Assembly (NCBI GenBank): GCA_947626435.1 | Contig: CANQSB010000017.1 | Location: 1-64,000 of the forward strand | Length of the DNA: 64,000 nucleotides | Direction: 5' to 3' | From: an uncultured Lachnospiraceae bacterium | GTDB taxonomy: Bacteria > Bacillota > Clostridia > Lachnospirales > Lachnospiraceae | Part shown: piece by piece, positions 1 through 64,000 of the stretch | Layout: the number at the start of each line of letters is the position of its first letter | Position numbering within the stretch: position 1 is the first letter of the stretch | The notes under the pieces: model-generated | Database searches by the model: none | What the model was told of the DNA's origin: nothing | Seen by the model: only the letters and a program-made list of their open reading frames with translations | Program-made: the position numbers and the translations under genes

Positions 1-62
1 ATTTGTAATACTTATATTATACTATATATGGCGGCGGAAAGATAGTTGAAATATTGATTTAA

Positions 63-1541
63 TCAGTGTTTCCCTAAGCGATAATTATTCCGGAGGATGG
101 ACGGAACAGTTTCAACTCCATTTCGCAGTCGTGCATAGTCTTTGAATTCTTCGCTGTGCATGGTTCGACGGATAACGGCTCGGTCATGTGCTGCCTTGGA
201 TGTGATAATCTTTGCCACCCTTTTATATATTTTAGGACGGCATTGATCCCTGTACGGACACCCTGCACACTGTTCTCTTTGGAACGATACCTGACACTGC
301 TTGCTTGGTCCCCTATACGTGCAGCTCTTAGGCTGGTATCCGGCTGGGCATCGGAGAACTTTGGTTCCTTCTTCATTGAACTCAAAATCAGCAGTGATAT
401 CCGGCGCTTCCCGCCCTGTAAGGCTGGTCGTTATAAGGTTTACATTCTTTTCCTTTGCAAGTGTTGTGTTTTCTGTTCCACTGTAGGCTCCGTCGGCAAC
501 AACTGTAACGGTTTCTTCCTGTACATTCATCTGCTCCAGATGTTCTTTTAAGAACTGACTGTCACTATGAATGTTCTGCTCGTATGCATAATCCGTTATC
601 ATGGAACCATTTTTACCGACGGCCTCTTCCAGGTTTGCCACATAACCACGGTGGTCTTTTCCTGCCTTTGTGCGGAATGTCGCTTCCGGATCCGACGGGT
701 TCTGTAAGGCCTTGGAATTCATGGTCCCATCTTCTTTCGTGCGGAGTCTGCGTTCTTCATTTTCAACGATTGTCTGTTCAGAAAGACACCGGATGAATAA
801 TTCGTATTCCGTGGTACCTTCGTAGACAGAGCCGCAAATGTAAAGAAGCGTATCCGCATCATTTAAAAGCGTCTGCATCCGGTCGTCTGTTTCTGTGCTC
901 CTTTGATGATAGATGACCTGATTAAAATCATTTGGCTCAGCGTAGTGCTTCAATCGTTCAGGAAGCAGTTCCTTATCGGTTTTAGTGATAAGGATAATCA
1001 GCTTGGAGATACAGGTGTACAGCAGTTCCATCCGGCTGAGCTTACGGATGTTGGATTCGATCATCATGGAGTCCATGCGGCGGACACGTCCGTTGATACC
1101 CATGATTTTTGCAATGGTGCCGCTCAAGTTTTTAACGCAGTCGTGATAGAGATCCACATTATGGAGCGTTTCATAATCGTAACAGCGTTTTCTAAAGCGG
1201 CTGAGGGTCTTATCGCTAAGCGGCTGTTCTTCAAAGCTTGTCGTGTGCAATGCATACTGAAGATGAAGATCCAGCATCAGATTCTCAACCATCTCATCAT
1301 CAGAGTAATCAAACATTTCCTTGATAATGAGTGCACCGACGATTACGTTGACCGGCGTATTCGGTCTGGATGCCCGGTCACTGTAAAGAACGGCGAATCT
1401 TTTTTCATCAATTGCCGGGAAAAGTTCATCCGCAAAGACCTTTGCCCATGATTTTTCCAAAGCCTTTTGCTCTCTGGCTGTAAGACCCGAAAAACTGTCT
1501 GTAATGGATAGCTGTTGATACGCATTTTCTTTAAATGACAT
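63..1541 (-). CDS. IS1182-family transposase, 3'-truncated
   Basis: Transposase of the IS1182 group. Residues about 45-120 form the DUF772-like N-terminal domain, with LSDKTLSRFRKR near residue 109. A DDE core follows: D157 in RRMDSMM, D350 in VVADGAYSG, and the glutamate of RNGVET near 477. A cysteine-rich stretch (398-434) lies between the last two. The start has GAAGG eight bases upstream. The protein stops at LGKH right after RNGVETVPSILRNNYR, whereas relatives normally continue for some tens of residues with a basic, aromatic tail. I find no continuation of that tail in the other frames of bases 1-62, so the 3' end of the element seems lost and the copy is probably inactive. It lies directly upstream of the duplicated nuclease unit. 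Confidence 0.85.
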   Translation of the reverse strand: MSFKENAYQQLSITDSFSGLTAREQKALEKSWAKVFADELFPAIDEKRFAVLYSDRASRPNTPVNVIVGALIIKEMFDYSDDEMVENLMLDLHLQYALHTTSFEEQPLSDKTLSRFRKRCYDYETLHNVDLYHDCVKNLSGTIAKIMGINGRVRRMDSMMIESNIRKLSRMELLYTCISKLIILITKTDKELLPERLKHYAEPNDFNQVIYHQRSTETDDRMQTLLNDADTLLYICGSVYEGTTEYELFIRCLSEQTIVENEERRLRTKEDGTMNSKALQNPSDPEATFRTKAGKDHRGYVANLEEAVGKNGSMITDYAYEQNIHSDSQFLKEHLEQMNVQEETVTVVADGAYSGTENTTLAKEKNVNLITTSLTGREAPDITADFEFNEEGTKVLRCPAGYQPKSCTYRGPSKQCQVSFQREQCAGCPYRDQCRPKIYKRVAKIITSKAAHDRAVIRRTMHSEEFKDYARLRNGVETVPSILRNNYRLGKH

Positions 1542-1575
1542 AGAGAATACCTTCTTTCATAGGTTATCTCTATTA

Positions 1576-1592
1576 TATCGCAAATTGCGATA
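1576..1592. promoter_or_regulatory. Perfect inverted repeat upstream of the transposase
   Basis: TATCGCAA, one spacer base, then TTGCGATA. It lies about 35 bp before the transposase start. It could be an operator or part of the element's end; nothing here decides between these. Confidence 0.35.
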
Positions 1593-1689
1593 CTTTGGAA
1601 AATTATCTACAAAATATATGAAATTTTCAAGGTACTATAGAGGGACTATTGACCCCAACATCATTAGAATATCTTACTATGAAAATGGA

Positions 1690-1942
1690 TTTAGTCACGT
1701 CACCAATATAGAGCAAATACTACGTGTTTAGATATGGCTGTGGAAAAATAACCGCAGCACTGCACCTTGACAATTTCATACTTTATATTAGGAAAATATT
1801 TTCTCGCTGAAAATTGTTGACAAACGTTTGTTTGTATGATAGCATATATTCGAACACAAGTTTGCTATTTAGCAAAAGTACCGCAAAAGCCTAATGACAA
1901 GTCAAGGCAGATGAAGGCAGCAGCGAATATGCATAAACAGCA
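1690..1942 (+). repeat. Leader of Rpn unit, copy 1 (dispersed repeat)
   Basis: This non-coding stretch recurs upstream of the other two copies of the same Rpn gene (3465-3673 on +, 55672-55960 on -). Shared parts are an AAAATNGATTTANTCAC-like start, a GGCTGTGG...CCGCAG hairpin, a CACCTTGACAATTTCATAC block, and CCTAATGACAAGTCAAGGCAG just before the gene. TTGACA at 1817-1822, inside the palindrome ACAAACGTTTGT, lies 17 bp before TAGCAT (1840-1845), a possible promoter. Copy 3 keeps this TTGACA segment; copy 2 has lost about 55 bp including it. Bases 1542-1690 show no gene. Confidence 0.6.
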
Positions 1943-2992
1943 ATGCGGAAAGAGAGGACATTTAATTTGACAGAAAGAGAAAAAGGCGCAACCAGCAAAG
2001 ACAACTCACAGATCAGGGACAGTTCCGCAAAAATCATTTTTGACGATCCGATTTTATGTGCGCAGTTCCTACGGGATTATGTTGACATCCCGCTGCTGCA
2101 CAATGTGCAGCCGGAAGATATCGAGGATGAGACAGAACGCTTCGTGCATATGTTCACTGAGGAGAGAGACTCTGACGTAGTTAAGAAAATCCGTATAAAG
2201 GAAGAAAAAACTCCATTTTACATAGTTTCCCTTATTGAACATAAGTCATATGTGGATTATAATGTAACTATGCAGATATTCCGCTACATGGCATTCATCT
2301 GGGAGGACTACGAGAAGGAGCAGGAGCGTATGCGTCATGGTATCAGCAAGACCAAGGATTTCCGCTATCCGCCAGTATTGCCCATAGTGTACTATGAGGG
2401 CATCGGCAAATGGACTGCGCCGATAAGCCTGCATGAGAGGATACTCCTCAGCGATACTCTGGGTGAATATATTCCAGACTACCGCTGCCTTATGGTACAG
2501 CTGAACGAGTACACCAACGGCAGGCTGATGGAAAAAGCAGATGAGCTTTCGCTGATAATGATGCTGAACAAGCTTCACGCTTCAGAAGACTTCACCGTTC
2601 TGCAGAGCGAAGTGCCTCTGGAATACCTTGAAAAAGTAACGGCGCAGACGCCAGAATATCTGCTTGGAATAATAGGACAGATAGTAGAAATCCTGCTGGC
2701 AAAGCTCAGCGTGCCCAGAGATGAGGCGAGGAGGTTTGCAGATCAGGTAAAGGAGCGCAAGGTGGGGGAACTTTTTGCAAACTTTAAAGGCTACGACGTG
2801 CAGGAGGTAAGGCGGATTGCAAGAGAGGAAGGCGAAAAGGCTGGCGAGAAAATTGGCGAGAAGAAAGGGCTGGCAGCACTGGTGAGATCGTTGAAAGTGT
2901 TCCTTCCCGATTTTGAAAATGTCTATAATGCGGTCATTAAAAACGAAGAATACGCAGGCTGCACCCGCGAAGAAGTCATGAAATACTATTAA
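1943..2992 (+). CDS. Rpn-family PD-(D/E)XK nuclease/putative transposase, copy 1 (intact)
   Basis: Member of the Rpn/YhgA-like (Transposase_31, PF04754) family, related to proteins reported as DNA endonucleases that promote recombination and act in phage defence. The nuclease core is visible: acidic RDSDVV at residues 75-80 and the E-x-K of SLIEHKS (E99, K101), followed by MQIFRYMAFIWEDYE and PPVLPIVYYEG, typical of the family. The C-terminal part has short GEKx repeats (GEKA-GEKI-GEKK, 2831-2866), then a compact end domain finishing in REEVMKYY. The ATG has no clear ribosome site. A TTG at 1967, eight bases after AGAGAGGA and in frame, is a plausible true start. Very close paralogue of the genes at 3674 (broken) and 54586. 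The family is clear; its role here is inferred. Confidence 0.85.
   Translation: MRKERTFNLTEREKGATSKDNSQIRDSSAKIIFDDPILCAQFLRDYVDIPLLHNVQPEDIEDETERFVHMFTEERDSDVVKKIRIKEEKTPFYIVSLIEHKSYVDYNVTMQIFRYMAFIWEDYEKEQERMRHGISKTKDFRYPPVLPIVYYEGIGKWTAPISLHERILLSDTLGEYIPDYRCLMVQLNEYTNGRLMEKADELSLIMMLNKLHASEDFTVLQSEVPLEYLEKVTAQTPEYLLGIIGQIVEILLAKLSVPRDEARRFADQVKERKVGELFANFKGYDVQEVRRIAREEGEKAGEKIGEKKGLAALVRSLKVFLPDFENVYNAVIKNEEYAGCTREEVMKYY
2762..2992 (+). CDS. Possible internal C-terminal product (RpnS-like) of copy 1
   Basis: In-frame GTG within the Rpn gene, six bases after AAAGGAG. It would give a 76-residue protein starting VGELFANFKGY, which contains the GEKx repeats and the C-terminal domain. The equivalent GTG and ribosome site are kept in copy 2 (4191) and copy 3 (54852, - strand). 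In E. coli, separately translated Rpn C-termini neutralise the full-length toxin. That this happens here is inference, and GTG makes the case weaker than for the ATG at 11348. Confidence 0.4.
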   Translation: MGELFANFKGYDVQEVRRIAREEGEKAGEKIGEKKGLAALVRSLKVFLPDFENVYNAVIKNEEYAGCTREEVMKYY

Positions 2993-3101
2993 ACATGCAG
3001 ACTGCGTCAACAGCAATTCTGAAAGCTGAGCAAATAGAAGAAATTATTCATCATGAAACATATTCCATTTTTCTTGAAACATTCAGTGTCGTGTCTGCTG
3101 G

Positions 3102-3107
3102 TATAAT
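3102..3107 (+). promoter_or_regulatory. Possible extended -10 promoter, copy 1
   Basis: TGGTATAAT (TGn plus TATAAT) after the Rpn gene, repeated exactly at 4543-4548 in copy 2. No good -35 lies 17 bp upstream. It would drive the second gene of the unit. Confidence 0.4.
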
Positions 3108-3160
3108 TAATATTGTATTTGCTGTGCTTACATTATGGTTTTTACGCAGAATTTTTCTGC

Positions 3161-3451
3161 AACCTGAAAGACAATGAAAAATATTATGCCAAGGCTGAAG
3201 CCGTAGTGAACCTTGCGTCGGACGTGAACACGAAGATATTTGAAGAGATAGTTCTGGGAGGTGGGATTATGAGTGATGCGCTAAAGGAAATGCTGTTGCC
3301 TGAACTTGGGGAGCTTAAGCGGCAGCTTGCTGAAAGCAATATGGAACTTGCTGAAAACAGGGCGGAACTTGCTAGGAAGGACGCGATAATCGCTGAACTG
3401 AGACGAGTTTTGGCAGAATCTGGACAGGACATGGACGAATTTGTACAATAA
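3161..3451 (+). pseudogene. PD-(D/E)XK gene remnant, copy 1: C-terminal part only
   Basis: Reads NEKYYAKAEAVVNLASDV and onward, nearly identical to the C-terminal third of the intact gene at 4764. The start and nuclease domain are missing: about 720 bp present in copy 2 (roughly 4602-5322) are absent here, and the join follows CTGCA near 3161. An in-frame ATG at 3269 lies seven bases after GGGAGG, so a 60-residue product (3269-3451) could still be made. It has one LAENRAE heptad where the intact gene has four. Confidence 0.75.
3269..3451 (+). CDS. Orphan RpnS-like C-terminal ORF
   Basis: Sixty residues starting MSDALKEMLLPELGEL, with a predicted coiled coil (ESNMELAENRAELARKD). The ribosome site GGGAGG and the ATG are the same as those inside the intact gene (5427). 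In this copy the nuclease part is deleted while this segment and its ribosome site are unchanged. If the internal product of the intact gene is an inhibitor, this is a free copy of it. Expression and function are inferred. Confidence 0.45.
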   Translation: MSDALKEMLLPELGELKRQLAESNMELAENRAELARKDAIIAELRRVLAESGQDMDEFVQ

Positions 3452-3464
3452 CGCGCCTTGTTGT

Positions 3465-3673
3465 CAAAATAGATTTAATCACGCAACCTCTAAAAGTTAA
3501 ATACTGCATGTATAGATGTGGCTGTAGAGAAATAACCGCAGCATTGCACTTTGACATTTTATACTTTATATTAAGAAATATTTTCTATCTGAAAGCTGCT
3601 TAGCGAAAGTACCACGAAAGCCTAATGACAAGTCAAGGCAGATGAAGGTAGCAGAGCATATGCATAAACAACA
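3465..3673 (+). repeat. Leader of Rpn unit, copy 2 (TTGACA segment lost)
   Basis: Homologous to 1690-1942, with the same hairpin (GGCTGTAG...CCGCAG) and CACTTTGACA block. The part holding the TTGACA/palindrome of copy 1 (1817-1845) is missing. The downstream Rpn copy is also broken. Confidence 0.55.
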
Positions 3674-4433
3674 ATGCGGAAAGAGAGGACATTTAATTTG
3701 ACAGAAAGAGAAAAAGGCGCAACCAGCAAAGACAACACACAGCTCAGGGACAGTTCCGCAAAAATCATCTTTGACGATCCGATTTTATGTGCGCAGTTCC
3801 TGCGGGATTATGTGGACATCCCGCTGCTGCGCAATGTGCAGCCTGAAGATATCGAAGATGAGACAGAGCGCTTCGTGCATATGTTTACTGAGGAGAGGGA
3901 CTCGGACGTAGTGAAGAAAATCCGTATAAAGGAAGAAAAAAATCCATTTTACATAGTTTCCCTTATTGAACATAAGTCAATGTGGATTATAATGTAACTA
4001 TGCAGATATTCCGCTACATGGCATTCATCTGGGAGGACTACGAGAAGGAGCAGGAGCGTATGCGTCATGGCATCAGACGCCGGAATATCTGCTTGGGATA
4101 ATAGGACAGATAGTAGAAATCCTGCTGGCAAAGCTCAGCGTTCCCATGGATGAGGCGAGGAGGTTTGCGGAGCAGGTAAAGGAGCGCAAGGTGGGAGAAC
4201 TTTTTGCAAACTTTAAAGGCTACGATGTGCAGGAGGTAAGGCGGATTGCAAGGGAGGAAGGCGAAAAGGCTGGCAGGAAAGTTGGCGAGAAAATTGGCGA
4301 GAAGAAAGGGTTGGCAGCACTAGTGAGATCGTTGAAAGTGTTCCTTCCCGATTTTGAAAATGTCTATAATGCGGTCATTAAAAACGAAGAATACGCAGGC
4401 TGCACCCGCGAAGAAGTCATGAAATACTATTAA
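3674..4433 (+). pseudogene. Rpn-family nuclease, copy 2: deletion and frameshift
   Basis: Near-identical to 1943-2992 but disrupted. A single base is lost in the codons for EHKSYVD (3978-3981), which ends the N-terminal frame at 3997. About 300 bp are also deleted between two CAG triplets (in copy 1 terms, from 2346 to 2647); the join is near 4075. The C-terminal part stays open from 4146 to 4433 and keeps the internal AAAGGAG/GTG (4191) and four GEKx-type repeats (GEKA-GRKV-GEKI-GEKK). The nuclease domain cannot be made. Confidence 0.85.
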
Positions 4434-4542
4434 ACATGCAGACTGCGTCAACAGCAATTCTGAAAGCTGAGCAAATAGAAGAAATTATTCATCATGAAAC
4501 ATATTCCATTTTTCTTGAAACATTCAGTGTCGTGTCTGCTGG

Positions 4543-4548
4543 TATAAT
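4543..4548 (+). promoter_or_regulatory. Possible extended -10 promoter, copy 2
   Basis: TGGTATAAT, the same sequence and setting as at 3102. It is about 215 bp upstream of the intact second gene of the unit, whose leader (4549-4763) carries no other gene. Confidence 0.4.
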
Positions 4549-4763
4549 TAATATTGTATTTGCCGTGCTTACATTATGGTTTTTACGCAGAATTTTGCTG
4601 CAAATAGCACATAATTATGCACATATTTTGTAAATTTGCCACAAACCACTCCTTCTTTCAGCTTGATATTACACCGCAAATCACATATAATGGTATTAAG
4701 AACAACGAATGAATGTCTGGCTTCATGGTATATGCCTGATGCAGACAAGGAAAGGATACATAT

Positions 4764-5672
4764 TTGGAGATTGAAAACAGGACACAGTGGCATCCCGCAT
4801 TTTGCACAAGCATGGAACTGGAGCTGATGGAAAATGAAAAAGCTCTGCTGTATGACAGGGAGCATAATTTAGGCAGCGAACCGCTGCAGATAGACCTTCT
4901 GATTATCAGAAAAGAAGCGCATGAAACGATAAAAAATGAAATCGGCGCAATCTTCCTCGGTCACAACATTGTGGAATTCAAGTCGCCTGACGACGGGATG
5001 AACATAGACACATTTTACAAGGTGCTTGCATATGCGTGCCTGTATAAAGCTGATACAGGTACGGTGGATGAAGTCCTTGACACAGATATCACAGTCACGC
5101 TGATACGCGAACAGAAGCCCGTAAAGCTTTTGTCACAGCTATCGGAAAAGTACCGCGTCACAACAGGCGGAAACGGGATATACTATATTGAGGATATGCT
5201 TTTTCCAATGCAGATTGTGGTAACAAAGGAACTTGACAGCAGCGCTCATGTATGGCTGAAAGCGCTGACGCGCAGCATGGATATCAGGCAGGCGGATGAG
5301 CTTTTAGACAGATATGAGAGCCTGAAAGGTAATGAGAAATATTATGCCAAGGCTGAAACCGTAGTGAACCTTGCGTCGGACGTAAACACTGAGATATTTG
5401 AAGAGATAGTTCTGGGAGGTGGGATTATGAGTGATGCGCTAAAGGAAATGCTGCTGCCTGAGCTTGGGGAGCTTAAGCAGCAACTCGCTGAAAGCAATAT
5501 GGAACTTGCTGAAAACAGGGCAGAACTTGCTGAAAATAGGGCGGAACTTGCTGAAAACAGAGCAGAGCTTGCTGAAAATAGGGCAGAGCTAGCTAGGAAG
5601 GATGCGATAATTGCTGAACTAAAACGGGTTTTGGTCGAGGTCGGACAAAGTATGGACAAAGAAGAACAGTGA
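4764..5672 (+). CDS. PD-(D/E)XK nuclease-like protein with C-terminal coiled coil
   Basis: 302 residues. The N-terminal half has a PD-(D/E)XK-like pattern: LQIDLLII (D44), then GHNIVEFKSPDD (E71, K73). The middle (about 80-220) is unassigned. The C-terminal part is a coiled coil with four perfect LAENRAE heptads (residues 248-275) and an ARKDAIIAELKRVL end. The TTG start follows AAGGAAAGG. An in-frame ATG at 5427 (residue 222), seven bases after GGAGG, could give a separate 81-residue C-terminal protein. Gene pairs of this kind, Rpn plus this protein, occur twice in tandem here. Proteins like this are often annotated without a solid function; I infer a nuclease role from the motif only. Confidence 0.75.
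   Translation: MEIENRTQWHPAFCTSMELELMENEKALLYDREHNLGSEPLQIDLLIIRKEAHETIKNEIGAIFLGHNIVEFKSPDDGMNIDTFYKVLAYACLYKADTGTVDEVLDTDITVTLIREQKPVKLLSQLSEKYRVTTGGNGIYYIEDMLFPMQIVVTKELDSSAHVWLKALTRSMDIRQADELLDRYESLKGNEKYYAKAETVVNLASDVNTEIFEEIVLGGGIMSDALKEMLLPELGELKQQLAESNMELAENRAELAENRAELAENRAELAENRAELARKDAIIAELKRVLVEVGQSMDKEEQ
5427..5672 (+). CDS. Possible internal C-terminal product of the PD-(D/E)XK gene
   Basis: Starts MSDALKEMLLPEL with GGGAGG seven bases upstream. The same start is kept in the orphan fragment at 3269. It would be 81 residues, almost all coiled coil. Proposed by analogy with the small C-terminal products of E. coli Rpn genes; not demonstrated. Confidence 0.45.
   Translation: MSDALKEMLLPELGELKQQLAESNMELAENRAELAENRAELAENRAELAENRAELARKDAIIAELKRVLVEVGQSMDKEEQ
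5505..5588 (+). repeat. 21-bp coding tandem repeat, four units (LAENRAE heptads)
   Basis: Four direct 21-bp repeats with small third-position differences, each encoding LAENRAE. The decayed copy at 3161-3451 has a single unit, so copy number has changed since duplication. Confidence 0.85.
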
Positions 5673-5699
5673 ATCTAAAATAAACTGAATAAAATATAT

Positions 5700-5768
5700 A
5701 AAAATCCTGATTTAAGGCATGAGATTGTGAATGAAGCAATGGCTACTTTAGATTAGGATTTTTAATTT
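5700..5768 (+). terminator. Hairpin terminator after the nuclease unit
   Basis: AAAAATCCTGATTTAA (5700-5715) pairs at 14 of 16 positions with TTAGATTAGGATTTTT (5748-5763), and a T-rich run follows. A related hairpin stands at 52689-52755. The rest of 5673-5949 shows no gene. Confidence 0.55.
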
Positions 5769-5949
5769 TGTGGGATTCTTTGAAAAAGAATTTGTTGGAG
5801 CTGTATAAAAAATTACATTCCATACTTTATTTTATGCTTTAACAAAAAACGCCATAGTTTTTTGTTGTGATTGGATAAATGGTATGTTATATTAAATGTA
5901 GGGTGTTTTGGAAGATTATGGATATTTTTAGTGAGAATGGAGGTATTTT

Positions 5950-7548
5950 ATGGGGAACGACGCAAGGGATGTTATTGAAAATGGCGAGGCAGTGCTTGGC
6001 ATAGAGTTTGGCTCTACGCGCATAAAGGCTGTGCTGATTGACAAGAAGCACGAGGCGCTTGCCGTCGGCATACATGACTGGGAGAACCAGCTTGTAAACA
6101 ACATCTGGACTTACAGCCTTGATGCCATATGGGGTGGCCTGCAGGCGTGCTATCAGGATTTAGCGGCAAACGTGAAGAAGCAATACGGCGCGGAGATTAA
6201 GACGCTTGGCGCGATTGGCTTCAGTGCGATGATGCATGGATATATGGCGTTTGACAATAAGGGCGAACTTTTGGTGCCGTTTAGGACTTGGAGGAATACC
6301 ATCACGCAGCAGGCGAGCGAGGAGCTGACCAAGCTGTTTGAGTACCATATTCCTCAGAGGTGGAGTATTGCGCATTTGTATCAGGCGATTTTGAACGGCG
6401 AGGAGCATGTAAAGGACATAGTGTATTTTACGACGCTTGCGGGCTACATACATTGGAAGCTTAGCGGGGAAAATGTGCTTGGCATAGGCGAGGCATCGGG
6501 AATGTTCCCTATAGATATAGACAAGAAGGATTTCAACGCGAGAATGATATCCCAGTTTGATGAGTTGATAAAGGATAAAGGCTATGGATGGAAATTGGCT
6601 GATATTATGCCGAAGGTGCTTTTGGCAGGAGAGAGCGCGGGTGAGCTTACCGCGGAAGGCGCGAAGCTCCTTGACGTGTCCGGCACACTGCAGGCGGGGA
6701 TACCTATGTGTCCGCCGGAGGGCGACGCGGGTACGGGCATGACCGCGACAAACAGCGTGGCGAAGCGTACTGGCAATATTTCGGCTGGCACGTCTGTGTT
6801 TGCTATGGCTGTGCTGGAGAAGGACTTGTCAAAGGCGTATGACGAGCTTGACCTTGTGACGACGCCCGACGGCAGCCTCGTGGCTATGGTGCATTGCAAC
6901 AACTGTACCTCGGATTTGAACGCGTGGGTGAATATTTTTAAGGAATTTTATGAGGCGATGGGACATAAGGCTGATATGAACGAGCTTTACGGCACGCTTT
7001 ACAGGAAGGCGCTGGAAGGTGACGCTGACTGCGGAGGGCTTTTGGCGTATGGGTATTTTTCGGGCGAGCACGTGACGGGCTTTGAGGAGGGTAGACCGCT
7101 GTTTGTGCGCACGCCTGACGCGAAATTTAACCTTGCGAACTTTATGCGGGTAAATCTGTTTACAGCGCTTGGAGCGATTAAGATTGGGATGGATATTCTT
7201 TTCAAGGAGGAGAATGTGGTGCTTGACGAGCTGTTGGGACATGGTGGATTGTTCAAGACTGAGGGTGTGGGGCAGAGAGTTGTCGCCGCGGCTGTGAATG
7301 TGCCTGTGTCTGTGATGAAGACTGCGGGTGAAGGCGGTGCGTGGGGCATTGCTGTGCTTGCAAATTATATGAAGGAAAAAGCTGAGGGCGAGGCGCTTGG
7401 AGATTATTTGAACAGCAAGGTGTTTGCGGGTGAGGAGTCGTCGCGAATGGAGCCTGACGCGAAGGACGTAGCAGGATTTGAGAAGTTTATTGAGAGGTAT
7501 AGGAAAGGGCTTGCGATTGAGAGGGCGGCTGTGGATTCGATGAGATAG
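5950..7548 (+). CDS. FGGY-family carbohydrate kinase, probably ribulokinase-like
   Basis: Phosphorylates a sugar, probably a ketopentose such as L-ribulose, using ATP in the cytoplasm. The FGGY fold is visible: [17 protein letters not shown] near the N-terminus (phosphate 1 loop), [12 protein letters not shown] in the middle, and LGHGGLF and [12 protein letters not shown] in the C-terminal domain. At 532 residues the length fits. GGAGG precedes the ATG at a normal distance. The next gene is an AraD-type epimerase, followed by transketolase, which argues for a pentose route ending in the pentose phosphate pathway. No isomerase (araA) is nearby. Substrate choice within the family (L-ribulose, L-xylulose) cannot be read from sequence alone. 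Confidence 0.85.
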
Positions 7549-7584
7549 GGATAGTAATATAAAGTGAAAGGAAATGTGGGAAAA

Positions 7585-8280
7585 ATGCTTGAGGAATTGA
7601 AGAAAAAGGTTTATGAGGCGAATATGGATTTGCCAAGATACGGGCTTGTCACCTTTACTTGGGGCAACGTGAGCGCGATTGACAGGGAGAGCGGGCTGTT
7701 TGTCATCAAACCGAGCGGTGTGGATTATGACCTTTTGAAGCCGGAGGACATGGTGGTTATGGACTTGAATGGCAATAAGGTCGAGGGGAAATACAATCCG
7801 TCGTCCGATACGGCTACGCACTTGGAGCTTTACAAGGCTTTCCCTGAGATTGGGGGTATAGTGCACACGCACTCCACATATGCGACGAGCTGGGCGCAGG
7901 CAGGGAGGAGTATTCCTTGCTACGGCACGACTCACGCCGACTATATGTACGGCGAAATCCCATGCGCGAGGGTGCTTACCAAGGAGGAGATGGACGAAGG
8001 GTATGAGAAGAATACCGGCACTATCATTATAGAAACATTTAAAGACAAAGACCCTATGGCTGTGCCTGCCGTGCTTTGCAAAAATCATGGGCCGTTTGCG
8101 TGGGGTAAGGATGCCAAAGAGGCTGTGCATAATGCCGTAGTGCTTGAGGAAGTCGCGAAGATGGCGCTTTTTACGGAGCAGCTAAAGCCTGATGTGGAGC
8201 CGGCGCCGCAGCGTATTCAGGATAAGCATTATTTCAGAAAGCATGGGGCTAATGCTTATTACGGGAATAAAATTGAATAG
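7585..8280 (+). CDS. araD: L-ribulose-5-phosphate 4-epimerase
   Basis: Converts L-ribulose 5-phosphate to D-xylulose 5-phosphate. It belongs to the class II aldolase/AraD family with a zinc site: histidines in [21 protein letters not shown] and KNHGPFAWG, plus TWGNVSAID near the start. Beginning at the ATG at 7585 gives 231 residues, the length of E. coli AraD; an upstream GTG at 7564 has a poorer ribosome site. It follows the FGGY kinase by 36 bases and probably shares its transcript. Its product is a transketolase substrate, and transketolase is the next gene pair. The epimerase assignment is firm; closely related enzymes can act on other pentulose phosphates. Confidence 0.88.
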
Positions 8281-8399
8281 TAAGCAAAGACATTCGTTAA
8301 TTGATAAGGCAAGTGTCAGTGCGGCGTGTCGTGGAGAGCGGTGTCGCATTGCAGTTAAAAATCAAAATTAGCAATTATCGGGCAGAAATGACTAAGTTT

Positions 8400-8411
8400 T
8401 GCGTATACGCA
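8400..8411. promoter_or_regulatory. Perfect palindrome TGCGTATACGCA before transketolase
   Basis: A 12-bp perfect palindrome, 56 bp before the transketolase start. It could be an operator. The gap 8281-8466 shows no gene. Confidence 0.3.
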
Positions 8412-8466
8412 TTTAGCCGTATGTGGTAAATTAATTTATATAAATATAAGAACGGAGGAAAACGCA

Positions 8467-9306
8467 ATGACAAATTTAGAGCTTCAAAAAATGGCGAATG
8501 AAGTTCGTAAAGGTATCGTGACGGGCGTGCATGCTGCGAAGGCGGGGCATCCGGGCGGCTCGCTGTCTGCGGCGGATATTTTTACATTTCTCTACTTTGA
8601 GGAGATGAATATCGACCCGAAAAATCCAAAGAAAGAGGACAGGGACAGGTTTGTGCTGTCTAAGGGTCATACGGCGCCGGGGCTTTATTCGGCGCTTGCA
8701 AACCGCGGGTATTTCCCTGTGGAGGATTTAAAAACTCTTAGGAAGCTTGGCTCGTATTTGCAGGGACATCCTTGCATGCAGCATGTGCCGGGCGTAGATA
8801 TGTCATCCGGTTCGCTTGGACAAGGCATTTCAGTGGCGTGTGGAATGGCGCTTGGCGCGAAGCTTTCAAATGCTGATTACCGCGTATATACGCTGCTTGG
8901 CGACGGTGAGCTGGAGGAAGGCCAGGTCTGGGAGGCCTCAATGTTTGCGGGGCACAGAAAGCTTGATAATCTATGCGTGATAGTGGACAACAACGGACTG
9001 CAGATTGACGGCAGCATTGATGATGTATGCTCGCCTAATCCGATTGACAAGAAATTTGAGGCATTCAATTTCCATGTAATAAATCTTGCTAATGCGCATG
9101 ATTTCGACCAGATACGTGCGGCGTTTAAGGAGGCAAGGGCGACTAAGGGAATGCCTACGGCGATAATCGCTCATTCTTTAAAGGGCAAGGGCGTTTCGTT
9201 TATGGAGGGCAGCATAGACTGGCACGGCAAGGCGCCGAATGATGAGGAGTATGCTGTGGCTATGGCTGATTTGGAGAGGATAGGTGAAGAATTATGTCAG
9301 AAGTAA
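8467..9306 (+). CDS. Transketolase, N-terminal subunit
   Basis: Thiamine-diphosphate-binding half of a split transketolase (279 residues), which transfers two-carbon units between sugar phosphates. Visible motifs are GHPGGSLSAADI, RFVLSKGHTAPGLYSAL, GSLGQGISVACGMALG, and the ThDP/metal site GDGELEEGQVWEA followed by VDNNGLQIDG. CGGAGG lies just before the ATG. The gene overlaps the C-terminal subunit by 13 bases, so the two are probably translated together. Split transketolases are common in Clostridia. It links the pentose produced by the kinase/epimerase to glycolysis and can also produce sedoheptulose 7-phosphate, the precursor of the heptose pathway at 49.6-52.7 kb. Confidence 0.93.
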   Translation: MTNLELQKMANEVRKGIVTGVHAAKAGHPGGSLSAADIFTFLYFEEMNIDPKNPKKEDRDRFVLSKGHTAPGLYSALANRGYFPVEDLKTLRKLGSYLQGHPCMQHVPGVDMSSGSLGQGISVACGMALGAKLSNADYRVYTLLGDGELEEGQVWEASMFAGHRKLDNLCVIVDNNGLQIDGSIDDVCSPNPIDKKFEAFNFHVINLANAHDFDQIRAAFKEARATKGMPTAIIAHSLKGKGVSFMEGSIDWHGKAPNDEEYAVAMADLERIGEELCQK

Positions 9307-10238
9307 AGAAGATTGCGACCAGAGAGAGCTATGGCAATGCTCTTGTTGAGATAGGCAGGGAAAATCCCAATCTTGTAGTGCTTGACGCGGACCTTGCGGC
9401 GGCTACAAAGACGGGAATGTTCAGAAAGGCGTTTCCGGACAGGCATATTGACTGCGGCATCGCGGAGTGCAATATGACGGGAATCGCGGCGGGGCTTTCG
9501 CTTTCGGGCAAAATTCCGTTTATGAGCTCGTTTGCGATGTTTGCGGCGGGGCGTGCATTTGAGCAGGTGAGGAACTCTATCGGCTATCCGCACCTCAATG
9601 TAAAGATCGGCGCTACGCACGCGGGTATTACTGTGGGAGAAGACGGCGCTTCTCACCAGTGCAATGAGGATATCGCGCTGATGAGGACTATTCCTGGCAT
9701 GGTGGTTATGTGCCCCGCTGATGATGTCGAAGCGCGTGCGGCGGTCAGGGCGGCTGTTGAGTATGTAGGACCTGTGTACATACGTTTCGGGCGCGCGGCT
9801 GTGCCTGTGATTAATGACAGACCTGATTACAAGTTTGAGATTGGCAAGGGCACTGTGGTAAGAGAAGGAACAGATGTCACTATAGTGGCGACGGGCATAT
9901 GCGTTGATTCGGCGCTTGGTGCGGCTGGGCTTCTTGAAGAACAGGGCGTGAGCGCGGAGGTTATCAATATTTGCACGATCAAGCCTCTTGATGAGGAGAT
10001 TATTGTCAACTCTGCAAAGAAGACGGGCAAGGTAGTGACGGCGGAGGAACATTCTGTTATCGGTGGGCTTGGGAGCGCTGTCTGTGACGCGCTCTGCAAG
10101 CATTATCCTGTGCCTGTGTACAAGATTGGCATGCAGGACGTGTTTGGCGAGTCTGGCTCTGCGGCTGCGCTTGTGGAAAAGTACAGGCTTGACGCTAAGG
10201 GCGTTTATGAGCAGGTTAAGGAATTTTTGGGGAAATAA
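9294..10238 (+). CDS. Transketolase, C-terminal subunit
   Basis: Pyrimidine-binding and C-terminal half (314 residues). Motifs: RESYGNALVEIGRE, DADLAAATKTGMF, and CGIAECNMTGIAAGLS with the glutamate that activates ThDP. Next come THAGITVGEDGASHQ and RTIPGMVVMCPADD, then a C-terminal domain with EEHSVIGGLGSAV. The first 13 bases overlap the end of the N-terminal subunit gene. It forms the active enzyme with that subunit; a terminator follows at 10333. Confusion with 1-deoxyxylulose-5-phosphate synthase or pyruvate dehydrogenase E1 beta is unlikely because the partner lies directly upstream. Confidence 0.92.
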   Translation: MSEVKKIATRESYGNALVEIGRENPNLVVLDADLAAATKTGMFRKAFPDRHIDCGIAECNMTGIAAGLSLSGKIPFMSSFAMFAAGRAFEQVRNSIGYPHLNVKIGATHAGITVGEDGASHQCNEDIALMRTIPGMVVMCPADDVEARAAVRAAVEYVGPVYIRFGRAAVPVINDRPDYKFEIGKGTVVREGTDVTIVATGICVDSALGAAGLLEEQGVSAEVINICTIKPLDEEIIVNSAKKTGKVVTAEEHSVIGGLGSAVCDALCKHYPVPVYKIGMQDVFGESGSAAALVEKYRLDAKGVYEQVKEFLGK

Positions 10239-10332
10239 TTTTGAAGTGATTTGACTCCACGGGCATTTATAGGCAGATTAGAGAGCTTTTAGCAAGTAAT
10301 TTTGGACAAAACAAAAATACAAAAACGAAAAT

Positions 10333-10369
10333 AAAAAGGACACTTGTTTGCGCGGGTGTCCTTTTTGGG
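10333..10369 (+). terminator. Terminator after the transketolase operon
   Basis: AAAAAGGACAC (10333-10343) pairs perfectly with GTGTCCTTTTT (10356-10366). The rest of 10239-10491 shows no gene. Confidence 0.8.
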
Positions 10370-10491
10370 TATGACGTGTACGCCGTCAGTCTGTGGATAT
10401 GTCGGACTGAATGGAGAAAGAACATGGTAAAATATGGATGAAACAAATCGGTCTTTGAATGGGACATTATCGAAGCTGTCTGAACTTCCTG

Positions 10492-10520
10492 TTGCAAGGC
10501 ATTGCATTTTAAGGTATTAT
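10492..10520 (+). promoter_or_regulatory. Promoter of the second Rpn-type gene
   Basis: TTGCAA (10492-10497), 17 bp, TATTAT (10515-10520), about 36 bp before the GTG start. Confidence 0.55.
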
Positions 10521-10555
10521 AAAACTAGCAAACACAGAAAAATGGAGGACACCAA

Positions 10556-11542
10556 GTGCAGAACAAAATATCAGGCATAATTGACACAGCCAGCCAGGAG
10601 GCACAGTATGACGCCTGCGTAAAACGTATTTTATCTGAAAAGATAATACTTGCATGGATATTGAAGGAATGTGTCGATGAATTTAAAAAATACTCAATCC
10701 CAAAGATTTTGAAGGAATGTATAGAGGGCGATCCAAAGATATCTACAGTAGCGGTAGACCAAGATGAGCTGGACTACACAGAAGATGCAGACTATACTGA
10801 CACAGCAATTGAAGGACAGAACACAGAAGACAACTCAATTAAAGAAGGCAAGGTCTACTACGACATACGCTTTTCAGCCATAGTTCCTGATACAAAAGAA
10901 CCAATCCACCTGATAATAAACATAGAAGCGCAAAAAAGCGACAAAACTACATACCCTATTATCAAACGGGCAATATATTACGTAAGCCGCATGATATCAG
11001 CCCAGAAAAATAAAGTTTTCACAAAAAGTCACTACGAAAAAATACGCAAGGTATATTCAATCTGGATATTGATGAATACAGACAAGGACAGGGCGAATAC
11101 TATTACAAAGTATAGCATTTCAGAGCAAAATATTATTGGTACATATAAGGAAAATGAAAAGTGCTACGATTTACTTAACATAATCATGCTGGGATTAGGA
11201 AATGCTCAAAATGCGGAGGATAAGCCGATACTAAAGCTGTTGGATGTATTGCTGTCGGCAGACACGAAACCGAGTAAGAAGAAAGAAATACTTGAAAGGG
11301 ATTTTAATATTCCAATGTCAGCATCAATAAGTGAGGAGGCGAACGTTATGTGTAACTTAGGTGAAGGGATTAGGGAACAGGCGTATGAACAGGCAACAAA
11401 AGCAACATGGGCAGAAGCTGTGCTTAATATGATGAAATCACTGAAATTAAGCGCGGAAGAAGCTGTGAACGCAGTCGGCATACCTGACAAGGACAGACAG
11501 CCCATATTAGATATGGTGAGCAAAAAGCATGCTGCAAAATAG
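10556..11542 (+). CDS. Rpn-type PD-(D/E)XK nuclease with internal antitoxin-like start
   Basis: 328 residues, a PD-(D/E)XK family transposase/nuclease different from the copies at 1943 and 54586. YYDIRFSAIVP (D103) and IINIEAQKSD (E124, Q126) fit the D...E-x-Q active site of this superfamily. The region 59-100 is acidic and low in complexity. Residues 265-328 form a C-terminal domain beginning MCNLGEGIREQAYEQ and ending VSKKHAAK. GTG start with GGAGG seven bases upstream. Inside, AGGAGG (11334-11339) precedes the in-frame ATG at 11348 by eight bases, a better site than that of many full genes here. It carries one AYEQ unit where the orphan copy at 12401 has four. By family knowledge the full protein may be a toxic DNA nuclease controlled by its own C-terminal fragment. 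Confidence 0.8.
   Translation: MQNKISGIIDTASQEAQYDACVKRILSEKIILAWILKECVDEFKKYSIPKILKECIEGDPKISTVAVDQDELDYTEDADYTDTAIEGQNTEDNSIKEGKVYYDIRFSAIVPDTKEPIHLIINIEAQKSDKTTYPIIKRAIYYVSRMISAQKNKVFTKSHYEKIRKVYSIWILMNTDKDRANTITKYSISEQNIIGTYKENEKCYDLLNIIMLGLGNAQNAEDKPILKLLDVLLSADTKPSKKKEILERDFNIPMSASISEEANVMCNLGEGIREQAYEQATKATWAEAVLNMMKSLKLSAEEAVNAVGIPDKDRQPILDMVSKKHAAK
11348..11542 (+). CDS. Internal RpnS-like protein (64 residues)
   Basis: In-frame gene within a gene: ATG at 11348 with consensus AGGAGG at 11334-11339. The product has one AYEQ unit and the C-terminal domain AVNAVGIPDKDRQPILD. The same ribosome site and start are conserved in the orphan copy at 12401. Separately made Rpn C-termini act as antitoxins in E. 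coli; this is the strongest candidate for such a start in the window. Confidence 0.6.
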   Translation: MCNLGEGIREQAYEQATKATWAEAVLNMMKSLKLSAEEAVNAVGIPDKDRQPILDMVSKKHAAK

Positions 11543-11568
11543 TCAATCATTTTATAATGATATTATAA

Positions 11569-11617
11569 AAAACAGCGGTAGGGCAGTAAAAAGCCTTTGT
11601 CGCTGTTTGTATTTTTC
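11569..11617 (+). terminator. Terminator of the Rpn-type gene
   Basis: Stem of ACAGCG...GGGC with GCC...CGCTGT, followed by a T-rich run. A near copy stands at 12661-12705, after the orphan C-terminal ORF. Confidence 0.65.
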
Positions 11618-11772
11618 GTGACAATAAAAATCTGCAGAGCGTGTTTTCTATTCAATAACCTGCCATAATGTAGTATAAAAGTTATTGCCAGAGGGATATA
11701 TATTGTGAAACGGAAAATTTTATGCGCAAATTTTTTTACGGGAAAAATGATAGGAGGTTTAAAGACAATATA

Positions 11773-11947
11773 ATGATAAACTACAACTTTATTAATTATG
11801 AAGAGAAACTGTTACATGTAATAAGAACCGGAACGACATCTTTTGAAGACTATAAGGAGATAGTGAAAAATACGAGATATAAATTATACCGATGGTAATG
11901 ATTGCGGTTTTCTTTATGAAGCAGTTCGTGAAGATGTCAATATATAG
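11773..11947 (+). pseudogene. Short frameshifted gene remnant
   Basis: The ATG at 11773 opens MINYNFINYEEKLLHVIRTG and runs 41 residues to a stop at TGGTAA. In the next frame the sequence continues sensibly as INYTDGNDCGFLYEAVRE and ends at 11947. The pattern resembles the start of an ankyrin-like or immunity-type protein broken by a one-base shift, but this is a guess. AGGAGG lies somewhat far (about 15 bases) upstream. Confidence 0.4.
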
Positions 11948-11978
11948 TACAAGATAAAGTAAAATGTGAGGATTTAAA

Positions 11979-12347
11979 ATGTTAAAACTACAATCATTAA
12001 GGATTCCGGCGGGATGGGAAGTTGTGCTTAACAAATTTTTAGAAATTGATGTTGAGGATTGTCCTATAGGAAATGAAAATTGGATGGATTTCACTGAAGA
12101 CATAGCATATCTAAGGCGGAAAAATAAAAAATACAACGTTGGAATTGATTTGGGGTGGTATCCTGACACTGATCCTAATGGAGCGTTTCATGTTAAGGTT
12201 ATAATTGATGAAAACTGGGAAAAGCCGATTATGGATTATATTACTAGAAACAGGAAAGAGGTTGTGAAAATTATTGAGGATTTATTGTTACGGTACTGCA
12301 GCGATTACAACATTGCCCTGGATGTTAAGCATTATTCTGAAAATTAA
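11979..12347 (+). CDS. Hypothetical small acidic protein, immunity-like context
   Basis: 122 residues, no recognised family. Visible features are many aromatics, the GIDLGWYPDTDPNGAF segment, and a C-terminal helix EVVKIIEDLLLRYCSD; no signal or membrane segment. GAGG seven bases before the ATG supports translation. It sits between the Rpn-type gene and a second copy of that gene's 3' end. Small acidic proteins caught between repeated toxin ends are often immunity proteins in polymorphic-toxin loci, but nothing in the sequence proves that here. Confidence 0.6.
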   Translation: MLKLQSLRIPAGWEVVLNKFLEIDVEDCPIGNENWMDFTEDIAYLRRKNKKYNVGIDLGWYPDTDPNGAFHVKVIIDENWEKPIMDYITRNRKEVVKIIEDLLLRYCSDYNIALDVKHYSEN

Positions 12348-12400
12348 GAAGGGATTTTAATATTCCAATGTCAGTATCAATAAGCGAGGAGGCGAACGTT

Positions 12401-12631
12401 ATGTGTAATTTAGGTGAAGGGATTAGGGAACAGGCGTATGAACAGGCATATGAACAGGCATATGAGCAGGCGTATGAACAGGCAGAAAAAACAACATGGG
12501 CAGAAGCAGTGATTAATATGATGAAATCACTGAAATTAAGCGTGGAAGAAGCTGTGAACGCAGTCGGCATACCCGACAAAGACAGACAGCCAATATTAGA
12601 TATAGTAAGCAAAAAGCTTGCGGCAAAATAA
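12401..12631 (+). CDS. Orphan RpnS-like protein (76 residues)
   Basis: Free-standing copy of the C-terminal domain of the gene at 10556. AGGAGG (12387-12392) is eight bases before the ATG, exactly as inside the full gene. An upstream in-frame ATG at 12368 has no ribosome site. The protein has four AYEQ units against one in the parent gene, then WAEAVINMMKSLKLS and the same end (VGIPDKDRQPILD). It has its own terminator. If the C-terminal fragments are antitoxins, this is an extra, possibly diverged, inhibitor without a toxin. Confidence 0.6.
   Translation: MCNLGEGIREQAYEQAYEQAYEQAYEQAEKTTWAEAVINMMKSLKLSVEEAVNAVGIPDKDRQPILDIVSKKLAAK
12434..12481 (+). repeat. 12-bp coding tandem repeat, four AYEQ units
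   Basis: Four 12-bp units (GCNTATGANCAG) encode AYEQ four times; the parent gene has one. Four-residue repeats of varying number are a known trait of Rpn C-terminal regions. Confidence 0.85.
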
Positions 12632-12660
12632 TCAATTATCTTATAATGACGTTATAAACC

Positions 12661-12705
12661 AAAACAGCGACAAGGCGATAAAAAGCCTTTGCCGCTGTTT
12701 TGGTT
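12661..12705 (+). terminator. Terminator after the orphan C-terminal ORF
   Basis: AAAACAGCG and AAGGC pair with GCCTT and CGCTGTTTT. Duplicate of 11569-11617. Confidence 0.7.
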
Positions 12706-12789
12706 ATTCATTACAATAGAACACTTGCAGAGCGTGTTTTATATTGTTTTAACTCATTTGTTTATCATAAGAAAATAGAAAGAATTCCT

Positions 12790-13686
12790 TTAAGCGACGA
12801 TTGTGCCTCCATTTGGATGCATGACCTGCCCCGTCATGTAAGAAGCATCTTCTGATGCCAGAAATACATAGCATGGCGATACCTCGCAAGGCTGTCCCGC
12901 GCGCATCATCGGCACCTGAGAGGTCTTGCGCCCGAAGGTCTTGACTTCCTCCGCCGAAAAAGATGCCGGAATCAACGGCGTCCAGATAGGCCCGGGCGCA
13001 ACGGCATTCACGCGTATCCCTTGCTCTGCGAGTGACAGCGAAAGCGACCTTGTGAGAGCGACTATCGCCCCCTTGGTCGCACTGTAATCAATCAAGTCCT
13101 TGTGTCCCTGAAACGCTGTGACAGAAGTGGTGTTAATGATACTGCTTCCTCGTTTCAGATATGGCAGAGCGGCCTGAATCATGTAAAAATATGATATGAT
13201 ATTGTTTTCAAATACCAGATGGAGTTGTTCCGGAGATATGTCAAGAATACTGCGTTGGATATACTGGACCGCGTGATTGTTGACAAGAATATCAAGCTTT
13301 CCAAAGCAGTCCAATGTCTTTTCAACGCATTTTTTTGCAAAACATCGGTCTTTCAGATCGCCTTGCATCAGTATGCAGCTTCCGCCCAACTGGTGTATGT
13401 GCTTCTCTGTATCATGCGCATCTCGTTCTTCATTATAGTAGATAATCGCGACAGCAGCCCCCTCTTTTACAAAGTCATACGCTACCGCCCTTCCGATGCC
13501 GCTGTCGCCGCCTGTTATAATAGCAACTTTGTTTTCCAGCCTGCGCCCGCATTGTGGACGGTCGGATATCGGCCGCGGCTGCATGATACATTCAAGTCCC
13601 GGTTGCATTTCCTGATGCTGTGGCGGAAACGAAAGCGGGATATCCTCGCATATTGTGACACTTCCGTAATTACTGCATGAATCCAT
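12790..13686 (-). CDS. SDR-family oxidoreductase (general stress protein 39-like)
   Basis: NAD(P)-dependent short-chain dehydrogenase of 298 residues. The dinucleotide loop GGDSGIGRAVA is at about 59-69. NNHA follows at 136-139 in place of the usual NNAG, and the catalytic site has S187 (NTTSVTAF) with Y201 and K205 (YSATKGA). The extra N-terminal 50 residues (PQHQEMQPGLE) resemble the YdaD/YhdF group of Bacillus stress proteins. GGAG stands eight bases before the ATG. It is a single gene, not obviously in an operon with folD downstream (107-bp gap). Substrate unknown. Confidence 0.85.
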   Translation of the reverse strand: MDSCSNYGSVTICEDIPLSFPPQHQEMQPGLECIMQPRPISDRPQCGRRLENKVAIITGGDSGIGRAVAYDFVKEGAAVAIIYYNEERDAHDTEKHIHQLGGSCILMQGDLKDRCFAKKCVEKTLDCFGKLDILVNNHAVQYIQRSILDISPEQLHLVFENNIISYFYMIQAALPYLKRGSSIINTTSVTAFQGHKDLIDYSATKGAIVALTRSLSLSLAEQGIRVNAVAPGPIWTPLIPASFSAEEVKTFGRKTSQVPMMRAGQPCEVSPCYVFLASEDASYMTGQVMHPNGGTIVA

Positions 13687-13793
13687 TTTTACTGCTCCTG
13701 TACGCTGTATATGTCACTGATACTATATGCAATAGCAGGATGATTGTGAATTAAATTTATAAAGCTTGAAAATGGTTCTTAAGCTGCAGTCCC

Positions 13794-14630
13794 TTATTCC
13801 ACGCTGCTGACACAATTGTACATAAGCATCGCGACCGTCATAGGTCCTACGCCGCCGGGGACGGGAGTTATCGCGCTTGTGTGCGGGGCGGTCTTTTCAA
13901 AATCCACGTCGCCGCAGAGCTTGTTGTTAGCGTCGCGGTGAATTCCCACATCAATGACTACCGCGCCTTCTTTTATAAAGGTTTCGTCCACAAATTTCGG
14001 CTTGCCGACTGCCACCACCAGAATGTCCGCCTGCCTTGTTATTTCTTTTAGGTTTTCGGTGCGCGAGTGGCATATCGTGACCGTACCGTTTTCACGCAGG
14101 AGCAGGAGCGAAATCGGCTTGCCCACTATGTTGCTGCGCCCGATAACCACGCAGCGCTTTCCTGATATTTCTATGCCTGAGCGCTTTAAGAGCTGGATTA
14201 TGCCAAACGGCGTGCAGGACACAAAGCCTTTACTGCCGACGCAGAGCGCGCCGACATTCTTTTCGTTGAAGCCGTCAACGTCCTTTTCGGGAGCGATAGT
14301 CTGGATTACCTCATTTTCGTCAATCTGCTTTGGCAGCGGGAGTTGTACGAGTATGCCGTTTACCTTGTCATCATCGTTTAATCTGCGCACCAGTGCAAGC
14401 AGCTCGTCCTGCGTTGTCTCTTCGGGCAGCTCGTACGCAAGCGACTCTATGCCTATGTACGCGCAGGCTTTTTTCTTGTTGCCGACATAGACGCTTGAAG
14501 CGGGGTCACTGCCCACCTGAATTACCGCAAGGCATATGCTTTTTCCATCTGCCTTGAGCGCCGCCGTCTTTTCCTTCAGTTCGTCCTTTATTTCCTGTGA
14601 TATCTTTTTGCCGTCGATTATCTGATACAT
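13794..14630 (-). CDS. folD: Methylene-THF dehydrogenase/methenyl-THF cyclohydrolase
   Basis: Bifunctional one-carbon enzyme interconverting 5,10-methylene-, methenyl- and 10-formyl-tetrahydrofolate with NADP. Signature motifs are YVGNKKKACAYIGI (catalytic lysine), GILVQLPLPKQ, EKDVDGFNEKNVG, the Rossmann loop VIGRSNIVGKP, and the C-terminal ITPVPGGVGPMT. Starting at the ATG at 14630, with GGAGG six bases upstream, gives 278 residues, the usual length; a start six codons earlier has no ribosome site. The gene stands alone between an SDR gene and a divergent methyltransferase. Confidence 0.96.
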   Translation of the reverse strand: MYQIIDGKKISQEIKDELKEKTAALKADGKSICLAVIQVGSDPASSVYVGNKKKACAYIGIESLAYELPEETTQDELLALVRRLNDDDKVNGILVQLPLPKQIDENEVIQTIAPEKDVDGFNEKNVGALCVGSKGFVSCTPFGIIQLLKRSGIEISGKRCVVIGRSNIVGKPISLLLLRENGTVTICHSRTENLKEITRQADILVVAVGKPKFVDETFIKEGAVVIDVGIHRDANNKLCGDVDFEKTAPHTSAITPVPGGVGPMTVAMLMYNCVSSVE

Positions 14631-14851
14631 TTGCTTCCTCCGTTTCAACCGTTCATATTTTAGTTAATTGTATCACAACTAGGCGGTGGGCGCCACAACA
14701 ATTTGACAAATCACAGCCGGATAAAAATCACCGCCGGGCTAAACTTCTGCCCCAATCCCCGGCATATGGCGTCACAGCCGCGTCCGATTAGATTATTTGC
14801 TTATATAGTCCGTTGGTTAAGATTTTTTTTGTTGCAATTTGTTTATTTAAA

Positions 14852-14874
14852 ATATGTCCTATGCGTGCTATAAT
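14852..14874 (+). promoter_or_regulatory. Extended -10 promoter giving a leaderless transcript
   Basis: TGCTATAAT (TATAAT at 14869-14874), with weak TTTAAA near 14846-14851, 17 bp upstream. The ATG of the next gene begins only eight bases after the -10, where transcription would be expected to start. Confidence 0.5.
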
Positions 14875-14881
14875 CATAACT

Positions 14882-16063
14882 ATGGAAAAGCTGAGACAAT
14901 TATTGGACAACTACATAAAGAATGACGGGATGATTTTAAAGGCGACGGCGAGCAACCCGCGCGACAGGGAAAAAATATCAAAGCTGCGGGTACGGCCGGT
15001 GGCGGATAAAGGCGGGCTTTATTATCAGGCGGAAAGCTTCGTCGGGACAAAGGTTTACCACAAAAATATTGCGGCGGACGAGCTTGCGGAATTTATTGCG
15101 GATGCGGTGAGTGCGGACTTCCGACAGCTTGAAGTTGAGACGCCATATCATGGCGCGGTCGCGCTCATAAGCAAAAAAGGAAGCGTAAGCATAAAGGAAA
15201 GGGTTCTGAAAGCGGACGCGGACGCTTTGGCGTTTCCCGCTTTCAGCCATGACAAACAAAAGAAATACATCCTGCCGCAGGATGAGCCGGTGCCGTTTCT
15301 GATAGAGCTTGGCGTGCAGACGTCCAATGGTAGAATCATAAACTCAAAATATGACAAATTCAGGCAGATAAACCGTTACCTTGAATTTGTCCGCGACATT
15401 CCGCCCAGTCTGCCGCAGAAAGAAAACGAACCGCTCCGCATAATCGATTTCGGTTGCGGCAAATCGTACCTGACCTTTGCGCTTTATTATTATCTGAAAA
15501 TAATGAACAAATATGACATTAGTGTCATAGGACTTGACTTAAAGGCAGACGTAATAGAAAATTGTCAGCGGCTTGCGGATAAATTTGGATATGATGGGTT
15601 AAAATTCCTTGTGGGGGACATCAACTCATACGACGGCGCTGACAGCGTTGATATGGTAGTCACCCTGCACGCGTGCGATACGGCGACCGACTATGCACTT
15701 GCCAAGGCAGTCAAATGGAACGCGTCCGTCATACTTTCTGTGCCTTGCTGCCAGCATGAGTTGAATAAGCAGATACGCTGCCGAGAGCTTGCACCGCTTT
15801 TAAAATACGGCATTATAAAGGAAAGGATGTCGGCGCTCATGACAGACGCCATCAGGGCGAATCTGCTCGAAGAACAGGGCTATGACACTCAGCTCCTTGA
15901 ATTTATAGATATGGAGCATACCCCCAAAAACATTTTGATAAGGGCGGTAAAGCGGCGTGGCGCAAGTCAGGTAAAATATGCGAAAACCGGAGGGTACGGT
16001 CTGGAGGAGTTTATGGATTTTATCAATGTATCGCCTACGCTGAAAAAGCTGTTAGCCGACTGA
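14882..16063 (+). CDS. SAM-dependent methyltransferase (Methyltransf_32 type)
   Basis: 393 residues. The C-terminal half is a class I methyltransferase: the SAM loop IIDFGCGKSYLTFALYYYL near residue 186, an acidic strand GLDLK, then DMVVTLHACDTATDYAL and SVPCCQHELN, typical of the PF13679 group that includes RNA methyltransferase-like proteins. The N-terminal about 180 residues look like a separate domain, without a signal peptide. The frame is open 23 codons further upstream, but similarity to a plausible start, the promoter position and the lack of any ribosome site all favour the ATG at 14882. Substrate unknown; a cytoplasmic nucleic-acid target is likely from family knowledge. Confidence 0.8.
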   Translation: MEKLRQLLDNYIKNDGMILKATASNPRDREKISKLRVRPVADKGGLYYQAESFVGTKVYHKNIAADELAEFIADAVSADFRQLEVETPYHGAVALISKKGSVSIKERVLKADADALAFPAFSHDKQKKYILPQDEPVPFLIELGVQTSNGRIINSKYDKFRQINRYLEFVRDIPPSLPQKENEPLRIIDFGCGKSYLTFALYYYLKIMNKYDISVIGLDLKADVIENCQRLADKFGYDGLKFLVGDINSYDGADSVDMVVTLHACDTATDYALAKAVKWNASVILSVPCCQHELNKQIRCRELAPLLKYGIIKERMSALMTDAIRANLLEEQGYDTQLLEFIDMEHTPKNILIRAVKRRGASQVKYAKTGGYGLEEFMDFINVSPTLKKLLAD

Positions 16064-16116
16064 AAATTTAAGTTATTGATTAGAGCGTCCGCTGAAGCGG
16101 GCGGATGGTATGAAAT

Positions 16117-18636
16117 ATGAAGAATCTTATCAGCAAGATATTGGTGTGTACGGCTGTTTTTATACTTACGCTGTTTGTGAGCAGCGGCATTTACAATAAC
16201 GGCAACGAAGAGATGACTGCGGGCATGTCAAAGGCGTCGCTTCCGCTGGTGCATGTAAGCGCGGAAGGAATTGACTGCAATTATATGTATGGGCTGCGGC
16301 AGGACGTAGACGGCAGTTTTTTCAGGGATACGATAACGCCGCTTGGAGAGGGCAGGACGATTGACATAGTCATAGACAAATACGGCAATGAGATAGACGG
16401 CATTTCCTTTGAGGTCAGAAGCATAGACGGCACAAGGCTGGTGGAGCGCACACAGGTCAAGGATTACCGCGAGGGCGCAGAGCAGATACGCGCGACGGTC
16501 ACAATCAAGGACTTGATAGAGGCGGGGACGGAATACAACTGGATATTGATGCTTGAGACGGGCGGTGAGACGGTCAAGTATTATACGAGGATAATATCGG
16601 GCGGTGATTTTGCCGTTAGGGAAAAGCTTTCGTATGTGAAAACCTTCCATGAAAAGACGTATGACAAGGAAAGGGCGCGCGAGCTTGCGACATATCTTGA
16701 GCCTGACTCGACAGGCGACAATACGACGTACAGCTATGTAAATATCCATTGCAGCTTAAAACAGGTTTCATGGGGCGATTTAAAGGTCAAAGAGCTGGTA
16801 GCTCCCCGCATTGTCATAAATGAGATAGACGAGCGCAACGCTTCGATTCATCTGTACTACATAGTGCAGACGACGGAGGGCGCGGACACTTATGATTATA
16901 ATGTAAGCGAATACTTCCGCATAAGGTACACGCCAGACAGGACTTATCTGCTTGATTATGAACGCAGGATGAACCAGATTTTTGACCCGGAGGCGAATGT
17001 CTACGCGAACAACAAAATAATGCTTGGCATAAGGGATGACGAACTCCAGATGCTGGAGAGCGACGGTGGCTCGAACCTGGCGTTTGTCAACGGCAAGCAG
17101 CTTTTCTGCTATCACTCGGCGGATAAAAAGCTTGCTAGCCTGTTCGCCTTTGCGGACGGCTTTGACCCGCGCACGACTTATGAAAACCATGACATAAAAA
17201 TCCTGAACGTGGACGAGACGGGCAATGTGAGCTTTATGGTATACGGCTATATGAACAGGGGCAGCCAGGAGGGTAGAATAGGTATACAAGTATACGAGTA
17301 CAACGGAATGCTGAACACCGTAGAGGAGCTCTTGTTCATACCCTACAACAAATCGTATGCAATGCTCAAGGCTGACATGGACCAGCTTTCCTATCTGAAC
17401 AATAAAGGCATACTTTACCTGTATCTTGACGGCTCGATAATCGCTGTAAACATACTTGAAAGGAGCTACAGCGAGGTCGCGTCAAATCTGCAGCAGGGGA
17501 GCTTTCAGGTGTCCGCCGGTGATGAAATGCTTGTATGGCAGAATTCCGCTGATGCGTATGACTGTACGGGGCTTATATTGATGAACCTCAACACCGGCAA
17601 TACGAAGGAGCTTAAGGCGCAGGGGAATAACCGCATGCTGCCGCTTGGATTTATAAATGAGGATTTGATATACGGGCTGGCGCGGTATGACGATATAACC
17701 ATGGATTCGACGGGAATGATGACGTTTCCAATGTACGTGGTATATATCCAAAATGAACAGGGCAGCATACTCAAAAGCTACGAGCATGAAAATATATATG
17801 TGACGGGAGCGGAGATAACGGACAACCTGATTACGCTCACAAGGCTTGAAAAGACGGAGGATGGCGTATACAACAGTCTGGCGGACGACCAGATAGTCAA
17901 CAGCACGCCGGAAGATACGGGCTACAATACGTCGGAGCTTGTAGCTACGCAGAGCTATGAAAAAATAGTGCAGCTTGTGCTGAAAAACACGTTGGACAGC
18001 AAGACGCTGAAGCACACGCTTCCAATGCAGGTTTTGTATGAGGGCTCGCGCAGCATGGAGATTAGCGTAGAGAATCCGGCGGACAGATATTATGTATATG
18101 GCAAGGACGGAATTGCGGGAATTTTTGCTCATGAGGCGGATGCCGTAAATCTGGCGTACTCGGTAAGCGGTACTGTGGTAGACGAAAGGGGGGAGTATAT
18201 ATGGAAAAGAGAATCACGCAGTACGAAAAACCAGATTATGGCTATCACAGGACGCGCAAGCGATGACGAAAGCAGCAGTTTGGCAGTATGCCTCGAGACG
18301 ATTTTGGGATTTGCGGGCTCCACAAAAAACATACAGCCTATGCTTGACGGCAACATGACGGTCAGTCAGATTCTGAAAGAGAACATAAACGGCATACGCG
18401 TTTTGGAGCTTAGGGGCGTAAGCCTTGATGCCGTGCTCTACTATGTGAATAAGGACATACCGGTGCTTGCGATGCTTGGAGACAATGACGCTGTGCTGGT
18501 GACAGGCTTTAACGAGTACAATGTCGTGCTCATGAATCCCGATACAGGCACAGTGTACAAGGTGGGGCTTAACGACGCCGCGAAAATGTTTCAGGACAGT
18601 GGCAACTTATTTGTCACTTATGTTATGGAAGCTTAA
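16117..18636 (+). CDS. Exported or membrane-anchored protein with degenerate C39-like domain
   Basis: 839 residues. Residues 5-25 form a signal anchor or signal peptide (LVCTAVFILTLFV). The next about 650 residues are unassigned and rich in beta strands and aromatics, suggesting an extracellular multi-domain protein. The last about 110 residues look like a C39-type papain-fold domain: SSSLAVCLETILGFAG, DIPVLAMLGDNDAVLVTGF, and VVLMNPDTGTV. The cysteine of the usual CGPASL motif and the histidine of the usual HAVVVTGY motif are both replaced by aspartate, so cleavage activity is doubtful. It follows the methyltransferase by 53 bases. Proteins of this type seem common in Lachnospiraceae but I know no function. 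Confidence 0.65.
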   Translation: MKNLISKILVCTAVFILTLFVSSGIYNNGNEEMTAGMSKASLPLVHVSAEGIDCNYMYGLRQDVDGSFFRDTITPLGEGRTIDIVIDKYGNEIDGISFEVRSIDGTRLVERTQVKDYREGAEQIRATVTIKDLIEAGTEYNWILMLETGGETVKYYTRIISGGDFAVREKLSYVKTFHEKTYDKERARELATYLEPDSTGDNTTYSYVNIHCSLKQVSWGDLKVKELVAPRIVINEIDERNASIHLYYIVQTTEGADTYDYNVSEYFRIRYTPDRTYLLDYERRMNQIFDPEANVYANNKIMLGIRDDELQMLESDGGSNLAFVNGKQLFCYHSADKKLASLFAFADGFDPRTTYENHDIKILNVDETGNVSFMVYGYMNRGSQEGRIGIQVYEYNGMLNTVEELLFIPYNKSYAMLKADMDQLSYLNNKGILYLYLDGSIIAVNILERSYSEVASNLQQGSFQVSAGDEMLVWQNSADAYDCTGLILMNLNTGNTKELKAQGNNRMLPLGFINEDLIYGLARYDDITMDSTGMMTFPMYVVYIQNEQGSILKSYEHENIYVTGAEITDNLITLTRLEKTEDGVYNSLADDQIVNSTPEDTGYNTSELVATQSYEKIVQLVLKNTLDSKTLKHTLPMQVLYEGSRSMEISVENPADRYYVYGKDGIAGIFAHEADAVNLAYSVSGTVVDERGEYIWKRESRSTKNQIMAITGRASDDESSSLAVCLETILGFAGSTKNIQPMLDGNMTVSQILKENINGIRVLELRGVSLDAVLYYVNKDIPVLAMLGDNDAVLVTGFNEYNVVLMNPDTGTVYKVGLNDAAKMFQDSGNLFVTYVMEA

Positions 18637-18693
18637 CTATATAAATGTAAAAAATTGCCGTATACATTTATGAATATTTATTGATATTTTTTA

Positions 18694-18722
18694 TTGTGTT
18701 AATCATTTTTTAATGATATACT
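18694..18722 (+). promoter_or_regulatory. Promoter of the DUF5722 gene
   Basis: TTGTGT (18694-18699), 17 bp, TATACT (18717-18722). The spacer holds an inverted repeat, ATCATT-TTTT-AATGAT, a possible operator. Confidence 0.5.
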
Positions 18723-18783
18723 ATAAAAATCGGTTGCAGTTTATAATTTTAAAAGCCGCAAAGACGGCGGAAAGAGAGGAAAA

Positions 18784-20391
18784 ATGAAAAAAAAGCTAAC
18801 ATTTTACGCAGTCATCTGCGCACTGCTTGTATGCCTTATGCAGATTACGGCTATGGCGGCAGGCAACATGACAATCAATCAATGTATCATTAGCGGTAAC
18901 AACCAGATAACGGTGGTTGCCACAGCACCCGCGGCAGTACCGAGCGATGACAACAACTATTATCTTTTTGAATTAAAGCCCTATCAGGGTTCAATCGGCA
19001 GCAGGCAGGATTTCTGCGCACAGGCTGCAAAGGCAGGTACGGTTACGTTCGTGACTACGCTTGACGAGGGTACGGCAGCATCAAAGCTCTATTCTAAGTT
19101 TGTGGTAGCGGTAAAGACGGGCGGTACGTTTACGGCAGTAAGCCAAGAATTTTACATTACCAATCCCGAGGCTATTGCTACGCATACAGCGGCAAATCCT
19201 GTACATGCATCAATAAAAGGCGTTACGGCGGATAATGCGGCTGTTTTGTCATTATCCGATTTAGGCGCTCAGCATGCGAGCTATGAGCTTGCCATTGACA
19301 GGTTTTTCCTTCCGGGCGCGGCGCTGCCCTATGCATACAATGGTAAGACCTACAATTTCAATCAGTCGATAGTGGCTGAGTATGATATGATTATGACGCT
19401 TCTTGCGACTCAGAACGTAGAAGTTACGATGAACATTGTAAACTATTACAACGCGGCTACGGCGCTTACCGTAAAGCCCGCGGGACGTGTGGCTAAATAC
19501 AGGCAGTATGCTTTCAATACGGACGAGCAGCTCGGCGCGGAGTCGATAGAGGCGCTTATGTGCTTCCTGACGGAGCGCTACAGCAATCCCGCGACGGGGC
19601 TTATCTCAAACTGGATTATAGGTAATGAGGTAAACAATAACAATCCCTGGTATTTTGCCGGCAATCACAATGTAAACAGCTTTACGCTCGAATACGAGAA
19701 AGCGTTCCGCATGTGCTACAATGCGATTAAGAGCCGCAATGCCAATGCGCGCGTTCTTACCTGCATAGACCAGAGATGGACATGGGAAGACGGTACGCCG
19801 AATCAGTATGGCGCGAAGACGTTTATAGATAACTTTAACATTGACGTGGCTTCACATGGCAATATCGACTGGGGCTTGGCTTGGCATCCTCATGCGGTTC
19901 CACTTTACGCGGCTAAGTTTTGGGATATGCCTAGCAACTATAAGGCAATGAATCTTATAAGCCAGACACCGAATACAAAAATGATAAATCTTCTGAACTT
20001 TGATGTCTTTATAAATTATATGACGCAGCCTTCTTTCCTTGCACCGAATGGTCAGGTAAGATATATCAGCATATCAGAGGTTTTGTTTAACTCGCAGGGT
20101 TCAAATGAGGCGACGCAGGCGGCAGGCTTTGCATATGCATACAAGATTGCTTCAAAGAGCCCGTATATCAAGGCGTTTATAGTGCACAGACTGGTAGACA
20201 GCCCATATGAAAAGGCTCATGACAATTCAGCCTGCGGACTTTATAATTGCGACGCAAACGGCTGGGCTACTACGCCGAAGCAGATTTATGACGTGTTCAA
20301 GTATATAGACACTCCGCAGTCGGCAGCTTATACGCAGTTTGCGCTTCCGATTATCGGCGCGTCAAGCTGGGCGGCACTCGGACTTAATTAG
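18784..20391 (+). CDS. Secreted DUF5722 protein, glycoside-hydrolase-like barrel
   Basis: 535 residues with a clear signal peptide (basic MKKK, hydrophobic ICALLVCLMQITAMA, cleavage near AMAAG). An N-terminal beta domain (28-135) precedes a barrel domain that matches the DUF5722 family. Two glutamates sit where clan A glycosidases carry their acid and nucleophile: WIIGNEVNNNNPW in the middle and YISISEVLFNSQG further on. This supports a polysaccharide-degrading role, but no activity is established. GAGAGGA lies just before the ATG. The gene has its own promoter and stands alone between the C39-like gene and the ileS leader. Confidence 0.75.
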   Translation: MKKKLTFYAVICALLVCLMQITAMAAGNMTINQCIISGNNQITVVATAPAAVPSDDNNYYLFELKPYQGSIGSRQDFCAQAAKAGTVTFVTTLDEGTAASKLYSKFVVAVKTGGTFTAVSQEFYITNPEAIATHTAANPVHASIKGVTADNAAVLSLSDLGAQHASYELAIDRFFLPGAALPYAYNGKTYNFNQSIVAEYDMIMTLLATQNVEVTMNIVNYYNAATALTVKPAGRVAKYRQYAFNTDEQLGAESIEALMCFLTERYSNPATGLISNWIIGNEVNNNNPWYFAGNHNVNSFTLEYEKAFRMCYNAIKSRNANARVLTCIDQRWTWEDGTPNQYGAKTFIDNFNIDVASHGNIDWGLAWHPHAVPLYAAKFWDMPSNYKAMNLISQTPNTKMINLLNFDVFINYMTQPSFLAPNGQVRYISISEVLFNSQGSNEATQAAGFAYAYKIASKSPYIKAFIVHRLVDSPYEKAHDNSACGLYNCDANGWATTPKQIYDVFKYIDTPQSAAYTQFALPIIGASSWAALGLN

Positions 20392-20394
20392 TGC

Positions 20395-20424
20395 TTGACA
20401 GGACGGTAAATTTGGAATTATACT
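20395..20424 (+). promoter_or_regulatory. Promoter of the ileS leader
   Basis: TTGACA (20395-20400), 18 bp, TATACT (20419-20424). Confidence 0.7.
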
Positions 20425-20439
20425 GGTAAATATAAAATA

Positions 20440-20746
20440 TTAAGGCAATCGGCATTAAAGACTATGACGAAGACAGTACGCGTTTCATCAAAATTTACAG
20501 CGAGCCGGCGGTGGTGTGAGGTCGGCATGAGTAGAGAAATGCGGAAAATCACTTCCGAGTCGCGGCACTAAAATCTTCTGTACATTTAGATTGAAAGTAA
20601 GCGCCGCCGTCCCCTCCGCGTTAGGGAGGAGCATATTAAACCGTAATTTGTATTTTGCGCAATACAAAATCCGGCGCGTATGGCGTAACGGTGGCTGCGA
20701 GGCATTATACCCTCGTCCTTTACGAAGGACGGGGGTTTTTGTTTTT
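20440..20746 (+). promoter_or_regulatory. T-box leader of ileS, isoleucine specifier
   Basis: A tRNA-sensing transcription attenuator. The 5' stem I has GACGAAGACAGTACG, the distal loop AGCGAGCCGG...GGTCGGC, and returns through GGAAAATCACTTCCGAGT, whose ATC (20548-20550) is the expected isoleucine specifier. A T-box-like AACGGTGGCTGCGAGG stands at 20687-20702. The terminator follows: CCCTCGTCCTT (20710-20720) pairs with AAGGACGGGGG (20725-20735), then T5GT5. Uncharged tRNA-Ile should favour the antiterminator and expression of ileS. The base after TGG is C rather than the T expected to pair with A73 of tRNA-Ile. Confidence 0.85.
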
Positions 20747-20795
20747 AGTGCCTGTGCCTTAGCTAAACGAAAAAATCAGATGGAGGACTACGACA

Positions 20796-23700
20796 ATGTA
20801 TCAAAAGGTTTCCACAAACATGAACTTCGTCGAAAGGGAAAAAGAAGTCGAGAAGTTCTGGAAAGAAAATGACATCTTCAAAAAGAGCATGGAGAACCGC
20901 AAGGAGGGCAAAACATACACTTTTTACGACGGACCGCCCACGGCAAACGGCAAGCCGCATATAGGTCATGTGCTTACCCGCGTAATCAAGGACATGATAC
21001 CGCGCTACCGCACAATGAAAGGCTATATGGTGCCAAGAAAAGCAGGCTGGGACACGCACGGGCTTCCCGTAGAGCTTGAAGTTGAAAAGCTCCTTGGCTT
21101 GAACGGAAAAGACCAGATTGAGGAGTACGGCATGGAGCCCTTTATCAAAAAGTGCAAGGAATCCGTATGGAAATACAAGGGAATGTGGGAGGATTTTTCA
21201 GGCACGGTCGGCTTTTGGGCTGATATGGACAATCCGTATGTCACATATGACGACAATTTCATAGAGTCCGAGTGGTGGGCGTTAAAGCAGATTTGGGATA
21301 AAAAGCTTTTGTATAAGGGCTTTAAAATCGTTCCGTACTGCCCGCGCTGCGGCACGCCGCTTTCATCTCAGGAGGTTGCACAGGGCTATAAGACCGTAAA
21401 AGAGCGCTCTGCGGTAGTGCGCTTTAAGGTTGTCGGAGAGGACGCATATTTTCTTGCATGGACGACGACGCCATGGACTCTCCCGTCAAACGTCGCGCTC
21501 TGCGTAAACCCTGACGAAACCTACTGTAAGGTAAAGGCAGCGGACGGCTATACTTATTATATGGCGGAGGCGCTTCTTGACAGCGTGCTTGGAAAGCTTG
21601 CTGAAAATGAAGATGATAAGGACAAAAAAGCGTATGAGGTGCTTGAAACTTACAAGGGCACAGATTTAGAGCGCAAGGAATACGAGCCGCTGTTTGACTT
21701 TGCAGCGCAGATAATAGAAAAGCAGCACAAAAAGGCGCATTACATCACATGTGACAGCTATGTCACAATGACAGACGGTACTGGTATCGTACACATCGCG
21801 CCTGCATTTGGCGAGGACGACGCAAATGTAGGCAGAAAGTATGATCTGCCGTTTGTACAGCTTGTAAACGGCAAAGGCGAGATGACTGAGGAAACGGCTT
21901 ATGCGGGCGTTTTCGTAAAGAAAGCTGATCCTATGATATTAAAGGATTTGGAGGCAAAGGGCTTACTGTTTGACGCGCCTAAGTTTGAGCATGAATACCC
22001 CCACTGCTGGCGCTGCGATACGCCGCTTATCTACTATGCGCGTGAGTCGTGGTTTATAAAGATGACGGCGGTAAAGGATGATTTAGTACGAAACAATAAC
22101 ACAGTCAACTGGATTCCTGAGTCTATCGGCAAAGGGCGCTTTGGCGACTGGCTTGAAAATATCCAGGACTGGGGTATTTCAAGAAACCGCTATTGGGGCA
22201 CGCCGCTCAACGTATGGGAGTGTGAGTGCGGACATCAGGAGTGCATAGGGAGCCGCGCGGAGCTTGCGGAGCGCAGCGGCAAGCCCGATGACGCAAAGGT
22301 TGAGCTGCACAGACCGTATATTGACGAGGTCACGTTTAAGTGTCCCGAGTGCGGCAAGGACATGCACAGAGTTCCCGAGGTAATTGACTGTTGGTTTGAC
22401 TCAGGAGCGATGCCGTTTGCGCAGCACCATTATCCGTTTGAAAATAAAGACCTGTTTGAGCAGCAGTTCCCCGCTCAGTTTATTTCCGAGGCGGTGGACC
22501 AGACAAGAGGGTGGTTTTATTCACTTATGGCGGAGTCAACGCTTTTGTTCAACAAGTCGCCGTATGAGAATGTAATCGTGCTGGGGCACGTGCAGGACGA
22601 GAACGGGCAGAAGATGAGCAAGTCAAAGGGAAATGCCGTAGATCCGTTTGAGGCGCTTGAAACATACGGCGCTGACGCTATCCGCTGGTATTTCTATATC
22701 AACTCCGCTCCTTGGCTTCCAAACCGTTTCCACGGCAAAGCCGTGCAGGAAGGGCAGAGAAAGTTTATGGGCACGCTTTGGAATACCTATGCTTTCTTTG
22801 TGCTTTACGCAAATATAGATGATTTTGACGCGACAAAGTACATGCTTGAATATGACAAGCTGCCCGTAATGGATAAGTGGCTTTTGTCAAAGCTCAACAC
22901 GGTAGTTAAAGAGGTTGACAGCGACCTTGAAAATTACCGCATACCCGAGGCGGCAAGAGCGCTGCAGGAGTTTGTTGACGAGATGAGCAACTGGTACGTA
23001 AGGCGCAGCCGCGAGCGTTTCTGGGCGAAGGGAATGGAGCAGGACAAGATAAACGCATACATGACGCTTTACACGGCGCTTGTGACTATTTCAAAGGCTG
23101 CAGCGCCGATGATACCGTTTATGACGGAGGATATTTACCGCAATCTTGTATGCAGCATAGACAAATCAGCGCCCGAGAGTATTCACCTGTGTGACTTCCC
23201 CGTCGCTGATGAGAAGCTTATTGACACGCAGCTTGAAGCTGATATGGAAGCTGTATTGAAGGTGGTAGTCATGGGGCGCGCCTGCCGAAATGCCGCAAAC
23301 ATCAAAAACCGCCAGCCAATCAGCAAAATGCTGATAAAAGCGCCGTTTACGCTGAGCGAATTTTATCAGGAGATAATACGCGACGAGCTGAATGTAAAGA
23401 GCGTGGAGTTTACCGAGGACGTAAGGGAGTTTACGACCTACACCTTCAAGCCGCAGCTTAGGACAGTAGGACCTAAGTACGGCAAACAGCTTGGCGGCAT
23501 TCAGAAAAAGCTTGCGGAGATAGACGGAAACGCGGCGTTTGCGGAGCTTAAAGAAAACGGCTTTATCGCGTTTGACGTAAACGGTACAGAGGTCAAGCTT
23601 GCCGAGGAGGATTTGCTTATCGACATTACGCAGAAGGAAGGCTATGTAACGGAGGCGGACAATACGGTTACAGTAGTGCTTGACACGAATCTCACTGACG

Positions 23701-23957
23701 AGCTTATCGAGGAAGGCTTTGTATATGAGGTAATCAGCAAAATCCAGACAATGCGCAAGGACTCCGATTTTGAGGTCATGGATCACATCAATGTTTACAT
23801 CAGTGGGAATGAGAAGATTGCCGAGATTGTGAAGAAAAACTCAGGCTCAATCGGCGAGAAGGTTCTCGCCAATGCGTTTAAATATGAAAACGGCGGAATT
23901 TCCAAGGAGTGGAATGTCAATGGGGAAAAAGTTGTAATTGGCGTTGAAAAAATATAA
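20796..23957 (+). CDS. ileS: Isoleucyl-tRNA synthetase
   Basis: Class I synthetase of 1053 residues charging tRNA-Ile; essential. The HIGH motif is in GPPTANGKPHIGHVL (HIGH at 55-58) and KMSKS is near residue 605 (GQKMSKSKGN). The editing domain TWTTPWTLPSN lies at about 223, and CWRCDTPLIYYARESWF further on. The length and the lack of a zinc-binding C-terminal end fit the long, eukaryote-like group found in many Clostridia. GGAGG lies before the ATG. Regulated by the T-box leader upstream; a strong terminator follows at 23963. Confidence 0.97.
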   Translation: MYQKVSTNMNFVEREKEVEKFWKENDIFKKSMENRKEGKTYTFYDGPPTANGKPHIGHVLTRVIKDMIPRYRTMKGYMVPRKAGWDTHGLPVELEVEKLLGLNGKDQIEEYGMEPFIKKCKESVWKYKGMWEDFSGTVGFWADMDNPYVTYDDNFIESEWWALKQIWDKKLLYKGFKIVPYCPRCGTPLSSQEVAQGYKTVKERSAVVRFKVVGEDAYFLAWTTTPWTLPSNVALCVNPDETYCKVKAADGYTYYMAEALLDSVLGKLAENEDDKDKKAYEVLETYKGTDLERKEYEPLFDFAAQIIEKQHKKAHYITCDSYVTMTDGTGIVHIAPAFGEDDANVGRKYDLPFVQLVNGKGEMTEETAYAGVFVKKADPMILKDLEAKGLLFDAPKFEHEYPHCWRCDTPLIYYARESWFIKMTAVKDDLVRNNNTVNWIPESIGKGRFGDWLENIQDWGISRNRYWGTPLNVWECECGHQECIGSRAELAERSGKPDDAKVELHRPYIDEVTFKCPECGKDMHRVPEVIDCWFDSGAMPFAQHHYPFENKDLFEQQFPAQFISEAVDQTRGWFYSLMAESTLLFNKSPYENVIVLGHVQDENGQKMSKSKGNAVDPFEALETYGADAIRWYFYINSAPWLPNRFHGKAVQEGQRKFMGTLWNTYAFFVLYANIDDFDATKYMLEYDKLPVMDKWLLSKLNTVVKEVDSDLENYRIPEAARALQEFVDEMSNWYVRRSRERFWAKGMEQDKINAYMTLYTALVTISKAAAPMIPFMTEDIYRNLVCSIDKSAPESIHLCDFPVADEKLIDTQLEADMEAVLKVVVMGRACRNAANIKNRQPISKMLIKAPFTLSEFYQEIIRDELNVKSVEFTEDVREFTTYTFKPQLRTVGPKYGKQLGGIQKKLAEIDGNAAFAELKENGFIAFDVNGTEVKLAEEDLLIDITQKEGYVTEADNTVTVVLDTNLTDELIEEGFVYEVISKIQTMRKDSDFEVMDHINVYISGNEKIAEIVKKNSGSIGEKVLANAFKYENGGISKEWNVNGEKVVIGVEKI

Positions 23958-23962
23958 GGTTT

Positions 23963-24003
23963 AAAAAGCGGGAGATTTCTGATGGAAGTTTCCCGCTTTT
24001 TAT
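23963..24003 (+). terminator. Terminator of ileS
   Basis: AAAAAGCGGGA (23963-23973) pairs with TCCCGCTTTTT (23991-24001). Confidence 0.85.
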
Positions 24004-24070
24004 ATTTTGTTTAAATTTAGACGGTTAGAACATGTTTCACAATCGCTTAAGTAATATAAAATGGAAAGGA

Positions 24071-25378
24071 CTACACTGTCGTATCCACCCCATTAAGATT
24101 GATATGCTCGTCCTCTCCCATAGGTATAAGCAGATACTTTTGACCGTCGATTGTCTGCGCCTTTACCTGCTCTGCCTTGTCAGGCTTCATGCGCAGAAAA
24201 ACTTCCGCCCATCGCTGTGCGTCTTCGGAATTAACGGGTGCTTCCATGCTTACGAGCGTTTCAATCTGTTTGTCCTTTTCTTCGCTTTCCTCCTTGGTTT
24301 CCTTGAGCTCGTTTTTGAGCGTAGCCACTTCTTCAAGCAGCTTTATTTCTTTTTTCTCCTTATTATTTTTTTCAATCGCCTTTTCATTTACAAGATTTTT
24401 TACGACAGGCGGCGTGTCGCTGAATTCGCTTGTAAACTGCTCCTGGATAAGCGATACCGCGGCGTCGGGAATATCATTTTTAGTGAGTACGTCCTTTATG
24501 ATTTCATTGGTGAGCGTAAACGCCTCTGGTTCAATAACCACCAAATCCTCCATTTCTGCCTCATGCTCTTCGGCAATGTCATTCAGGCTTTCCTGTATAT
24601 CCAAAAGAACTTCGTCACTTTTCTCGATAATTGGTGAAATAGCAGTCTTTACTATGCTGTGGAAAGTATTCTGCTCCTCTGTGGCTGTGCGCTTAGCTCC
24701 ACAGCCGAGGGCGTTTTCGACAAAATTCTTGTGAGAGTCCTTGGCGTCGCGGACATAGTATGTAAGGGTGTTGACATCGGCACTCCTATCCACAAATGAC
24801 GGAAACAGGAAACCGACGTCAGGCATACCGACTACGCGGTCCTGAATGCGCGCGCCTATCCTGTGCTCGTCCTCGCGGTAGCCAAGACCCGGCTTTGAAA
24901 GGTTTACGGGGCATATGGCGCAGAGCAGGTACCGGAAAACCTCCTCCGATTCGTCGAGCTTCAGGTCGTCATTTGTCTTGGTGATGACGTCATACGCGTC
25001 ATGGAAAATCAGTATCAGGTAGTTGCCGACATAATCGTAATGCTCGATAATCATGTCATACAGATGCTCCAAAAGCTCTGGATTACCAAGCCCGCTCTCG
25101 CGAAGCCCCAGAAGATATTGCTGCTTTGTAAGCTGTCCGCTTTGGTCTTCCGTAAATTTAAGCTCTAAAAGGTTGTTGCCTATTGTCCCTGAAAGCGCCC
25201 TTTTGGCAATATCGAGGTACTTGTAAAATTCCTCGTCGTCCAAATTCAAGAAGTTTTCGTCAAGCTCCACCACCTTATTTTTGTTTGCGTCCACATAGCA
25301 GCCGCACATCCGCGTAAAAGTGCAGCTCTCCTTTTTGAAACGCCGTTTTAACTCTAATATATCTCTGTTTCTAAGCAT
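24071..25378 (-). CDS. DUF4317 domain protein
   Basis: 435 residues matching DUF4317, a family seen mainly in Clostridia with no known role. The N-terminus (MLRNRDILELKRRFKKESCTF) and the FTRMCGCYVDANKNKV segment are typical. Residues about 330-375 form a charged coiled coil (KNNKEKKEIKLLEEVATLKNELKETKEE), and the C-terminal end is acidic. No signal peptide or membrane segment, so probably cytoplasmic. Ribosome site AGGATTAAC-like, moderate. It converges with ileS. The stretch 25379-25750 on the other side is AT-rich and shows no gene. Confidence 0.85.
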   Translation of the reverse strand: MLRNRDILELKRRFKKESCTFTRMCGCYVDANKNKVVELDENFLNLDDEEFYKYLDIAKRALSGTIGNNLLELKFTEDQSGQLTKQQYLLGLRESGLGNPELLEHLYDMIIEHYDYVGNYLILIFHDAYDVITKTNDDLKLDESEEVFRYLLCAICPVNLSKPGLGYREDEHRIGARIQDRVVGMPDVGFLFPSFVDRSADVNTLTYYVRDAKDSHKNFVENALGCGAKRTATEEQNTFHSIVKTAISPIIEKSDEVLLDIQESLNDIAEEHEAEMEDLVVIEPEAFTLTNEIIKDVLTKNDIPDAAVSLIQEQFTSEFSDTPPVVKNLVNEKAIEKNNKEKKEIKLLEEVATLKNELKETKEESEEKDKQIETLVSMEAPVNSEDAQRWAEVFLRMKPDKAEQVKAQTIDGQKYLLIPMGEDEHINLNGVDTTV

Positions 25379-25759
25379 TGTTAATCCTCCAAATTATTTT
25401 TTGTTTTTATCCCAATTGCCTTTTGTTGATAACAGAAAGGTAGGGTAATTCCACTGTGTAAGCTATATGTTAAAAAGCTGACTAACTTAAATGATAACAC
25501 AAAAGTTTGTGTTTGTGGGAAAAAATTTACTATAAATATGGATACATTTGTTCTAAATTATCGGGGGATTTGTGTGGTTTTTTATTTAGCTGAGATTGAA
25601 ATTTTGGAGTAAGTGTATATTTTTTAATGATTTTTGTAAAAAAAAGAATCGGCATCATTGTAGTAATTACAATGCTTTGCGGGATGTCTTGTGTAAATTT
25701 TTTTTGTAATTTGTGAATATTTTTCGTCTTTGTTCCTTGGCGCGTGCATGCCCAAAGGG

Positions 25760-26294
25760 GCTAAAGCCGCATATTTACTGCATTTGCGCCGTGTTGTGGC
25801 TTGAAATATTTGAAAAGCTCGGGATTACAAGTGTGCCTGTGAAGACAAATCCGGAGCTCAGGCCCTCGAGGCTGTTCAACAGCATATGGGGGTATGTGAA
25901 GAAGTCAATGATCACGATACTGCGGGCGTATATGATGTATAAGCCGCTTAAGTGCTTTACGTTTTTGATGCTGCCGCCTATGGCGCTGGGGATTGGGTAC
26001 ATACTCAGGTATTTCTGGTTTGTATTCAAGGGGACGGCAACAGGGCATGTGCAGTCGCTGATACTGGCGTGCATGCTGCTGATTATCGGGTTCCTGACCT
26101 TTATGATAGGGCTTATGGCTGACACGCTAGCGGCGAACAGGAGGCTGCTGGAGGACACGCAGTACCATGTGCGGCGGACTGAATATGACGCGCTGTATAT
26201 GCAGCAGAAGGTCGAGAAGGAGGCCGTGAGGACTTACATGGTCGTAGGGGAAACGCCACAGCGCGAGGATGAGAGGAGCAGCTCTGCTATATAG
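25760..26294 (+). pseudogene. Glycosyltransferase remnant (GT2 with C-terminal membrane helices)
   Basis: The last about 175 residues of a polyprenyl-phosphate-type GT2 protein. VPVKTNPELRPSRLFNSI, YVKKSMITILRAYMMYKPLK, two membrane helices (MLPPMALGIGYILRYFWF; LILACMLLIIGFLTFMIGL) and ADTLAANRRLLED are all characteristic. The catalytic GT-A domain is missing, and the frame upstream (about 25713-25760) does not resemble it. The open frame has no good start. Probably a deletion remnant at the edge of the polysaccharide locus. Confidence 0.75.
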
Positions 26295-26329
26295 CCGAAA
26301 GGCTTTATATAGATTGTTTGATTACAGTA

Positions 26330-26366
26330 TGGCACCTTGACAACTGCATACTTTGCATTAGGAAAA
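26330..26366 (+). repeat. Copy of the CACCTTGACAA...CATACTTT element
   Basis: GGCACCTTGACAACTGCATACTTTGCATTAGG matches the block in the Rpn leaders (1761-1795, 3545-3575, and 55830-55855 on the other strand). It also resembles one arm of the terminator at 28261. Shared by unrelated accessory genes. Confidence 0.5.
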
Positions 26367-26447
26367 AAATGTTGTGAAAAGCGGGCTGAACGGCTATAAT
26401 GGAATTGTGGGGTAAAAACGGTTTCATTATTGGCAGGAGGGACGCAT

Positions 26448-28181
26448 ATGCTAGGCAGGCCGGCTTTGGGGTACCAGGATTACGAGGAAGTTATCACTGA
26501 GAATATTTTTTACATTGACAAGACGAATTTCATAAGTGAATGGTGGGAATACGGCGACAAGGTCACGCTGATAACGAGGCCCCGCAGGTTTGGGAAGACG
26601 CTCAACATGAGCACGATAGAATGTTTTTTTTCCAACAAATACGCGGGGCGTGGAGATTTGTTTGAAGGAAAAGCTGTATGGGAAACAAGGGATTCTGGCG
26701 GTGAATACAAGTACAGGCATCTGCAGGGGACATTTCCGGTAATATTTCTGAGCTTTGCCAATGTAAAGGCCACGACTTATGAGAAGATGGAATACAAGAT
26801 AACGGAAGTCATATCAAAGCTGTACGAAAAGCACAGGTATCTTCTTGAAGGAACGCTGCTCAGTCCTAACGAGAAAGGATATTACGAAACAGTCCAGCCG
26901 GGTATGGGCGACGAGATAGCCGCTGGGGCAATAAACTCGCTGACGGGTTTCCTGCGGCGGTACTATGGGAAAGACGTAATCATACTGCTGGACGAGTATG
27001 ATACCCCGATGCAGGAGGCATGGCTGTCTGGGTACTGGGATCAGGCCGTTGAATTTTTCAGGGGGCTGTTCAATTCTACCTTCAAGACAAACAATGACAT
27101 GTACCGCGGTATAATCACAGGGATAACGAGGATTTCAAAAGAAAGCATATTCTCTGACTTGAACAACCTGAAAGTAGTGACTACGACTTCCGATAAATAT
27201 GCAGGCTGCTTTGGGTTTTCAGAAAAAGAAGTCTTTACGGCGCTTGACGCCATGGATTTAGGGCATGCCAAGCAGGATGTAAAAAAGTGGTATGACGGTT
27301 TTACGTTTGGGGCGCATACTGACATATACAATCCATGGTCGATAGCCTCTTTTATAGAGTCAGGAGGGGTTTATGATACTTACTGGTCAAACACAAGCGG
27401 GAATGGGCTTATCAATTCACTTATAAGGAAAGGCAGCGCCAGCATTAAGCAGACGATGGAGGAGCTGCTTTCAGGCATGAGTTTTGAAACTGAAATAGAC
27501 GAGCAGATTGTTTTCAGCCAGCTTGACGGTGATGAAAATGCTGTCTGGAGCCTGCTGCTGGCAACAGGGTATCTTAAGGTTTTGAAAGTTAAGATACTTT
27601 CTGCCAGTGAAGCAAAAACTGCGGACAGTGAGGGCGATGCGCTATACACGCTTGCGATTACAAATTTTGAAGTAAAAAAAATGTTCCAGAAGATGATAAA
27701 GGGCTGGTTTTGCGGCAATGCCAAGGAATCATACAATGACTTCATCAAGGCGCTGCTTATTGATGACAAAAAAGCCATGAACCGTTATATGAACAAAGTG
27801 GCGCTTGCGACATTCAGCAGCTTTGACGCTGGGAACAAACCGTCAGAATACACTGAGCCGGAACGCTTCTACCATGGCTTCGTATTAGGACTGATAGTGG
27901 ACCTCGCAGGCAGGTATGATGTAACATCGAACCGCGAGAGCGGATTCGGACGGTATGACGTGATGCTTGAACCGTTGAATGAGAAAGATGACGCGATAAT
28001 CATAGAGTTTAAGGTCTTTGACCCTGAGGACGAGAAGACGCTTGACGACACGGTGAAGGACGCGCTCAGGCAGATTGAGGAGAAACGCTACAGTGCCTCA
28101 CTTGAAGCGAAGGGAATAGCGCCTGAAAGGATACGCAGGTATGGGTTTGCGTTTCGTGGGAAGGAATGCCGTATAGGTTAA
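26448..28181 (+). CDS. AAA-ATPase-like protein with C-terminal PD-(D/E)XK nuclease domain
   Basis: 577 residues of the PF09820 (AAA-ATPase_like) plus PF08011 (PDDEXK_9) architecture. Walker A-like TRPRRFGKT ends at residue 51, Walker B LLDEYDTP is near 180-187, and the arginine-bearing GITRISKES follows. The C-terminal domain has YHGFVLGL, then RYDVMLEP near 501 and IIIEFKV near 517, giving the D...E-x-K nuclease site. The ATG at 26448 lies seven bases after AGGAGG; an upstream alternative start is weaker. A paralogue lies at 52828-54522 in the opposite orientation and a remnant at 49397. The family is abundant in gut anaerobes, suspected of mobile or defence roles; unproven. Confidence 0.85.
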   Translation: MLGRPALGYQDYEEVITENIFYIDKTNFISEWWEYGDKVTLITRPRRFGKTLNMSTIECFFSNKYAGRGDLFEGKAVWETRDSGGEYKYRHLQGTFPVIFLSFANVKATTYEKMEYKITEVISKLYEKHRYLLEGTLLSPNEKGYYETVQPGMGDEIAAGAINSLTGFLRRYYGKDVIILLDEYDTPMQEAWLSGYWDQAVEFFRGLFNSTFKTNNDMYRGIITGITRISKESIFSDLNNLKVVTTTSDKYAGCFGFSEKEVFTALDAMDLGHAKQDVKKWYDGFTFGAHTDIYNPWSIASFIESGGVYDTYWSNTSGNGLINSLIRKGSASIKQTMEELLSGMSFETEIDEQIVFSQLDGDENAVWSLLLATGYLKVLKVKILSASEAKTADSEGDALYTLAITNFEVKKMFQKMIKGWFCGNAKESYNDFIKALLIDDKKAMNRYMNKVALATFSSFDAGNKPSEYTEPERFYHGFVLGLIVDLAGRYDVTSNRESGFGRYDVMLEPLNEKDDAIIIEFKVFDPEDEKTLDDTVKDALRQIEEKRYSASLEAKGIAPERIRRYGFAFRGKECRIG

Positions 28182-28260
28182 AGAGGAAAGCGGAACCAAT
28201 ATTTGAAAGGAAAATACAAAATAACAAGTAATTGAGCACAACAAAAATATAATGGGAAAA

Positions 28261-28317
28261 CTCCCAATGCAAAGTATGCAATTGTCAAATGACATACTTT
28301 GCGTTGGGAGTTTTTTT
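28261..28317 (+). terminator. Strong terminator after the AAA-ATPase gene
   Basis: CTCCCAATGCAAAGTATG (28261-28278) pairs with CATACTTTGCGTTGGGAG (28293-28310), 18 bp with one wobble, then T7. The arms contain the CATACTTTGC core of the dispersed element at 26330. Confidence 0.9.
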
Positions 28318-28465
28318 GTGAAGAAATGGGGAAGTCATGATGAGCATAAAACAAGGTTTTCTAATAAAAAAGGATAATAGCAGAATAACTGTAAACTGGC
28401 AAAAATCACATCAGATTGCTAAATGGGCGCTATGTTGACTTAATAAATAATTCAGCTGATACTTG

Positions 28466-28879
28466 CGTGGCAGCTTGCTTGATGTAGGATGTGGTAAGAC
28501 GCAGCTTATACAAAATGGCGTTTACAAAAAGACATCGGCATCGATGTCGAGCAATACAGGCATGACCAAAAGGACGTTAAATATCTTTGCGAGTTCTGAC
28601 AACATGCTATTTGATAACGAGTCATTTGACTCGGTACCATGTACCAATGTCTTAGAGCATGTAGATGATATGGAAGAAGCGTTCGAATAAATAAGCAGAG
28701 CTCTGAAACCAGACGGTTATGCGATTATATCAGTATATTTCTTATATCTAGTTCGTAAAAGCCCTTATGGCTATTATCGATTTACGAGATATAGGTTTGA
28801 ACATAGGCTTATCCCCAATGGCTTTAAGGTGGAAAAAATCGTGAGCCAGTGTGGGGATGTTCCTTATGGTATATATTAA
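28466..28879 (+). pseudogene. SAM methyltransferase remnant with frameshifts and a stop
   Basis: Pieces of a class I methyltransferase in shifting frames: SLLDVGCGKTQLIQ, then GIDVEQYRHDQKDVKYL in another frame, then NMLFDNESFDSVPCTNVLEHVDDMEEAFE ended by a TAA. ISRALKPDGYAIISVYFL and YRFEHRLIPNGFKVEKI follow. The order is that of the intact family (SAM loop, acidic strand, LEHV, LKPDG), so this was one gene. No product can be expected. Bases 28880-29080 show no gene. Confidence 0.75.
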
Positions 28880-29084
28880 CTTCCTCTTTTGCAAAGTTAA
28901 AAAAGTAAAAGCTGTACATTGTGTGTCATGCCTATACAAAAGGTCAGTCACATCGTCTATAGACGATTTTTTTCTGAAAAGACTGCTTGAATGAAAAGAT
29001 AAGATAAGCAGGGCTGTCACTGTAGGAAATTTTATAGTTGTCCCAAATTAGGGATTATCAAATGGTACATGGAGGCACCGATGG

Positions 29085-30284
29085 ATGATGAAAAAGAAAA
29101 GATTGCTTGTCACAGCATCTACATTTCCTAGATGGAAAGATGACACAGAACCAAGATTCGTTTTAGATTTATGCATACATATGGCAAATGACTTTGATGT
29201 GACCGTGCTTGTGCCTGCAGCGGTTGGTGCTGCTGATAAAGAAATCATAGAAGGCGTGAATGTCATTCGATATCATTATTTTCCAATACATAAATGGGAG
29301 ACTCTTTGCTATCCTGGGGCTATAGTTCCGCGTATTAAAGAGAAGAAGATAAGAGTATTATTGGTTCCGTTTTTATTTATGGCATTGTGGCTGAATTTAT
29401 TCAGGCTACTTCCTAAATATGATATGGTTCATGCGCATTGGCTGATTCCACAGGGAATTGTACAGTCTTTTTTCAAAAAGCCGTATATCGTGACGGGACA
29501 TGGCGGGGACGTGACATCGTTAAATCAGGGAGTTATTAAAAAACTGAAGGTTAGATGTTTAAAAAGGGCGAGCGGTGTGACTGTAGTGTCAGAACATTTG
29601 AAAAATAAAGTGAAAGAACTTGTGCCTGAGCTTGAGCCAGATGTTATTTCCATGGGGGTGGACACTAAGAAATTTGGCAGACAGTACTATCAGCCAGATT
29701 ATTTTGGACAGGGCGATAAGAGAGTTGTTTTGTTCGTGGGAAGGTTAGCGGAAAAAAAGGGGGTCACCTATCTGATCGAAGCTATGAAAAACATAGATGC
29801 AATGTTGGTGATCGTGGGGGATGGACCATTAAGAAACAGTCTTGAGGAGCAGGTAAAGGCAGTTAATGATAGCATGGATACAGTGAAAATTGTCTTTTGG
29901 GGTGCAAAAGCCCATGCCGAACTCAGGGATATTTATGCATCTGCAGATATTTTGGTTATTCCGTCAATTACTGCTGCAAATGGTGATCAGGAAGGCGTTC
30001 CAACAGTACTGTTTGAAGCAATGGCATCGGGGCTCCCAACAGTTGCAAGTAGATCAGGAGGTATTGTTGAGATTATTGAAGACGGCAGAAATGGATTGCT
30101 TGTTGACGAAAAGAATGTAGATGGGATTGTGAAAGCTGTTAATAGGCTTTTGACCGACAGGTCGTTTCTTGAATCGATTCAGACGGCGGAGATGGAAACA
30201 GCCAAAAGATACGATTATAAAGTTTTGGCGAAAAGATACAGCAGACTTGTTTGTATGGCATATCTGGGACAAAGTCTTGTCTGA
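29085..30284 (+). CDS. Glycosyltransferase family 4
   Basis: 399 residues, GT-B fold, retaining mechanism by family. The N-terminal domain ends with MVHAHWLIPQGIV and VTGHGGDVTSLN. The donor domain has FVGRLAEKKGVTYLIEAM and the E-x7-E signature in EGVPTVLFEAMASGLP, followed by DGRNGLLVDEKN. GGAGG stands nine bases upstream of the ATG. No membrane helices, so probably peripheral at the inner leaflet, adding a sugar to a lipid-linked repeat unit. First complete gene of the + strand polysaccharide locus. The sugar is not predictable. Confidence 0.9.
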   Translation: MMKKKRLLVTASTFPRWKDDTEPRFVLDLCIHMANDFDVTVLVPAAVGAADKEIIEGVNVIRYHYFPIHKWETLCYPGAIVPRIKEKKIRVLLVPFLFMALWLNLFRLLPKYDMVHAHWLIPQGIVQSFFKKPYIVTGHGGDVTSLNQGVIKKLKVRCLKRASGVTVVSEHLKNKVKELVPELEPDVISMGVDTKKFGRQYYQPDYFGQGDKRVVLFVGRLAEKKGVTYLIEAMKNIDAMLVIVGDGPLRNSLEEQVKAVNDSMDTVKIVFWGAKAHAELRDIYASADILVIPSITAANGDQEGVPTVLFEAMASGLPTVASRSGGIVEIIEDGRNGLLVDEKNVDGIVKAVNRLLTDRSFLESIQTAEMETAKRYDYKVLAKRYSRLVCMAYLGQSLV

Positions 30285-30494
30285 TCTAATGAACATTAAG
30301 TAAGTATATGTCATAAATCTTATTCTGCTTATTAAGATTTCAAGTGAAAAATGATCGATAAATTAAATAAATTGTAATGAAATTTCAAAAAAGACGGATG
30401 CAGTAAGAGTTTTAGATAGAAGTATAGAAAAATAGGTGGTTATGTATAATAGTGTTTTTTGAGAACGAATATCAATTTATTAAAGGGGTATTCT

Positions 30495-31289
30495 ATGATA
30501 TCTGTTATCACTATAGTTAAAAATGATAAAAAGAATATAGTCAGAACAATGCGTTCGGTTTTATCACAAGATTATGCTGATATGGAATACATCATTAAAA
30601 ATGCAAATTCTGATGATGGAACAACAGAGATTATTGAGTATATAAAAAAATTATATCCCCATAAAAAAATTCTTCATATTAATAAACCTGATCTAGGGAT
30701 TTATAATGCAATGAATCAAGCGGTTAGTCATTGTAAAGGAGAGTGGATCTTGTTTATGAACAGCGGTGATACTTTTTATAAGAGCAACACACTGTCAAGT
30801 ATTTTTAAGAACAATTTATATCCTCGGTCAGGAGTTCTGTATGGCGATACAGTAGCTAAAGGAGAAGCAGGAGTGGGATTATGGAAAGCGAATTTGGACT
30901 TGATTAGAAAAAAAATGCCATTTTGCCATCAAAGTTGTTTTATAAAACGTGATTTATTAGTGCAATATCCGTTTGATGAACAATATAAGATCGCAGGAGA
31001 TTATAGTAATTTGTTAGATTTATATCAAGCAAATGTAGCGTTTGTATATATCGATGAAATAGTTTCAGTATATAGATTGGATGGCATTTCATCTTCTAAT
31101 TTTACTCTTCGACATAAAGAAAAGGAGAATGTTAGAAGAACACACGGAATCAGTGAAACAAATGTCTTTAAAAAGATTATATGGGTAGTGATAGAGAAAA
31201 TAAAAGAATTACTTTTTAAATTTTTACCTAATAAAATTTTACTACTCTGTGAAAAGCTATATATAAAAATCAAATACCCTGTGTATTAA
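30495..31289 (+). CDS. Glycosyltransferase family 2 (WcaA/WcaE-like)
   Basis: 264 residues, GT-A fold: ISVITIVKNDKKNI, then MRSVLSQDYADMEYIIKNANSDDGTTEII, NKPDLGIYNAMNQAV and LFMNSGDTFY. In relatives the second motif reads IVIDGGSTDGT; here the first acidic position is replaced by KNA, while DDGT remains. The ATG at 30495 has AAGGGG upstream and starts exactly at the conserved strand; an earlier in-frame ATG (30459) is less likely. Soluble, inverting by family. Gap 30285-30494 shows no gene. Acceptor and donor unknown. Confidence 0.85.
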   Translation: MISVITIVKNDKKNIVRTMRSVLSQDYADMEYIIKNANSDDGTTEIIEYIKKLYPHKKILHINKPDLGIYNAMNQAVSHCKGEWILFMNSGDTFYKSNTLSSIFKNNLYPRSGVLYGDTVAKGEAGVGLWKANLDLIRKKMPFCHQSCFIKRDLLVQYPFDEQYKIAGDYSNLLDLYQANVAFVYIDEIVSVYRLDGISSSNFTLRHKEKENVRRTHGISETNVFKKIIWVVIEKIKELLFKFLPNKILLLCEKLYIKIKYPVY

Positions 31290-31336
31290 GGATAGTTTCA
31301 TACCATAAATTAGAAAGAAATAACAGGGGGATATAT

Positions 31337-32461
31337 ATGAAAATATTATTTCTGACCAGATTTGACTTTATTGAATCGAAAAGCGATGGTGGTGCTGTAT
31401 GCGCATTTAGGAATTATAGTATGTTATCAAACATATATGGAAAAGACAATGTCCTATTATGTATTTTGACCTCTGATAGTAAATCGGATAGGGAAGATGT
31501 AAAGTATTTCAAAATTGAAAAAAATATTTTTAAAATATATTTCACTTATATATGCTTAGATGAGCAATATTCTAAAAAGCAGAAAAGGGAAATTATAAAT
31601 TATATTTGTACACAAAAAATAGATAAAATTTTTTTTGATGGCTCTACTTTTGGACAAATTATAAAAAATAATTTGATAAGAAAAATGGATAATGTTGTTT
31701 TTTTTCACAACGTAGAACGTCAATATACATGGGATCAAGTAAAAAAACATAGTATTTTTTGCATCTTCAGATATTTTTCAGCAAGATATAATGAGCGATT
31801 GATGTGTAGGTTCGGGAAAAGATTTATTTGCTTAAATAATCGGGATCAGCGATTAATAAAAAAATATTATAATGTGGAAGTTGATATGGTTTTGCCGATT
31901 ACATTAGAAGATTCTTTCCGTGGTGGAGATAATGATTATTCAGATGATTATAGGTCTCAAGTGCAACTTTTATATGTTGGATCCTATTTGGCACATAACT
32001 ATACAGGGCTAATATGGTTTATAGAGAAAGTTATGCCTTATGTAGATGCAAAGCTGACAATAATTGGCAAAAACATGGAAAAATTGAATAGTAAAATCAG
32101 TCATACAGATAATGTATGTATTCTTGGAACTGTCAAAGAACTTGAACAATATTATGTGAAGGCGGATGCTGTGGTAATGCCTGTTTTTATGGGTGGAGGA
32201 ATGAAAGTAAAAACTGCGGAAGCATTCATGTATGGTAAAAATATTTTTGCTTCAAAAGAAGCGTTAGAGGGCTATGCTGTTGATGGCGTAGAAGGTATTT
32301 TCCAATGTGATTCTCAAGAAGAATTTATAAAAAAAATCAATGATTATGCGCGAAATTGTTCACAAAAGACAAAGCGAATAAATGAAAATGTTAGAAAACT
32401 ATTTTTAGACAAATATTGTACACAAATATACCTTAAACAGTTTCAAAATATAGTGAAATGA
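31337..32461 (+). CDS. Glycosyltransferase family 4-like
   Basis: 374 residues, GT-B fold. The N-terminal part starts MKILFLTRFDFIESKSDGGA; a middle segment FFHNVERQYTWDQVKKH resembles acceptor-side loops of GT4 proteins that use polysaccharide intermediates. The donor domain has LLYVGSYLAHNYTGLIWFIE and VMPVFMGGGMKVKTAEAFMYGKNIFAS, the usual GGGxKxKxxEA form of the nucleotide-sugar site. GGGGG lies six bases before the ATG. Follows the GT2 gene by 47 bases in the same transcript direction. Confidence 0.85.
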   Translation: MKILFLTRFDFIESKSDGGAVCAFRNYSMLSNIYGKDNVLLCILTSDSKSDREDVKYFKIEKNIFKIYFTYICLDEQYSKKQKREIINYICTQKIDKIFFDGSTFGQIIKNNLIRKMDNVVFFHNVERQYTWDQVKKHSIFCIFRYFSARYNERLMCRFGKRFICLNNRDQRLIKKYYNVEVDMVLPITLEDSFRGGDNDYSDDYRSQVQLLYVGSYLAHNYTGLIWFIEKVMPYVDAKLTIIGKNMEKLNSKISHTDNVCILGTVKELEQYYVKADAVVMPVFMGGGMKVKTAEAFMYGKNIFASKEALEGYAVDGVEGIFQCDSQEEFIKKINDYARNCSQKTKRINENVRKLFLDKYCTQIYLKQFQNIVK

Positions 32462-32496
32462 AATGCTTATTTTTGAATAAGGAGTCATAGCGAAAA

Positions 32497-34254
32497 ATGA
32501 AGCGCAAATTTAATATAAGTAAAGTTCATTTTCCTGTACATTATTGTGTGTTGTTTTTATGCACTCTTGTCATTTTTCGAGTATCTACTCGCCACGTTAA
32601 TGAATTAGTCAATTTAATGGCATGGGATGAACTGGGATATTGGGGAACGGGCGCATATTTAGCCGGTTATGATTGGTCGAGTGCTGTTTCTGCGTTTTCA
32701 GGTTATTATTCATATGGCTACCCGTGTATCTTAGCATTGTTAATATATTTTCTCGCGCCCTTGGGAATTGCGTACCAAGCTGCAATAATACTTAACGGAT
32801 TATTTTTAACGTCAAGTTTTCTTCTCTCATATTATATTGGCATTTCATATTTTGGCAAAAATCGAAGAAATTATGTATTGTTAGCAGCTGTAATAGTTGG
32901 ATTTTATGCCAATAGTATTACACAATCCAATTTTGCATGGACGGAATGCATTTTGATTTTTCTATATTGGTGTTTAACGGCACTATTTTATTCTATAAAT
33001 AAAAAATACAAGTTTTATAAACTTATGCTAATTGGAATGGTGGCTATATACACCTATAGCGTACATATTAGGACGATTGGAATAGTTGTAGCGGTATTCT
33101 TAACTTTGTTTTTTATGCTTATATATAAAAAAATACCATTGAGAGATGGAATTGTATTTTTTTTGATGAGCTTGACTTTAGTAATTTTTGAGGAAAATTT
33201 GAGACTGAATATTAGATCTGCGGTCTGGAAACCATCGGCTGCGCTTGCGACAGTAAATACTCTTTCTTCGGCTTTTGAAGAAGGGTCGTGGTTTATACAA
33301 AAATTGACTAATATATATGGTTGGCTTGATTTGATTAGAACCTTTGCTTTGAGATTCTTTTATTTCGGTTTAACAACATATATGATTTATTTCTTTTTTT
33401 TACAGGGCATCATAAGAAATTTATTTAGAAGTTTTAAAGAAAAAAAAATAGATTTTTTTATTGCATGGTTGTTGGTATCAATGTTAGGTCTTTTTGCTGT
33501 TATGAGTTTTCAATTATCCTCAAGTGGATCTTATCAAGCTTTGCTGTATGGGAGATATCAGGATATTATAGTTGGACCAATATATTTTATGGGCATAATG
33601 TATTTTTTGTATGATCCATGGCCTAGAGATTGGCGAAAAAATGCAGCAGCTTATTTTATAGTATTGTTTATTTTGTATATTGCTGCCAGTAGCGTGCAGA
33701 TAGTTAATGAATCTTATATTGTGAATTGCAATACGGTTTTGGATAGGTATTGGCAGGGGGTAAAAGACGGCGGCTATAATTTGGTCTTAGCCATGATGGT
33801 TGCAAATATGATTTTTTTACTTATGTGTATAATAAGGTACTGTATTTTGAAAGGAGCCAAATGCAGCATATTTTTATTCCTATGTATGTGTATGTTATTG
33901 AGCTATAGAGAGTATAGTGCGAGTGAAGTTGTATATCAAAAAATATTTAATAATTATTATGGTATGACTGAATTTAATGAAAGAGCGCTTCAAATTTGCG
34001 CGAACGATAAAAATATCTATTTTTATAATGCTACAGATAGTTGGTTTACGCCTCCGATGGCTTTTCAACTTCAATTTGAAATGTATGATCGGCATTTGCA
34101 AATCATATCTGAACAAAGTGATGTTAGCGAAAAAGAATATTTTATATTTGTTCCGGCAGTTGATAGAAACAGTGAAGATTATCTGCCAGCGGTAAATATT
34201 GTTGGGGAACTTGTTATGTCTAATCGTTATTTGGGCTTATATAAAGTGGGGTAG
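32497..34254 (+). CDS. Polytopic membrane protein, GT-C-like, family A
   Basis: 585 residues with about a dozen hydrophobic segments. An acidic pair in the first outside loop (LMAWDELGYWGTGAYLAGYDW) is placed like the DE motif of GT-C enzymes that take polyprenyl-phosphate sugars. YGRYQDIIVGPIYFMG follows late in the membrane part, then a soluble end. It is related to the protein at 41961 (GDEPGYLMNTAFFTGHDW; YGRYFEYAMMPFVFMG) and to the one cut at 62842 (YGRYTDILTGPIILFG). A glycosyltransferase is the best guess; an O-antigen-type polymerase is possible. No Wzy is otherwise obvious in this locus. Confidence 0.65.
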   Translation: MKRKFNISKVHFPVHYCVLFLCTLVIFRVSTRHVNELVNLMAWDELGYWGTGAYLAGYDWSSAVSAFSGYYSYGYPCILALLIYFLAPLGIAYQAAIILNGLFLTSSFLLSYYIGISYFGKNRRNYVLLAAVIVGFYANSITQSNFAWTECILIFLYWCLTALFYSINKKYKFYKLMLIGMVAIYTYSVHIRTIGIVVAVFLTLFFMLIYKKIPLRDGIVFFLMSLTLVIFEENLRLNIRSAVWKPSAALATVNTLSSAFEEGSWFIQKLTNIYGWLDLIRTFALRFFYFGLTTYMIYFFFLQGIIRNLFRSFKEKKIDFFIAWLLVSMLGLFAVMSFQLSSSGSYQALLYGRYQDIIVGPIYFMGIMYFLYDPWPRDWRKNAAAYFIVLFILYIAASSVQIVNESYIVNCNTVLDRYWQGVKDGGYNLVLAMMVANMIFLLMCIIRYCILKGAKCSIFLFLCMCMLLSYREYSASEVVYQKIFNNYYGMTEFNERALQICANDKNIYFYNATDSWFTPPMAFQLQFEMYDRHLQIISEQSDVSEKEYFIFVPAVDRNSEDYLPAVNIVGELVMSNRYLGLYKVG

Positions 34255-34260
34255 GTAAAT

Positions 34261-35142
34261 ATGTGGGATAAATATATGAAAAAATATTTTAGTTTATTCA
34301 GAGTAAAACATTATATAAAAAATTTATTGATTTTTGTACCGGCTTTTTTTGGACAAACTCTTTTTGACTTACATATATTCAAAAAATTAATAATTGCTTT
34401 TTTTTGTTTTTCCTTAGCAGCTTCGTTTGTTTATATAGTGAATGATTTGAAGGATTGTGAGCAAGATAAAAAGCATGAGATTAAAAAAAATCGTCCAATT
34501 GCCAGTGGAGAAATTTCTAAATTTTGTGCTATAATATGTGCTTTTCTATCAATCGTAATATCTGTTTCAGGTTCATTATATATTGAAAAAAGCAATGGAA
34601 GTTTTATGTTATTGTTACTATATATAATAGTCAACTGTATATATAGCTTGGGGGGAGGCAAAAAAATTGCAGTTATTGATATTTTGATGTTAGCATCTGG
34701 ATTTGTACTTAGAGTGTTATATGGTGCATCAGTTAGTGGTACGGAGTGTTCAAATTGGTTAATTTTGTTAGTAATGTCAATGTCTATATATTTGGGGACG
34801 GGGAAACGAAGGAATGAAATGATTAAAGTTAATAATGGTGTTACGAGAGATGTTTTGAAAAAATACACCATAAATTATCTTGATAATATGATGAAAATTT
34901 TTTTGACACTTACACTTGTTTTTTATGCATTATGGGGATCTGATTTTGGTAATAATGCCAGAAATACAAAATTAATCTGGACATTACCATTTATTATTAC
35001 GATAGTTATGAAATATGAATTGGATATTGAGGGGGGGGAGTCATATGGAGATCCCGTAGAAGTATTTTTGTCTGATAAGGTATTGATATGTTTGGTCCTT
35101 ATTTATGTGATTCTGATATTCGGATTATTATATGTATTATAA
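34261..35142 (+). CDS. UbiA-family transferase (DPPR synthase-like), with G8 tract
   Basis: 293 residues, eight or nine membrane helices. The UbiA metal-binding motif is present as NDLKDCEQDKKHEIKKNRP, and the second region is STYLGTGKRRNEM-like (IYLGTGKRRNEM). The end GDPVEVFLSDKVL is typical of decaprenyl-phosphate phosphoribosyltransferase relatives, which join 5-phosphoribosyl diphosphate to a polyprenyl phosphate. The likely role is to make a lipid-linked pentose donor for the GT-C proteins around it. A G8 tract (35031-35038, codon 257) lies in DIEGGES and is in frame now; a slip would cost the last 35 residues. Starts 6 bp after the previous stop. Confidence 0.82.
   Translation: MWDKYMKKYFSLFRVKHYIKNLLIFVPAFFGQTLFDLHIFKKLIIAFFCFSLAASFVYIVNDLKDCEQDKKHEIKKNRPIASGEISKFCAIICAFLSIVISVSGSLYIEKSNGSFMLLLLYIIVNCIYSLGGGKKIAVIDILMLASGFVLRVLYGASVSGTECSNWLILLVMSMSIYLGTGKRRNEMIKVNNGVTRDVLKKYTINYLDNMMKIFLTLTLVFYALWGSDFGNNARNTKLIWTLPFIITIVMKYELDIEGGESYGDPVEVFLSDKVLICLVLIYVILIFGLLYVL
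35031..35038 (+). repeat. Poly-G tract G8 in the UbiA-like gene
   Basis: Eight G in an AT-rich gene, at codon 257, encoding the GG of DIEGGES. Frame is intact (ON) in this sequence. Confidence 0.9.
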
Positions 35143-35153
35143 AGGTGTAGATT

Positions 35154-36854
35154 GTGGGACAGAGAAAAATATGTATATGGGCAGAAAGTGGACATCTGAT
35201 TTTATTGATTGTAGGAATTGATGTAATACTGACATCGATTTTGTTTTTATTTAAAATTTCAGTGTCGCCAATACATTTTGCAGCGAGTATAAGTATTGCA
35301 ATAGTTTGTTATATTAATATTTATAAAAAAAAGTACCAAAGATGTATCTTATCAATAATATATCTTACCGCTTTTATTATATTTACTGCAATATGTATAA
35401 ATTGGTTTATTCAGGAAAGTGCATGGGATGGAAATGGATATCATAAGTTCGCAACAGGTATTTTAAAATTAGGATGGAATCCCATTTATGATGATTTGAA
35501 AGATTATTTTGCCATGTTGGGGATTCCGAAAGAAAGAATAAATAAAAACGATTTGTGGGTTGCTTGTTATCCTAAAGCAGTATGGTATTTTGATTCTACT
35601 ATATATGCAATTACAGATTACATAGATGCTTCTAAGATATTTAATCTTTTAACTTTTTTTGCAACGTTTGGCATTTGTTGGGATTATTTTCAACAAAAAG
35701 TTAATTATAAACGTGCTTTAGCATTAAGTATTATTTTTACTGGAATCCCTGTTTCCTATGCTCAATTATTTACTTTTTATTTGGATGGATCTTTGGGACA
35801 GTTACTTGTAGCTAGTGTGGTGATTTTATTATCTATATCGGATGAATGTGTTGATGAAGAGTATAAAAGACGTCAATTTATTTATTTAGCAATCTGTATT
35901 ATTTTATGTAGTAATTTAAAAATTACAGGATTGGCATTTGAAACGGCATTTTGTGCTATCTTCTTTTTATATTGGTGTGTTAAACGAAAAAAAATACTCT
36001 TTAAATTGGGAATTTTCTATTTTTCAGTAATATTTTTAGCATGTGTTATTGTTGGAAGCGCGGCATATATCAAAGATATGTTTGTTTATGGGAATCCATT
36101 TTATCCTGCGATAGGTTCTAATGAATTACATTTTAGTGATTCGCTGGAATCTTTAGGACTTGAGAATGTAAGTCCTTTTTGGCAATTAATAACAATGCTG
36201 TTTGTCAGATGTAGTACTAATTATAAAAGTAATGTTGTAGAATGGAAGGTGCCTTTTACATTTAATCTGGAGGAAATCATACGATGTAAATACGATAATA
36301 TTCGGGGGGGGGGTGGAGTTTTCTTCAGTGGAATATTGTGCTGTAGCATTGTTTTGCTTGGCTATTTGCTTTTTAAAGTGTATAAAAACCGAAAACAAGA
36401 AGTTATCTCCATTGTGATTATATTAACGGTTAGTATATTGCTTATGATTTGCATGCCGGCAGGAGGACAAGCAAGATATTCTCCTTATATTTATTTTATT
36501 CCCAATTTTGCCGTATATTTATTGATGCTATATATGCAAGACTATTCAAAATACAAAAAAGTCAAATGGATCTGCAGGTTCATGGTTGGCCTTATTTTTG
36601 TAAATGCTATTATTTTTTCGCAATGGACTTGCCGCAGCATTATCTTTTCTGTTGAATATTCTATGGCATATAAGGACATGAAAAAAACAGGGAAAGTCTG
36701 GATTGACAATCCTTTTCCTGGGGCAGTCTTTAATTTTATTGATAGAAATATTGAATATGAATATAATATAGAAAATATATCTGCTGATGGAACACTATTT
36801 GAGGGTGGCTTAATATATGAAATAAAGGATAATGAAGAAAATGGGAAAAAATAG
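35154..36854 (+). CDS. Polytopic membrane protein, GT-C-like, family B, with G10 tract
   Basis: 566 residues, about ten membrane segments, GTG start with AAAGGTG six bases upstream. The first loop carries ESAWDGNGYHKFATGILKLGWNP, an acidic motif in the position expected of GT-C glycosyltransferases. Its tandem paralogue at 36832 shares this and most of the length (YPKAVWYFDS/YPKAAWYFDA; MPAGGQARYSPYIYF in both). Residues RGGGGVFF are coded by a G10 run (36304-36313, codon 384). The paralogue codes the same residues without a homopolymer. The frame is intact now. The end overlaps the paralogue by 23 bases. No named family recognised; glycosyltransferase is inferred. Confidence 0.65.
   Translation: MGQRKICIWAESGHLILLIVGIDVILTSILFLFKISVSPIHFAASISIAIVCYINIYKKKYQRCILSIIYLTAFIIFTAICINWFIQESAWDGNGYHKFATGILKLGWNPIYDDLKDYFAMLGIPKERINKNDLWVACYPKAVWYFDSTIYAITDYIDASKIFNLLTFFATFGICWDYFQQKVNYKRALALSIIFTGIPVSYAQLFTFYLDGSLGQLLVASVVILLSISDECVDEEYKRRQFIYLAICIILCSNLKITGLAFETAFCAIFFLYWCVKRKKILFKLGIFYFSVIFLACVIVGSAAYIKDMFVYGNPFYPAIGSNELHFSDSLESLGLENVSPFWQLITMLFVRCSTNYKSNVVEWKVPFTFNLEEIIRCKYDNIRGGGGVFFSGILCCSIVLLGYLLFKVYKNRKQEVISIVIILTVSILLMICMPAGGQARYSPYIYFIPNFAVYLLMLYMQDYSKYKKVKWICRFMVGLIFVNAIIFSQWTCRSIIFSVEYSMAYKDMKKTGKVWIDNPFPGAVFNFIDRNIEYEYNIENISADGTLFEGGLIYEIKDNEENGKK
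36304..36313 (+). repeat. Poly-G tract G10 in GT-C-like gene
   Basis: Longest G run in the window, coding the RGGGG of DNIRGGGGVFF at codon 384. ON in this sequence. Confidence 0.92.
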
Positions 36855-38544
36855 AAACAAATTATATAATTTTATGGATAAAACTGCAGCATGCGGGCAA
36901 TTGCTGCTGTTGATAGAAGGATTCAATGTACTATTAACTTCTATTTTATTATTGTGTCATATTCCTATTTCATCAATTCACTTTTTTTTAGGTTTTTTTA
37001 TTGCGGCAGTCTGTTATGCATTGTTATATAAGGATAAGAAAGAAAAAAACGTAATATCTATATATGCGTTGACGATTTTGATTATTGCAGCAGCAATATC
37101 TGTAAATTGGTTGATTCAAGAAATTGCTTATGATGGAAATTTATATCATAAATTTGCTGCTGGCATATTAAAAATGGGATGGAATCCTGTTTACGATAAT
37201 ATTTATGATTATATTTCCATGCTGCGGATACCAAGTGAACGATTAAGTAAGACGGATATTTGGGCGGCATGCTATCCTAAAGCGGCATGGTATTTTGACG
37301 CATCTGTATATGCGATTACAGGTTATATCGAATCCGCTAAAATATTTAACGCACTTACTTTTATTGCCTCTTTTGGTATCTGCCATTCATATTTTAGCCA
37401 AAAGTTGGAACCTAAATATGCAGCAGTAATCAGTATTGTTTTTCCCTGCATTCCGGTTTCGATTGCGCAATTGTTTACTTATTACGTTGATGGCGCATTG
37501 GGACAACTGTTGCTTTCCAGCGTTGTTGTATTGTTATCACTGTCCGACGAACATTGCAATTTAGATTTCAAAAAAAGACAGATGATTTATTTAGCCGTTT
37601 GTATCATTTTATGCAGTAATCTGAAGATTACTGGATTAGCGTTCGAGGCCGTATTTTGTGCAGCGTTTTTTGTATATTGGTGTATTAAATATAGAAGAAT
37701 TAGAATAGATGTATTCGTCTATTATATTTGTGTTGTATTTACAAGTTTTTGTATAGTTGGCGCAGGTACCTATATTAAAAATATGCAGAACTATGGCAAT
37801 CCGTTTTACCCAATGATTGGAGCAGATATATTAGACCCTAGTAATTCTTTGAAATCAGTGGGACTGGAAAATGCGAGCCCTATCAGGCAATTACTTACGA
37901 TGCTGTTTGTGAGAGTCAGCACGGATGACAGTAAAACAGCGTTAGAGTGGAAAATACCGTTTACATTTAAGCTGAAAGAATTTTCAAAATGTACGCACGA
38001 TAACATCAGAGGCGGCGGCGGGGTGTTCTTCGGAGGAATATTGATTGTAAGTGTTATTGCGTTTATATATATCATAATTAGAATGTATAATATAAGAAAA
38101 TCAGAATGTAGAGCAATATTGGTTATCATCATGGCAAGTATACTGCTTATGGTCGTGATGCCGGCAGGAGGACAAGCCAGATATTCCCCATATATATATT
38201 TTCTTCCATATTTTACATTATATCTATGGATGCTGCATCTGCAGGATATTCAAATTAGGACTGGCTTGATTAAAAACTTTTGTTGGATCATGCTTGTCAT
38301 TACGTTGATGAATTCCTTTGCATTTTCCGAATATATTTTGCGTGGAATGATACAGTCCTATGATTATGCAGCCAAATATCAAAGGATGAAAAACTCTGAT
38401 GGCGTATACATTGATACTGTGCTCCCTGGGAATGTTTTTAACTTTATTGACAGGAACATTATATATACTTATAAATTAGAAAATATGGTTCCAGAAGGTG
38501 AAATGAAATATTTAATGTTAAAATATGCAGTTAAGAACGATTAG
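36832..38544 (+). CDS. Polytopic membrane protein, GT-C-like, family B paralogue
   Basis: 570 residues, same layout as the preceding gene, with QEIAYDGNLYHKFAAGILKMGWNP in the first loop and MPAGGQARYSPYIYF near the C-terminal end. The RGGGGVFF motif is kept but coded AGA GGC GGC GGC GGG, so there is no long G run. It begins 23 bases inside the previous gene, probably by tandem duplication and translational coupling. Two similar proteins could act on different linkages of one glycan. No known function; glycosyltransferase role inferred from topology and context. Confidence 0.65.
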   Translation: MKKMGKNRNKLYNFMDKTAACGQLLLLIEGFNVLLTSILLLCHIPISSIHFFLGFFIAAVCYALLYKDKKEKNVISIYALTILIIAAAISVNWLIQEIAYDGNLYHKFAAGILKMGWNPVYDNIYDYISMLRIPSERLSKTDIWAACYPKAAWYFDASVYAITGYIESAKIFNALTFIASFGICHSYFSQKLEPKYAAVISIVFPCIPVSIAQLFTYYVDGALGQLLLSSVVVLLSLSDEHCNLDFKKRQMIYLAVCIILCSNLKITGLAFEAVFCAAFFVYWCIKYRRIRIDVFVYYICVVFTSFCIVGAGTYIKNMQNYGNPFYPMIGADILDPSNSLKSVGLENASPIRQLLTMLFVRVSTDDSKTALEWKIPFTFKLKEFSKCTHDNIRGGGGVFFGGILIVSVIAFIYIIIRMYNIRKSECRAILVIIMASILLMVVMPAGGQARYSPYIYFLPYFTLYLWMLHLQDIQIRTGLIKNFCWIMLVITLMNSFAFSEYILRGMIQSYDYAAKYQRMKNSDGVYIDTVLPGNVFNFIDRNIIYTYKLENMVPEGEMKYLMLKYAVKND

Positions 38545-38554
38545 ATATAAGAAA

Positions 38555-38935
38555 ATGAATCGACAGTTTAAAGAATTATTGAGATATATTATATGCGGTG
38601 GAGTGACAACTGTAATAAATCTGGTATTGTTTTACATCCTTACAAAGTGGGGCCATTTTTATTACTTATTGGCTAATATAATAGGCTATTATTGTGCTGT
38701 TTTGATAAATTTCTGGTTAAATTGGAAATGGGTATTTAAAAATGAAGAACAGAAAAGTACCAGTCATAAACTTATTGAATTTGTTAAACTTCGCTCAGCT
38801 TCTTTAGTTGCAGATACAGGACTGTTTTTTATATTGGTCAGCATTTTGAAATGTCCGCTTTACCCAAGCCGCATAGGACTCAGCGCTGTTATTATACTGA
38901 TCAATTATATCTGGAGTAAGTATAAGATCTTCTAG
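38555..38935 (+). CDS. GtrA-family membrane protein
   Basis: 126 residues, four membrane helices: RYIICGGVTTVINLVLFYIL, YLLANIIGYYCAVLINFWLNWKWVF, SLVADTGLFFILVSIL, and SAVIILINYIWSKYKIF. The pattern GG.TTVIN...FWLNWKWVF...YIWSKY.IF is that of GtrA (PF04138), thought to move polyprenyl-phosphate-linked sugars across the membrane. It fits the GT-C proteins and the UbiA-like enzyme just upstream. Neither this ATG nor the one ten codons earlier (38525) has a clear ribosome site; I chose the one where family similarity begins. Confidence 0.85.
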   Translation: MNRQFKELLRYIICGGVTTVINLVLFYILTKWGHFYYLLANIIGYYCAVLINFWLNWKWVFKNEEQKSTSHKLIEFVKLRSASLVADTGLFFILVSILKCPLYPSRIGLSAVIILINYIWSKYKIF

Positions 38936-38951
38936 TAGAAAGGCTGTTGCT

Positions 38952-40010
38952 ATGAAGGAAAAAGAGAATTGGATAGAATTGCTTAGAGTTGTAAGTATGT
39001 TTATGGTTATTGGCAGACATATTGTAGGCGCTTTAAATATGCAGGAGTTATTGGGGGGGGGTGGGCAAAATTATATCATAGCTATAGCTATGTTTTTGGG
39101 AGGAGATATAGCAAATAGTATTTTTATCATTACTACAGGTTATTTGATGTATAATAAACAATTTCATATCAGGAGGATCGTTAAATTATGGTTTGAGGTT
39201 GAATTTTATTCTGTGTTCTCATATTTAGTCATTATTATAATGGGCATAGAGAAAATAACATTAAAATCCATAATATATGCAATTCTGCCGGTGGGAGCAT
39301 GTACATATTGGTTTTTTTCGACCTATTTTGTTATGAGTTTTTTCTTCCCGTTGCTTAATTATATAGCACAGAGTTTAAGTAAAAAAAAATTAAAAGGGAT
39401 ATTGATAATTGGATTGATATTTTTTTCTGTATTGCCAACGATGGGTTATGGAAAAAATTGGCTGAAACCGAATGAGAATTTTCCTGTGTTCATGTTTACG
39501 CTGCTTTATTTGTTGGGGGGATATATAAAAAAATATAATTTGCATGGAATAAAAAGGCGTGAAATTAGTGTGCTGCTTTTTATAATTATTGGTGTAGTCT
39601 GTATAGTTTCTGTACCACTTTATACTATAATGGGATTGTATCCGCTGAAATTTATATGGGGATTAGATAGAACAGCGATTGTAATCATGGGAGGATTGCT
39701 TTTCTTTCTTTTCATGAGAATAAATGTTTCAGATAAAATCATTGTTATTAGCAGAACTGTTTTTGGGGTATATTTATTTCACAATGGCCCGCTTTTAAAT
39801 CTGATTCTCCGCTGCTTGGGTTTGACATCCGAATTATATTATACCAAAGAATATATAATATATATGCTTTTAGGTAGTATTGCGATTTTTATGATTTCAG
39901 CTGTAGTAGATACAGTCAGGATATACACAATCGAAAAGGTTTTAATGCATATTACAAATAGCAGGATCAATGCTATAAACGCAAAATTGCTTTCTTGGAT
40001 AGATATATAG
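38952..40010 (+). CDS. Acyltransferase family 3 membrane protein, with G9 tract
   Basis: 352 residues, about ten helices, PF01757 acyltransferase. It has the N-terminal WIELLRVVSMFMVIGRHIVG with the conserved histidine and the VFGVYLFHNGPLL motif near the C-terminal end. Such proteins O-acetylate surface polysaccharides with an acyl donor from the cytoplasm. AAAGG is eight bases before the ATG. A G9 run (39053-39061, codon 34) codes the GGGG of QELLGGGGQNY; a slip there would leave only about 35 residues. A G6 run follows at 39515-39520. Frame is intact in this sequence. Confidence 0.87.
   Translation: MKEKENWIELLRVVSMFMVIGRHIVGALNMQELLGGGGQNYIIAIAMFLGGDIANSIFIITTGYLMYNKQFHIRRIVKLWFEVEFYSVFSYLVIIIMGIEKITLKSIIYAILPVGACTYWFFSTYFVMSFFFPLLNYIAQSLSKKKLKGILIIGLIFFSVLPTMGYGKNWLKPNENFPVFMFTLLYLLGGYIKKYNLHGIKRREISVLLFIIIGVVCIVSVPLYTIMGLYPLKFIWGLDRTAIVIMGGLLFFLFMRINVSDKIIVISRTVFGVYLFHNGPLLNLILRCLGLTSELYYTKEYIIYMLLGSIAIFMISAVVDTVRIYTIEKVLMHITNSRINAINAKLLSWIDI
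39053..39061 (+). repeat. Poly-G tract G9 in acyltransferase gene 1
   Basis: At codon 34, early enough for a slip to abolish the protein. ON in this sequence. Confidence 0.92.
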
Positions 40011-40038
40011 CTTAAATGGCTTTTCCTTAAAATTATGT

Positions 40039-40047
40039 GGGGGGGGG
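40039..40047 (+). repeat. Poly-G tract G9 at the ribosome site of a glycosyltransferase
   Basis: The run ends ten bases before the ATG at 40058 and is the only purine-rich sequence that could act as ribosome site. A change in length would alter the leader, not the frame. Confidence 0.88.
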
Positions 40048-40057
40048 AAATTGATTT

Positions 40058-41188
40058 ATGAAAAAAAGAATTCTGTTTGTATCAAATTATTATGCTCCAT
40101 ACACAAGCGGAGTTACAGAAGTCGAGCGGCTAGTGGCAGAAAAACTGGCGTCTGATGGATACGAGGTGAAAGTGATAACTTCAAAGCATGACAAGGCGCT
40201 GCCAACGGTTGAGTCGATAAATGGCGTGCCGGTAGAAAGATGTCGGGTACTGTTGAAAATCAGTAAGGGCATTATAAGTCCGTCCTTTATAATAAGAACG
40301 ATCAGGCAGGCAAAATACTATGATATTGTAAATTTGCAGCTGCCAATGTTAGAATCGGGACTTTTATCGTTATTTATCAAAAAGAAGAAGCTTATGCCAA
40401 TGTATCATTGTGATATTAATCTGCCCAAAGGACTGTTAAACAGTATGATTACCAAAATAATGGACTGCTCGCATAAAATCTGTTTAAAACGCTGTTCAAA
40501 GGTGTGGGTTACATCTGCTGATTATGCAATCCATTCAAGGGTTGCCTATAAATATTCAAATAAGTTTGTAGAAGTTGGCGGACCCATTAAAAAAATTTCA
40601 GCATCGGCGCATATATCAGAGCAGAATTATAAAATAGGCTTCTGTGGCAGGATCGTTGAGGAGAAAGGGATCGATATACTTATCAAGGCGTTTGAAATTC
40701 TACAAGCCAGAAATGTAGATGCAGAACTTCTTATTGGTGGAGATTATAAGAATGTTGCAGGCGGAAGTGTTTATCCGGCACTTATAGAGTATATTAATGA
40801 ACATCAAATTAAAAATATTAAATTTCTGGGGAAAGTTCCAGAAGAAAAATTAGGTGAATTTTATTCCTCGCTAGATGTTTTCGTTCTTCCGAGTATTAAT
40901 TCGTTGGAAGCATTTGGATTGGTACAAGTGGAGGCAATGATGTGCGGTGTTCCGGTTGTTTCAACGGATTTATATGGGGTACGCACTATTGTACAGAAGA
41001 CGGGAATGGGACTTGTCAGTCAAAAAGGAAATGTGGAAAACCTTGCAGATTGTATATTTGAGGTGCTGACAAACCGGAAGAAATACATAAAGGATAAATC
41101 TATAATTGAAACTATTTTTAGTACAGAAGCTTTTGTAAAGAATATTGGCTGCTATATTAATGATGAGGAGGAAAAAAAGGTTGTTTAG
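40058..41188 (+). CDS. Glycosyltransferase family 4
   Basis: 376 residues. The N-terminal domain begins MKKRILFVSNYYAPYTSGVTEVERLVAEKL, with YDIVNLQLPMLESG and MYHCDINLP further on. The donor domain has GFCGRIVEEKGIDILIKAFE and the E-x7-E motif in NSLEAFGLVQVEAMMCGVPVV. Soluble GT-B enzyme, retaining by family. A G9 run just upstream may serve as its ribosome site. The last bases overlap the start of the methyltransferase gene downstream (TTG at 41181), so the two are likely coupled. Confidence 0.9.
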   Translation: MKKRILFVSNYYAPYTSGVTEVERLVAEKLASDGYEVKVITSKHDKALPTVESINGVPVERCRVLLKISKGIISPSFIIRTIRQAKYYDIVNLQLPMLESGLLSLFIKKKKLMPMYHCDINLPKGLLNSMITKIMDCSHKICLKRCSKVWVTSADYAIHSRVAYKYSNKFVEVGGPIKKISASAHISEQNYKIGFCGRIVEEKGIDILIKAFEILQARNVDAELLIGGDYKNVAGGSVYPALIEYINEHQIKNIKFLGKVPEEKLGEFYSSLDVFVLPSINSLEAFGLVQVEAMMCGVPVVSTDLYGVRTIVQKTGMGLVSQKGNVENLADCIFEVLTNRKKYIKDKSIIETIFSTEAFVKNIGCYINDEEEKKVV

Positions 41189-41877
41189 GAAATTTATTGA
41201 AAGAATTATATTTTTAAATAATCAAACCAGAACGAATGAGGACATATTCGGCGAAATATATAAACGTGGACTTTGGAATGAAAACCATACTGGGGGGGGG
41301 CTATTATTCCGGAAAAGGAAGCGATGATAAATACGGTATTCCATATGCCGAATGTATCTGTGATTTTTGCAAAAAACACAATATAAAAAGAATTGTAGAT
41401 TTAGGCTGCGGAGATTTCAGAGTGGGTTCAAAATTAACAGGTGCCTGTGAATACTATACAGGGGTGGACTGTGTGGAAGAATTGATACGCTGTAATCAGA
41501 AAAAATATGGTAACGATAAGATAGCTTTCCTATATAAAGATATTACCGATGATGAACTCCCTGATGGAGATTTATGTTTATGCAGACAGGTATTGCAGCA
41601 TTTGAATAATTCTCAGATTCAAATGGTGATGGAAAACATTAAAAGGAAAAATTATAAGTATGTGATCATAACGGAACATCTGCTCAATAATCCTAAAACC
41701 GAAAAGAATTTGGATAAGATATCAGGTATGCATACAAGGCTGTTTTTGGGATCTGGAGTATATCTCGATTCTTCACCATTTAATTATGAAACTCAAAAAC
41801 TTGCATGTATTCCATATGATAGAAAATCACACTTAGAAATAATGCTTGTTTTGCTAAAAAGAACGGATGATAGATAA
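41181..41877 (+). CDS. Class I methyltransferase, switched out of frame by a G9 tract
   Basis: The true gene seems to need a frame change at 41292-41300. Upstream, a TTG at 41181, nine bases after AGGAGG, opens FRKFIERIIFLNNQTRTNEDIFGEIYKRGLWNEN. This is the usual start of this family (IF.EIYK...W) before YSG.GS. With G9 that frame runs into GGGLLFRKRKR and stops at 41327, giving 48 residues. The catalytic part (YYSGKGSDDKYGIPYAE, IVDLGCGDFRVG, CRQVLQHLNN) is in the next frame and is restored with G8. The open frame from the ATG at 41236 lacks a ribosome site and starts with unrelated residues. Probably a phase-variable glycan methyltransferase in the OFF state; a sequencing error in the tract is the alternative. 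Confidence 0.8.
41292..41300 (+). repeat. Poly-G tract G9 that breaks the methyltransferase frame
   Basis: Preceded by ACT and followed by CTATTATTCC. G8 (or G11) joins the N-terminal frame to the catalytic frame; the G9 present here does not. Confidence 0.9.
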
Positions 41878-41960
41878 CATATTTTACTTTATTTGATTGA
41901 AGTTTAGTACTCTTGAAATAGTTTGTATAAATTTTTTAATCTAAGAAGTGGGAATACAAA

Positions 41961-43685
41961 ATGATATTAGGAAAACAATCTCAAAATATACGATATGTAA
42001 TAGTGATATTGTTCGGGATAGTAATATTCCTATTCTATGCAAGCAATATAAAAAATATATGCACAGTATGGCAGATCGGTGATGAACCTGGATATTTGAT
42101 GAATACCGCTTTTTTTACTGGGCATGATTGGAGCGGTATATATGATGTTATTCCTTATTATGGATATGGTTACTCGCTTATATTAATCCCATGTTTTTTG
42201 TTTTTTCATACGGGCGTTGAAATTATAAGGTGTGCTATTTTTATTAATATTTTATGTATTGTTCTTACATATTTTATACAAATTGCTGTGATGAAAATAA
42301 TAACGGATGATAAGAGAGTGAGCCTTTTAGCATTTATTTCTTTTATTACATGTTTTTATCCGTATATGATAGGTGAAGCTTTTCAGGTCATTGCAGAATC
42401 ATTGCTTGTAACACTGTTTTGGATGAGCATTTTTTTGTTGTGCAAAGCATTGGAAAAACAGAAAATGTACCTGTATATCCTTTATGGGTTTTGCATAACT
42501 TATATGTTTTTTGTTCATACAAGAACAATTGCAGTATTGGCAGCGTCACTCATGACAGTGTTGATATGTGTGCTGCAAAAGAAAATTAAATTAAGATATG
42601 CCGTTGCATTCGGATGTACTTGTGTCTTTTTTTTACTGATTGGTTTTGGGGTTAAAAGGTATCTGATCGATGCTGTTTATATAGGAGTTACAAATGAGGG
42701 CGAATTAAAAGATAGAAATATCATAACAGCGACATTTATACTGGATAGATTAAAATGGTTGTTTGACATAAAGAATATGCAATTATATATATATGGTTTT
42801 TTTGCAAAATTATTTTATGCACTGGTTTCAACAATGACCATGGCGGCAATCGGCATATTGTACATATACAAAGAATTACTCCATAAAGAGAAGCAATTTA
42901 GTCTGGCAAAGTCAGGCAGTATGTTATTTACTCTGTTATCGTTTATGATGATGTTTGCTGCATGCTGCGTAAGCGGAACAGGAGCGTCAGATAATTTTAC
43001 ATATTTTTTCTATGGAAGATATTTTGAATATGCCATGATGCCATTTGTGTTTATGGGTATCTACAAGTGTGTTAGCTCAGATATGGATGTAAAAACGATA
43101 AGTGCTATTTTAATATTATGTTTGTTTGCAGGTATCGCGTCAGCGCGAATTATCAAATATTTAGATAGCAGCGAAATTCACATAGATGTCTATCGGATAG
43201 CGGGATTTGCAGGTGGCATAAAACGCAACAGTGATTTTGTTGGACTTATACTTTATTTCACACTTGTGTTGGCGGCAATGTTATTTATAATTTATTGGAT
43301 TAATAAAATGCAAAAGATGAAAGGTTTGCTAATGCTAGTTGTATTGTTATTTTTTTATGATAGCAGCAGTATATGCATTGATACGATCAACCAGATAAAT
43401 CAACATGGTCTGTCGGATACTAAAATAGCAGAATATGTTATTAAAAATCATGATAATAATAGTGTTTATTTTATTGATGATGGGTACAAGTATTATGGGT
43501 TTTATTCAAGAATGCAGGTATTGATGCCGGAAATCCCCATGCAGGTAGTCCAAATTGCTCAAGTCGATCAATTGGAAGACAATTCTTATTGCATAACATA
43601 TAAAGGGTGTCCGTCAGATATTACGTTAGGGGAAACATGGCAAAGCGTGGCAGAAGGATCTGTATTTAATTTATATATGAAATAA
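41961..43685 (+). CDS. Polytopic membrane protein, GT-C-like, family A paralogue
   Basis: 574 residues, about twelve helices, related to the protein at 32497 and the partial one at 62842. The first loop has WQIGDEPGYLMNTAFFTGHDWSG with the acidic DE pair; the late motif is YGRYFEYAMMPFVFMG. A C-terminal outside domain ends in FNLYMK. Probable lipid-linked-sugar-dependent glycosyltransferase, or polymerase. Gap 41878-41960 shows no gene. No G tract in this copy. Confidence 0.65.
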   Translation: MILGKQSQNIRYVIVILFGIVIFLFYASNIKNICTVWQIGDEPGYLMNTAFFTGHDWSGIYDVIPYYGYGYSLILIPCFLFFHTGVEIIRCAIFINILCIVLTYFIQIAVMKIITDDKRVSLLAFISFITCFYPYMIGEAFQVIAESLLVTLFWMSIFLLCKALEKQKMYLYILYGFCITYMFFVHTRTIAVLAASLMTVLICVLQKKIKLRYAVAFGCTCVFFLLIGFGVKRYLIDAVYIGVTNEGELKDRNIITATFILDRLKWLFDIKNMQLYIYGFFAKLFYALVSTMTMAAIGILYIYKELLHKEKQFSLAKSGSMLFTLLSFMMMFAACCVSGTGASDNFTYFFYGRYFEYAMMPFVFMGIYKCVSSDMDVKTISAILILCLFAGIASARIIKYLDSSEIHIDVYRIAGFAGGIKRNSDFVGLILYFTLVLAAMLFIIYWINKMQKMKGLLMLVVLLFFYDSSSICIDTINQINQHGLSDTKIAEYVIKNHDNNSVYFIDDGYKYYGFYSRMQVLMPEIPMQVVQIAQVDQLEDNSYCITYKGCPSDITLGETWQSVAEGSVFNLYMK

Positions 43686-43729
43686 GTTTATTACATGGTG
43701 ATAATATGCGTATCGGAGGAAAATAAGAA

Positions 43730-44734
43730 TTGTATAATTCTAATGAAAAGGACAATCAATTGCCTAAAGTAGGAATTGCGATTCCGGCGTATAACGTAGA
43801 AAAGTATATAGAAGAATGTATAGAATCCGTTTTAAGGCAGTCATATAAAAATATTGTTATTGCCATAGTAAATGACGGAAGCACCGATCATACATGGAGT
43901 AAAATCCAAAGATACCTGTCAGCAGGCTTCCCCATTATTGGCATTAATGCTGAAAATAAAGGCGTTATGCAGTCGAGGCTTGCCGCTGTCGAGCAATTAA
44001 ATGGATGTGACTATATATTGTTTGTTGATGCAGATGATTTTTTCATGGACAGCACGATCATAGAAAAGTGCGTCATCAATATGAAAGATGCTGACATGGT
44101 CTGTTTCAATGCAGCAAAAAATGGGGAAAAAGCATGCTTTAAGCAGACTGACATTATGTATATTGATTGCAGGGAAGGTATCAGAAACATATTATGTCAT
44201 GAATATCTGGATGGAAATATGTGGGCGGCCTGTTACAGATACGAGTATGTTAAAAAATCCTTTAAAGTCTTAAAATGTAACAATGATGAGTTTATCAATA
44301 AAGCGGCTTTTATTAATGCCTGCAGCAGGATTACGGTTCTCCCGGATATTGGGTATTATTATAGGGTTAATAACGAAAGCCTTACCCATCAAAGAGTCAG
44401 AGAATCTGATTATATGTTTTATGATCATGTATGTGAATTCTGCAAAAAAGTGCGGCATCAGTATCCGGAGTTTATCGAAGAAACCGAATATTTTGAAGAA
44501 TGGGCGCTTTTATGGATTGCAGCAGGGTTAAATAAAGATAGGGGGCTAAAACAGCTGAGTATTTACAGACCTGTGATGAAGGAACTCTCAAAACGATCGG
44601 GATATCTGACCAACAAATATTTCAGCGCAAAAGATCGCCTGACATATTTATGCATTAGGATGAAATTGTATCATATTTTATATAAGCTGTATCACAAGAT
44701 ATGGAAAGATCGAGGAGCACAGAAGCATGAATAA
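43730..44734 (+). CDS. Glycosyltransferase family 2
   Basis: 334 residues, GT-A fold: GIAIPAYNVEKYIEECIESVLRQSYKNI, VNDGSTDHTW (nucleotide-binding DG), then DYILFVDADDFF, the DxD-type metal site. TTG start ten bases after CGGAGG. The end overlaps the following GT4 gene by eight bases, so the two are probably translated together. Soluble; donor sugar not predictable. The C-terminal about 120 residues are less conserved and probably set acceptor choice. Confidence 0.9.
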   Translation: MYNSNEKDNQLPKVGIAIPAYNVEKYIEECIESVLRQSYKNIVIAIVNDGSTDHTWSKIQRYLSAGFPIIGINAENKGVMQSRLAAVEQLNGCDYILFVDADDFFMDSTIIEKCVINMKDADMVCFNAAKNGEKACFKQTDIMYIDCREGIRNILCHEYLDGNMWAACYRYEYVKKSFKVLKCNNDEFINKAAFINACSRITVLPDIGYYYRVNNESLTHQRVRESDYMFYDHVCEFCKKVRHQYPEFIEETEYFEEWALLWIAAGLNKDRGLKQLSIYRPVMKELSKRSGYLTNKYFSAKDRLTYLCIRMKLYHILYKLYHKIWKDRGAQKHE

Positions 44735-45779
44735 GACAAAAATATGTATTGTATCATGGAATGGTATAAGTGACGTTGGCGGTGTAGAGCGTATTACATA
44801 TTATATGCAGCAGGCATGGCAAGAAGAATATGATGTCGAAATAATAGATTTTTTTCAGATACGCAGTAAGACGTGTTATGGATTCCTCCTTGGAAAACAT
44901 TATGTCATGGATGCATTCCTTGCAAGTATATATGTAAAATCATTAAAGCGGAAAAATAAAGGGGATGTCAAGATCGTTACGCAGGGATTTAATGCGCCGT
45001 TTGTATGTGCAGATCTGTATGTTTCCCATGGAACAATGAGGGGATATAAGCTGGCGGTACAACAGGATGCGAAATGGCATTTTAATCAACGCTTTGAGAG
45101 AAAGTCAGCGAAACGTGCAGAGAGAGTCATTGCTGTAGGAAGTCATGTTAAGGACGAGCTGTGCGAATTGTACGGTATAGAAGACGCAAAAGTCAGGGTC
45201 ATTGAAAATTGTATTGATACGGATCAGTTTTTTCCCATTCGGGGAGAGGAAAGAAAAGACAGAAGATTTACCATTTTGTTTTGCGGCAGATTGGAAGCCG
45301 GTAAGGGTTTGGGAAGAGTGCTCGAATTGGCGGTGTACTGTGAAACGCATGATAATGCAAGACTGCTTATCGCAACAAATTCTGAGGAGAATATAGAATC
45401 ATTCCGAGGTTTTAAGAATACTTCCATCAGATTGAAATTGAGTAAGAATGAAATGAATGTGTTTTATAACAGCGGTGATATTATGTTTTTCCCTAGTCTA
45501 TACGAGGGATTTGAACTTGTTACCCTTGAAGCTTTATCCGCAGGAATTCCTGTTGCGGGAAATGATGTGGGGGCGATAGCGGATTTATATAAGAGAGGGC
45601 AGAAAGGCGTTATAATATTGCGGAGTAGAAATATCACGGACGATATCTCAGATATGCAGACATTGGCAGAACAGTTCAGAGATTATCAGCAGAGGGAAAG
45701 CCTGCATATGGATATGGAACAAAATTATAATTTCAACCTGTATTTGGAAAAGCTTAGGGATTTGTGGGGACATACGTGA
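44727..45779 (+). CDS. Glycosyltransferase family 4
   Basis: 350 residues, GT-B. N-terminal KICIVSWNGISDVGGVERITYYMQQAW is typical of GT4 (GG.ER). The donor domain has ILFCGRLEAGKGLGRVLELA and the E-x7-E motif in YEGFELVTLEALSAGIPVAGNDVGAI. It overlaps the GT2 gene upstream by eight bases. Its stop shares a base with the start of the flippase gene, which suggests tight co-translation. Acts in the cytoplasm on the lipid-linked repeat unit. Confidence 0.9.
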   Translation: MNKTKICIVSWNGISDVGGVERITYYMQQAWQEEYDVEIIDFFQIRSKTCYGFLLGKHYVMDAFLASIYVKSLKRKNKGDVKIVTQGFNAPFVCADLYVSHGTMRGYKLAVQQDAKWHFNQRFERKSAKRAERVIAVGSHVKDELCELYGIEDAKVRVIENCIDTDQFFPIRGEERKDRRFTILFCGRLEAGKGLGRVLELAVYCETHDNARLLIATNSEENIESFRGFKNTSIRLKLSKNEMNVFYNSGDIMFFPSLYEGFELVTLEALSAGIPVAGNDVGAIADLYKRGQKGVIILRSRNITDDISDMQTLAEQFRDYQQRESLHMDMEQNYNFNLYLEKLRDLWGHT

Positions 45780-47299
45780 TGGGAAAAAGGATTTTTCGGA
45801 ACGTAGGTGCAAATATTCTGCTTCAAATTGTGCTCATGATTTCTGGGTTAATCATTCCAAGGTATATTCTGGCGATTTACGGCTCAGAAATGAACGGGTT
45901 GGTTTCTTCAATATCGCAGTTTATTACATATGCTGCACTGATCGAAACAGGAATTGGCGATGCTGCGGTCATAGCACTTTATAAACCAATTGCAGAGAAT
46001 GATACAAAGGAAATAGGAAGCATACTTACCGCATCCAAAAAGTTATATTTTAAAAGTGGTTGTATTTATCTGGCAGTTATTGTAATGCTTGCCTTAATCT
46101 ATCCGATATTAATGCCGCCCCAATTTGGTTATGGCTTCACCGCTCTTATGGTCTTGTGCATCGGGGCTTTAAATGCTATTGATTATTTTATCCTTGGGAA
46201 ATATAAAGTGTTCTTGGTTGCAGATCAGAAATACTATGTATTAAATGTTATAAGGACATTTGCTACCATAATATTAACAATAGTAAGCGTGCTTTTATTG
46301 TACAATAATGTAGCGGTATTGCCGGTAAAGTTCTTTGCCGTTTTGGTACATTTGGGAGAAGCAATTCTTATTTGTATTTATATGAGAACAAAATATTCTC
46401 AGCTGAATTATCATTCTAATGGCACAGTTAAGATCGGACAGCGTTGGAATACTCTGATATTCCAGATATGTGCAACGATTACTTATAACACGGATATTGT
46501 TGTTCTGACACTGTTTTTACCGGGACGTAGTTTGAAGGAAATCAGTGTATACACTGTATATAATATGGTTTTTTCCATGCTGACAAATCTTGCGGCATCG
46601 TTGACAACGGGAATCAGTGCAAGCTTTGGAATTTTGTATGCAAGAAAAGAAAATGGTAAACTGGTTCAATTGTTTGAATTATATGAGTTGTTCTATTTTA
46701 TTGTACTGTTTATATCATGTACATGCTTTGCTGTTTTAATTGTTCCTTTTGTTTCATGTTATACAAAGGGAGTGCAGGATGCAGATTATATCAGGTATGG
46801 TGTGGGTTTGCTGTTCGCTGCGAACGGTTTGTCGGCGCTAGTCAAAGATGTATCGGGTATGATCAATATGGCAGTCGGAAGGCTTGAACAATCTCGAAAA
46901 TTTGCAATTGAGGAGGCCGTTGTCAATATTGCCGTTTCGCTGCTGCTGGTCAGAAAATATGGAATTGTTGGTGTGCTTATTGGAACCTTGGTTTCCCATG
47001 TATTAATGTCGGCCCGTATGATTGATTATTCCGCAAAGCTGTTGGCGCATAATACACGCGTTCGTACTGTGAGCAGACTATTTAGAAATATATTGGTGGG
47101 GATAGTCATGGTATTTTTGGAATTATATTTTGTAAAGATTACGCCACTGTGGTCTGTATGGCTGGCGCAGGCGGCGGTTGTCCTGTTGGCGAATGGCATT
47201 GTCATTATGACGGTAAATTATGTTTTTGAACCAGCGACGGTGAAAGAGATAGCGGTTATTATAAGAAGAAAAATAAACAGCATAATCAAAGTGCGGTAG
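45779..47299 (+). CDS. Polysaccharide flippase, Wzx-like (1)
   Basis: 506 residues, 12-14 membrane helices, MOP superfamily. The start region RNVGANILLQIVLMISGLIIPRYILAIYGSEMNGLVSSISQFITY is characteristic of polysaccharide exporters. Expected to move the lipid-linked repeat unit outward. The ATG at 45779 overlaps the previous stop by one base (TGATG); an in-frame GTG at 45764 is an alternative. The locus thus has its own exporter, separate from the second flippase at 60454 in the opposite block. Confidence 0.9.
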   Translation: MGKRIFRNVGANILLQIVLMISGLIIPRYILAIYGSEMNGLVSSISQFITYAALIETGIGDAAVIALYKPIAENDTKEIGSILTASKKLYFKSGCIYLAVIVMLALIYPILMPPQFGYGFTALMVLCIGALNAIDYFILGKYKVFLVADQKYYVLNVIRTFATIILTIVSVLLLYNNVAVLPVKFFAVLVHLGEAILICIYMRTKYSQLNYHSNGTVKIGQRWNTLIFQICATITYNTDIVVLTLFLPGRSLKEISVYTVYNMVFSMLTNLAASLTTGISASFGILYARKENGKLVQLFELYELFYFIVLFISCTCFAVLIVPFVSCYTKGVQDADYIRYGVGLLFAANGLSALVKDVSGMINMAVGRLEQSRKFAIEEAVVNIAVSLLLVRKYGIVGVLIGTLVSHVLMSARMIDYSAKLLAHNTRVRTVSRLFRNILVGIVMVFLELYFVKITPLWSVWLAQAAVVLLANGIVIMTVNYVFEPATVKEIAVIIRRKINSIIKVR

Positions 47300-47317
47300 A
47301 GTGAAAAGGAGAAAAGG

Positions 47318-48073
47318 ATGATTTTAAGTGACAGAGATTTAACGTATCTAAAAGGAATGGATTTTGATGATGGATATGAGATGCAATTGGAAAACAATGC
47401 AGTTATGACCAGACTGGAATTTTTGATGAATAGGTGCAAAGGGAAAAGGATATTGCATATAGGCTGCTGCGATCACATACCTTTAATCAGAGAAAAGGTT
47501 GAACATCATATATGGCTTCAAGGTTTGTTGGAAGAAGTGGCAGATGTATGTATCGGAGTTGATATAGCAGAAGATGCAATAGACTATGTAAGAAAAGAAG
47601 GATTTAGCAATAATGTATACTATGGTGATGTTACGAATGTAGATATTATCAATAAGATTCCTGTGGTTAATTATAATTGTGTGGTAATGGGCGAAATCTT
47701 AGAACATGTTGATAATCCTGTTATATTTATAAGCCAACTAAAAAACACGCTGTTGAAACTAAATTTTCCTTCAGACGGTGAAATTATTATTGATGTTCCG
47801 AATCTGTATAAAATGCAAAGGTCAGGATTGATGCGCCCGGTGGAAATTATCAATACGGATCACAGATATTGGTTTTCACCGTATACATTGGCCAAAGTTT
47901 TAATCAGGGGGGGGGTATTTCCGAGAGAAATAGTTTTTGTCGATCAAAAATTTTCCAATTGGTATTTTGACAGAGGACTTAATAAGTGTGTTCCTAGGAT
48001 AAGAAAATTCTTGTTAAAACAGAAGAGTTATCGTGGGGATACATTGGTTTCCGTTGGGAGAATAGATTTGTGA
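47318..48073 (+). CDS. Class I SAM methyltransferase, with G9 tract
   Basis: 251 residues. SAM-binding region ILHIGCCDHIPL (the usual G.G.G is altered), IGVDIAEDAIDYV, then CVVMGEILEHVDNP and IIDVPNLYKM. DHRYWFSPYTLAKVLI is followed by a G9 run (47907-47915, codon 197) coding RGGVF. The frame is intact now; a slip would remove the last about 50 residues. AAAGGAG lies before the ATG. Likely methylates a sugar or an activated sugar in the repeat unit. Gap 48074-48238 shows no gene. Confidence 0.8.
   Translation: MILSDRDLTYLKGMDFDDGYEMQLENNAVMTRLEFLMNRCKGKRILHIGCCDHIPLIREKVEHHIWLQGLLEEVADVCIGVDIAEDAIDYVRKEGFSNNVYYGDVTNVDIINKIPVVNYNCVVMGEILEHVDNPVIFISQLKNTLLKLNFPSDGEIIIDVPNLYKMQRSGLMRPVEIINTDHRYWFSPYTLAKVLIRGGVFPREIVFVDQKFSNWYFDRGLNKCVPRIRKFLLKQKSYRGDTLVSVGRIDL
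47907..47915 (+). repeat. Poly-G tract G9 in methyltransferase gene 2
   Basis: At codon 197, coding RGGV. ON in this sequence. Confidence 0.92.
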
Positions 48074-48238
48074 GGTTTGAGCCAATCATATGGATAGCAG
48101 TAACGCTCTTTTTATGATTTTCGCCTTTTTAGCCTGATATGTGAAATGGGAAAAATAAGGGCAAAATTGATAAAGCTGATTTTATTTTATCTTTAGATAA
48201 CAGACTGGGATAATGTTTATTAATATTTTGGGGAGAAA

Positions 48239-49342
48239 ATGACTATGGATAATAGACAACGTAATGTGGGAATTGACTGTCTGCGTATTTTAAGTATGCT
48301 TGGTGTGGTGATTTTACATGTTAGTGGATGGGAAAACTATATAAAAATTTTTTCGAGCAATTATTATTGTATTTATGCCATTAAAACTCTGACGCTGTGT
48401 TCGGTAGATTGTTTCGCTTTAATCAGCGGTTATAACCTATATAATAAAAATGTAAAGCTACATAATCTGATTTATCTTCACATCAATGTGTTATTTTATT
48501 CTGTAGGGATAATGCTGGTGATGAAACTCTTCACAAACATTAACATGACTGCCAGTGATATTATATATAGTTTTTTACCGGTTATGTCATCCAGATATTG
48601 GTATTATTCAGCCTATTTTGGGATGTTTCTCTTAATACCGGCAATGAATATACTGATTGAAAGAAGTTCAGAGAAAGAGGATCGGTTGATTTTATTATCT
48701 ATTATAACAGTAGGAACGTTCCTGACTTTACTTAAAGACGGTAATGATGTTACGGCAATCGGATTAAGGCAAGGATATTCTACGATGTGGTTATGCTTAT
48801 GTTATTGTGCAGGTGGGATTATACATAAATATAGAATTATGAAACATATTAGTATAAAAAAACTCATATACTGGGGGGGGGTATGCCTGCTGATTACTTA
48901 TACATATCTTCTTTTTGCAGATTACTGTACAGTAAATTATGGTCTAGCAGAAAGCTTCAGGTGTGTTCTGTTTAAATATAATTCGCCGACGATTTTTGTA
49001 TATAGCCTTGTACTTTTAGAAATATTTTCGAGAATAAACATAAAAAACAGTTTTATACAGAAAATGATAAGAATATTGGCTCAGTCTTCGTTTGGGGTAT
49101 ATCTGATACATGGAAATCTGTTAGTGATGAATCATGTTATCAAAGGGCTTTGTGATTTCATAAGCGATGTTGCTGTGCCAGTGGTCGTCGGGACTGTATT
49201 TTGCGAAAGCGTTTTTATATATTGTATATGTACGCTTATTGATTTGGTACGTTTTACAATGTTTAAACTTTTACATGTACAAAATATTTGTTCGCGTGTG
49301 GAACAACGCGTGGAAAGAGTCGTGGGACTTTTACTAGGATAG
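48239..49342 (+). CDS. Acyltransferase family 3 membrane protein, with G9 tract (2)
   Basis: 367 residues, about ten helices, PF01757. N-terminal NVGIDCLRILSMLGVVILHVSGWENY has the conserved histidine, and SFGVYLIHGNLLVMN is the late motif. Probably transfers an acetyl group to the surface polysaccharide. A G9 run (48873-48881, codon 212) codes WGGV in a membrane helix and is in frame. Last gene of the + strand locus, followed by a nuclease-gene remnant. Related to but clearly different from the acyltransferase at 38952. Confidence 0.87.
   Translation: MTMDNRQRNVGIDCLRILSMLGVVILHVSGWENYIKIFSSNYYCIYAIKTLTLCSVDCFALISGYNLYNKNVKLHNLIYLHINVLFYSVGIMLVMKLFTNINMTASDIIYSFLPVMSSRYWYYSAYFGMFLLIPAMNILIERSSEKEDRLILLSIITVGTFLTLLKDGNDVTAIGLRQGYSTMWLCLCYCAGGIIHKYRIMKHISIKKLIYWGGVCLLITYTYLLFADYCTVNYGLAESFRCVLFKYNSPTIFVYSLVLLEIFSRINIKNSFIQKMIRILAQSSFGVYLIHGNLLVMNHVIKGLCDFISDVAVPVVVGTVFCESVFIYCICTLIDLVRFTMFKLLHVQNICSRVEQRVERVVGLLLG
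48873..48881 (+). repeat. Poly-G tract G9 in acyltransferase gene 2
   Basis: At codon 212, coding WGGV. ON in this sequence. Confidence 0.92.
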
Positions 49343-49396
49343 AGATATCTAATAGTTGTTATTTTATACACTATTCGATGGCAGTGTCATCAAGCT

Positions 49397-49599
49397 GATA
49401 TAGACGAACAGCTTGTCTATAGCCAGCCTGATGGCAGTGTGGAACCACTCTGAAACCTTTATGCTTACATTAGAATATTTGCGCGTCAAGAAGAAAAAAG
49501 TATGCCGTAGCCCTTACGGCCGAAGGGATTCCATCAGATAAGATACACAGATACGGTTTTGCTTTCAAGGGCAAGGAGGCGCTGATTGGCGGAAAATGA
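49397..49599 (+). pseudogene. AAA-ATPase/nuclease gene remnant
   Basis: DIDEQLVYSQPDGSVEPL, then a stop, and after a shift YAVALTAEGIPSDKIHRYGFAFKGKEALIGGK. These correspond to an internal piece and to the last 30 residues of the protein encoded at 52828-54522 (DIDEQLVYSQLDGSAETL and YAAALTAEGIPTDRIHKYGF). The middle is deleted. It marks the border between the + strand locus and the heptose operon. Confidence 0.8.
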
Positions 49600-49608
49600 T
49601 GCTGCCGC

Positions 49609-50271
49609 TTACCCGAAAAAATGTTCCTCCAGCATCAGACACCAGCAGTGGTAGATCGGCAGGTGGAGCTCCTGCACCATGTATGTCTCTGTCTCGGGCG
49701 CCCTCACAATGACGTCGGCGGCGGAAGCGAGTTCCCCGCCCCCCGCCCCAGAAAGGCCTACCACCTTAATGCCCATGGCCCTTGCGACTACGGCGGCGTT
49801 CAGTATGTTCTCGCTGTTCCCCGACGTGGATATGCCGAGGAATACGTCCCCCGCCTTCCCATAGCCGTACAGTTGCTGCGCAAACACGCCGAGGCCGTCG
49901 ACGTCGTTGATGTATGCCGTCGTCAGCGCCTCGTGTGCCACAAGCGGGATGGCGGGCAGACCGCACTCAAGTTTTTTGGCAAGCTGCGCGCCCCTTGCCG
50001 GATCTGCGCTGATAAGCTTATGGTAAAATTCAGAGCTTACAGGCCTTGGCATTTTAAATCTTTTCATCAATTCTCCTGCCATATGCTCGGAATCCGCGGC
50101 AGAGCCACCGTTTCCAGCTATGAGGAGTTTCCCGCCCTGTTCGTAAGCACCCTCCATTACAAGATATGCCTCCGTTATATCATCCCTGCATTTTTCAAGC
50201 GCAGGGTATCTGTCAATCAGTAGTTCCATATGTTTTTGCAGTTTTGTATCAAGCGTTCTCATACTGTCCAC
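49609..50271 (-). CDS. gmhA: Sedoheptulose-7-phosphate isomerase
   Basis: SIS-domain protein of 220 residues converting sedoheptulose 7-phosphate to D-glycero-D-manno-heptose 7-phosphate. Motifs: IAGNGGSAADSEHMAGEL, GISTSGNSENILNAA and METYMVQELHLPIYH-like end (QELHLPIYHCWC). GTG start with AAAGGA about five bases upstream; it overlaps the fusion gene by 23 bases. Last gene of a three-gene operon (kinase, fusion, isomerase) that together makes GDP-heptose. Base composition is richer in GC than the neighbouring loci. Confidence 0.92.
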   Translation of the reverse strand: MDSMRTLDTKLQKHMELLIDRYPALEKCRDDITEAYLVMEGAYEQGGKLLIAGNGGSAADSEHMAGELMKRFKMPRPVSSEFYHKLISADPARGAQLAKKLECGLPAIPLVAHEALTTAYINDVDGLGVFAQQLYGYGKAGDVFLGISTSGNSENILNAAVVARAMGIKVVGLSGAGGGELASAADVIVRAPETETYMVQELHLPIYHCWCLMLEEHFFG

Positions 50272-51658
50272 AATTATCCTTTCCGTTTAATATCCTGTCC
50301 ACAAGCTCACACAGCGATGCGCCTGTTAAGTCAGCGCCCGGCCTGTCCTGCGGTTTCTCACTGCATGAGTTGTCTGTGCTTATCAGCCCCGTATGGCAGC
50401 CCGCGTTTTTCCCCGCCATGACATCGGTCTCACTGTCGCCCACCATCCATGATTCCGACAGGTCTATGTTAAAGTCCTTTGCCGCCTTTAACAGCATCCC
50501 CGGCTTTGGTTTCCTGCATCTGCAGTCAAATTTGAGCCCTGCAACCTCGCCCTCATATCCGCTGTCAGGATGGTGCGGGCAGAAATATATGCCGTCAAGA
50601 TACGCGCCCTTTTCGCCGAGCAGTGTCTCCATTTTATTATGTATCTCCGCCAGCTCCCCAAAAGTAACCTCACCGCGCGCCACTACGGGCTGGTTGGTCA
50701 CCACTATGGCAAGGAAGCCTGACTCATTTATCCTTCTTACAGCCTCCGCCGCATCCGGAAGCAGCTCAAACCCGTCTATGTCCCTCAGGAAGCCCTTATA
50801 TACATTTATGGTCCCGTCGCGGTCAAGGAATACTGCCTTCTGTCTGCGTGACAGGTTCTTCGACACAGCAATTCCAGCTTCATAGTCACGGCATACGGCA
50901 TAAAACCTTTCAGGGGTTCCCATATCCTTTACATATTCGGGGCTGTCGTATGCGTACATCCTCCCGCTTCCCGCAAGGGGCTTCAATATGTCCCTGTCAA
51001 GGTCTGTTTTTCCGTCAGGCACTATGGTGCTCTCATTTCCGTTTGTTCCGGCATTATCCACTGAAATCTTTCGGCTGTCAGCAAGCGCCTCCATATATTC
51101 GTCAAGCACTGATTGTCTAATCACATGTATGCCCGCATTCACGCGGTTTTTGTACCATTTCGGACGGCTGTCCTCCTTTGAGAGCCACTGCGTGACCGCG
51201 CCGTCTTCAGAGGTTATGACGAGGCCGCTGTCATACGGGTGGGAATTGGGGTGTGTGAACAGCGTCACGTCTGCGTTCTTAGTTTCGTGCGCATTGACAA
51301 GCCTTTTAAAATCAATGTCAAAGACAGAATCCGCATTCAGCAATAGAAAGGAATCATCAACACTACGCGCCATTTCCCCCCGCAGGCGGAACAGCGCCCC
51401 CGCATTCCCGAGCGGCTCTTTTTCAAAGTAATATGAGATATGCGCGCCGAAACGGCTCCCGTCGCCAAAGTAATCCATAATCTTTCCGCCCATATGGCTT
51501 ACCGTGATTATGATGTCCCTGAACCCCTGCGCGCGCAGGCATTCTATTTCCCTTTCAAGGACAGGCTTGCCGCATACTGGGATGAGCGGCTTGGGGATGT
51601 CTCCCGCGATACCCGCGATGCGTGTCCCCCTGCCGCCCGCCATGATTACCGTCAGCAT
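50249..51658 (-). CDS. Heptose-1-phosphate guanylyltransferase / heptose-1,7-bisphosphatase fusion
   Basis: 469 residues, two enzymes in one chain. Residues 1-235 are a nucleotidyltransferase (VIMAGGRGTRIAG, IPKPLIPVCGKPVLE, LLLNADSVFDID) of the HddC type. Residues about 275-440 are a HAD phosphatase of the GmhB type (KAVFLDRDGTINV, VVTNQPVVARGE, the zinc-like CPHHPDSGYEG...CRCRKPKPGML, and MVGDSETDVMAGKNAG). Together they would remove the 7-phosphate and then attach GMP. That the nucleotide is GTP is inferred from the adjacent hddA-type kinase. Overlaps gmhA and the kinase gene by a few bases. Confidence 0.9.
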   Translation of the reverse strand: MLTVIMAGGRGTRIAGIAGDIPKPLIPVCGKPVLEREIECLRAQGFRDIIITVSHMGGKIMDYFGDGSRFGAHISYYFEKEPLGNAGALFRLRGEMARSVDDSFLLLNADSVFDIDFKRLVNAHETKNADVTLFTHPNSHPYDSGLVITSEDGAVTQWLSKEDSRPKWYKNRVNAGIHVIRQSVLDEYMEALADSRKISVDNAGTNGNESTIVPDGKTDLDRDILKPLAGSGRMYAYDSPEYVKDMGTPERFYAVCRDYEAGIAVSKNLSRRQKAVFLDRDGTINVYKGFLRDIDGFELLPDAAEAVRRINESGFLAIVVTNQPVVARGEVTFGELAEIHNKMETLLGEKGAYLDGIYFCPHHPDSGYEGEVAGLKFDCRCRKPKPGMLLKAAKDFNIDLSESWMVGDSETDVMAGKNAGCHTGLISTDNSCSEKPQDRPGADLTGASLCELVDRILNGKDNCGQYENA

Positions 51659-52659
51659 GATGCCTCCTCCTCCCAGGACTCGGGCGTATAGTGGAGCACC
51701 CTTGCGCCGCCGTCCTCAAACCTGAAGGGCACATGGAGCAGGCCTGACATTGCATTCATCAGGCTCTTCCTGCGCTCGGGGCGCACATAGAATATGAGAA
51801 AACCGCCTCCGCCGGCTCCGAGCAGCTTTCCACCGAGTGCGCCCGCTTCAAGTCCCTTCCGGTAAAGGGCGTCAATGCCCTCGGTTGATACGGCAGAGCC
51901 TATCCCCCGTTTAAGCTTCCATGTGTAGTCAAGGAGACGCCCGAACTCGTCAAGGCTGGAATGCCTGTCCGTCAGGACTTTTTCCGCCTCACCGACAAGC
52001 CCATGCATTTCCTTAAGCTGCGGCAGCTTTGCCCTTATATCAAGTCCGTTTGCCTTCTGAACCTCTGATGAAAAACGGGTAAAGCCCGTAAAGAACATGG
52101 CGAGGCTGTCATTGAGCGCCTCCTTCCTTTCGGGCGAGATGATGACGGGCGACACTTCATACCCGTGCGCGTTGAAGTCTATGCGGTTGAGCCCGCCGTA
52201 GGAGGCGGCTATCTGGTCCTGCCAGCCGCCCGCCTCCCCGCACAGGACACGCTCGAGATAAATCGCGTCGTCTGCAAGCTTCCTTTTGTCCGCATACCTG
52301 CCCTTCAGCGCATAGAAAGCGTTGAGCATCCCCACTGCAAAGGAGCTGCTCGTGCCGAGCCCCGAGCGTGCGGGAAGGTCTGCCTCATAGTTCAGGCGCA
52401 GTTCATGCATGTCCAGCATTTCCATGGCGCTGCGTATGAGAGGGTGGACTATGTCAGAGGCGTTCTTTACGCGCTCTATCCTTGAATATACAAGCTCGGT
52501 GCGGTATTCAAAGAAGCGCGGGAGATGGCGGGCGCTTATGTAGCAGTATTTGTCAAAGGTGGTGGAGAGCACTGCGCCGCCGTATTCCCTGAAATATTCC
52601 TCCATGTCTGTGCCGCCGCCGAAGAAGGACATGCGGAATGGCGTCTGGGTGATTATCAT
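51652..52659 (-). CDS. hddA: D-glycero-D-manno-heptose 7-phosphate kinase
   Basis: GHMP kinase of 335 residues: TQTPFRMSFFGGGTDMEEY at the start, the ATP loop PARSGLGTSSSFAVGMLNA near 112, and GGKLLGAGGGGFLIFYV near the end. It matches the HddA group that makes heptose 1,7-bisphosphate for the GDP-heptose branch. AGGAGG eight bases before the ATG; first gene of the operon. The use of a GHMP kinase rather than the HldE type points to GDP-, not ADP-, heptose. The intergenic stretch upstream (52660-52827) holds a terminator for the preceding gene. Confidence 0.92.
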   Translation of the reverse strand: MIITQTPFRMSFFGGGTDMEEYFREYGGAVLSTTFDKYCYISARHLPRFFEYRTELVYSRIERVKNASDIVHPLIRSAMEMLDMHELRLNYEADLPARSGLGTSSSFAVGMLNAFYALKGRYADKRKLADDAIYLERVLCGEAGGWQDQIAASYGGLNRIDFNAHGYEVSPVIISPERKEALNDSLAMFFTGFTRFSSEVQKANGLDIRAKLPQLKEMHGLVGEAEKVLTDRHSSLDEFGRLLDYTWKLKRGIGSAVSTEGIDALYRKGLEAGALGGKLLGAGGGGFLIFYVRPERRKSLMNAMSGLLHVPFRFEDGGARVLHYTPESWEEEASC

Positions 52660-52688
52660 TGGATATTCCTCCTGTTTTGTGAGAAAAT

Positions 52689-52755
52689 AAAAAATCCCGG
52701 TTTAAGGCTTCAACTGCGTGATGGACAATTTCATACCTTATACCAGGATTTTTTT
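52689..52755 (-). terminator. Terminator of the AAA-ATPase gene
   Basis: AAAAAATCCCGGTTTAAGG (52689-52707) pairs at 17 of 19 positions with 52736-52755, with a T-run on the - strand. Related to the hairpin at 5700-5768. The loop contains a degenerate ACAATTTCATACC element. Confidence 0.7.
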
Positions 52756-52827
52756 CGTGTTTTATAATTATTTATTTTTCAGTGACGATACATGGAGGCT
52801 CATTTACTGTGAAATAGTGCGCAGCGG

Positions 52828-54522
52828 TTATTTCCCGCCGATGAGCACTTCCTTTCCTTTAAAAGCAAAGCCGTATTTGTGTATCCTGTCTGTTGGGATT
52901 CCTTCAGCCGTAAGGGCTGCGGCGTAATTTTTTTCCTCTATCTGTTTCAGGGCTTCATCCAGGGTGTCGTCAAGGGATTTGTCGCGGCGCTTATTGAAGA
53001 CCTTAAATTCTATTATTATGGCGTCGCCGCTTTCGTCCCTGGGTTTGAGCATCACGTCATACCTGCCGAAGCCGCTCTCGCGGTTTGATGTTATCACGTA
53101 CCTGTCCTTAAGCTCCACTGTAAGCCCTAGGACAAGGCCATGATAAAAGCGCTCCGGCTGCGTGCGTCCCGAGGCATTGCCGCCTGTGTCAAAGCTGCTG
53201 AATATTTCCTCCGATATGCTGTTCATGTATTCATTCATTGCATCTGTATCTCCGGCAATCAGCGCCCTGACGAATTCGCCATAATCGGAAGTTGTCCTGA
53301 ACCATCCCTTAATCATCTTTTCAAACATTATGCGTACTTCATGGTTTGTAAGCGCAAGTTCATATTCCTGGCTGCTTTCTACCACGCCTTCTTTGTATCC
53401 TGTGTACTTATTGACGCGCAGATAGCCTGACGCGAGCATAAGGCTCCAGAGTGTCTCCGCGCTGCCGTCAAGCTGGCTGTAGACAAGCTGCTCGTCTATG
53501 TCAGTTGTGATTGTGCCGCCGTTGAGAAGCCCCTCAAAGAGTTTCTTGACATCCGCCTTCGCCTCACGGACGAGCTTGTTTATAAGGCTGTTTGCGCTCG
53601 TGTCCGCCCAATAGCTGGTGAATTTTTTACTGTCAAGATAATTGATTATGGACCATGGATTGTAGATGTCGGTAATGCTGCCAAATGTGAAACCATCGTA
53701 CCACCACTTTACGCCTTTCTTGTCCTCCAAGCCAAACTCATCCATTGCGCTGAACACTTCCTGTTCGGTAAAACCGAACGCATCAGAGTATTCATCTGAT
53801 GTAGTAGTAATCACCTTTAAGTTGTTCAGGTCAGAAAATATCGACTCCTTGCTCACTCTGGTAATGCCAGTCATTATGCCGCGTTCAAGCCATGGATTAG
53901 TCTTAAATGTGGAGTTGAACATGCTGCGCGTGAAAGCTACAAATTCATCCCAATATCCATCTACATATGCCTCCTGCATTGGAGTGTCGTATTCATCAAG
54001 GAGGACTATGACATTCCTGCCATAATACCTGTGCAAAAAGTCGCAAAGCTGGTTGACTGCCATAGGCGCGTCAAACGCGGTCATTTCACCCATCATTTTT
54101 TCATAATATTCCTTTTCGTACTTTGACAAAAAAGGGCAGTCCATAAGAAAGCGGTTTTGTTCAAAAAGCTTTTTGAGCAGGCTGCATATGCGTTTTACCG
54201 CGTTTTGATACGAAATCTCCTTTATATTTGCAAAGCTAAGGCTTATCACGGGGTAAGTTCCCTGAAGCTGTCTGTATTTTTCGTCTTCCCAAATGCTGAG
54301 CCCTTCAAAAATCCCGCCGTTTTCGGCATACTGTACCGAGAAGAATCTCTCTACCATGCTCATAGTGATGGTCTTCCCAAAACGCCTCGGTCTGGTGATG
54401 AGCGTGACGCTGTCGCCGCTTTCCCACCATTCCTTTATGAAAGCAGTTTTATCCACATAAAAGTAGTTGTTTGATATGATTGTTTCAAAATCCTGTATGC
54501 CTATGCCTACTGTCCTTGCCAT
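52828..54522 (-). CDS. AAA-ATPase-like protein with PD-(D/E)XK domain, paralogue 2
   Basis: 564 residues with the same layout as 26448-28181: LITRPRRFGKT ending at residue 51, VLLDEYDTP near 180, ITRVSKES, and the C-terminal RYDVMLKP...IIIEFKV nuclease motif. The two proteins agree over most of their length (my reading suggests well over half identical), and the remnant at 49397 is closer to this copy. GGAGG lies about ten bases before the ATG. The genes point towards each other across the polysaccharide locus and heptose operon. Suspected mobile or defence function from family; not shown. Confidence 0.85.
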   Translation of the reverse strand: MARTVGIGIQDFETIISNNYFYVDKTAFIKEWWESGDSVTLITRPRRFGKTITMSMVERFFSVQYAENGGIFEGLSIWEDEKYRQLQGTYPVISLSFANIKEISYQNAVKRICSLLKKLFEQNRFLMDCPFLSKYEKEYYEKMMGEMTAFDAPMAVNQLCDFLHRYYGRNVIVLLDEYDTPMQEAYVDGYWDEFVAFTRSMFNSTFKTNPWLERGIMTGITRVSKESIFSDLNNLKVITTTSDEYSDAFGFTEQEVFSAMDEFGLEDKKGVKWWYDGFTFGSITDIYNPWSIINYLDSKKFTSYWADTSANSLINKLVREAKADVKKLFEGLLNGGTITTDIDEQLVYSQLDGSAETLWSLMLASGYLRVNKYTGYKEGVVESSQEYELALTNHEVRIMFEKMIKGWFRTTSDYGEFVRALIAGDTDAMNEYMNSISEEIFSSFDTGGNASGRTQPERFYHGLVLGLTVELKDRYVITSNRESGFGRYDVMLKPRDESGDAIIIEFKVFNKRRDKSLDDTLDEALKQIEEKNYAAALTAEGIPTDRIHKYGFAFKGKEVLIGGK

Positions 54523-54585
54523 GCTTATTGACCTCCGATAAAAACTGATTGGAATGGATGCGGAACGTTGACGCAGCCTGTACGT

Positions 54586-55671
54586 TTAATAGTATTTCAT
54601 GACTTCTTCGCGGGTGCAGCCTGCGTATTCTTCGTTTTTAATGACCGCACTATAGACATTTTCAAAATCGGGAAGGAACACTTTCAACGATCTCACCAGT
54701 GCTGCCAACCCTTTCTTCTCGCCAATTTTCTCGCCAATTTTCTCGCCAATTTTCTCGCCAACTTTCTTGCCAGCCTTTTCGCCTTCCTCCCTTGCAATCC
54801 GCCTTACCTCCTGCACGTCGTAGCCTTTAAAGTTTGCAAAAAGTTCTCCCACCTTGCGCTCCTTTACCTGATCCGCAAACCTCCTCGCCTCATCCATGGG
54901 AACGCTGAGCTTTGCCAGCAGGATTTCTACTATCTGTCCTATTATTCCAAGCAGATATTCCGGCGTCTGCGCCGTTACTTTTTCAAGGTATTCCGAAGGC
55001 ACTTCGCTCTGCAGCGCAGCGAAGTCCTCTGAGCCATGGAGCTTATTCAGCATCATTATCAGCGAAAGCTCGTCCGCTTTCTCCATCAGCCTGCCGTTGG
55101 TGTACTCGTTTAGCTGTACCATAATGCAGCGGTAGTCAGGAATATATTCACCCAGAGTATCGCTGAGGAGTATCCTCTCATGCAGGCTTATCGGCGCAGT
55201 CCATTTGCCGATGCCCTCATAGTACACTATGGGCAATACTGGCGGATAGCGGAAATCCTTGGTCTTGCTGATACCATGACGCATACGCTCCTGCTCCTTC
55301 TCGTAGTCCTCCCAGATGAATGCCATGTAGCGGAATATCTGCATAGTTACATTATAATCCACATATGACTTATGTTCAATAAGGGAAACTATGTAAAATG
55401 GAGTTTTTTCTTCCTTTATACGGATTTTCTTCACTACGTCCGAGTCCCTTTCCTCAGTAAACATATGCACGAAGCGCTCTGTCTCATCTTCGATATCTTC
55501 AGGCTGTACATTGTGCAACAGCGGGATGTCCACATAATCCCGCAGGAACTGCGCACATAAAATCGGATCGTCAAAAATGATTTTTGCGGAACTGTCCCTG
55601 AGTTGCGTGTTGTCTTTGCTGATTGCGCCTTTTTCTCTTTCTGTCAAATTAAATGTCCTCTCTTTCCGCAT
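54586..55671 (-). CDS. Rpn-family PD-(D/E)XK nuclease, copy 3
   Basis: 361 residues, almost the same protein as at 1943-2992, with the RDSDVV and SLIEHKS nuclease motifs. The main difference is the repeat block: GEKA-GKKV-GEKI-GEKI-GEKI-GEKK (six units, 54712-54783) against three in copy 1. An internal GTG at 54852, six bases after AAAGGAG, would start an 88-residue C-terminal protein. The leader (55672-55960) is shared with copies 1 and 2. It follows the AAA-ATPase gene direction with a 63-bp gap. Confidence 0.85.
   Translation of the reverse strand: MRKERTFNLTEREKGAISKDNTQLRDSSAKIIFDDPILCAQFLRDYVDIPLLHNVQPEDIEDETERFVHMFTEERDSDVVKKIRIKEEKTPFYIVSLIEHKSYVDYNVTMQIFRYMAFIWEDYEKEQERMRHGISKTKDFRYPPVLPIVYYEGIGKWTAPISLHERILLSDTLGEYIPDYRCIMVQLNEYTNGRLMEKADELSLIMMLNKLHGSEDFAALQSEVPSEYLEKVTAQTPEYLLGIIGQIVEILLAKLSVPMDEARRFADQVKERKVGELFANFKGYDVQEVRRIAREEGEKAGKKVGEKIGEKIGEKIGEKKGLAALVRSLKVFLPDFENVYSAVIKNEEYAGCTREEVMKYY
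54712..54783 (-). repeat. 12-bp coding tandem repeat, GEKx x6
   Basis: Six 12-bp units; three and four units in the two other copies (2831-2866; 4260-4307). Confidence 0.88.
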
Positions 55672-55960
55672 TGCTGTTTATGCATATACTTTGCTGATTT
55701 CATCTGCTTTGACTTGTCATTAGGCTTTCGCGGCACTTTCTGTTATGCAGCAAACTTGCGTTCTAATATAGATTATCATGCAAACAAATGTTTGTCAACA
55801 GTTTTCAGAGGGAAAAATATTTTCCTAATATAAAGTATGAAATTGTCAAGGTGCAGTTCTGCGGTTATCACCCCGCAGCTATATCTAAACACGCAAATAT
55901 TTACTTTTTTAGAAACTGCGCGATTAAATCTATTTTGACAACAAGGTGCGTTACTGTATA
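55672..55960 (-). repeat. Leader of Rpn gene copy 3
   Basis: Reverse-strand match of 1690-1942: CTGCGG...CCGCAG hairpin, CACCTTGACAATTTCATAC block, TTGACAAACATTTGTTTG, and CCTAATGACAAGTCAAAGCAG. Homology extends past the start into ACGCACCTTGTTGTCAAAATAGATTTAATC, which also lies between the two tandem units at 3452-3480. Confidence 0.7.
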
Positions 55961-56309
55961 AAATATTAATAAATAAAATAGCTGATTCTCCCCAAAAAGC
56001 TCTGATTTACGAACATACAAGCAGAATTTCAAGTTAAATTTACTGTCAAATTCTTCCACCATTTCAATATCCGCTGCCAGAAATTGACAGTAAAAAAATC
56101 CTTCATACCCTCTGGACAATAATGCCAATACCAAAACAAACCAGCCGGAAATCATGAAATACGACTGCATATGTTCCGAATGTCATAGTCACTATATAGC
56201 ACAGCCGCATAAACAAAAATTTTTTATTATGATAATGAAGGTAATATTCTTGAATTTTATATGCTGTTGTTTTTTTACAAATCCACGTTCTAAAAAGGTC
56301 ATCATTCGT
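55961..56309. other. Gap without a supported gene
   Basis: AT-rich. A short - strand frame (55901-56170) has hydrophobic stretches but no ribosome site and overlaps the repeated leader; it may be a decayed membrane-protein gene. Confidence 0.4.
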
Positions 56310-57230
56310 TCACTGATTACGTATATTTTGAGGTAATTCTTTTATTAAACATAAATATCTCTTTATAATAAAGCGCATCATATTCCTCCATATGTGATTA
56401 TAACCATAACCACCTGTCTGCTTGCTTCTGTCAAGGTGAAAAAGCATTACAGTATCATCGGAAACGGCCTCCATGGAGGATGTCCAATGTACATTCATTT
56501 TTTTTAGAATTTTCCGCTGCTTTTTTATATTAAATATATCTAAGTATTCATTAATGCCTCCCATACATAAGTATGGATATTTCCTTATGCCGAAATCATG
56601 TTCAAGGCATAAATAGGCAAAAAAAACATAATATTCAAAACAGTCCCACGTATTAAATATTTTAGCTTTATCAAACTTTTCCAGCCATGTAAAAAATCCA
56701 TGAAGATATTCGCATTTATACACCTGCAGTTCGTTAAACCAGAAATTATACTTATATGTTCCTAACGCTTTTCTCAGCTTTTTATTGTAATAAAGCCCCA
56801 TAGCCTTGTAGCAATTGCGCATTATGAAGAATCCATCAGGAGACAAATTGGCGGCTAGCATGCTCCTTGAATCCCATATCTTTTTCGCCAGTTCGCCAGC
56901 ATCAAAATTCTTAATGAAGCATGCCTCGCAGTCGACCAGTATTATGTAATCATAGTCATTCATATATTTTTCCAGACCGTATATTTTCTTGGTGACAGCT
57001 TTTGCAGTGTATTGATCCATTTCTGCCGGAAGGATTGCGTATTTTAGCTTTTCACCATCGCAGTTTTCGCTTACTAATAATTCAAATCTGTTTTTCTGTT
57101 CCTCATTGGAAAAAATAAAGATAAGGTCACTGTTGATTCCATGCTCAAGCTTGCTTTTATATAAATTCAAAGCCAGTTCAAAATGATTTTTCATATCATA
57201 TAACGGACATACAAACACAGCATTATCCAT
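56310..57230 (-). CDS. Putative glycosyltransferase (GT-A-like)
   Basis: 306 residues, no membrane helix. The segment NDYDYIILVDCEACFIKNFD resembles the DxD strand of GT-A enzymes, and AVFVCPLYDMKNHFELALNLYKS is a plausible first strand and helix. Near the end, VMLFHLDRSKQTGGYGYNH. I do not recognise a named family. The ATG at 57230 follows GGAGG by eleven bases; an in-frame GTG six codons earlier is possible. Last gene of the - strand glycan block; it lies 61 bp after the nucleotidyltransferase gene. Confidence 0.55.
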   Translation of the reverse strand: MDNAVFVCPLYDMKNHFELALNLYKSKLEHGINSDLIFIFSNEEQKNRFELLVSENCDGEKLKYAILPAEMDQYTAKAVTKKIYGLEKYMNDYDYIILVDCEACFIKNFDAGELAKKIWDSRSMLAANLSPDGFFIMRNCYKAMGLYYNKKLRKALGTYKYNFWFNELQVYKCEYLHGFFTWLEKFDKAKIFNTWDCFEYYVFFAYLCLEHDFGIRKYPYLCMGGINEYLDIFNIKKQRKILKKMNVHWTSSMEAVSDDTVMLFHLDRSKQTGGYGYNHIWRNMMRFIIKRYLCLIKELPQNIRNQ

Positions 57231-57291
57231 TTTAATGACTACCTCCACGCTCTGCTTTATTGACGGACAGTATTTATATGAAACGGCGCTT

Positions 57292-58011
57292 TCAACCGCG
57301 TTTCCACCTTAAAAATATTTCAAGGTCCTCAGGCGTTCCAATCCCATGCATCCTTTTGCCGATGTTTTTAAAAACAATCTTTTTCCCACCGCCAATCATT
57401 TCATTATATACCGGGGCTACATAAAACTCATTATTAACACGCACATTCTTTTCTATCATCTGTTTGGCATACTTTACAAAATCTGCACCCCTGCTGTAGT
57501 TATAAATCCCGACCGTCGCTTCATTTGAGATCACTTCTTTTTCCCTTACAAGCGTAACATACCCGTCACTGTTATATTTAATAAAACTCCATTTAGGATC
57601 GTCTGCGGGCATTGTCATGATGAGTCCATCGTTGTCCTTTATGGCATCAAGATAATCATCTATGCATATGTCCACATACTGGTCACTATTTGCTATCATA
57701 AGCGGACTATCGTTATCAATGTATTTTTCAGCCAAAAGGACTGTACATGCAGCGCCGTCAGTTATGTAGCTTACTGTTACCACTGCGCAGTTTGGCGCTA
57801 TTTTCTCAAGTTTTTCTGCCAGATTGTATTTTTCAAGATGTTCCTGCTGGCAGATATATATAAATCTATGCTCACATTTCGGAGTAAGGTTTTTCGTGAC
57901 GCATTCTATCATCGGAATACCGTTTACATCTATGAGCGGTTTGGGAAGTTCATAACCAGCCTGTGCGAACCTGCTTCCGCGTCCTGCCATAGGAATTACT
58001 ATATTAAGCAT
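57292..58011 (-). CDS. Sugar-phosphate nucleotidyltransferase family protein (1)
   Basis: 239 residues. The NTP-transferase signature is intact: IVIPMAGRGSRFAQAGYELPKPLIDVNG. Next, IANSDQYVDICIDDY is a metal-binding acidic strand, then PADDPKWSFIK and EATVGIYNYSRG. Likely activates a phosphorylated sugar or polyol with a nucleotide; which one is not clear. It is paired with a diverged paralogue at 58340, a cupin between them, and a HAD phosphatase and GDPD-like enzyme upstream, all on one transcript. Confidence 0.8.
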   Translation of the reverse strand: MLNIVIPMAGRGSRFAQAGYELPKPLIDVNGIPMIECVTKNLTPKCEHRFIYICQQEHLEKYNLAEKLEKIAPNCAVVTVSYITDGAACTVLLAEKYIDNDSPLMIANSDQYVDICIDDYLDAIKDNDGLIMTMPADDPKWSFIKYNSDGYVTLVREKEVISNEATVGIYNYSRGADFVKYAKQMIEKNVRVNNEFYVAPVYNEMIGGGKKIVFKNIGKRMHGIGTPEDLEIFLRWKRG

Positions 58012-58022
58012 AAAAGTCCCCC

Positions 58023-58349
58023 TTAAATTTCATATTTGTCGTTATTGACGCCCGGCAGTTTTACCACGACATTTTCAGCATCTGTCAGAGCCAAAAAGTC
58101 TGTTGCCTCCCCAGGCTCCATTATTATAATGTCCCCTCTTGTATATGGCACTCCGTTCATTTCTACCGTCCCATTGATAACGACCGTAATCTCCGTCGCT
58201 ATCTTATGGTAATGCCTGTTCTCATATGTGCCTGCGCTATAAGACTTTACCGCTACTTCGACATCATTGGTTTTATAAAGCGTCGGTTCAAAATTGCCTA
58301 CAAACCAGCCTTTCGTCATATCCTTGATTTTTGCTGTCTTCACTGGCAT
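58023..58349 (-). CDS. Small cupin protein
   Basis: 108 residues, single cupin domain: ENRHYHKIATEITVVINGTVEMNG (H-x-H and the following glutamate), then RGDIIIMEPGEATDF. Overlaps the following nucleotidyltransferase gene by 10 bases at its start and ends 12 bp before the other. It could be an isomerase, epimerase or sensor for the same activated compound. No closer family seen. Confidence 0.75.
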   Translation of the reverse strand: MPVKTAKIKDMTKGWFVGNFEPTLYKTNDVEVAVKSYSAGTYENRHYHKIATEITVVINGTVEMNGVPYTRGDIIIMEPGEATDFLALTDAENVVVKLPGVNNDKYEI

Positions 58350-59059
58350 ATGCCCTCCTCGTATTCCTTGATCTTGGCTGGCGAATAGAATGAATGATAG
58401 TGCTCTTTTGGTATGTCGTAATAGCCGATTTTTTTCCCTAAAAGTATCAATTCATTTATTGAAGCGGAAATATAAAATCTGCCATCCAGACAGTTGTCTT
58501 TTTCGATAGCCTTTTTTGCAGCCTCCACAAAGTCCGAGCCTTTTCTGTAGTAATAAAATCCGGCAATGGCGTTCTGTGAAAGCGGTCGTTTCTCCGCTAC
58601 CTCTACAACTTCCTCGCCCTGTTTGAACGCGTAGCTCCAGCGAGGGTGTATGCTTGGAAAAGTAATTACTCCTGCGTCAAACTCCTGTTCTTCAAAATAT
58701 TTTAAAACATTACCATAATCAACATCTATCGTCTGGTCACAATTTGCAATAATGAGCGGCGTATCATCGTTGATATAATCAACCGCCATCAGGCAGGTGC
58801 ACAGAGCTCCCGCGGTCTGATTTTGTAATGATATTACTATGCTTGAAGGTGATAAAATTTTAGCAGAAGCGTCTATGTGAAATTCGTTGCAATTTTTTTT
58901 GTCAAAAATAAATATGTAAGTCTTCGAATCCAACCCTGCATAATTATCGATCAACATTTCAAGCATTGTTTTGCCTTTTACTTCGATCAAAGGCTTTGGG
59001 AAAAAACTGCCTTCAAAAAAGGATGAATGCCCCATTGAGGGAATAAGAATATTAATCAT
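58340..59059 (-). CDS. Nucleotidyltransferase-like protein (2), signature degenerate
   Basis: 239 residues, clear paralogue of 57292 (PKPLIEV, IANCDQTIDVDYG, HPRWSYAFK, NAIAGFYYYRKGSDFVEAA). The GxGxRF signature is replaced by IPSMGHSSFFEGSFF, so the arginine and glycines that hold the nucleotide are missing. It may have lost catalysis and be regulatory, or use a different substrate. ATG at 59059 with GGAGG five bases upstream. It overlaps the cupin gene by 10 bases and the HAD gene by 8. Confidence 0.75.
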   Translation of the reverse strand: MINILIPSMGHSSFFEGSFFPKPLIEVKGKTMLEMLIDNYAGLDSKTYIFIFDKKNCNEFHIDASAKILSPSSIVISLQNQTAGALCTCLMAVDYINDDTPLIIANCDQTIDVDYGNVLKYFEEQEFDAGVITFPSIHPRWSYAFKQGEEVVEVAEKRPLSQNAIAGFYYYRKGSDFVEAAKKAIEKDNCLDGRFYISASINELILLGKKIGYYDIPKEHYHSFYSPAKIKEYEEGICQ

Positions 59060-59684
59060 TGATGCCTCCATTAATTTTATTTATAAGGTTTTTGATTTTA
59101 TCATAATTAACATCATATGTCGTTGCAACCTCTAAAACAGTTGCGCCGCTTGCCTTTCCTGCCTCAATGCCATTTGGGTTGTCCTCTACGACTATACATT
59201 CTGCCGGCTCCAGACCAAAGCTTGAGATAGCCAGCCGATACATTTCAGGATCCGGCTTTGCATTCCTTACATCCTCATTTGAAACGATCATATCAATATA
59301 GCCAATCAGCCCGGATTTGTTCATCATCAGTTCTATTGTTGAGCGTATGGAATTAGAGCAGACCGCTATTTTATATCCCTCGTTATGCAGTCTGGAAAGG
59401 GCATATTCGTGCTGGAATACCGGATGGCACTTTTCATATATGAGCTGTATTGTATACTTCTGTTTCATTTGATTGACAAATGCATGAAGCTGTTCCGGAA
59501 GGTAATAACGCTTGCTAATCAGCTTTAGCTTAACAGCGGTGGGAAGCCCGTCAAAAGTATTCAAATGGTCATACCTGTTTATTTCTATTCCAAATAATCC
59601 AAGCGCTTTATTCAGTGCCTCATAATGCCAGTCTTTGGCATCGATCAGTACGCCGTCCATATCAAAAAGAACTGCCTTAATCAT
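59052..59684 (-). CDS. HAD-superfamily phosphatase/mutase (beta-phosphoglucomutase-like)
   Basis: 210 residues. HAD motifs: IKAVLFDMDGVLIDAK (DxD), AVCSNSIRSTI, and KPDPEMYRLA with VVEDNPNGIEAGKASG; a helical cap sits between the first two. Family members dephosphorylate small sugar phosphates or isomerise them. ATG at 59684, eleven bases after GGAGG; the earlier ATG (59693) is too close to that site. Together with the nucleotidyltransferases it suggests a dedicated pathway to an activated sugar. Confidence 0.87.
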   Translation of the reverse strand: MIKAVLFDMDGVLIDAKDWHYEALNKALGLFGIEINRYDHLNTFDGLPTAVKLKLISKRYYLPEQLHAFVNQMKQKYTIQLIYEKCHPVFQHEYALSRLHNEGYKIAVCSNSIRSTIELMMNKSGLIGYIDMIVSNEDVRNAKPDPEMYRLAISSFGLEPAECIVVEDNPNGIEAGKASGATVLEVATTYDVNYDKIKNLINKINGGIND

Positions 59685-59704
59685 ATTTACCATTTCCTCC
59701 CAAG

Positions 59705-60334
59705 TCAGCTAAAATATTCCCTTGCTTTTTCAGGATAATCCGTACACAGAAAAACCTTTGAAAAATCAATATCCCAATTCTTTAGATTATGCCAAAACAG
59801 CTCGTAGTCCTTTTTTCCATGCAGTTCGGGCGAGACAAGGCACACTTCCTTGCCATATGAAATATGCTTCTTCAAAAGTTCCTCTGTAATCCAGTCGGTG
59901 CTTTCAAACCCGTCTATCCACACTCCTGCTGATTGCCCATACATTACAGGTGTAACTTCATACTCGCTTTGGCGTGTAAAGAATCTCAGTCCCTCTTTTT
60001 CAAACTCGACCATCTGCGGGACAGACATATCAAACAGAAAATAATTATTAATGTGGTATTTCTCAACATAATGTTTGAGATGTCCTTTTAATCCGTCTGC
60101 TTTGATGTTTATGGCAAAGCAATATTTGTCCCCATATGCAGAAAGCAGTTTGAAAACTTCCTGAACATCTTGGGATGATTTGTCGGCAACGTCATGTGAG
60201 ATAACCACATGCCCCATGTAATCACGAACATCCGATTCAAAACCAAAGCCTCTTTCCAGGGCGCTTTTAAGTGCCAGTGGCGAATTACATAAAATATCTT
60301 CATTCCAAAATCCACGGTGTGCTAAAATATGCAT
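59705..60334 (-). CDS. GDPD-like phosphodiesterase domain protein
   Basis: 209 residues. MHILAHRGFW, FESDVRDYMGHVVISHDV hold the HRG, E-x-D and HD motifs of glycerophosphodiester phosphodiesterases, but the usual ENT is replaced by NSPLA and the protein is shorter than most. No signal peptide, so cytoplasmic. Within a glycan operon it could release or trim a phosphodiester or phosphorylated polyol; substrate unknown. ATG at 60334 with AAGGA nine bases upstream. Gap 60335-60453 shows no gene. Confidence 0.8.
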   Translation of the reverse strand: MHILAHRGFWNEDILCNSPLALKSALERGFGFESDVRDYMGHVVISHDVADKSSQDVQEVFKLLSAYGDKYCFAINIKADGLKGHLKHYVEKYHINNYFLFDMSVPQMVEFEKEGLRFFTRQSEYEVTPVMYGQSAGVWIDGFESTDWITEELLKKHISYGKEVCLVSPELHGKKDYELFWHNLKNWDIDFSKVFLCTDYPEKAREYFS

Positions 60335-60453
60335 ATGACTTATTCCTTCCATTGTATATTTTTAAATTATTTTCTAGCATAGGATATATGAAAGTCGTCG
60401 GTTTTTTTGAATTTGGCAACAGATTCTTTTTATCTTTAATGCCGTCTTTGATA

Positions 60454-61908
60454 TCATTTGTGAAATAATTGTGCAGTTATCTTATTAACAAGCTGCTTAA
60501 ACAGCTTGTCTTTCACTATGAACCATATTATTGCAAAATATATAACTGCACCTAAAACTGTCTGTAAAAGGGTTATGAGTATATTGTTAAACCCGTATCT
60601 GTCCATCAGCATCCCAAAGGCAATAATGCAGAATCCCATGATAACAGCAGCTGCTAAGTCCTTCAAAAGAAAGGCAAAAACATGCTTTAGCCGAATGTTT
60701 TTTCTAATAAAAAATAAATGCAGGGCAGTAACTGCTGTTTCGGCAGCTATTGTCGCAACAGCGGCTCCAACAGAAGAGCACATGGGAATCAGAATACAGT
60801 TTAAAACAAAATTAACCGCAGCTCCTACAATAACCGCCAAAGTCCCTTTATTGTGCTGTTTTGTTGGACTAAGCACTCCCATTCCTGCCATGTTGCTTAA
60901 CGGAATAATCAGTATCACAAGTGAATATATCTTCATCAATAACGCAACTTTATCGTACCCGTCTCCAAAAAACCATGGCACAAAATAATCAGAAACCGCG
61001 ATTATGCCAACGCAAAGCGGACATGATATTAGAATAATAAACTCAAATGCCTTTGTTACTGTGCTCCCAATATTCTCTATACTGCCTTTGGCATATTCAG
61101 CTGATATATGCGGATTTAACACACTTCCAAGTGATGTGATTAAAAGCATACATATACTTATAATCCTTGTCGTCTGTTCATAATACCCATTTTCAGACAT
61201 ATCTTTCGCTATTATACCAAGCATTGACTTGTCCAGAATGTTATAAATTTGAATTGCTACGACAGGTATAAAAAGTTCTAATATTCCTCTAATATTATCA
61301 AATGGTCTGATTTCGCGAATGGATATCCGCATAAGTCGACCAGGCAGGTAAAACCATAGGGAAATATTTCCTACAAGAATGACTATGACTTGTATTGCTG
61401 TGTATAGCGCCAAATCTTCCTTTGTCTTAACAAAAGCGAATATCAGAATAACTCCCAAAACCTTCGCGACCATATTTCTGAATACTGTTATGCCAAATTC
61501 TTCCAGCCCTTGAAAGAACCAGCTTATGTCAAAAAAAGAGTACAGAAGAACTATTCCCTGTATAATGGATATCTCATTATATTCATGACATAAACTCAGA
61601 TATAGCAGGTAGCAGGGCAGTACCGCCGCAGTCAAAATAAGTTTTAGGCACTGCACCTCGCCAAAAATAACGGAAATCCCGCGTCTATCATGCTGGTGGT
61701 ATGCCGTTTCCCGTATGCCGTACATGTTTGTCCCTAAAACGGCAAAAATTGAAAAATACGATACAATGGAGCTTGTATAGCTGAAAATACCCACATTTTC
61801 AGCTCCAAGTACACGTGAGATATACGGTGCTGTAATAAGCGGAACTATAACAACCAAAACTTGATATATGGTATTGTATAAATAGTTTTTTATGAATTTT
61901 GATTGCAT
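60454..61908 (-). CDS. Polysaccharide flippase, Wzx-like (2)
   Basis: 484 residues, about 14 helices, MOP superfamily. KFIKNYLYNTIYQVLVVIVPLITAPYISRVLGAENVGIFSYTSSIVSYF is the standard Wzx start. The ATG at 61908 with AGGAAAG upstream is preferred to an earlier in-frame ATG (61968) without a ribosome site. It serves the - strand block; with the flippase at 45779 the window encodes two separate exporters, so two glycans or two versions of one locus. Confidence 0.92.
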   Translation of the reverse strand: MQSKFIKNYLYNTIYQVLVVIVPLITAPYISRVLGAENVGIFSYTSSIVSYFSIFAVLGTNMYGIRETAYHQHDRRGISVIFGEVQCLKLILTAAVLPCYLLYLSLCHEYNEISIIQGIVLLYSFFDISWFFQGLEEFGITVFRNMVAKVLGVILIFAFVKTKEDLALYTAIQVIVILVGNISLWFYLPGRLMRISIREIRPFDNIRGILELFIPVVAIQIYNILDKSMLGIIAKDMSENGYYEQTTRIISICMLLITSLGSVLNPHISAEYAKGSIENIGSTVTKAFEFIILISCPLCVGIIAVSDYFVPWFFGDGYDKVALLMKIYSLVILIIPLSNMAGMGVLSPTKQHNKGTLAVIVGAAVNFVLNCILIPMCSSVGAAVATIAAETAVTALHLFFIRKNIRLKHVFAFLLKDLAAAVIMGFCIIAFGMLMDRYGFNNILITLLQTVLGAVIYFAIIWFIVKDKLFKQLVNKITAQLFHK

Positions 61909-62073
61909 AATTGTTTCTTTCCTGTATATAACATAAATGCTTTTACCTTTCAGAAAATTAATTTCCAAACCGCTTTGAGTCTCTTTTTAAGTATTTGACC
62001 TACATGTGTATGTTTAATACCATTTTCTATTCCACGCAATATGAATGTCATAATTAAAACAGCCTCCCATCCA

Positions 62074-62796
62074 TTAAAAAAACCAGTCATGTTCTCCCGT
62101 AAATGAATAAGTTAATTCACGCGGTCTGTTGCCTATAAATTTGGCAGGTACCCCCCCCCAGTATGTGAATTGAGGAACACATTTTGTCAGTACGGCACCT
62201 GCAGTCACAACGGCACCTGTTTCTATAATGCTCCCAGGCAAAATAATTGTATTACTGCTCACCCACGCCCTGTCATAAATATAAACTGGTTCACTTACAT
62301 AAGAAAACTCAGGTGAATTTACTGAATGTTGCGCTGTCCAAATGCGCACTTCACTAGACAAATTGACATTTTCGCCAATGTATAATCCACCGCGCCCATC
62401 TAATATGCAATCATCACCTATTATTGTATTAGCGCCTATATGTATTTTATAAGGTGCTCGAAAAATGCATCCTTTGTAGATTACTACATTATCTGCAATA
62501 TCAATATTAAAAACATATTTGTAAAAAAACATTCTTAACCAATGGCAGGGCATTTTTGATATTTTATCCATATAGTACTTAATCATACCGTTAATTACAT
62601 GACCGACAGTATCCTTATATTGTTTTTTGTATAACGGTCTGTATTTTTCAAAATTGTTAGTAATATTACAATTAGATTTTTCTGCCTTTTTTTTGATGCT
62701 GCAAAAAGCATATATAAGAATTAATCCCAAAATCCACAGAATAATTTTGATTATCTCCCAAATAATCACAATATATATAATTAAGAAAATATACAT
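62074..62796 (-). CDS. Left-handed beta-helix acetyltransferase, with G9 tract
   Basis: 240 residues. An N-terminal membrane segment (IIYIVIIWEIIKIILWILGLILIYAF) precedes a hexapeptide-repeat domain (IHIGANTIIGDDCILDGRGGLYIGENVNLSS), with the catalytic-type histidine in WTAQHSVNSP and the end YWGGVPAKFIGNRP. Probably O-acetylates a glycan. The - strand G9 run (62151-62159, codon 213) codes WGGV; in frame now, and a slip would lose the last about 25 residues. AAGGAGG lies three bases before the ATG. Confidence 0.85.
   Translation of the reverse strand: MYIFLIIYIVIIWEIIKIILWILGLILIYAFCSIKKKAEKSNCNITNNFEKYRPLYKKQYKDTVGHVINGMIKYYMDKISKMPCHWLRMFFYKYVFNIDIADNVVIYKGCIFRAPYKIHIGANTIIGDDCILDGRGGLYIGENVNLSSEVRIWTAQHSVNSPEFSYVSEPVYIYDRAWVSSNTIILPGSIIETGAVVTAGAVLTKCVPQFTYWGGVPAKFIGNRPRELTYSFTGEHDWFF
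62151..62159 (-). repeat. Poly-G tract G9 (C9 on +) in LbH acetyltransferase
   Basis: At codon 213, in the YWGGVPAK motif. ON in this sequence. The only G tract in the - strand block. Confidence 0.92.
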
Positions 62797-62841
62797 GCGC
62801 CTCCTTAATAATTCAAATATAAGATTACATGAATTGCTTTT

Positions 62842-64000
62842 TTAATTCCGGATTTCCTTTTGAGCATATAAGGTAAAACGATTGCTTTCTGCAATAGAAA
62901 AATATGTATCATGCAGTGTATTATAATCTTCATCTTTACCTATGGTTAAATATGCTGTTTCAGGCACACTGCCAAGTTCCTCTATCCCTCGTACCTTTAT
63001 GGGTATATCTGGCAGTAAAAATTGAATATAATCAATATATATCATAGTCCAAGAATTAGTCTGCTCTCCATGCAAGAAATATACTTCTGCTTCAGGATCT
63101 ATTTTATTGATCATTTGACTAATTAAGTAATCATTTGAGGAAATTTGATATTTATAAGTATTTATATTACTATTATCATATCCACAATACAGCCACATGC
63201 ATATAGCAATGAAAATTACACTGCCATTTTTTATAGGCTTAGGCATGATATACAGAAGCACTTCCATCAAAACAGCTATAGCAATTATTTTAACAGAAAC
63301 GATATAAGAAAAATTTTGATTTGCATACCTGCCATTGCTATACATCAACGATACAATTCCTGAAACATTATTAGGGAATAACTCTTTTAATTCAAAATAC
63401 ATAACAGCTAAATATACTAATATGGCACTTGTAATATGAAACACTATAATCGCATAAAATTTTAAGTTGTGCAAACGCTTTCTATAGTTTATAAATTCTA
63501 AAAAACCAAATAAAATTATAGGACCAGTCAAGATGTCAGTATAACGTCCATAAATTAATGTATCCAGTCGTCCTTGGCTAATATCAATCATATAAATACT
63601 GCTAATGACTACAGTTGCAAGATATGACAGCAGTACAAAAAAAGCTATAATATCTGTTATTTCCCAATTTTTGTCTTTGTTTCGTATAGTCTTATACAAA
63701 TTTATACTTTTTTTAATCATACTGATAAATCCCCAGTATGCAATAAAAAAAGTAGAAGCCCCAATATAAAAAATACGACCAATAAAATTCAAGAAAAATA
63801 AACACAATCCACGAATCGAAAACAAAAGCTCCAATTTTCCTAACTGTCCAGAATAATCATTTACGGAAACCAACTGTTCATTTATATATACTTTATTCAG
63901 CAAAAAATTCTTGACCATAAATGAAAATGCAAATATCACCAAAAAGGGAAGCATAAAATGTACAATTTTTCTTGATTTTTCTTTATTGAATAAAACCATA
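62842..64000 (-). CDS. Polytopic membrane protein, GT-C-like, family A (partial)
   Basis: 385 residues visible, the C-terminal part of a protein like those at 32497 and 41961. YGRYTDILTGPIILFG and an outside domain ending FTLYAQKEIRN match their C-terminal halves. About 190 N-terminal residues should lie beyond the window; the methionine at 63999 aligns with an internal position, so this is not the true start. Probable glycosyltransferase or polymerase of the second glycan block. Confidence 0.65.
   Translation of the reverse strand, partial: MVLFNKEKSRKIVHFMLPFLVIFAFSFMVKNFLLNKVYINEQLVSVNDYSGQLGKLELLFSIRGLCLFFLNFIGRIFYIGASTFFIAYWGFISMIKKSINLYKTIRNKDKNWEITDIIAFFVLLSYLATVVISSIYMIDISQGRLDTLIYGRYTDILTGPIILFGFLEFINYRKRLHNLKFYAIIVFHITSAILVYLAVMYFELKELFPNNVSGIVSLMYSNGRYANQNFSYIVSVKIIAIAVLMEVLLYIMPKPIKNGSVIFIAICMWLYCGYDNSNINTYKYQISSNDYLISQMINKIDPEAEVYFLHGEQTNSWTMIYIDYIQFLLPDIPIKVRGIEELGSVPETAYLTIGKDEDYNTLHDTYFSIAESNRFTLYAQKEIRN

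Follow-up and report, generated by a model that had tools for sequence, protein, structure and literature searches.

The genome to which the window belongs (the window being the whole stretch of DNA analyzed, 64,000 nucleotides from an uncultured Lachnospiraceae bacterium) very probably carries a set of poly-G contingency loci, for which the best reading is that intragenic tracts lie mostly in glycan-type enzymes and promoter tracts precede secreted proteins. We observed an excess of tracts, their position and frame consequences, OFF states in which both parts of the gene are open, and the promoter geometry; the contingency-locus reading already offered in a preliminary description of this DNA is supported by the run peak, the sense-strand bias, the tract placement, the out-of-frame genes and the G9-G10 lengths. 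Replication strand slippage, as the mutational step that we infer, would cause a G tract to gain or lose one base, presumably in a reversible manner. Within a gene, this would shift the frame and truncate an enzyme of surface-glycan type (acyltransferase, methyltransferase, glycosyltransferase, etc.), with an altered glycan as the expected outcome; within a promoter, it would change the spacing of the -35 and -10 boxes and thereby the transcription of a secreted protein. With many such independent tracts, a population could then comprise mixed surface states. For gut-type Gram-positive commensals, most discussion of phase variation centers on DNA inversion. Should the tracts switch, they would constitute a second, easily missed layer of surface variation in many Clostridia and Bacilli, such loci would appear in consensus genomes as pseudogenes or fixed genes, and there would be a bearing on how phages and host immunity encounter surface glycans. 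The same pattern scan is applicable to any genome.

The eight runs named in the preliminary description were correctly placed in coordinates and strand (Table 1), and the window contains no other G/C run of at least 7. The proposed eight-tract system stands for the seven G9-G10 tracts and falls for the G8 run at 35031, which is probably outside the system, because its length class is not above chance (3 per genome; 4-13 in simulation). All six intragenic window tracts of at least G9 are in frame. A one-unit change would alter frame or promoter spacing; at 36304, for example, one G more or less would leave 10 or 33 codons. The gene bearing that tract is the first of two adjoining paralogues, the second of which (36832-38544, 54.5% identity over 552 aa) encodes the same RGGGGV through mixed codons, without a tract. 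The tract on the minus strand codes for WGGV within a TYWGGVPAK segment, and the tract in the glycosyltransferase leader may exert its effect at translation start. With 16.8 kb of the window as query, matches in congeners were short and came from 3 of 29 other genus genomes. In congener G069 (L218:8405), a tract occupies the same place as that of the methyltransferase gene 41236..41877 (77% DNA identity, both G9).

Table 1. Poly-G runs of the window and the genes associated with them.
Feature	Position	Strand	Remarks
G8 run	35031-35038	+	near 3' end of UbiA-type gene 34261-35142; without flank element
Membrane-protein-like gene	35154..36854	+	566 aa; no Pfam family; bears G10 tract
G10 tract	36304..36313	+	in frame, 179 codons after
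Acyltransferase-3 gene	38952..40010	+	PF01757, 1.1e-21; bears G9 tract
G9 tract	39053..39061	+	near 5' end of acyltransferase gene; in frame, 315 codons after
G9 tract	40039..40047	+	leader of glycosyltransferase gene, 10 nt upstream of ATG
Glycosyltransferase	40058..41188	+	PF00534, 3.2e-35; downstream of leader tract
Methyltransferase gene	41236..41877	+	G9 tract near start
G9 tract	41292..41300	+	in frame, 191 codons after
Methyltransferase gene	47318..48073	+	PF13489, 2.6e-6; bears G9 tract
G9 tract	47907..47915	+	in frame, 51 codons after
Acyltransferase-3 gene	48239..49342	+	PF01757; G9 tract with full flank element TAC-T-G9-TAT
G9 tract	48873..48881	+	in frame, 152 codons after
Hexapeptide-repeat (LbH-type) protein gene	62074..62796	-	PF00132, 1.2e-7; bears G9 tract
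G9 tract (C9 on + strand)	62151..62159	-	flank element TAC-T-G9-TA; in frame, 24 codons after

Across the host genome (3,703,543 bases), 33 distinct G/C runs of at least 8 were found, 30 of them of at least 9 and 3 of 8, in addition to 13 of exactly 7. Because runs of at least 9 outnumber those of 8 and 7 in this way, they are a separate class and not the tail of a distribution; the count for G9 alone is 16, a peak above G8 and G7. When 3.7 Mb was simulated with Markov models of second and fourth order, trained on the window with its tracts removed, the result was 1 and 0 runs of at least 9, respectively, 54 and 44 of exactly 7, and 4-13 of 8, and a first-order formula with the tracts still included gave an expectation of 6.5 runs of at least 9. 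Sense-strand runs of at least G9 numbered 24 in 200 predicted genes, against a mean of 0.65 (maximum 3) in 200 synonymous shuffles and 1 antisense run, a comparison that overstates the excess because these genes were drawn from stretches chosen for their tracts. Since those stretches were selected, the fairer null is the approximately 6 runs genome-wide obtained by shuffling 173 genes without a run and scaling the result. Homopolymer tracts are therefore well above chance (30 against 0-1 simulated; 24 intragenic against approximately 6). The runs are also clustered: 9 of the 33 runs of at least 8 fall inside 31.3 kb of the window's contig (P ~7e-12 if uniform), while those of at least 9 comprise 8 inside 30.1 kb of that contig and the rest on 15 others. 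The enrichment of G/C runs in these loci, raised in the preliminary description as a matter for a genome-wide count from length 7 upward against a null, is thus borne out, with a peak at 9 and above beyond simulation and an excess on the window's contig; the claim that the tracts are confined to glycan loci holds in the window and fails in the genome, where runs of at least 9 occur on 16 contigs.

By our own judgement, and as a raw count, 18 of the 30 host tracts lie in or just before genes of families that commonly act on glycans. Two precede BspA-type LRR proteins (one assigned by eye), five lie in DUF6492, DUF6044, DUF6020, YfhO or ATP-grasp genes, and five have no family (one of these was not scanned). 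Counted in this way, the genes appear to be mostly for surface structures.

Both ON and OFF states were found. Among 123 tracts from nine genus genomes, 69 were ON, 4 ON near the 5' end, 20 strict OFF and 2 ambiguous, the remainder being C-terminal (4), other (18), none (5) or edge (1); C29:34075, counted here as ON, is interpreted as a promoter tract that precedes the gene start. In the host genome, three genes outside the window have an out-of-frame tract flanked by two open parts (3 of 26 intragenic tracts, one of the 26 being unassessable at a contig end). The first matches the DUF6020 profile from 182 to 277 and then, past the tract, from 324 to 587; the second has a GT4 N-terminal domain followed past the tract by the C-terminal domain; and in the third a C2185-like N-terminal domain is followed by a methyltransferase. 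An OFF gene in a congener encodes an AAA-ATPase and then PDDEXK_9, an arrangement also present in the intact window gene 52828-54522, and another encodes ComEC Competence and then Lactamase_B. One family runs across the break in four of the OFF genes scanned, in keeping with OFF genes that are otherwise intact. In two scanned strict OFF rows (L183, L211), the parts match unrelated families and may be neighboring genes. Tract lengths in the same set range from 9 to 15, with 67 of G9 and 41 of G10, and tracts of at least 11 were more often out of frame (6/11 against 16/84 callable as ON or OFF, p=0.017). The orthologous pairs compared were equal in length, two of them being between G010 and G012, one with G10 in both (98.8% identical) and one with G9 in both (71%), and paralogous promoters within one record set differed (L062/L077, G9/G10). 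Three of 17 congeners lack any run of at least 9.

In the host genome, three tracts lie between the -35 and -10 boxes, with spacers of 16, 19, and 20. Among poly-G promoters in named records, mostly from Clostridia and Bacilli, the usual 17-bp spacer was found in 1 of 83. In Neisseria fetA and porA, a homopolymer between the -35 and -10 boxes sets promoter strength by its length, according to the sections available of one report (PMC5320596). Unlike in those promoters, the poly-G described here lies directly against TATAAT, and a 17-bp spacing is avoided in the sampled promoters.

A flank element accompanies part of the tracts. Across 38 genus genomes, TRC-N-G9-TA matched 78 times, in 18 of them, and its reversed control gave no match. 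The unit of the system could conceivably be a cis element, TA-C-N-G9-TA, with two TA steps 11 bases apart in any frame, in which, within this genus, the flanks or a factor reading them would set slippage rate and equilibrium length; such a programmed, site-marked system would be compatible with intact MutSL and would have other 5' flanks in other lineages, but we consider this extension unlikely. A more doubtful proposal is that TRC-N-G9-TA is a fixed-length DNA recognition element, retained for its binding by some protein rather than for slippage. TRC does precede the tract end by exactly 10 bases in 45 of 122 tracts (background 2.6%), TRC and the 3' TA occur together (43/45 against 46/77, p=6e-6), the spacing is identical across all three reading frames, and a distance of 11 bases separates the upstream from the downstream TA in 38 of 71 tracts where 20.5 were expected. 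However, the element is present at just 7 of 29 scorable host tracts and has no match in 20 of the 38 genus genomes, tract lengths of 9-15 and out-of-frame genes exist, and tracts placed in coding regions in every frame would be odd for an operator.

Several other accounts of the flanks and tracts were rejected or found no support. In nine genomes outside the genus, the 3' TA followed 60 of 121 tracts and TRC at position 10 was found in 2 of 121, where the 121 are part of each genome's tracts and a TATAAT pattern, which favors TA, had led to seven of the nine. The 3' TA is thus ruled out as a genus feature, and, being seen in all frames, also as an amino-acid effect. A hairpin formed by TAC/GTA arms was unsupported by DNA folding (43 motif windows, mean -0.34 kcal/mol, arm pair in 15), and the next base outward from these arms showed no covariation. 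Origin from a mobile cassette was rejected for the cases aligned: tract-bearing proteins and their homologues (52 rows including self-copies) differed by substitutions or by small indels that vary in size, and had natural Gly motifs, with no single constant insert.

Poly-G contingency loci also account for the data better than recoding at the RNA level, whereby RNA polymerase or ribosomes slipping on poly-G would yield several products per gene with no genetic switch. Constant recoding would likewise keep open the second part of out-of-frame genes, but it is impossible for promoter-spacer tracts, and most tracts are in frame; we regard it as very improbable. It is harder still to credit that the tracts are a by-product of Gly-rich protein motifs and codon usage: natural Gly motifs do underlie several of them, e.g., RGGGGV (35154-36854) and GGVIVVHDY (L216), and synonymous shuffling alone accounts for the approximately 6 runs given above, but the 24 runs seen in 200 genes, the dip at G7 and G8 before the peak at G9, the run-free RGGGGV of the window paralogue and the promoter tracts, which code for nothing, all argue against it, as does the finding that Gly-Gly-Gly in genes with runs falls outside the run in 1 of 28 cases. 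A sequencing or assembly artefact from two-color chemistry poly-G has a negligible probability, since, although a G15 at C17:66348-66362 sits at a contig end and fragmented congeners have runs within ~120 bases of a contig start (5/15 in G005, 3/8 in G006), the remaining 29 host tracts are internal; most of them have open in-register frames on both sides, and many have shared flanks.

Poly-G loci of C. jejuni include surface-glycan genes. As far as the portions available of one paper describe, C. jejuni has intragenic and intergenic G/C tracts, mainly G9-G10, and is without functional mismatch repair (PMC8355987); the tracts described here resemble these in being mostly G9-G10 and in lying both in genes and between genes. 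In the Gram-positive commensal Bifidobacterium breve, G-tract slippage switches a pilus, with two pilus clusters mentioned in the excerpt consulted (PMC9187656), as opposed to the 30 tracts, mostly in glycan-type genes, found here. A survey of homopolymeric tracts in coding genes (Orsi-type), with Clostridia among its genomes, stated in the sections at hand that there was no general over-representation of tracts above length 7, and that poly(G) of 7-8 was over-represented in just 9 genomes (PMC2831843). A search of titles and abstract beginnings in the open-licence PMC literature found no description of phase variation by poly-G in Clostridia, Lachnospiraceae included; the loci would be a random switch of a known kind, in a lineage for which no report was found. 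The flank element, in the genomes compared here, is specific to the genus. Unlike C. jejuni, the host has Spo0A, which agrees with its preliminary characterization as Clostridium-like, and MutS1 (C74:98-2710) and MutL (C74:2843-4711), both full length. Judged from these two genes, the host does not appear to share the repair deficiency of Campylobacter, and less slippage than in Campylobacter is therefore predicted.

Runs of at least 8 G or C number 33 distinct in the host genome (3,703,543 bases in 98 contigs, the window being part of contig 17), three of length 8 and 30 of length 9 or more, with 13 further runs of exactly 7. Simulations under second- and fourth-order Markov models, trained on the window minus its tracts, gave 54 and 44 runs of length 7, respectively, and for length 8 the counts were 13 and 4; the real spectrum therefore dips at 7–8 and has a separate peak at 9–10. 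The genome-wide count proposed in the preliminary description came out in favor of an excess, with 30 real runs of at least 9 vs. 1 and 0 simulated. All eight runs that it had placed in the window are present, and the window holds no further G or C run of at least 7. Seven of them, of the G9–G10 class, stand as a set, while the G8 run at 35031 was dropped as a member of the system, as the shared flanks are absent and its length class is no higher than simulated. The runs of at least 8 are clustered: nine of 33 lie inside 31.3 kb of contig 17 (P ~ 7e-12 if uniform), six lie between 153 and 196 kb of contig 1, and the remaining 18 are spread over 16 further contigs (14 counting runs of at least 9 only). 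Contig 17 itself terminates within a G15 run (Table), which may mean that a variable tract interrupted the assembly, or that the run owes its length to a read artefact.

Among 200 predicted host genes from the examined stretches, sense-strand runs of at least G9 numbered 24, and C-on-sense runs one. A set of 200 synonymous shuffles of these genes gave a mean of 0.65 runs (maximum 3), a comparison biased by the choice of these stretches for their tracts. Synonymous shuffling of 173 run-free genes, scaled up, predicts about 6 runs genome-wide, so that the excess under this model is about fourfold; the model does not reproduce the dip at 7–8. A natural control for glycine motif vs. run is provided by two neighboring window paralogues that share 54.5% of residues over 552 aa: DNIRGGGGVFF is encoded in each, but with a G run in only one.

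Coordinates of the tracts and genes discussed
Locus	Position	Spacer (bp)	Feature
Window	35154-36854		Paralogue, motif written as G10 run
Window	36832-38544		Paralogue, motif in mixed codons
Window	40039		Leader tract, 10 nt 5′ of glycosyltransferase ATG
Window	52828-54522		AAA-ATPase/PDDEXK_9 protein
Window	54586-55671		Transposase_31 (YhgA-like) protein
Host C17 (L043)	66348-66362		G15 run ahead of methyltransferase fragment
Host C7	39060	16	Promoter tract 5′ of 739-aa protein with signal-like N-terminus
Host C29	34075	20	Promoter tract 5′ of BspA-type protein, if gene start lies 3′ of tract (our reading)
Host C45	4347	19	Promoter tract between TTGACA and TATAAT
Congener G012 (L237)	1817-4136		ComEC-type competence gene, OFF at G9 run without flank element
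Congener L218	7396		FkbM-like methyltransferase
L231	8664		FkbM-like methyltransferase
Congener L218	12167		OFF gene, one part without family

If the tracts are contingency loci, slippage would alter reading frame or promoter spacing. The six intragenic window tracts of at least G9 are all in frame, and a one-base change is predicted to leave 3–33 codons after the tract vs. 24–315 now. In the rest of the host genome the frame is broken at the tract (OFF) in three long genes; separately searched parts match successive stretches of DUF6020 in the first and of a GT4 glycosyltransferase in the second, and the third has a C2185-like N-terminal domain followed by a methyltransferase. Congeners contributed 93 tracts from eight genomes (31 of 50 in G017, 11 of 12 in G002, five from one stretch of G069, and all those listed in G007, G009, G010, G003, and G012), giving 123 with the host. 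These divide into 69 in frame, a further 4 in frame near the start, and 20 strictly out of frame, the remainder being ambiguous (2), affecting the C-terminus only (4), other (18), without a gene (5), or at a contig edge (1). Expected adjacent domains flank the break in two congener OFF genes (AAA-ATPase/PDDEXK_9; ComEC). The 20 strictly OFF genes are an upper figure, because the parts of two (L183, L211) match unrelated families and three others (L204, L185, and one in L218) have one part without a family. OFF states were more frequent at tracts of at least 11 (6/11) than at shorter ones (16/84; p = 0.017). Tract lengths were equal in the orthologous pairs examined, and 3 of 17 congeners carry no run of at least 9. 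The ComEC-type gene of L237 could possibly encode a switchable DNA-uptake channel, or be a decayed gene.

Three tracts of the host occupy the TTGACA/TATAAT spacer (Table). The pattern TTGACA-N(3-12)-G9-TATAAT occurs in at least 119 stretches of a collection of named genomes, where about one is expected by chance (our uniform-base estimate); among the matches listed, many carriers are MAGs of Clostridia and Bacilli, and some belong to other phyla. In 83 poly-G promoters from 80 loci (L051–L130) among these matches, some from the same record set and hence not independent, the spacer was 17 bp in 1, 15–16 bp in 22, and 18–21 bp in 60, vs. 17 bp in 7/17 promoters with the same boxes but without poly-G on the same loci (p = 9e-6). 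A wider locus set, in which copies from overlapping loci are partly still included, had spacer 17 in 5/133 poly-G promoters. We read this avoidance as a majority of cells in a sub-optimal state; it could also reflect a shift of the spacer optimum by poly-G itself. Within a single isolate, paralogous promoters are found with tracts one G apart (L062 G9 and L077 G10; L089 G9 and G10). A first gene was callable for 76 of the 83 promoters, and a hydrophobic N-terminus was found in 53/76 first genes vs. 71/372 other genes on the same loci, the two sets being called by somewhat different rules; LRR_5 occurs in 7/76 first genes.

By plain count, 18/30 host tracts of at least G9 lie in or directly 5′ of genes of glycan-acting type (glycosyltransferases, acyltransferase-3, MBOAT, methyltransferases, epimerase, formyltransferase, sulfatase, PMT, hexapeptide), a class assigned by our judgement with roles derived from family names; the share is 7/8 on contig 17 and 11/22 elsewhere. 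DUF6492, DUF6044, DUF6020, YfhO, or ATP-grasp proteins carry 5/30, BspA-type LRR proteins lie 3′ of 2/30 (one assigned through Pfam, C29, and the other by eye, C7:39060), and 5/30 are without a family, among them C45, which lay outside the family scan. In the ATP-grasp gene of L042 (host C15), a peptide of ~21 residues is repeated in tandem at the start of the open frame, perhaps a non-coding repeat. The AAA-ATPase/PDDEXK_9 and Transposase_31 genes of the window both adjoin heptose-type genes. The FkbM-like methyltransferases (labeled by eye) of L218 and L231, from different species and 35% identical, each have a G9 tract at the equal aligned place, 5′ of the EPD motif.

The tracts also share flanking bases. 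TRC stands exactly 10 bases 5′ of the tract end in 45/122 genus tracts (background 2.6%) and TA follows in 89/122; the two co-occur, in every reading frame (3′ TA in 43/45 with TRC vs. 46/77 without, p = 6e-6). The 5′ and 3′ TA steps lie 11 bases apart in 38/71, vs. 20.5 expected if offset and length were independent. TRCNG9TA had 78 matches in 18/38 genus genomes (host included) and its reversed pattern 0, and TACNG9TAT is present in the host and in 0/195 other genomes drawn from the same order outside the genus. In a subset of tracts from nine further genomes (n = 121, 30 from a Helicobacter), 3′ TA occurred in 60 and TRC at 10 in 2. The element is found at only 7/29 host tracts and is therefore not required.

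Precedents in C. jejuni, Neisseria, and Bifidobacterium mean that the core mechanism is already known; within the limits of the literature searched, the new points are the lineage in which it is seen, the flank element, and the gap in promoter spacing. Excerpts of the respective sources describe switching through promoter-spacer tracts in Neisseria (PMC5320596), comparable to the three host spacer tracts, and a G-tract switch of a pilus in Bifidobacterium (PMC9187656), whereas host tracts are mostly at glycan-type families. For C. jejuni, excerpts of a review describe tracts kept mainly at G9–G10, with a bias to insertions at G8 and to deletions from G11 upward, and a lack of functional mismatch repair (PMC8355987). 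G9–G10 likewise accounts for 108/123 tracts of host and congeners, a peak matching what a slippage equilibrium of the C. jejuni type would give; in contrast to C. jejuni, host MutS1 and MutL are full length, encoded by adjacent genes. In the genomes searched, MutS1 was above cut-off in 15/18 and MutL in 9/12. Spo0A was found in the host and all 11 congeners searched, and in 18/20 genomes in total.
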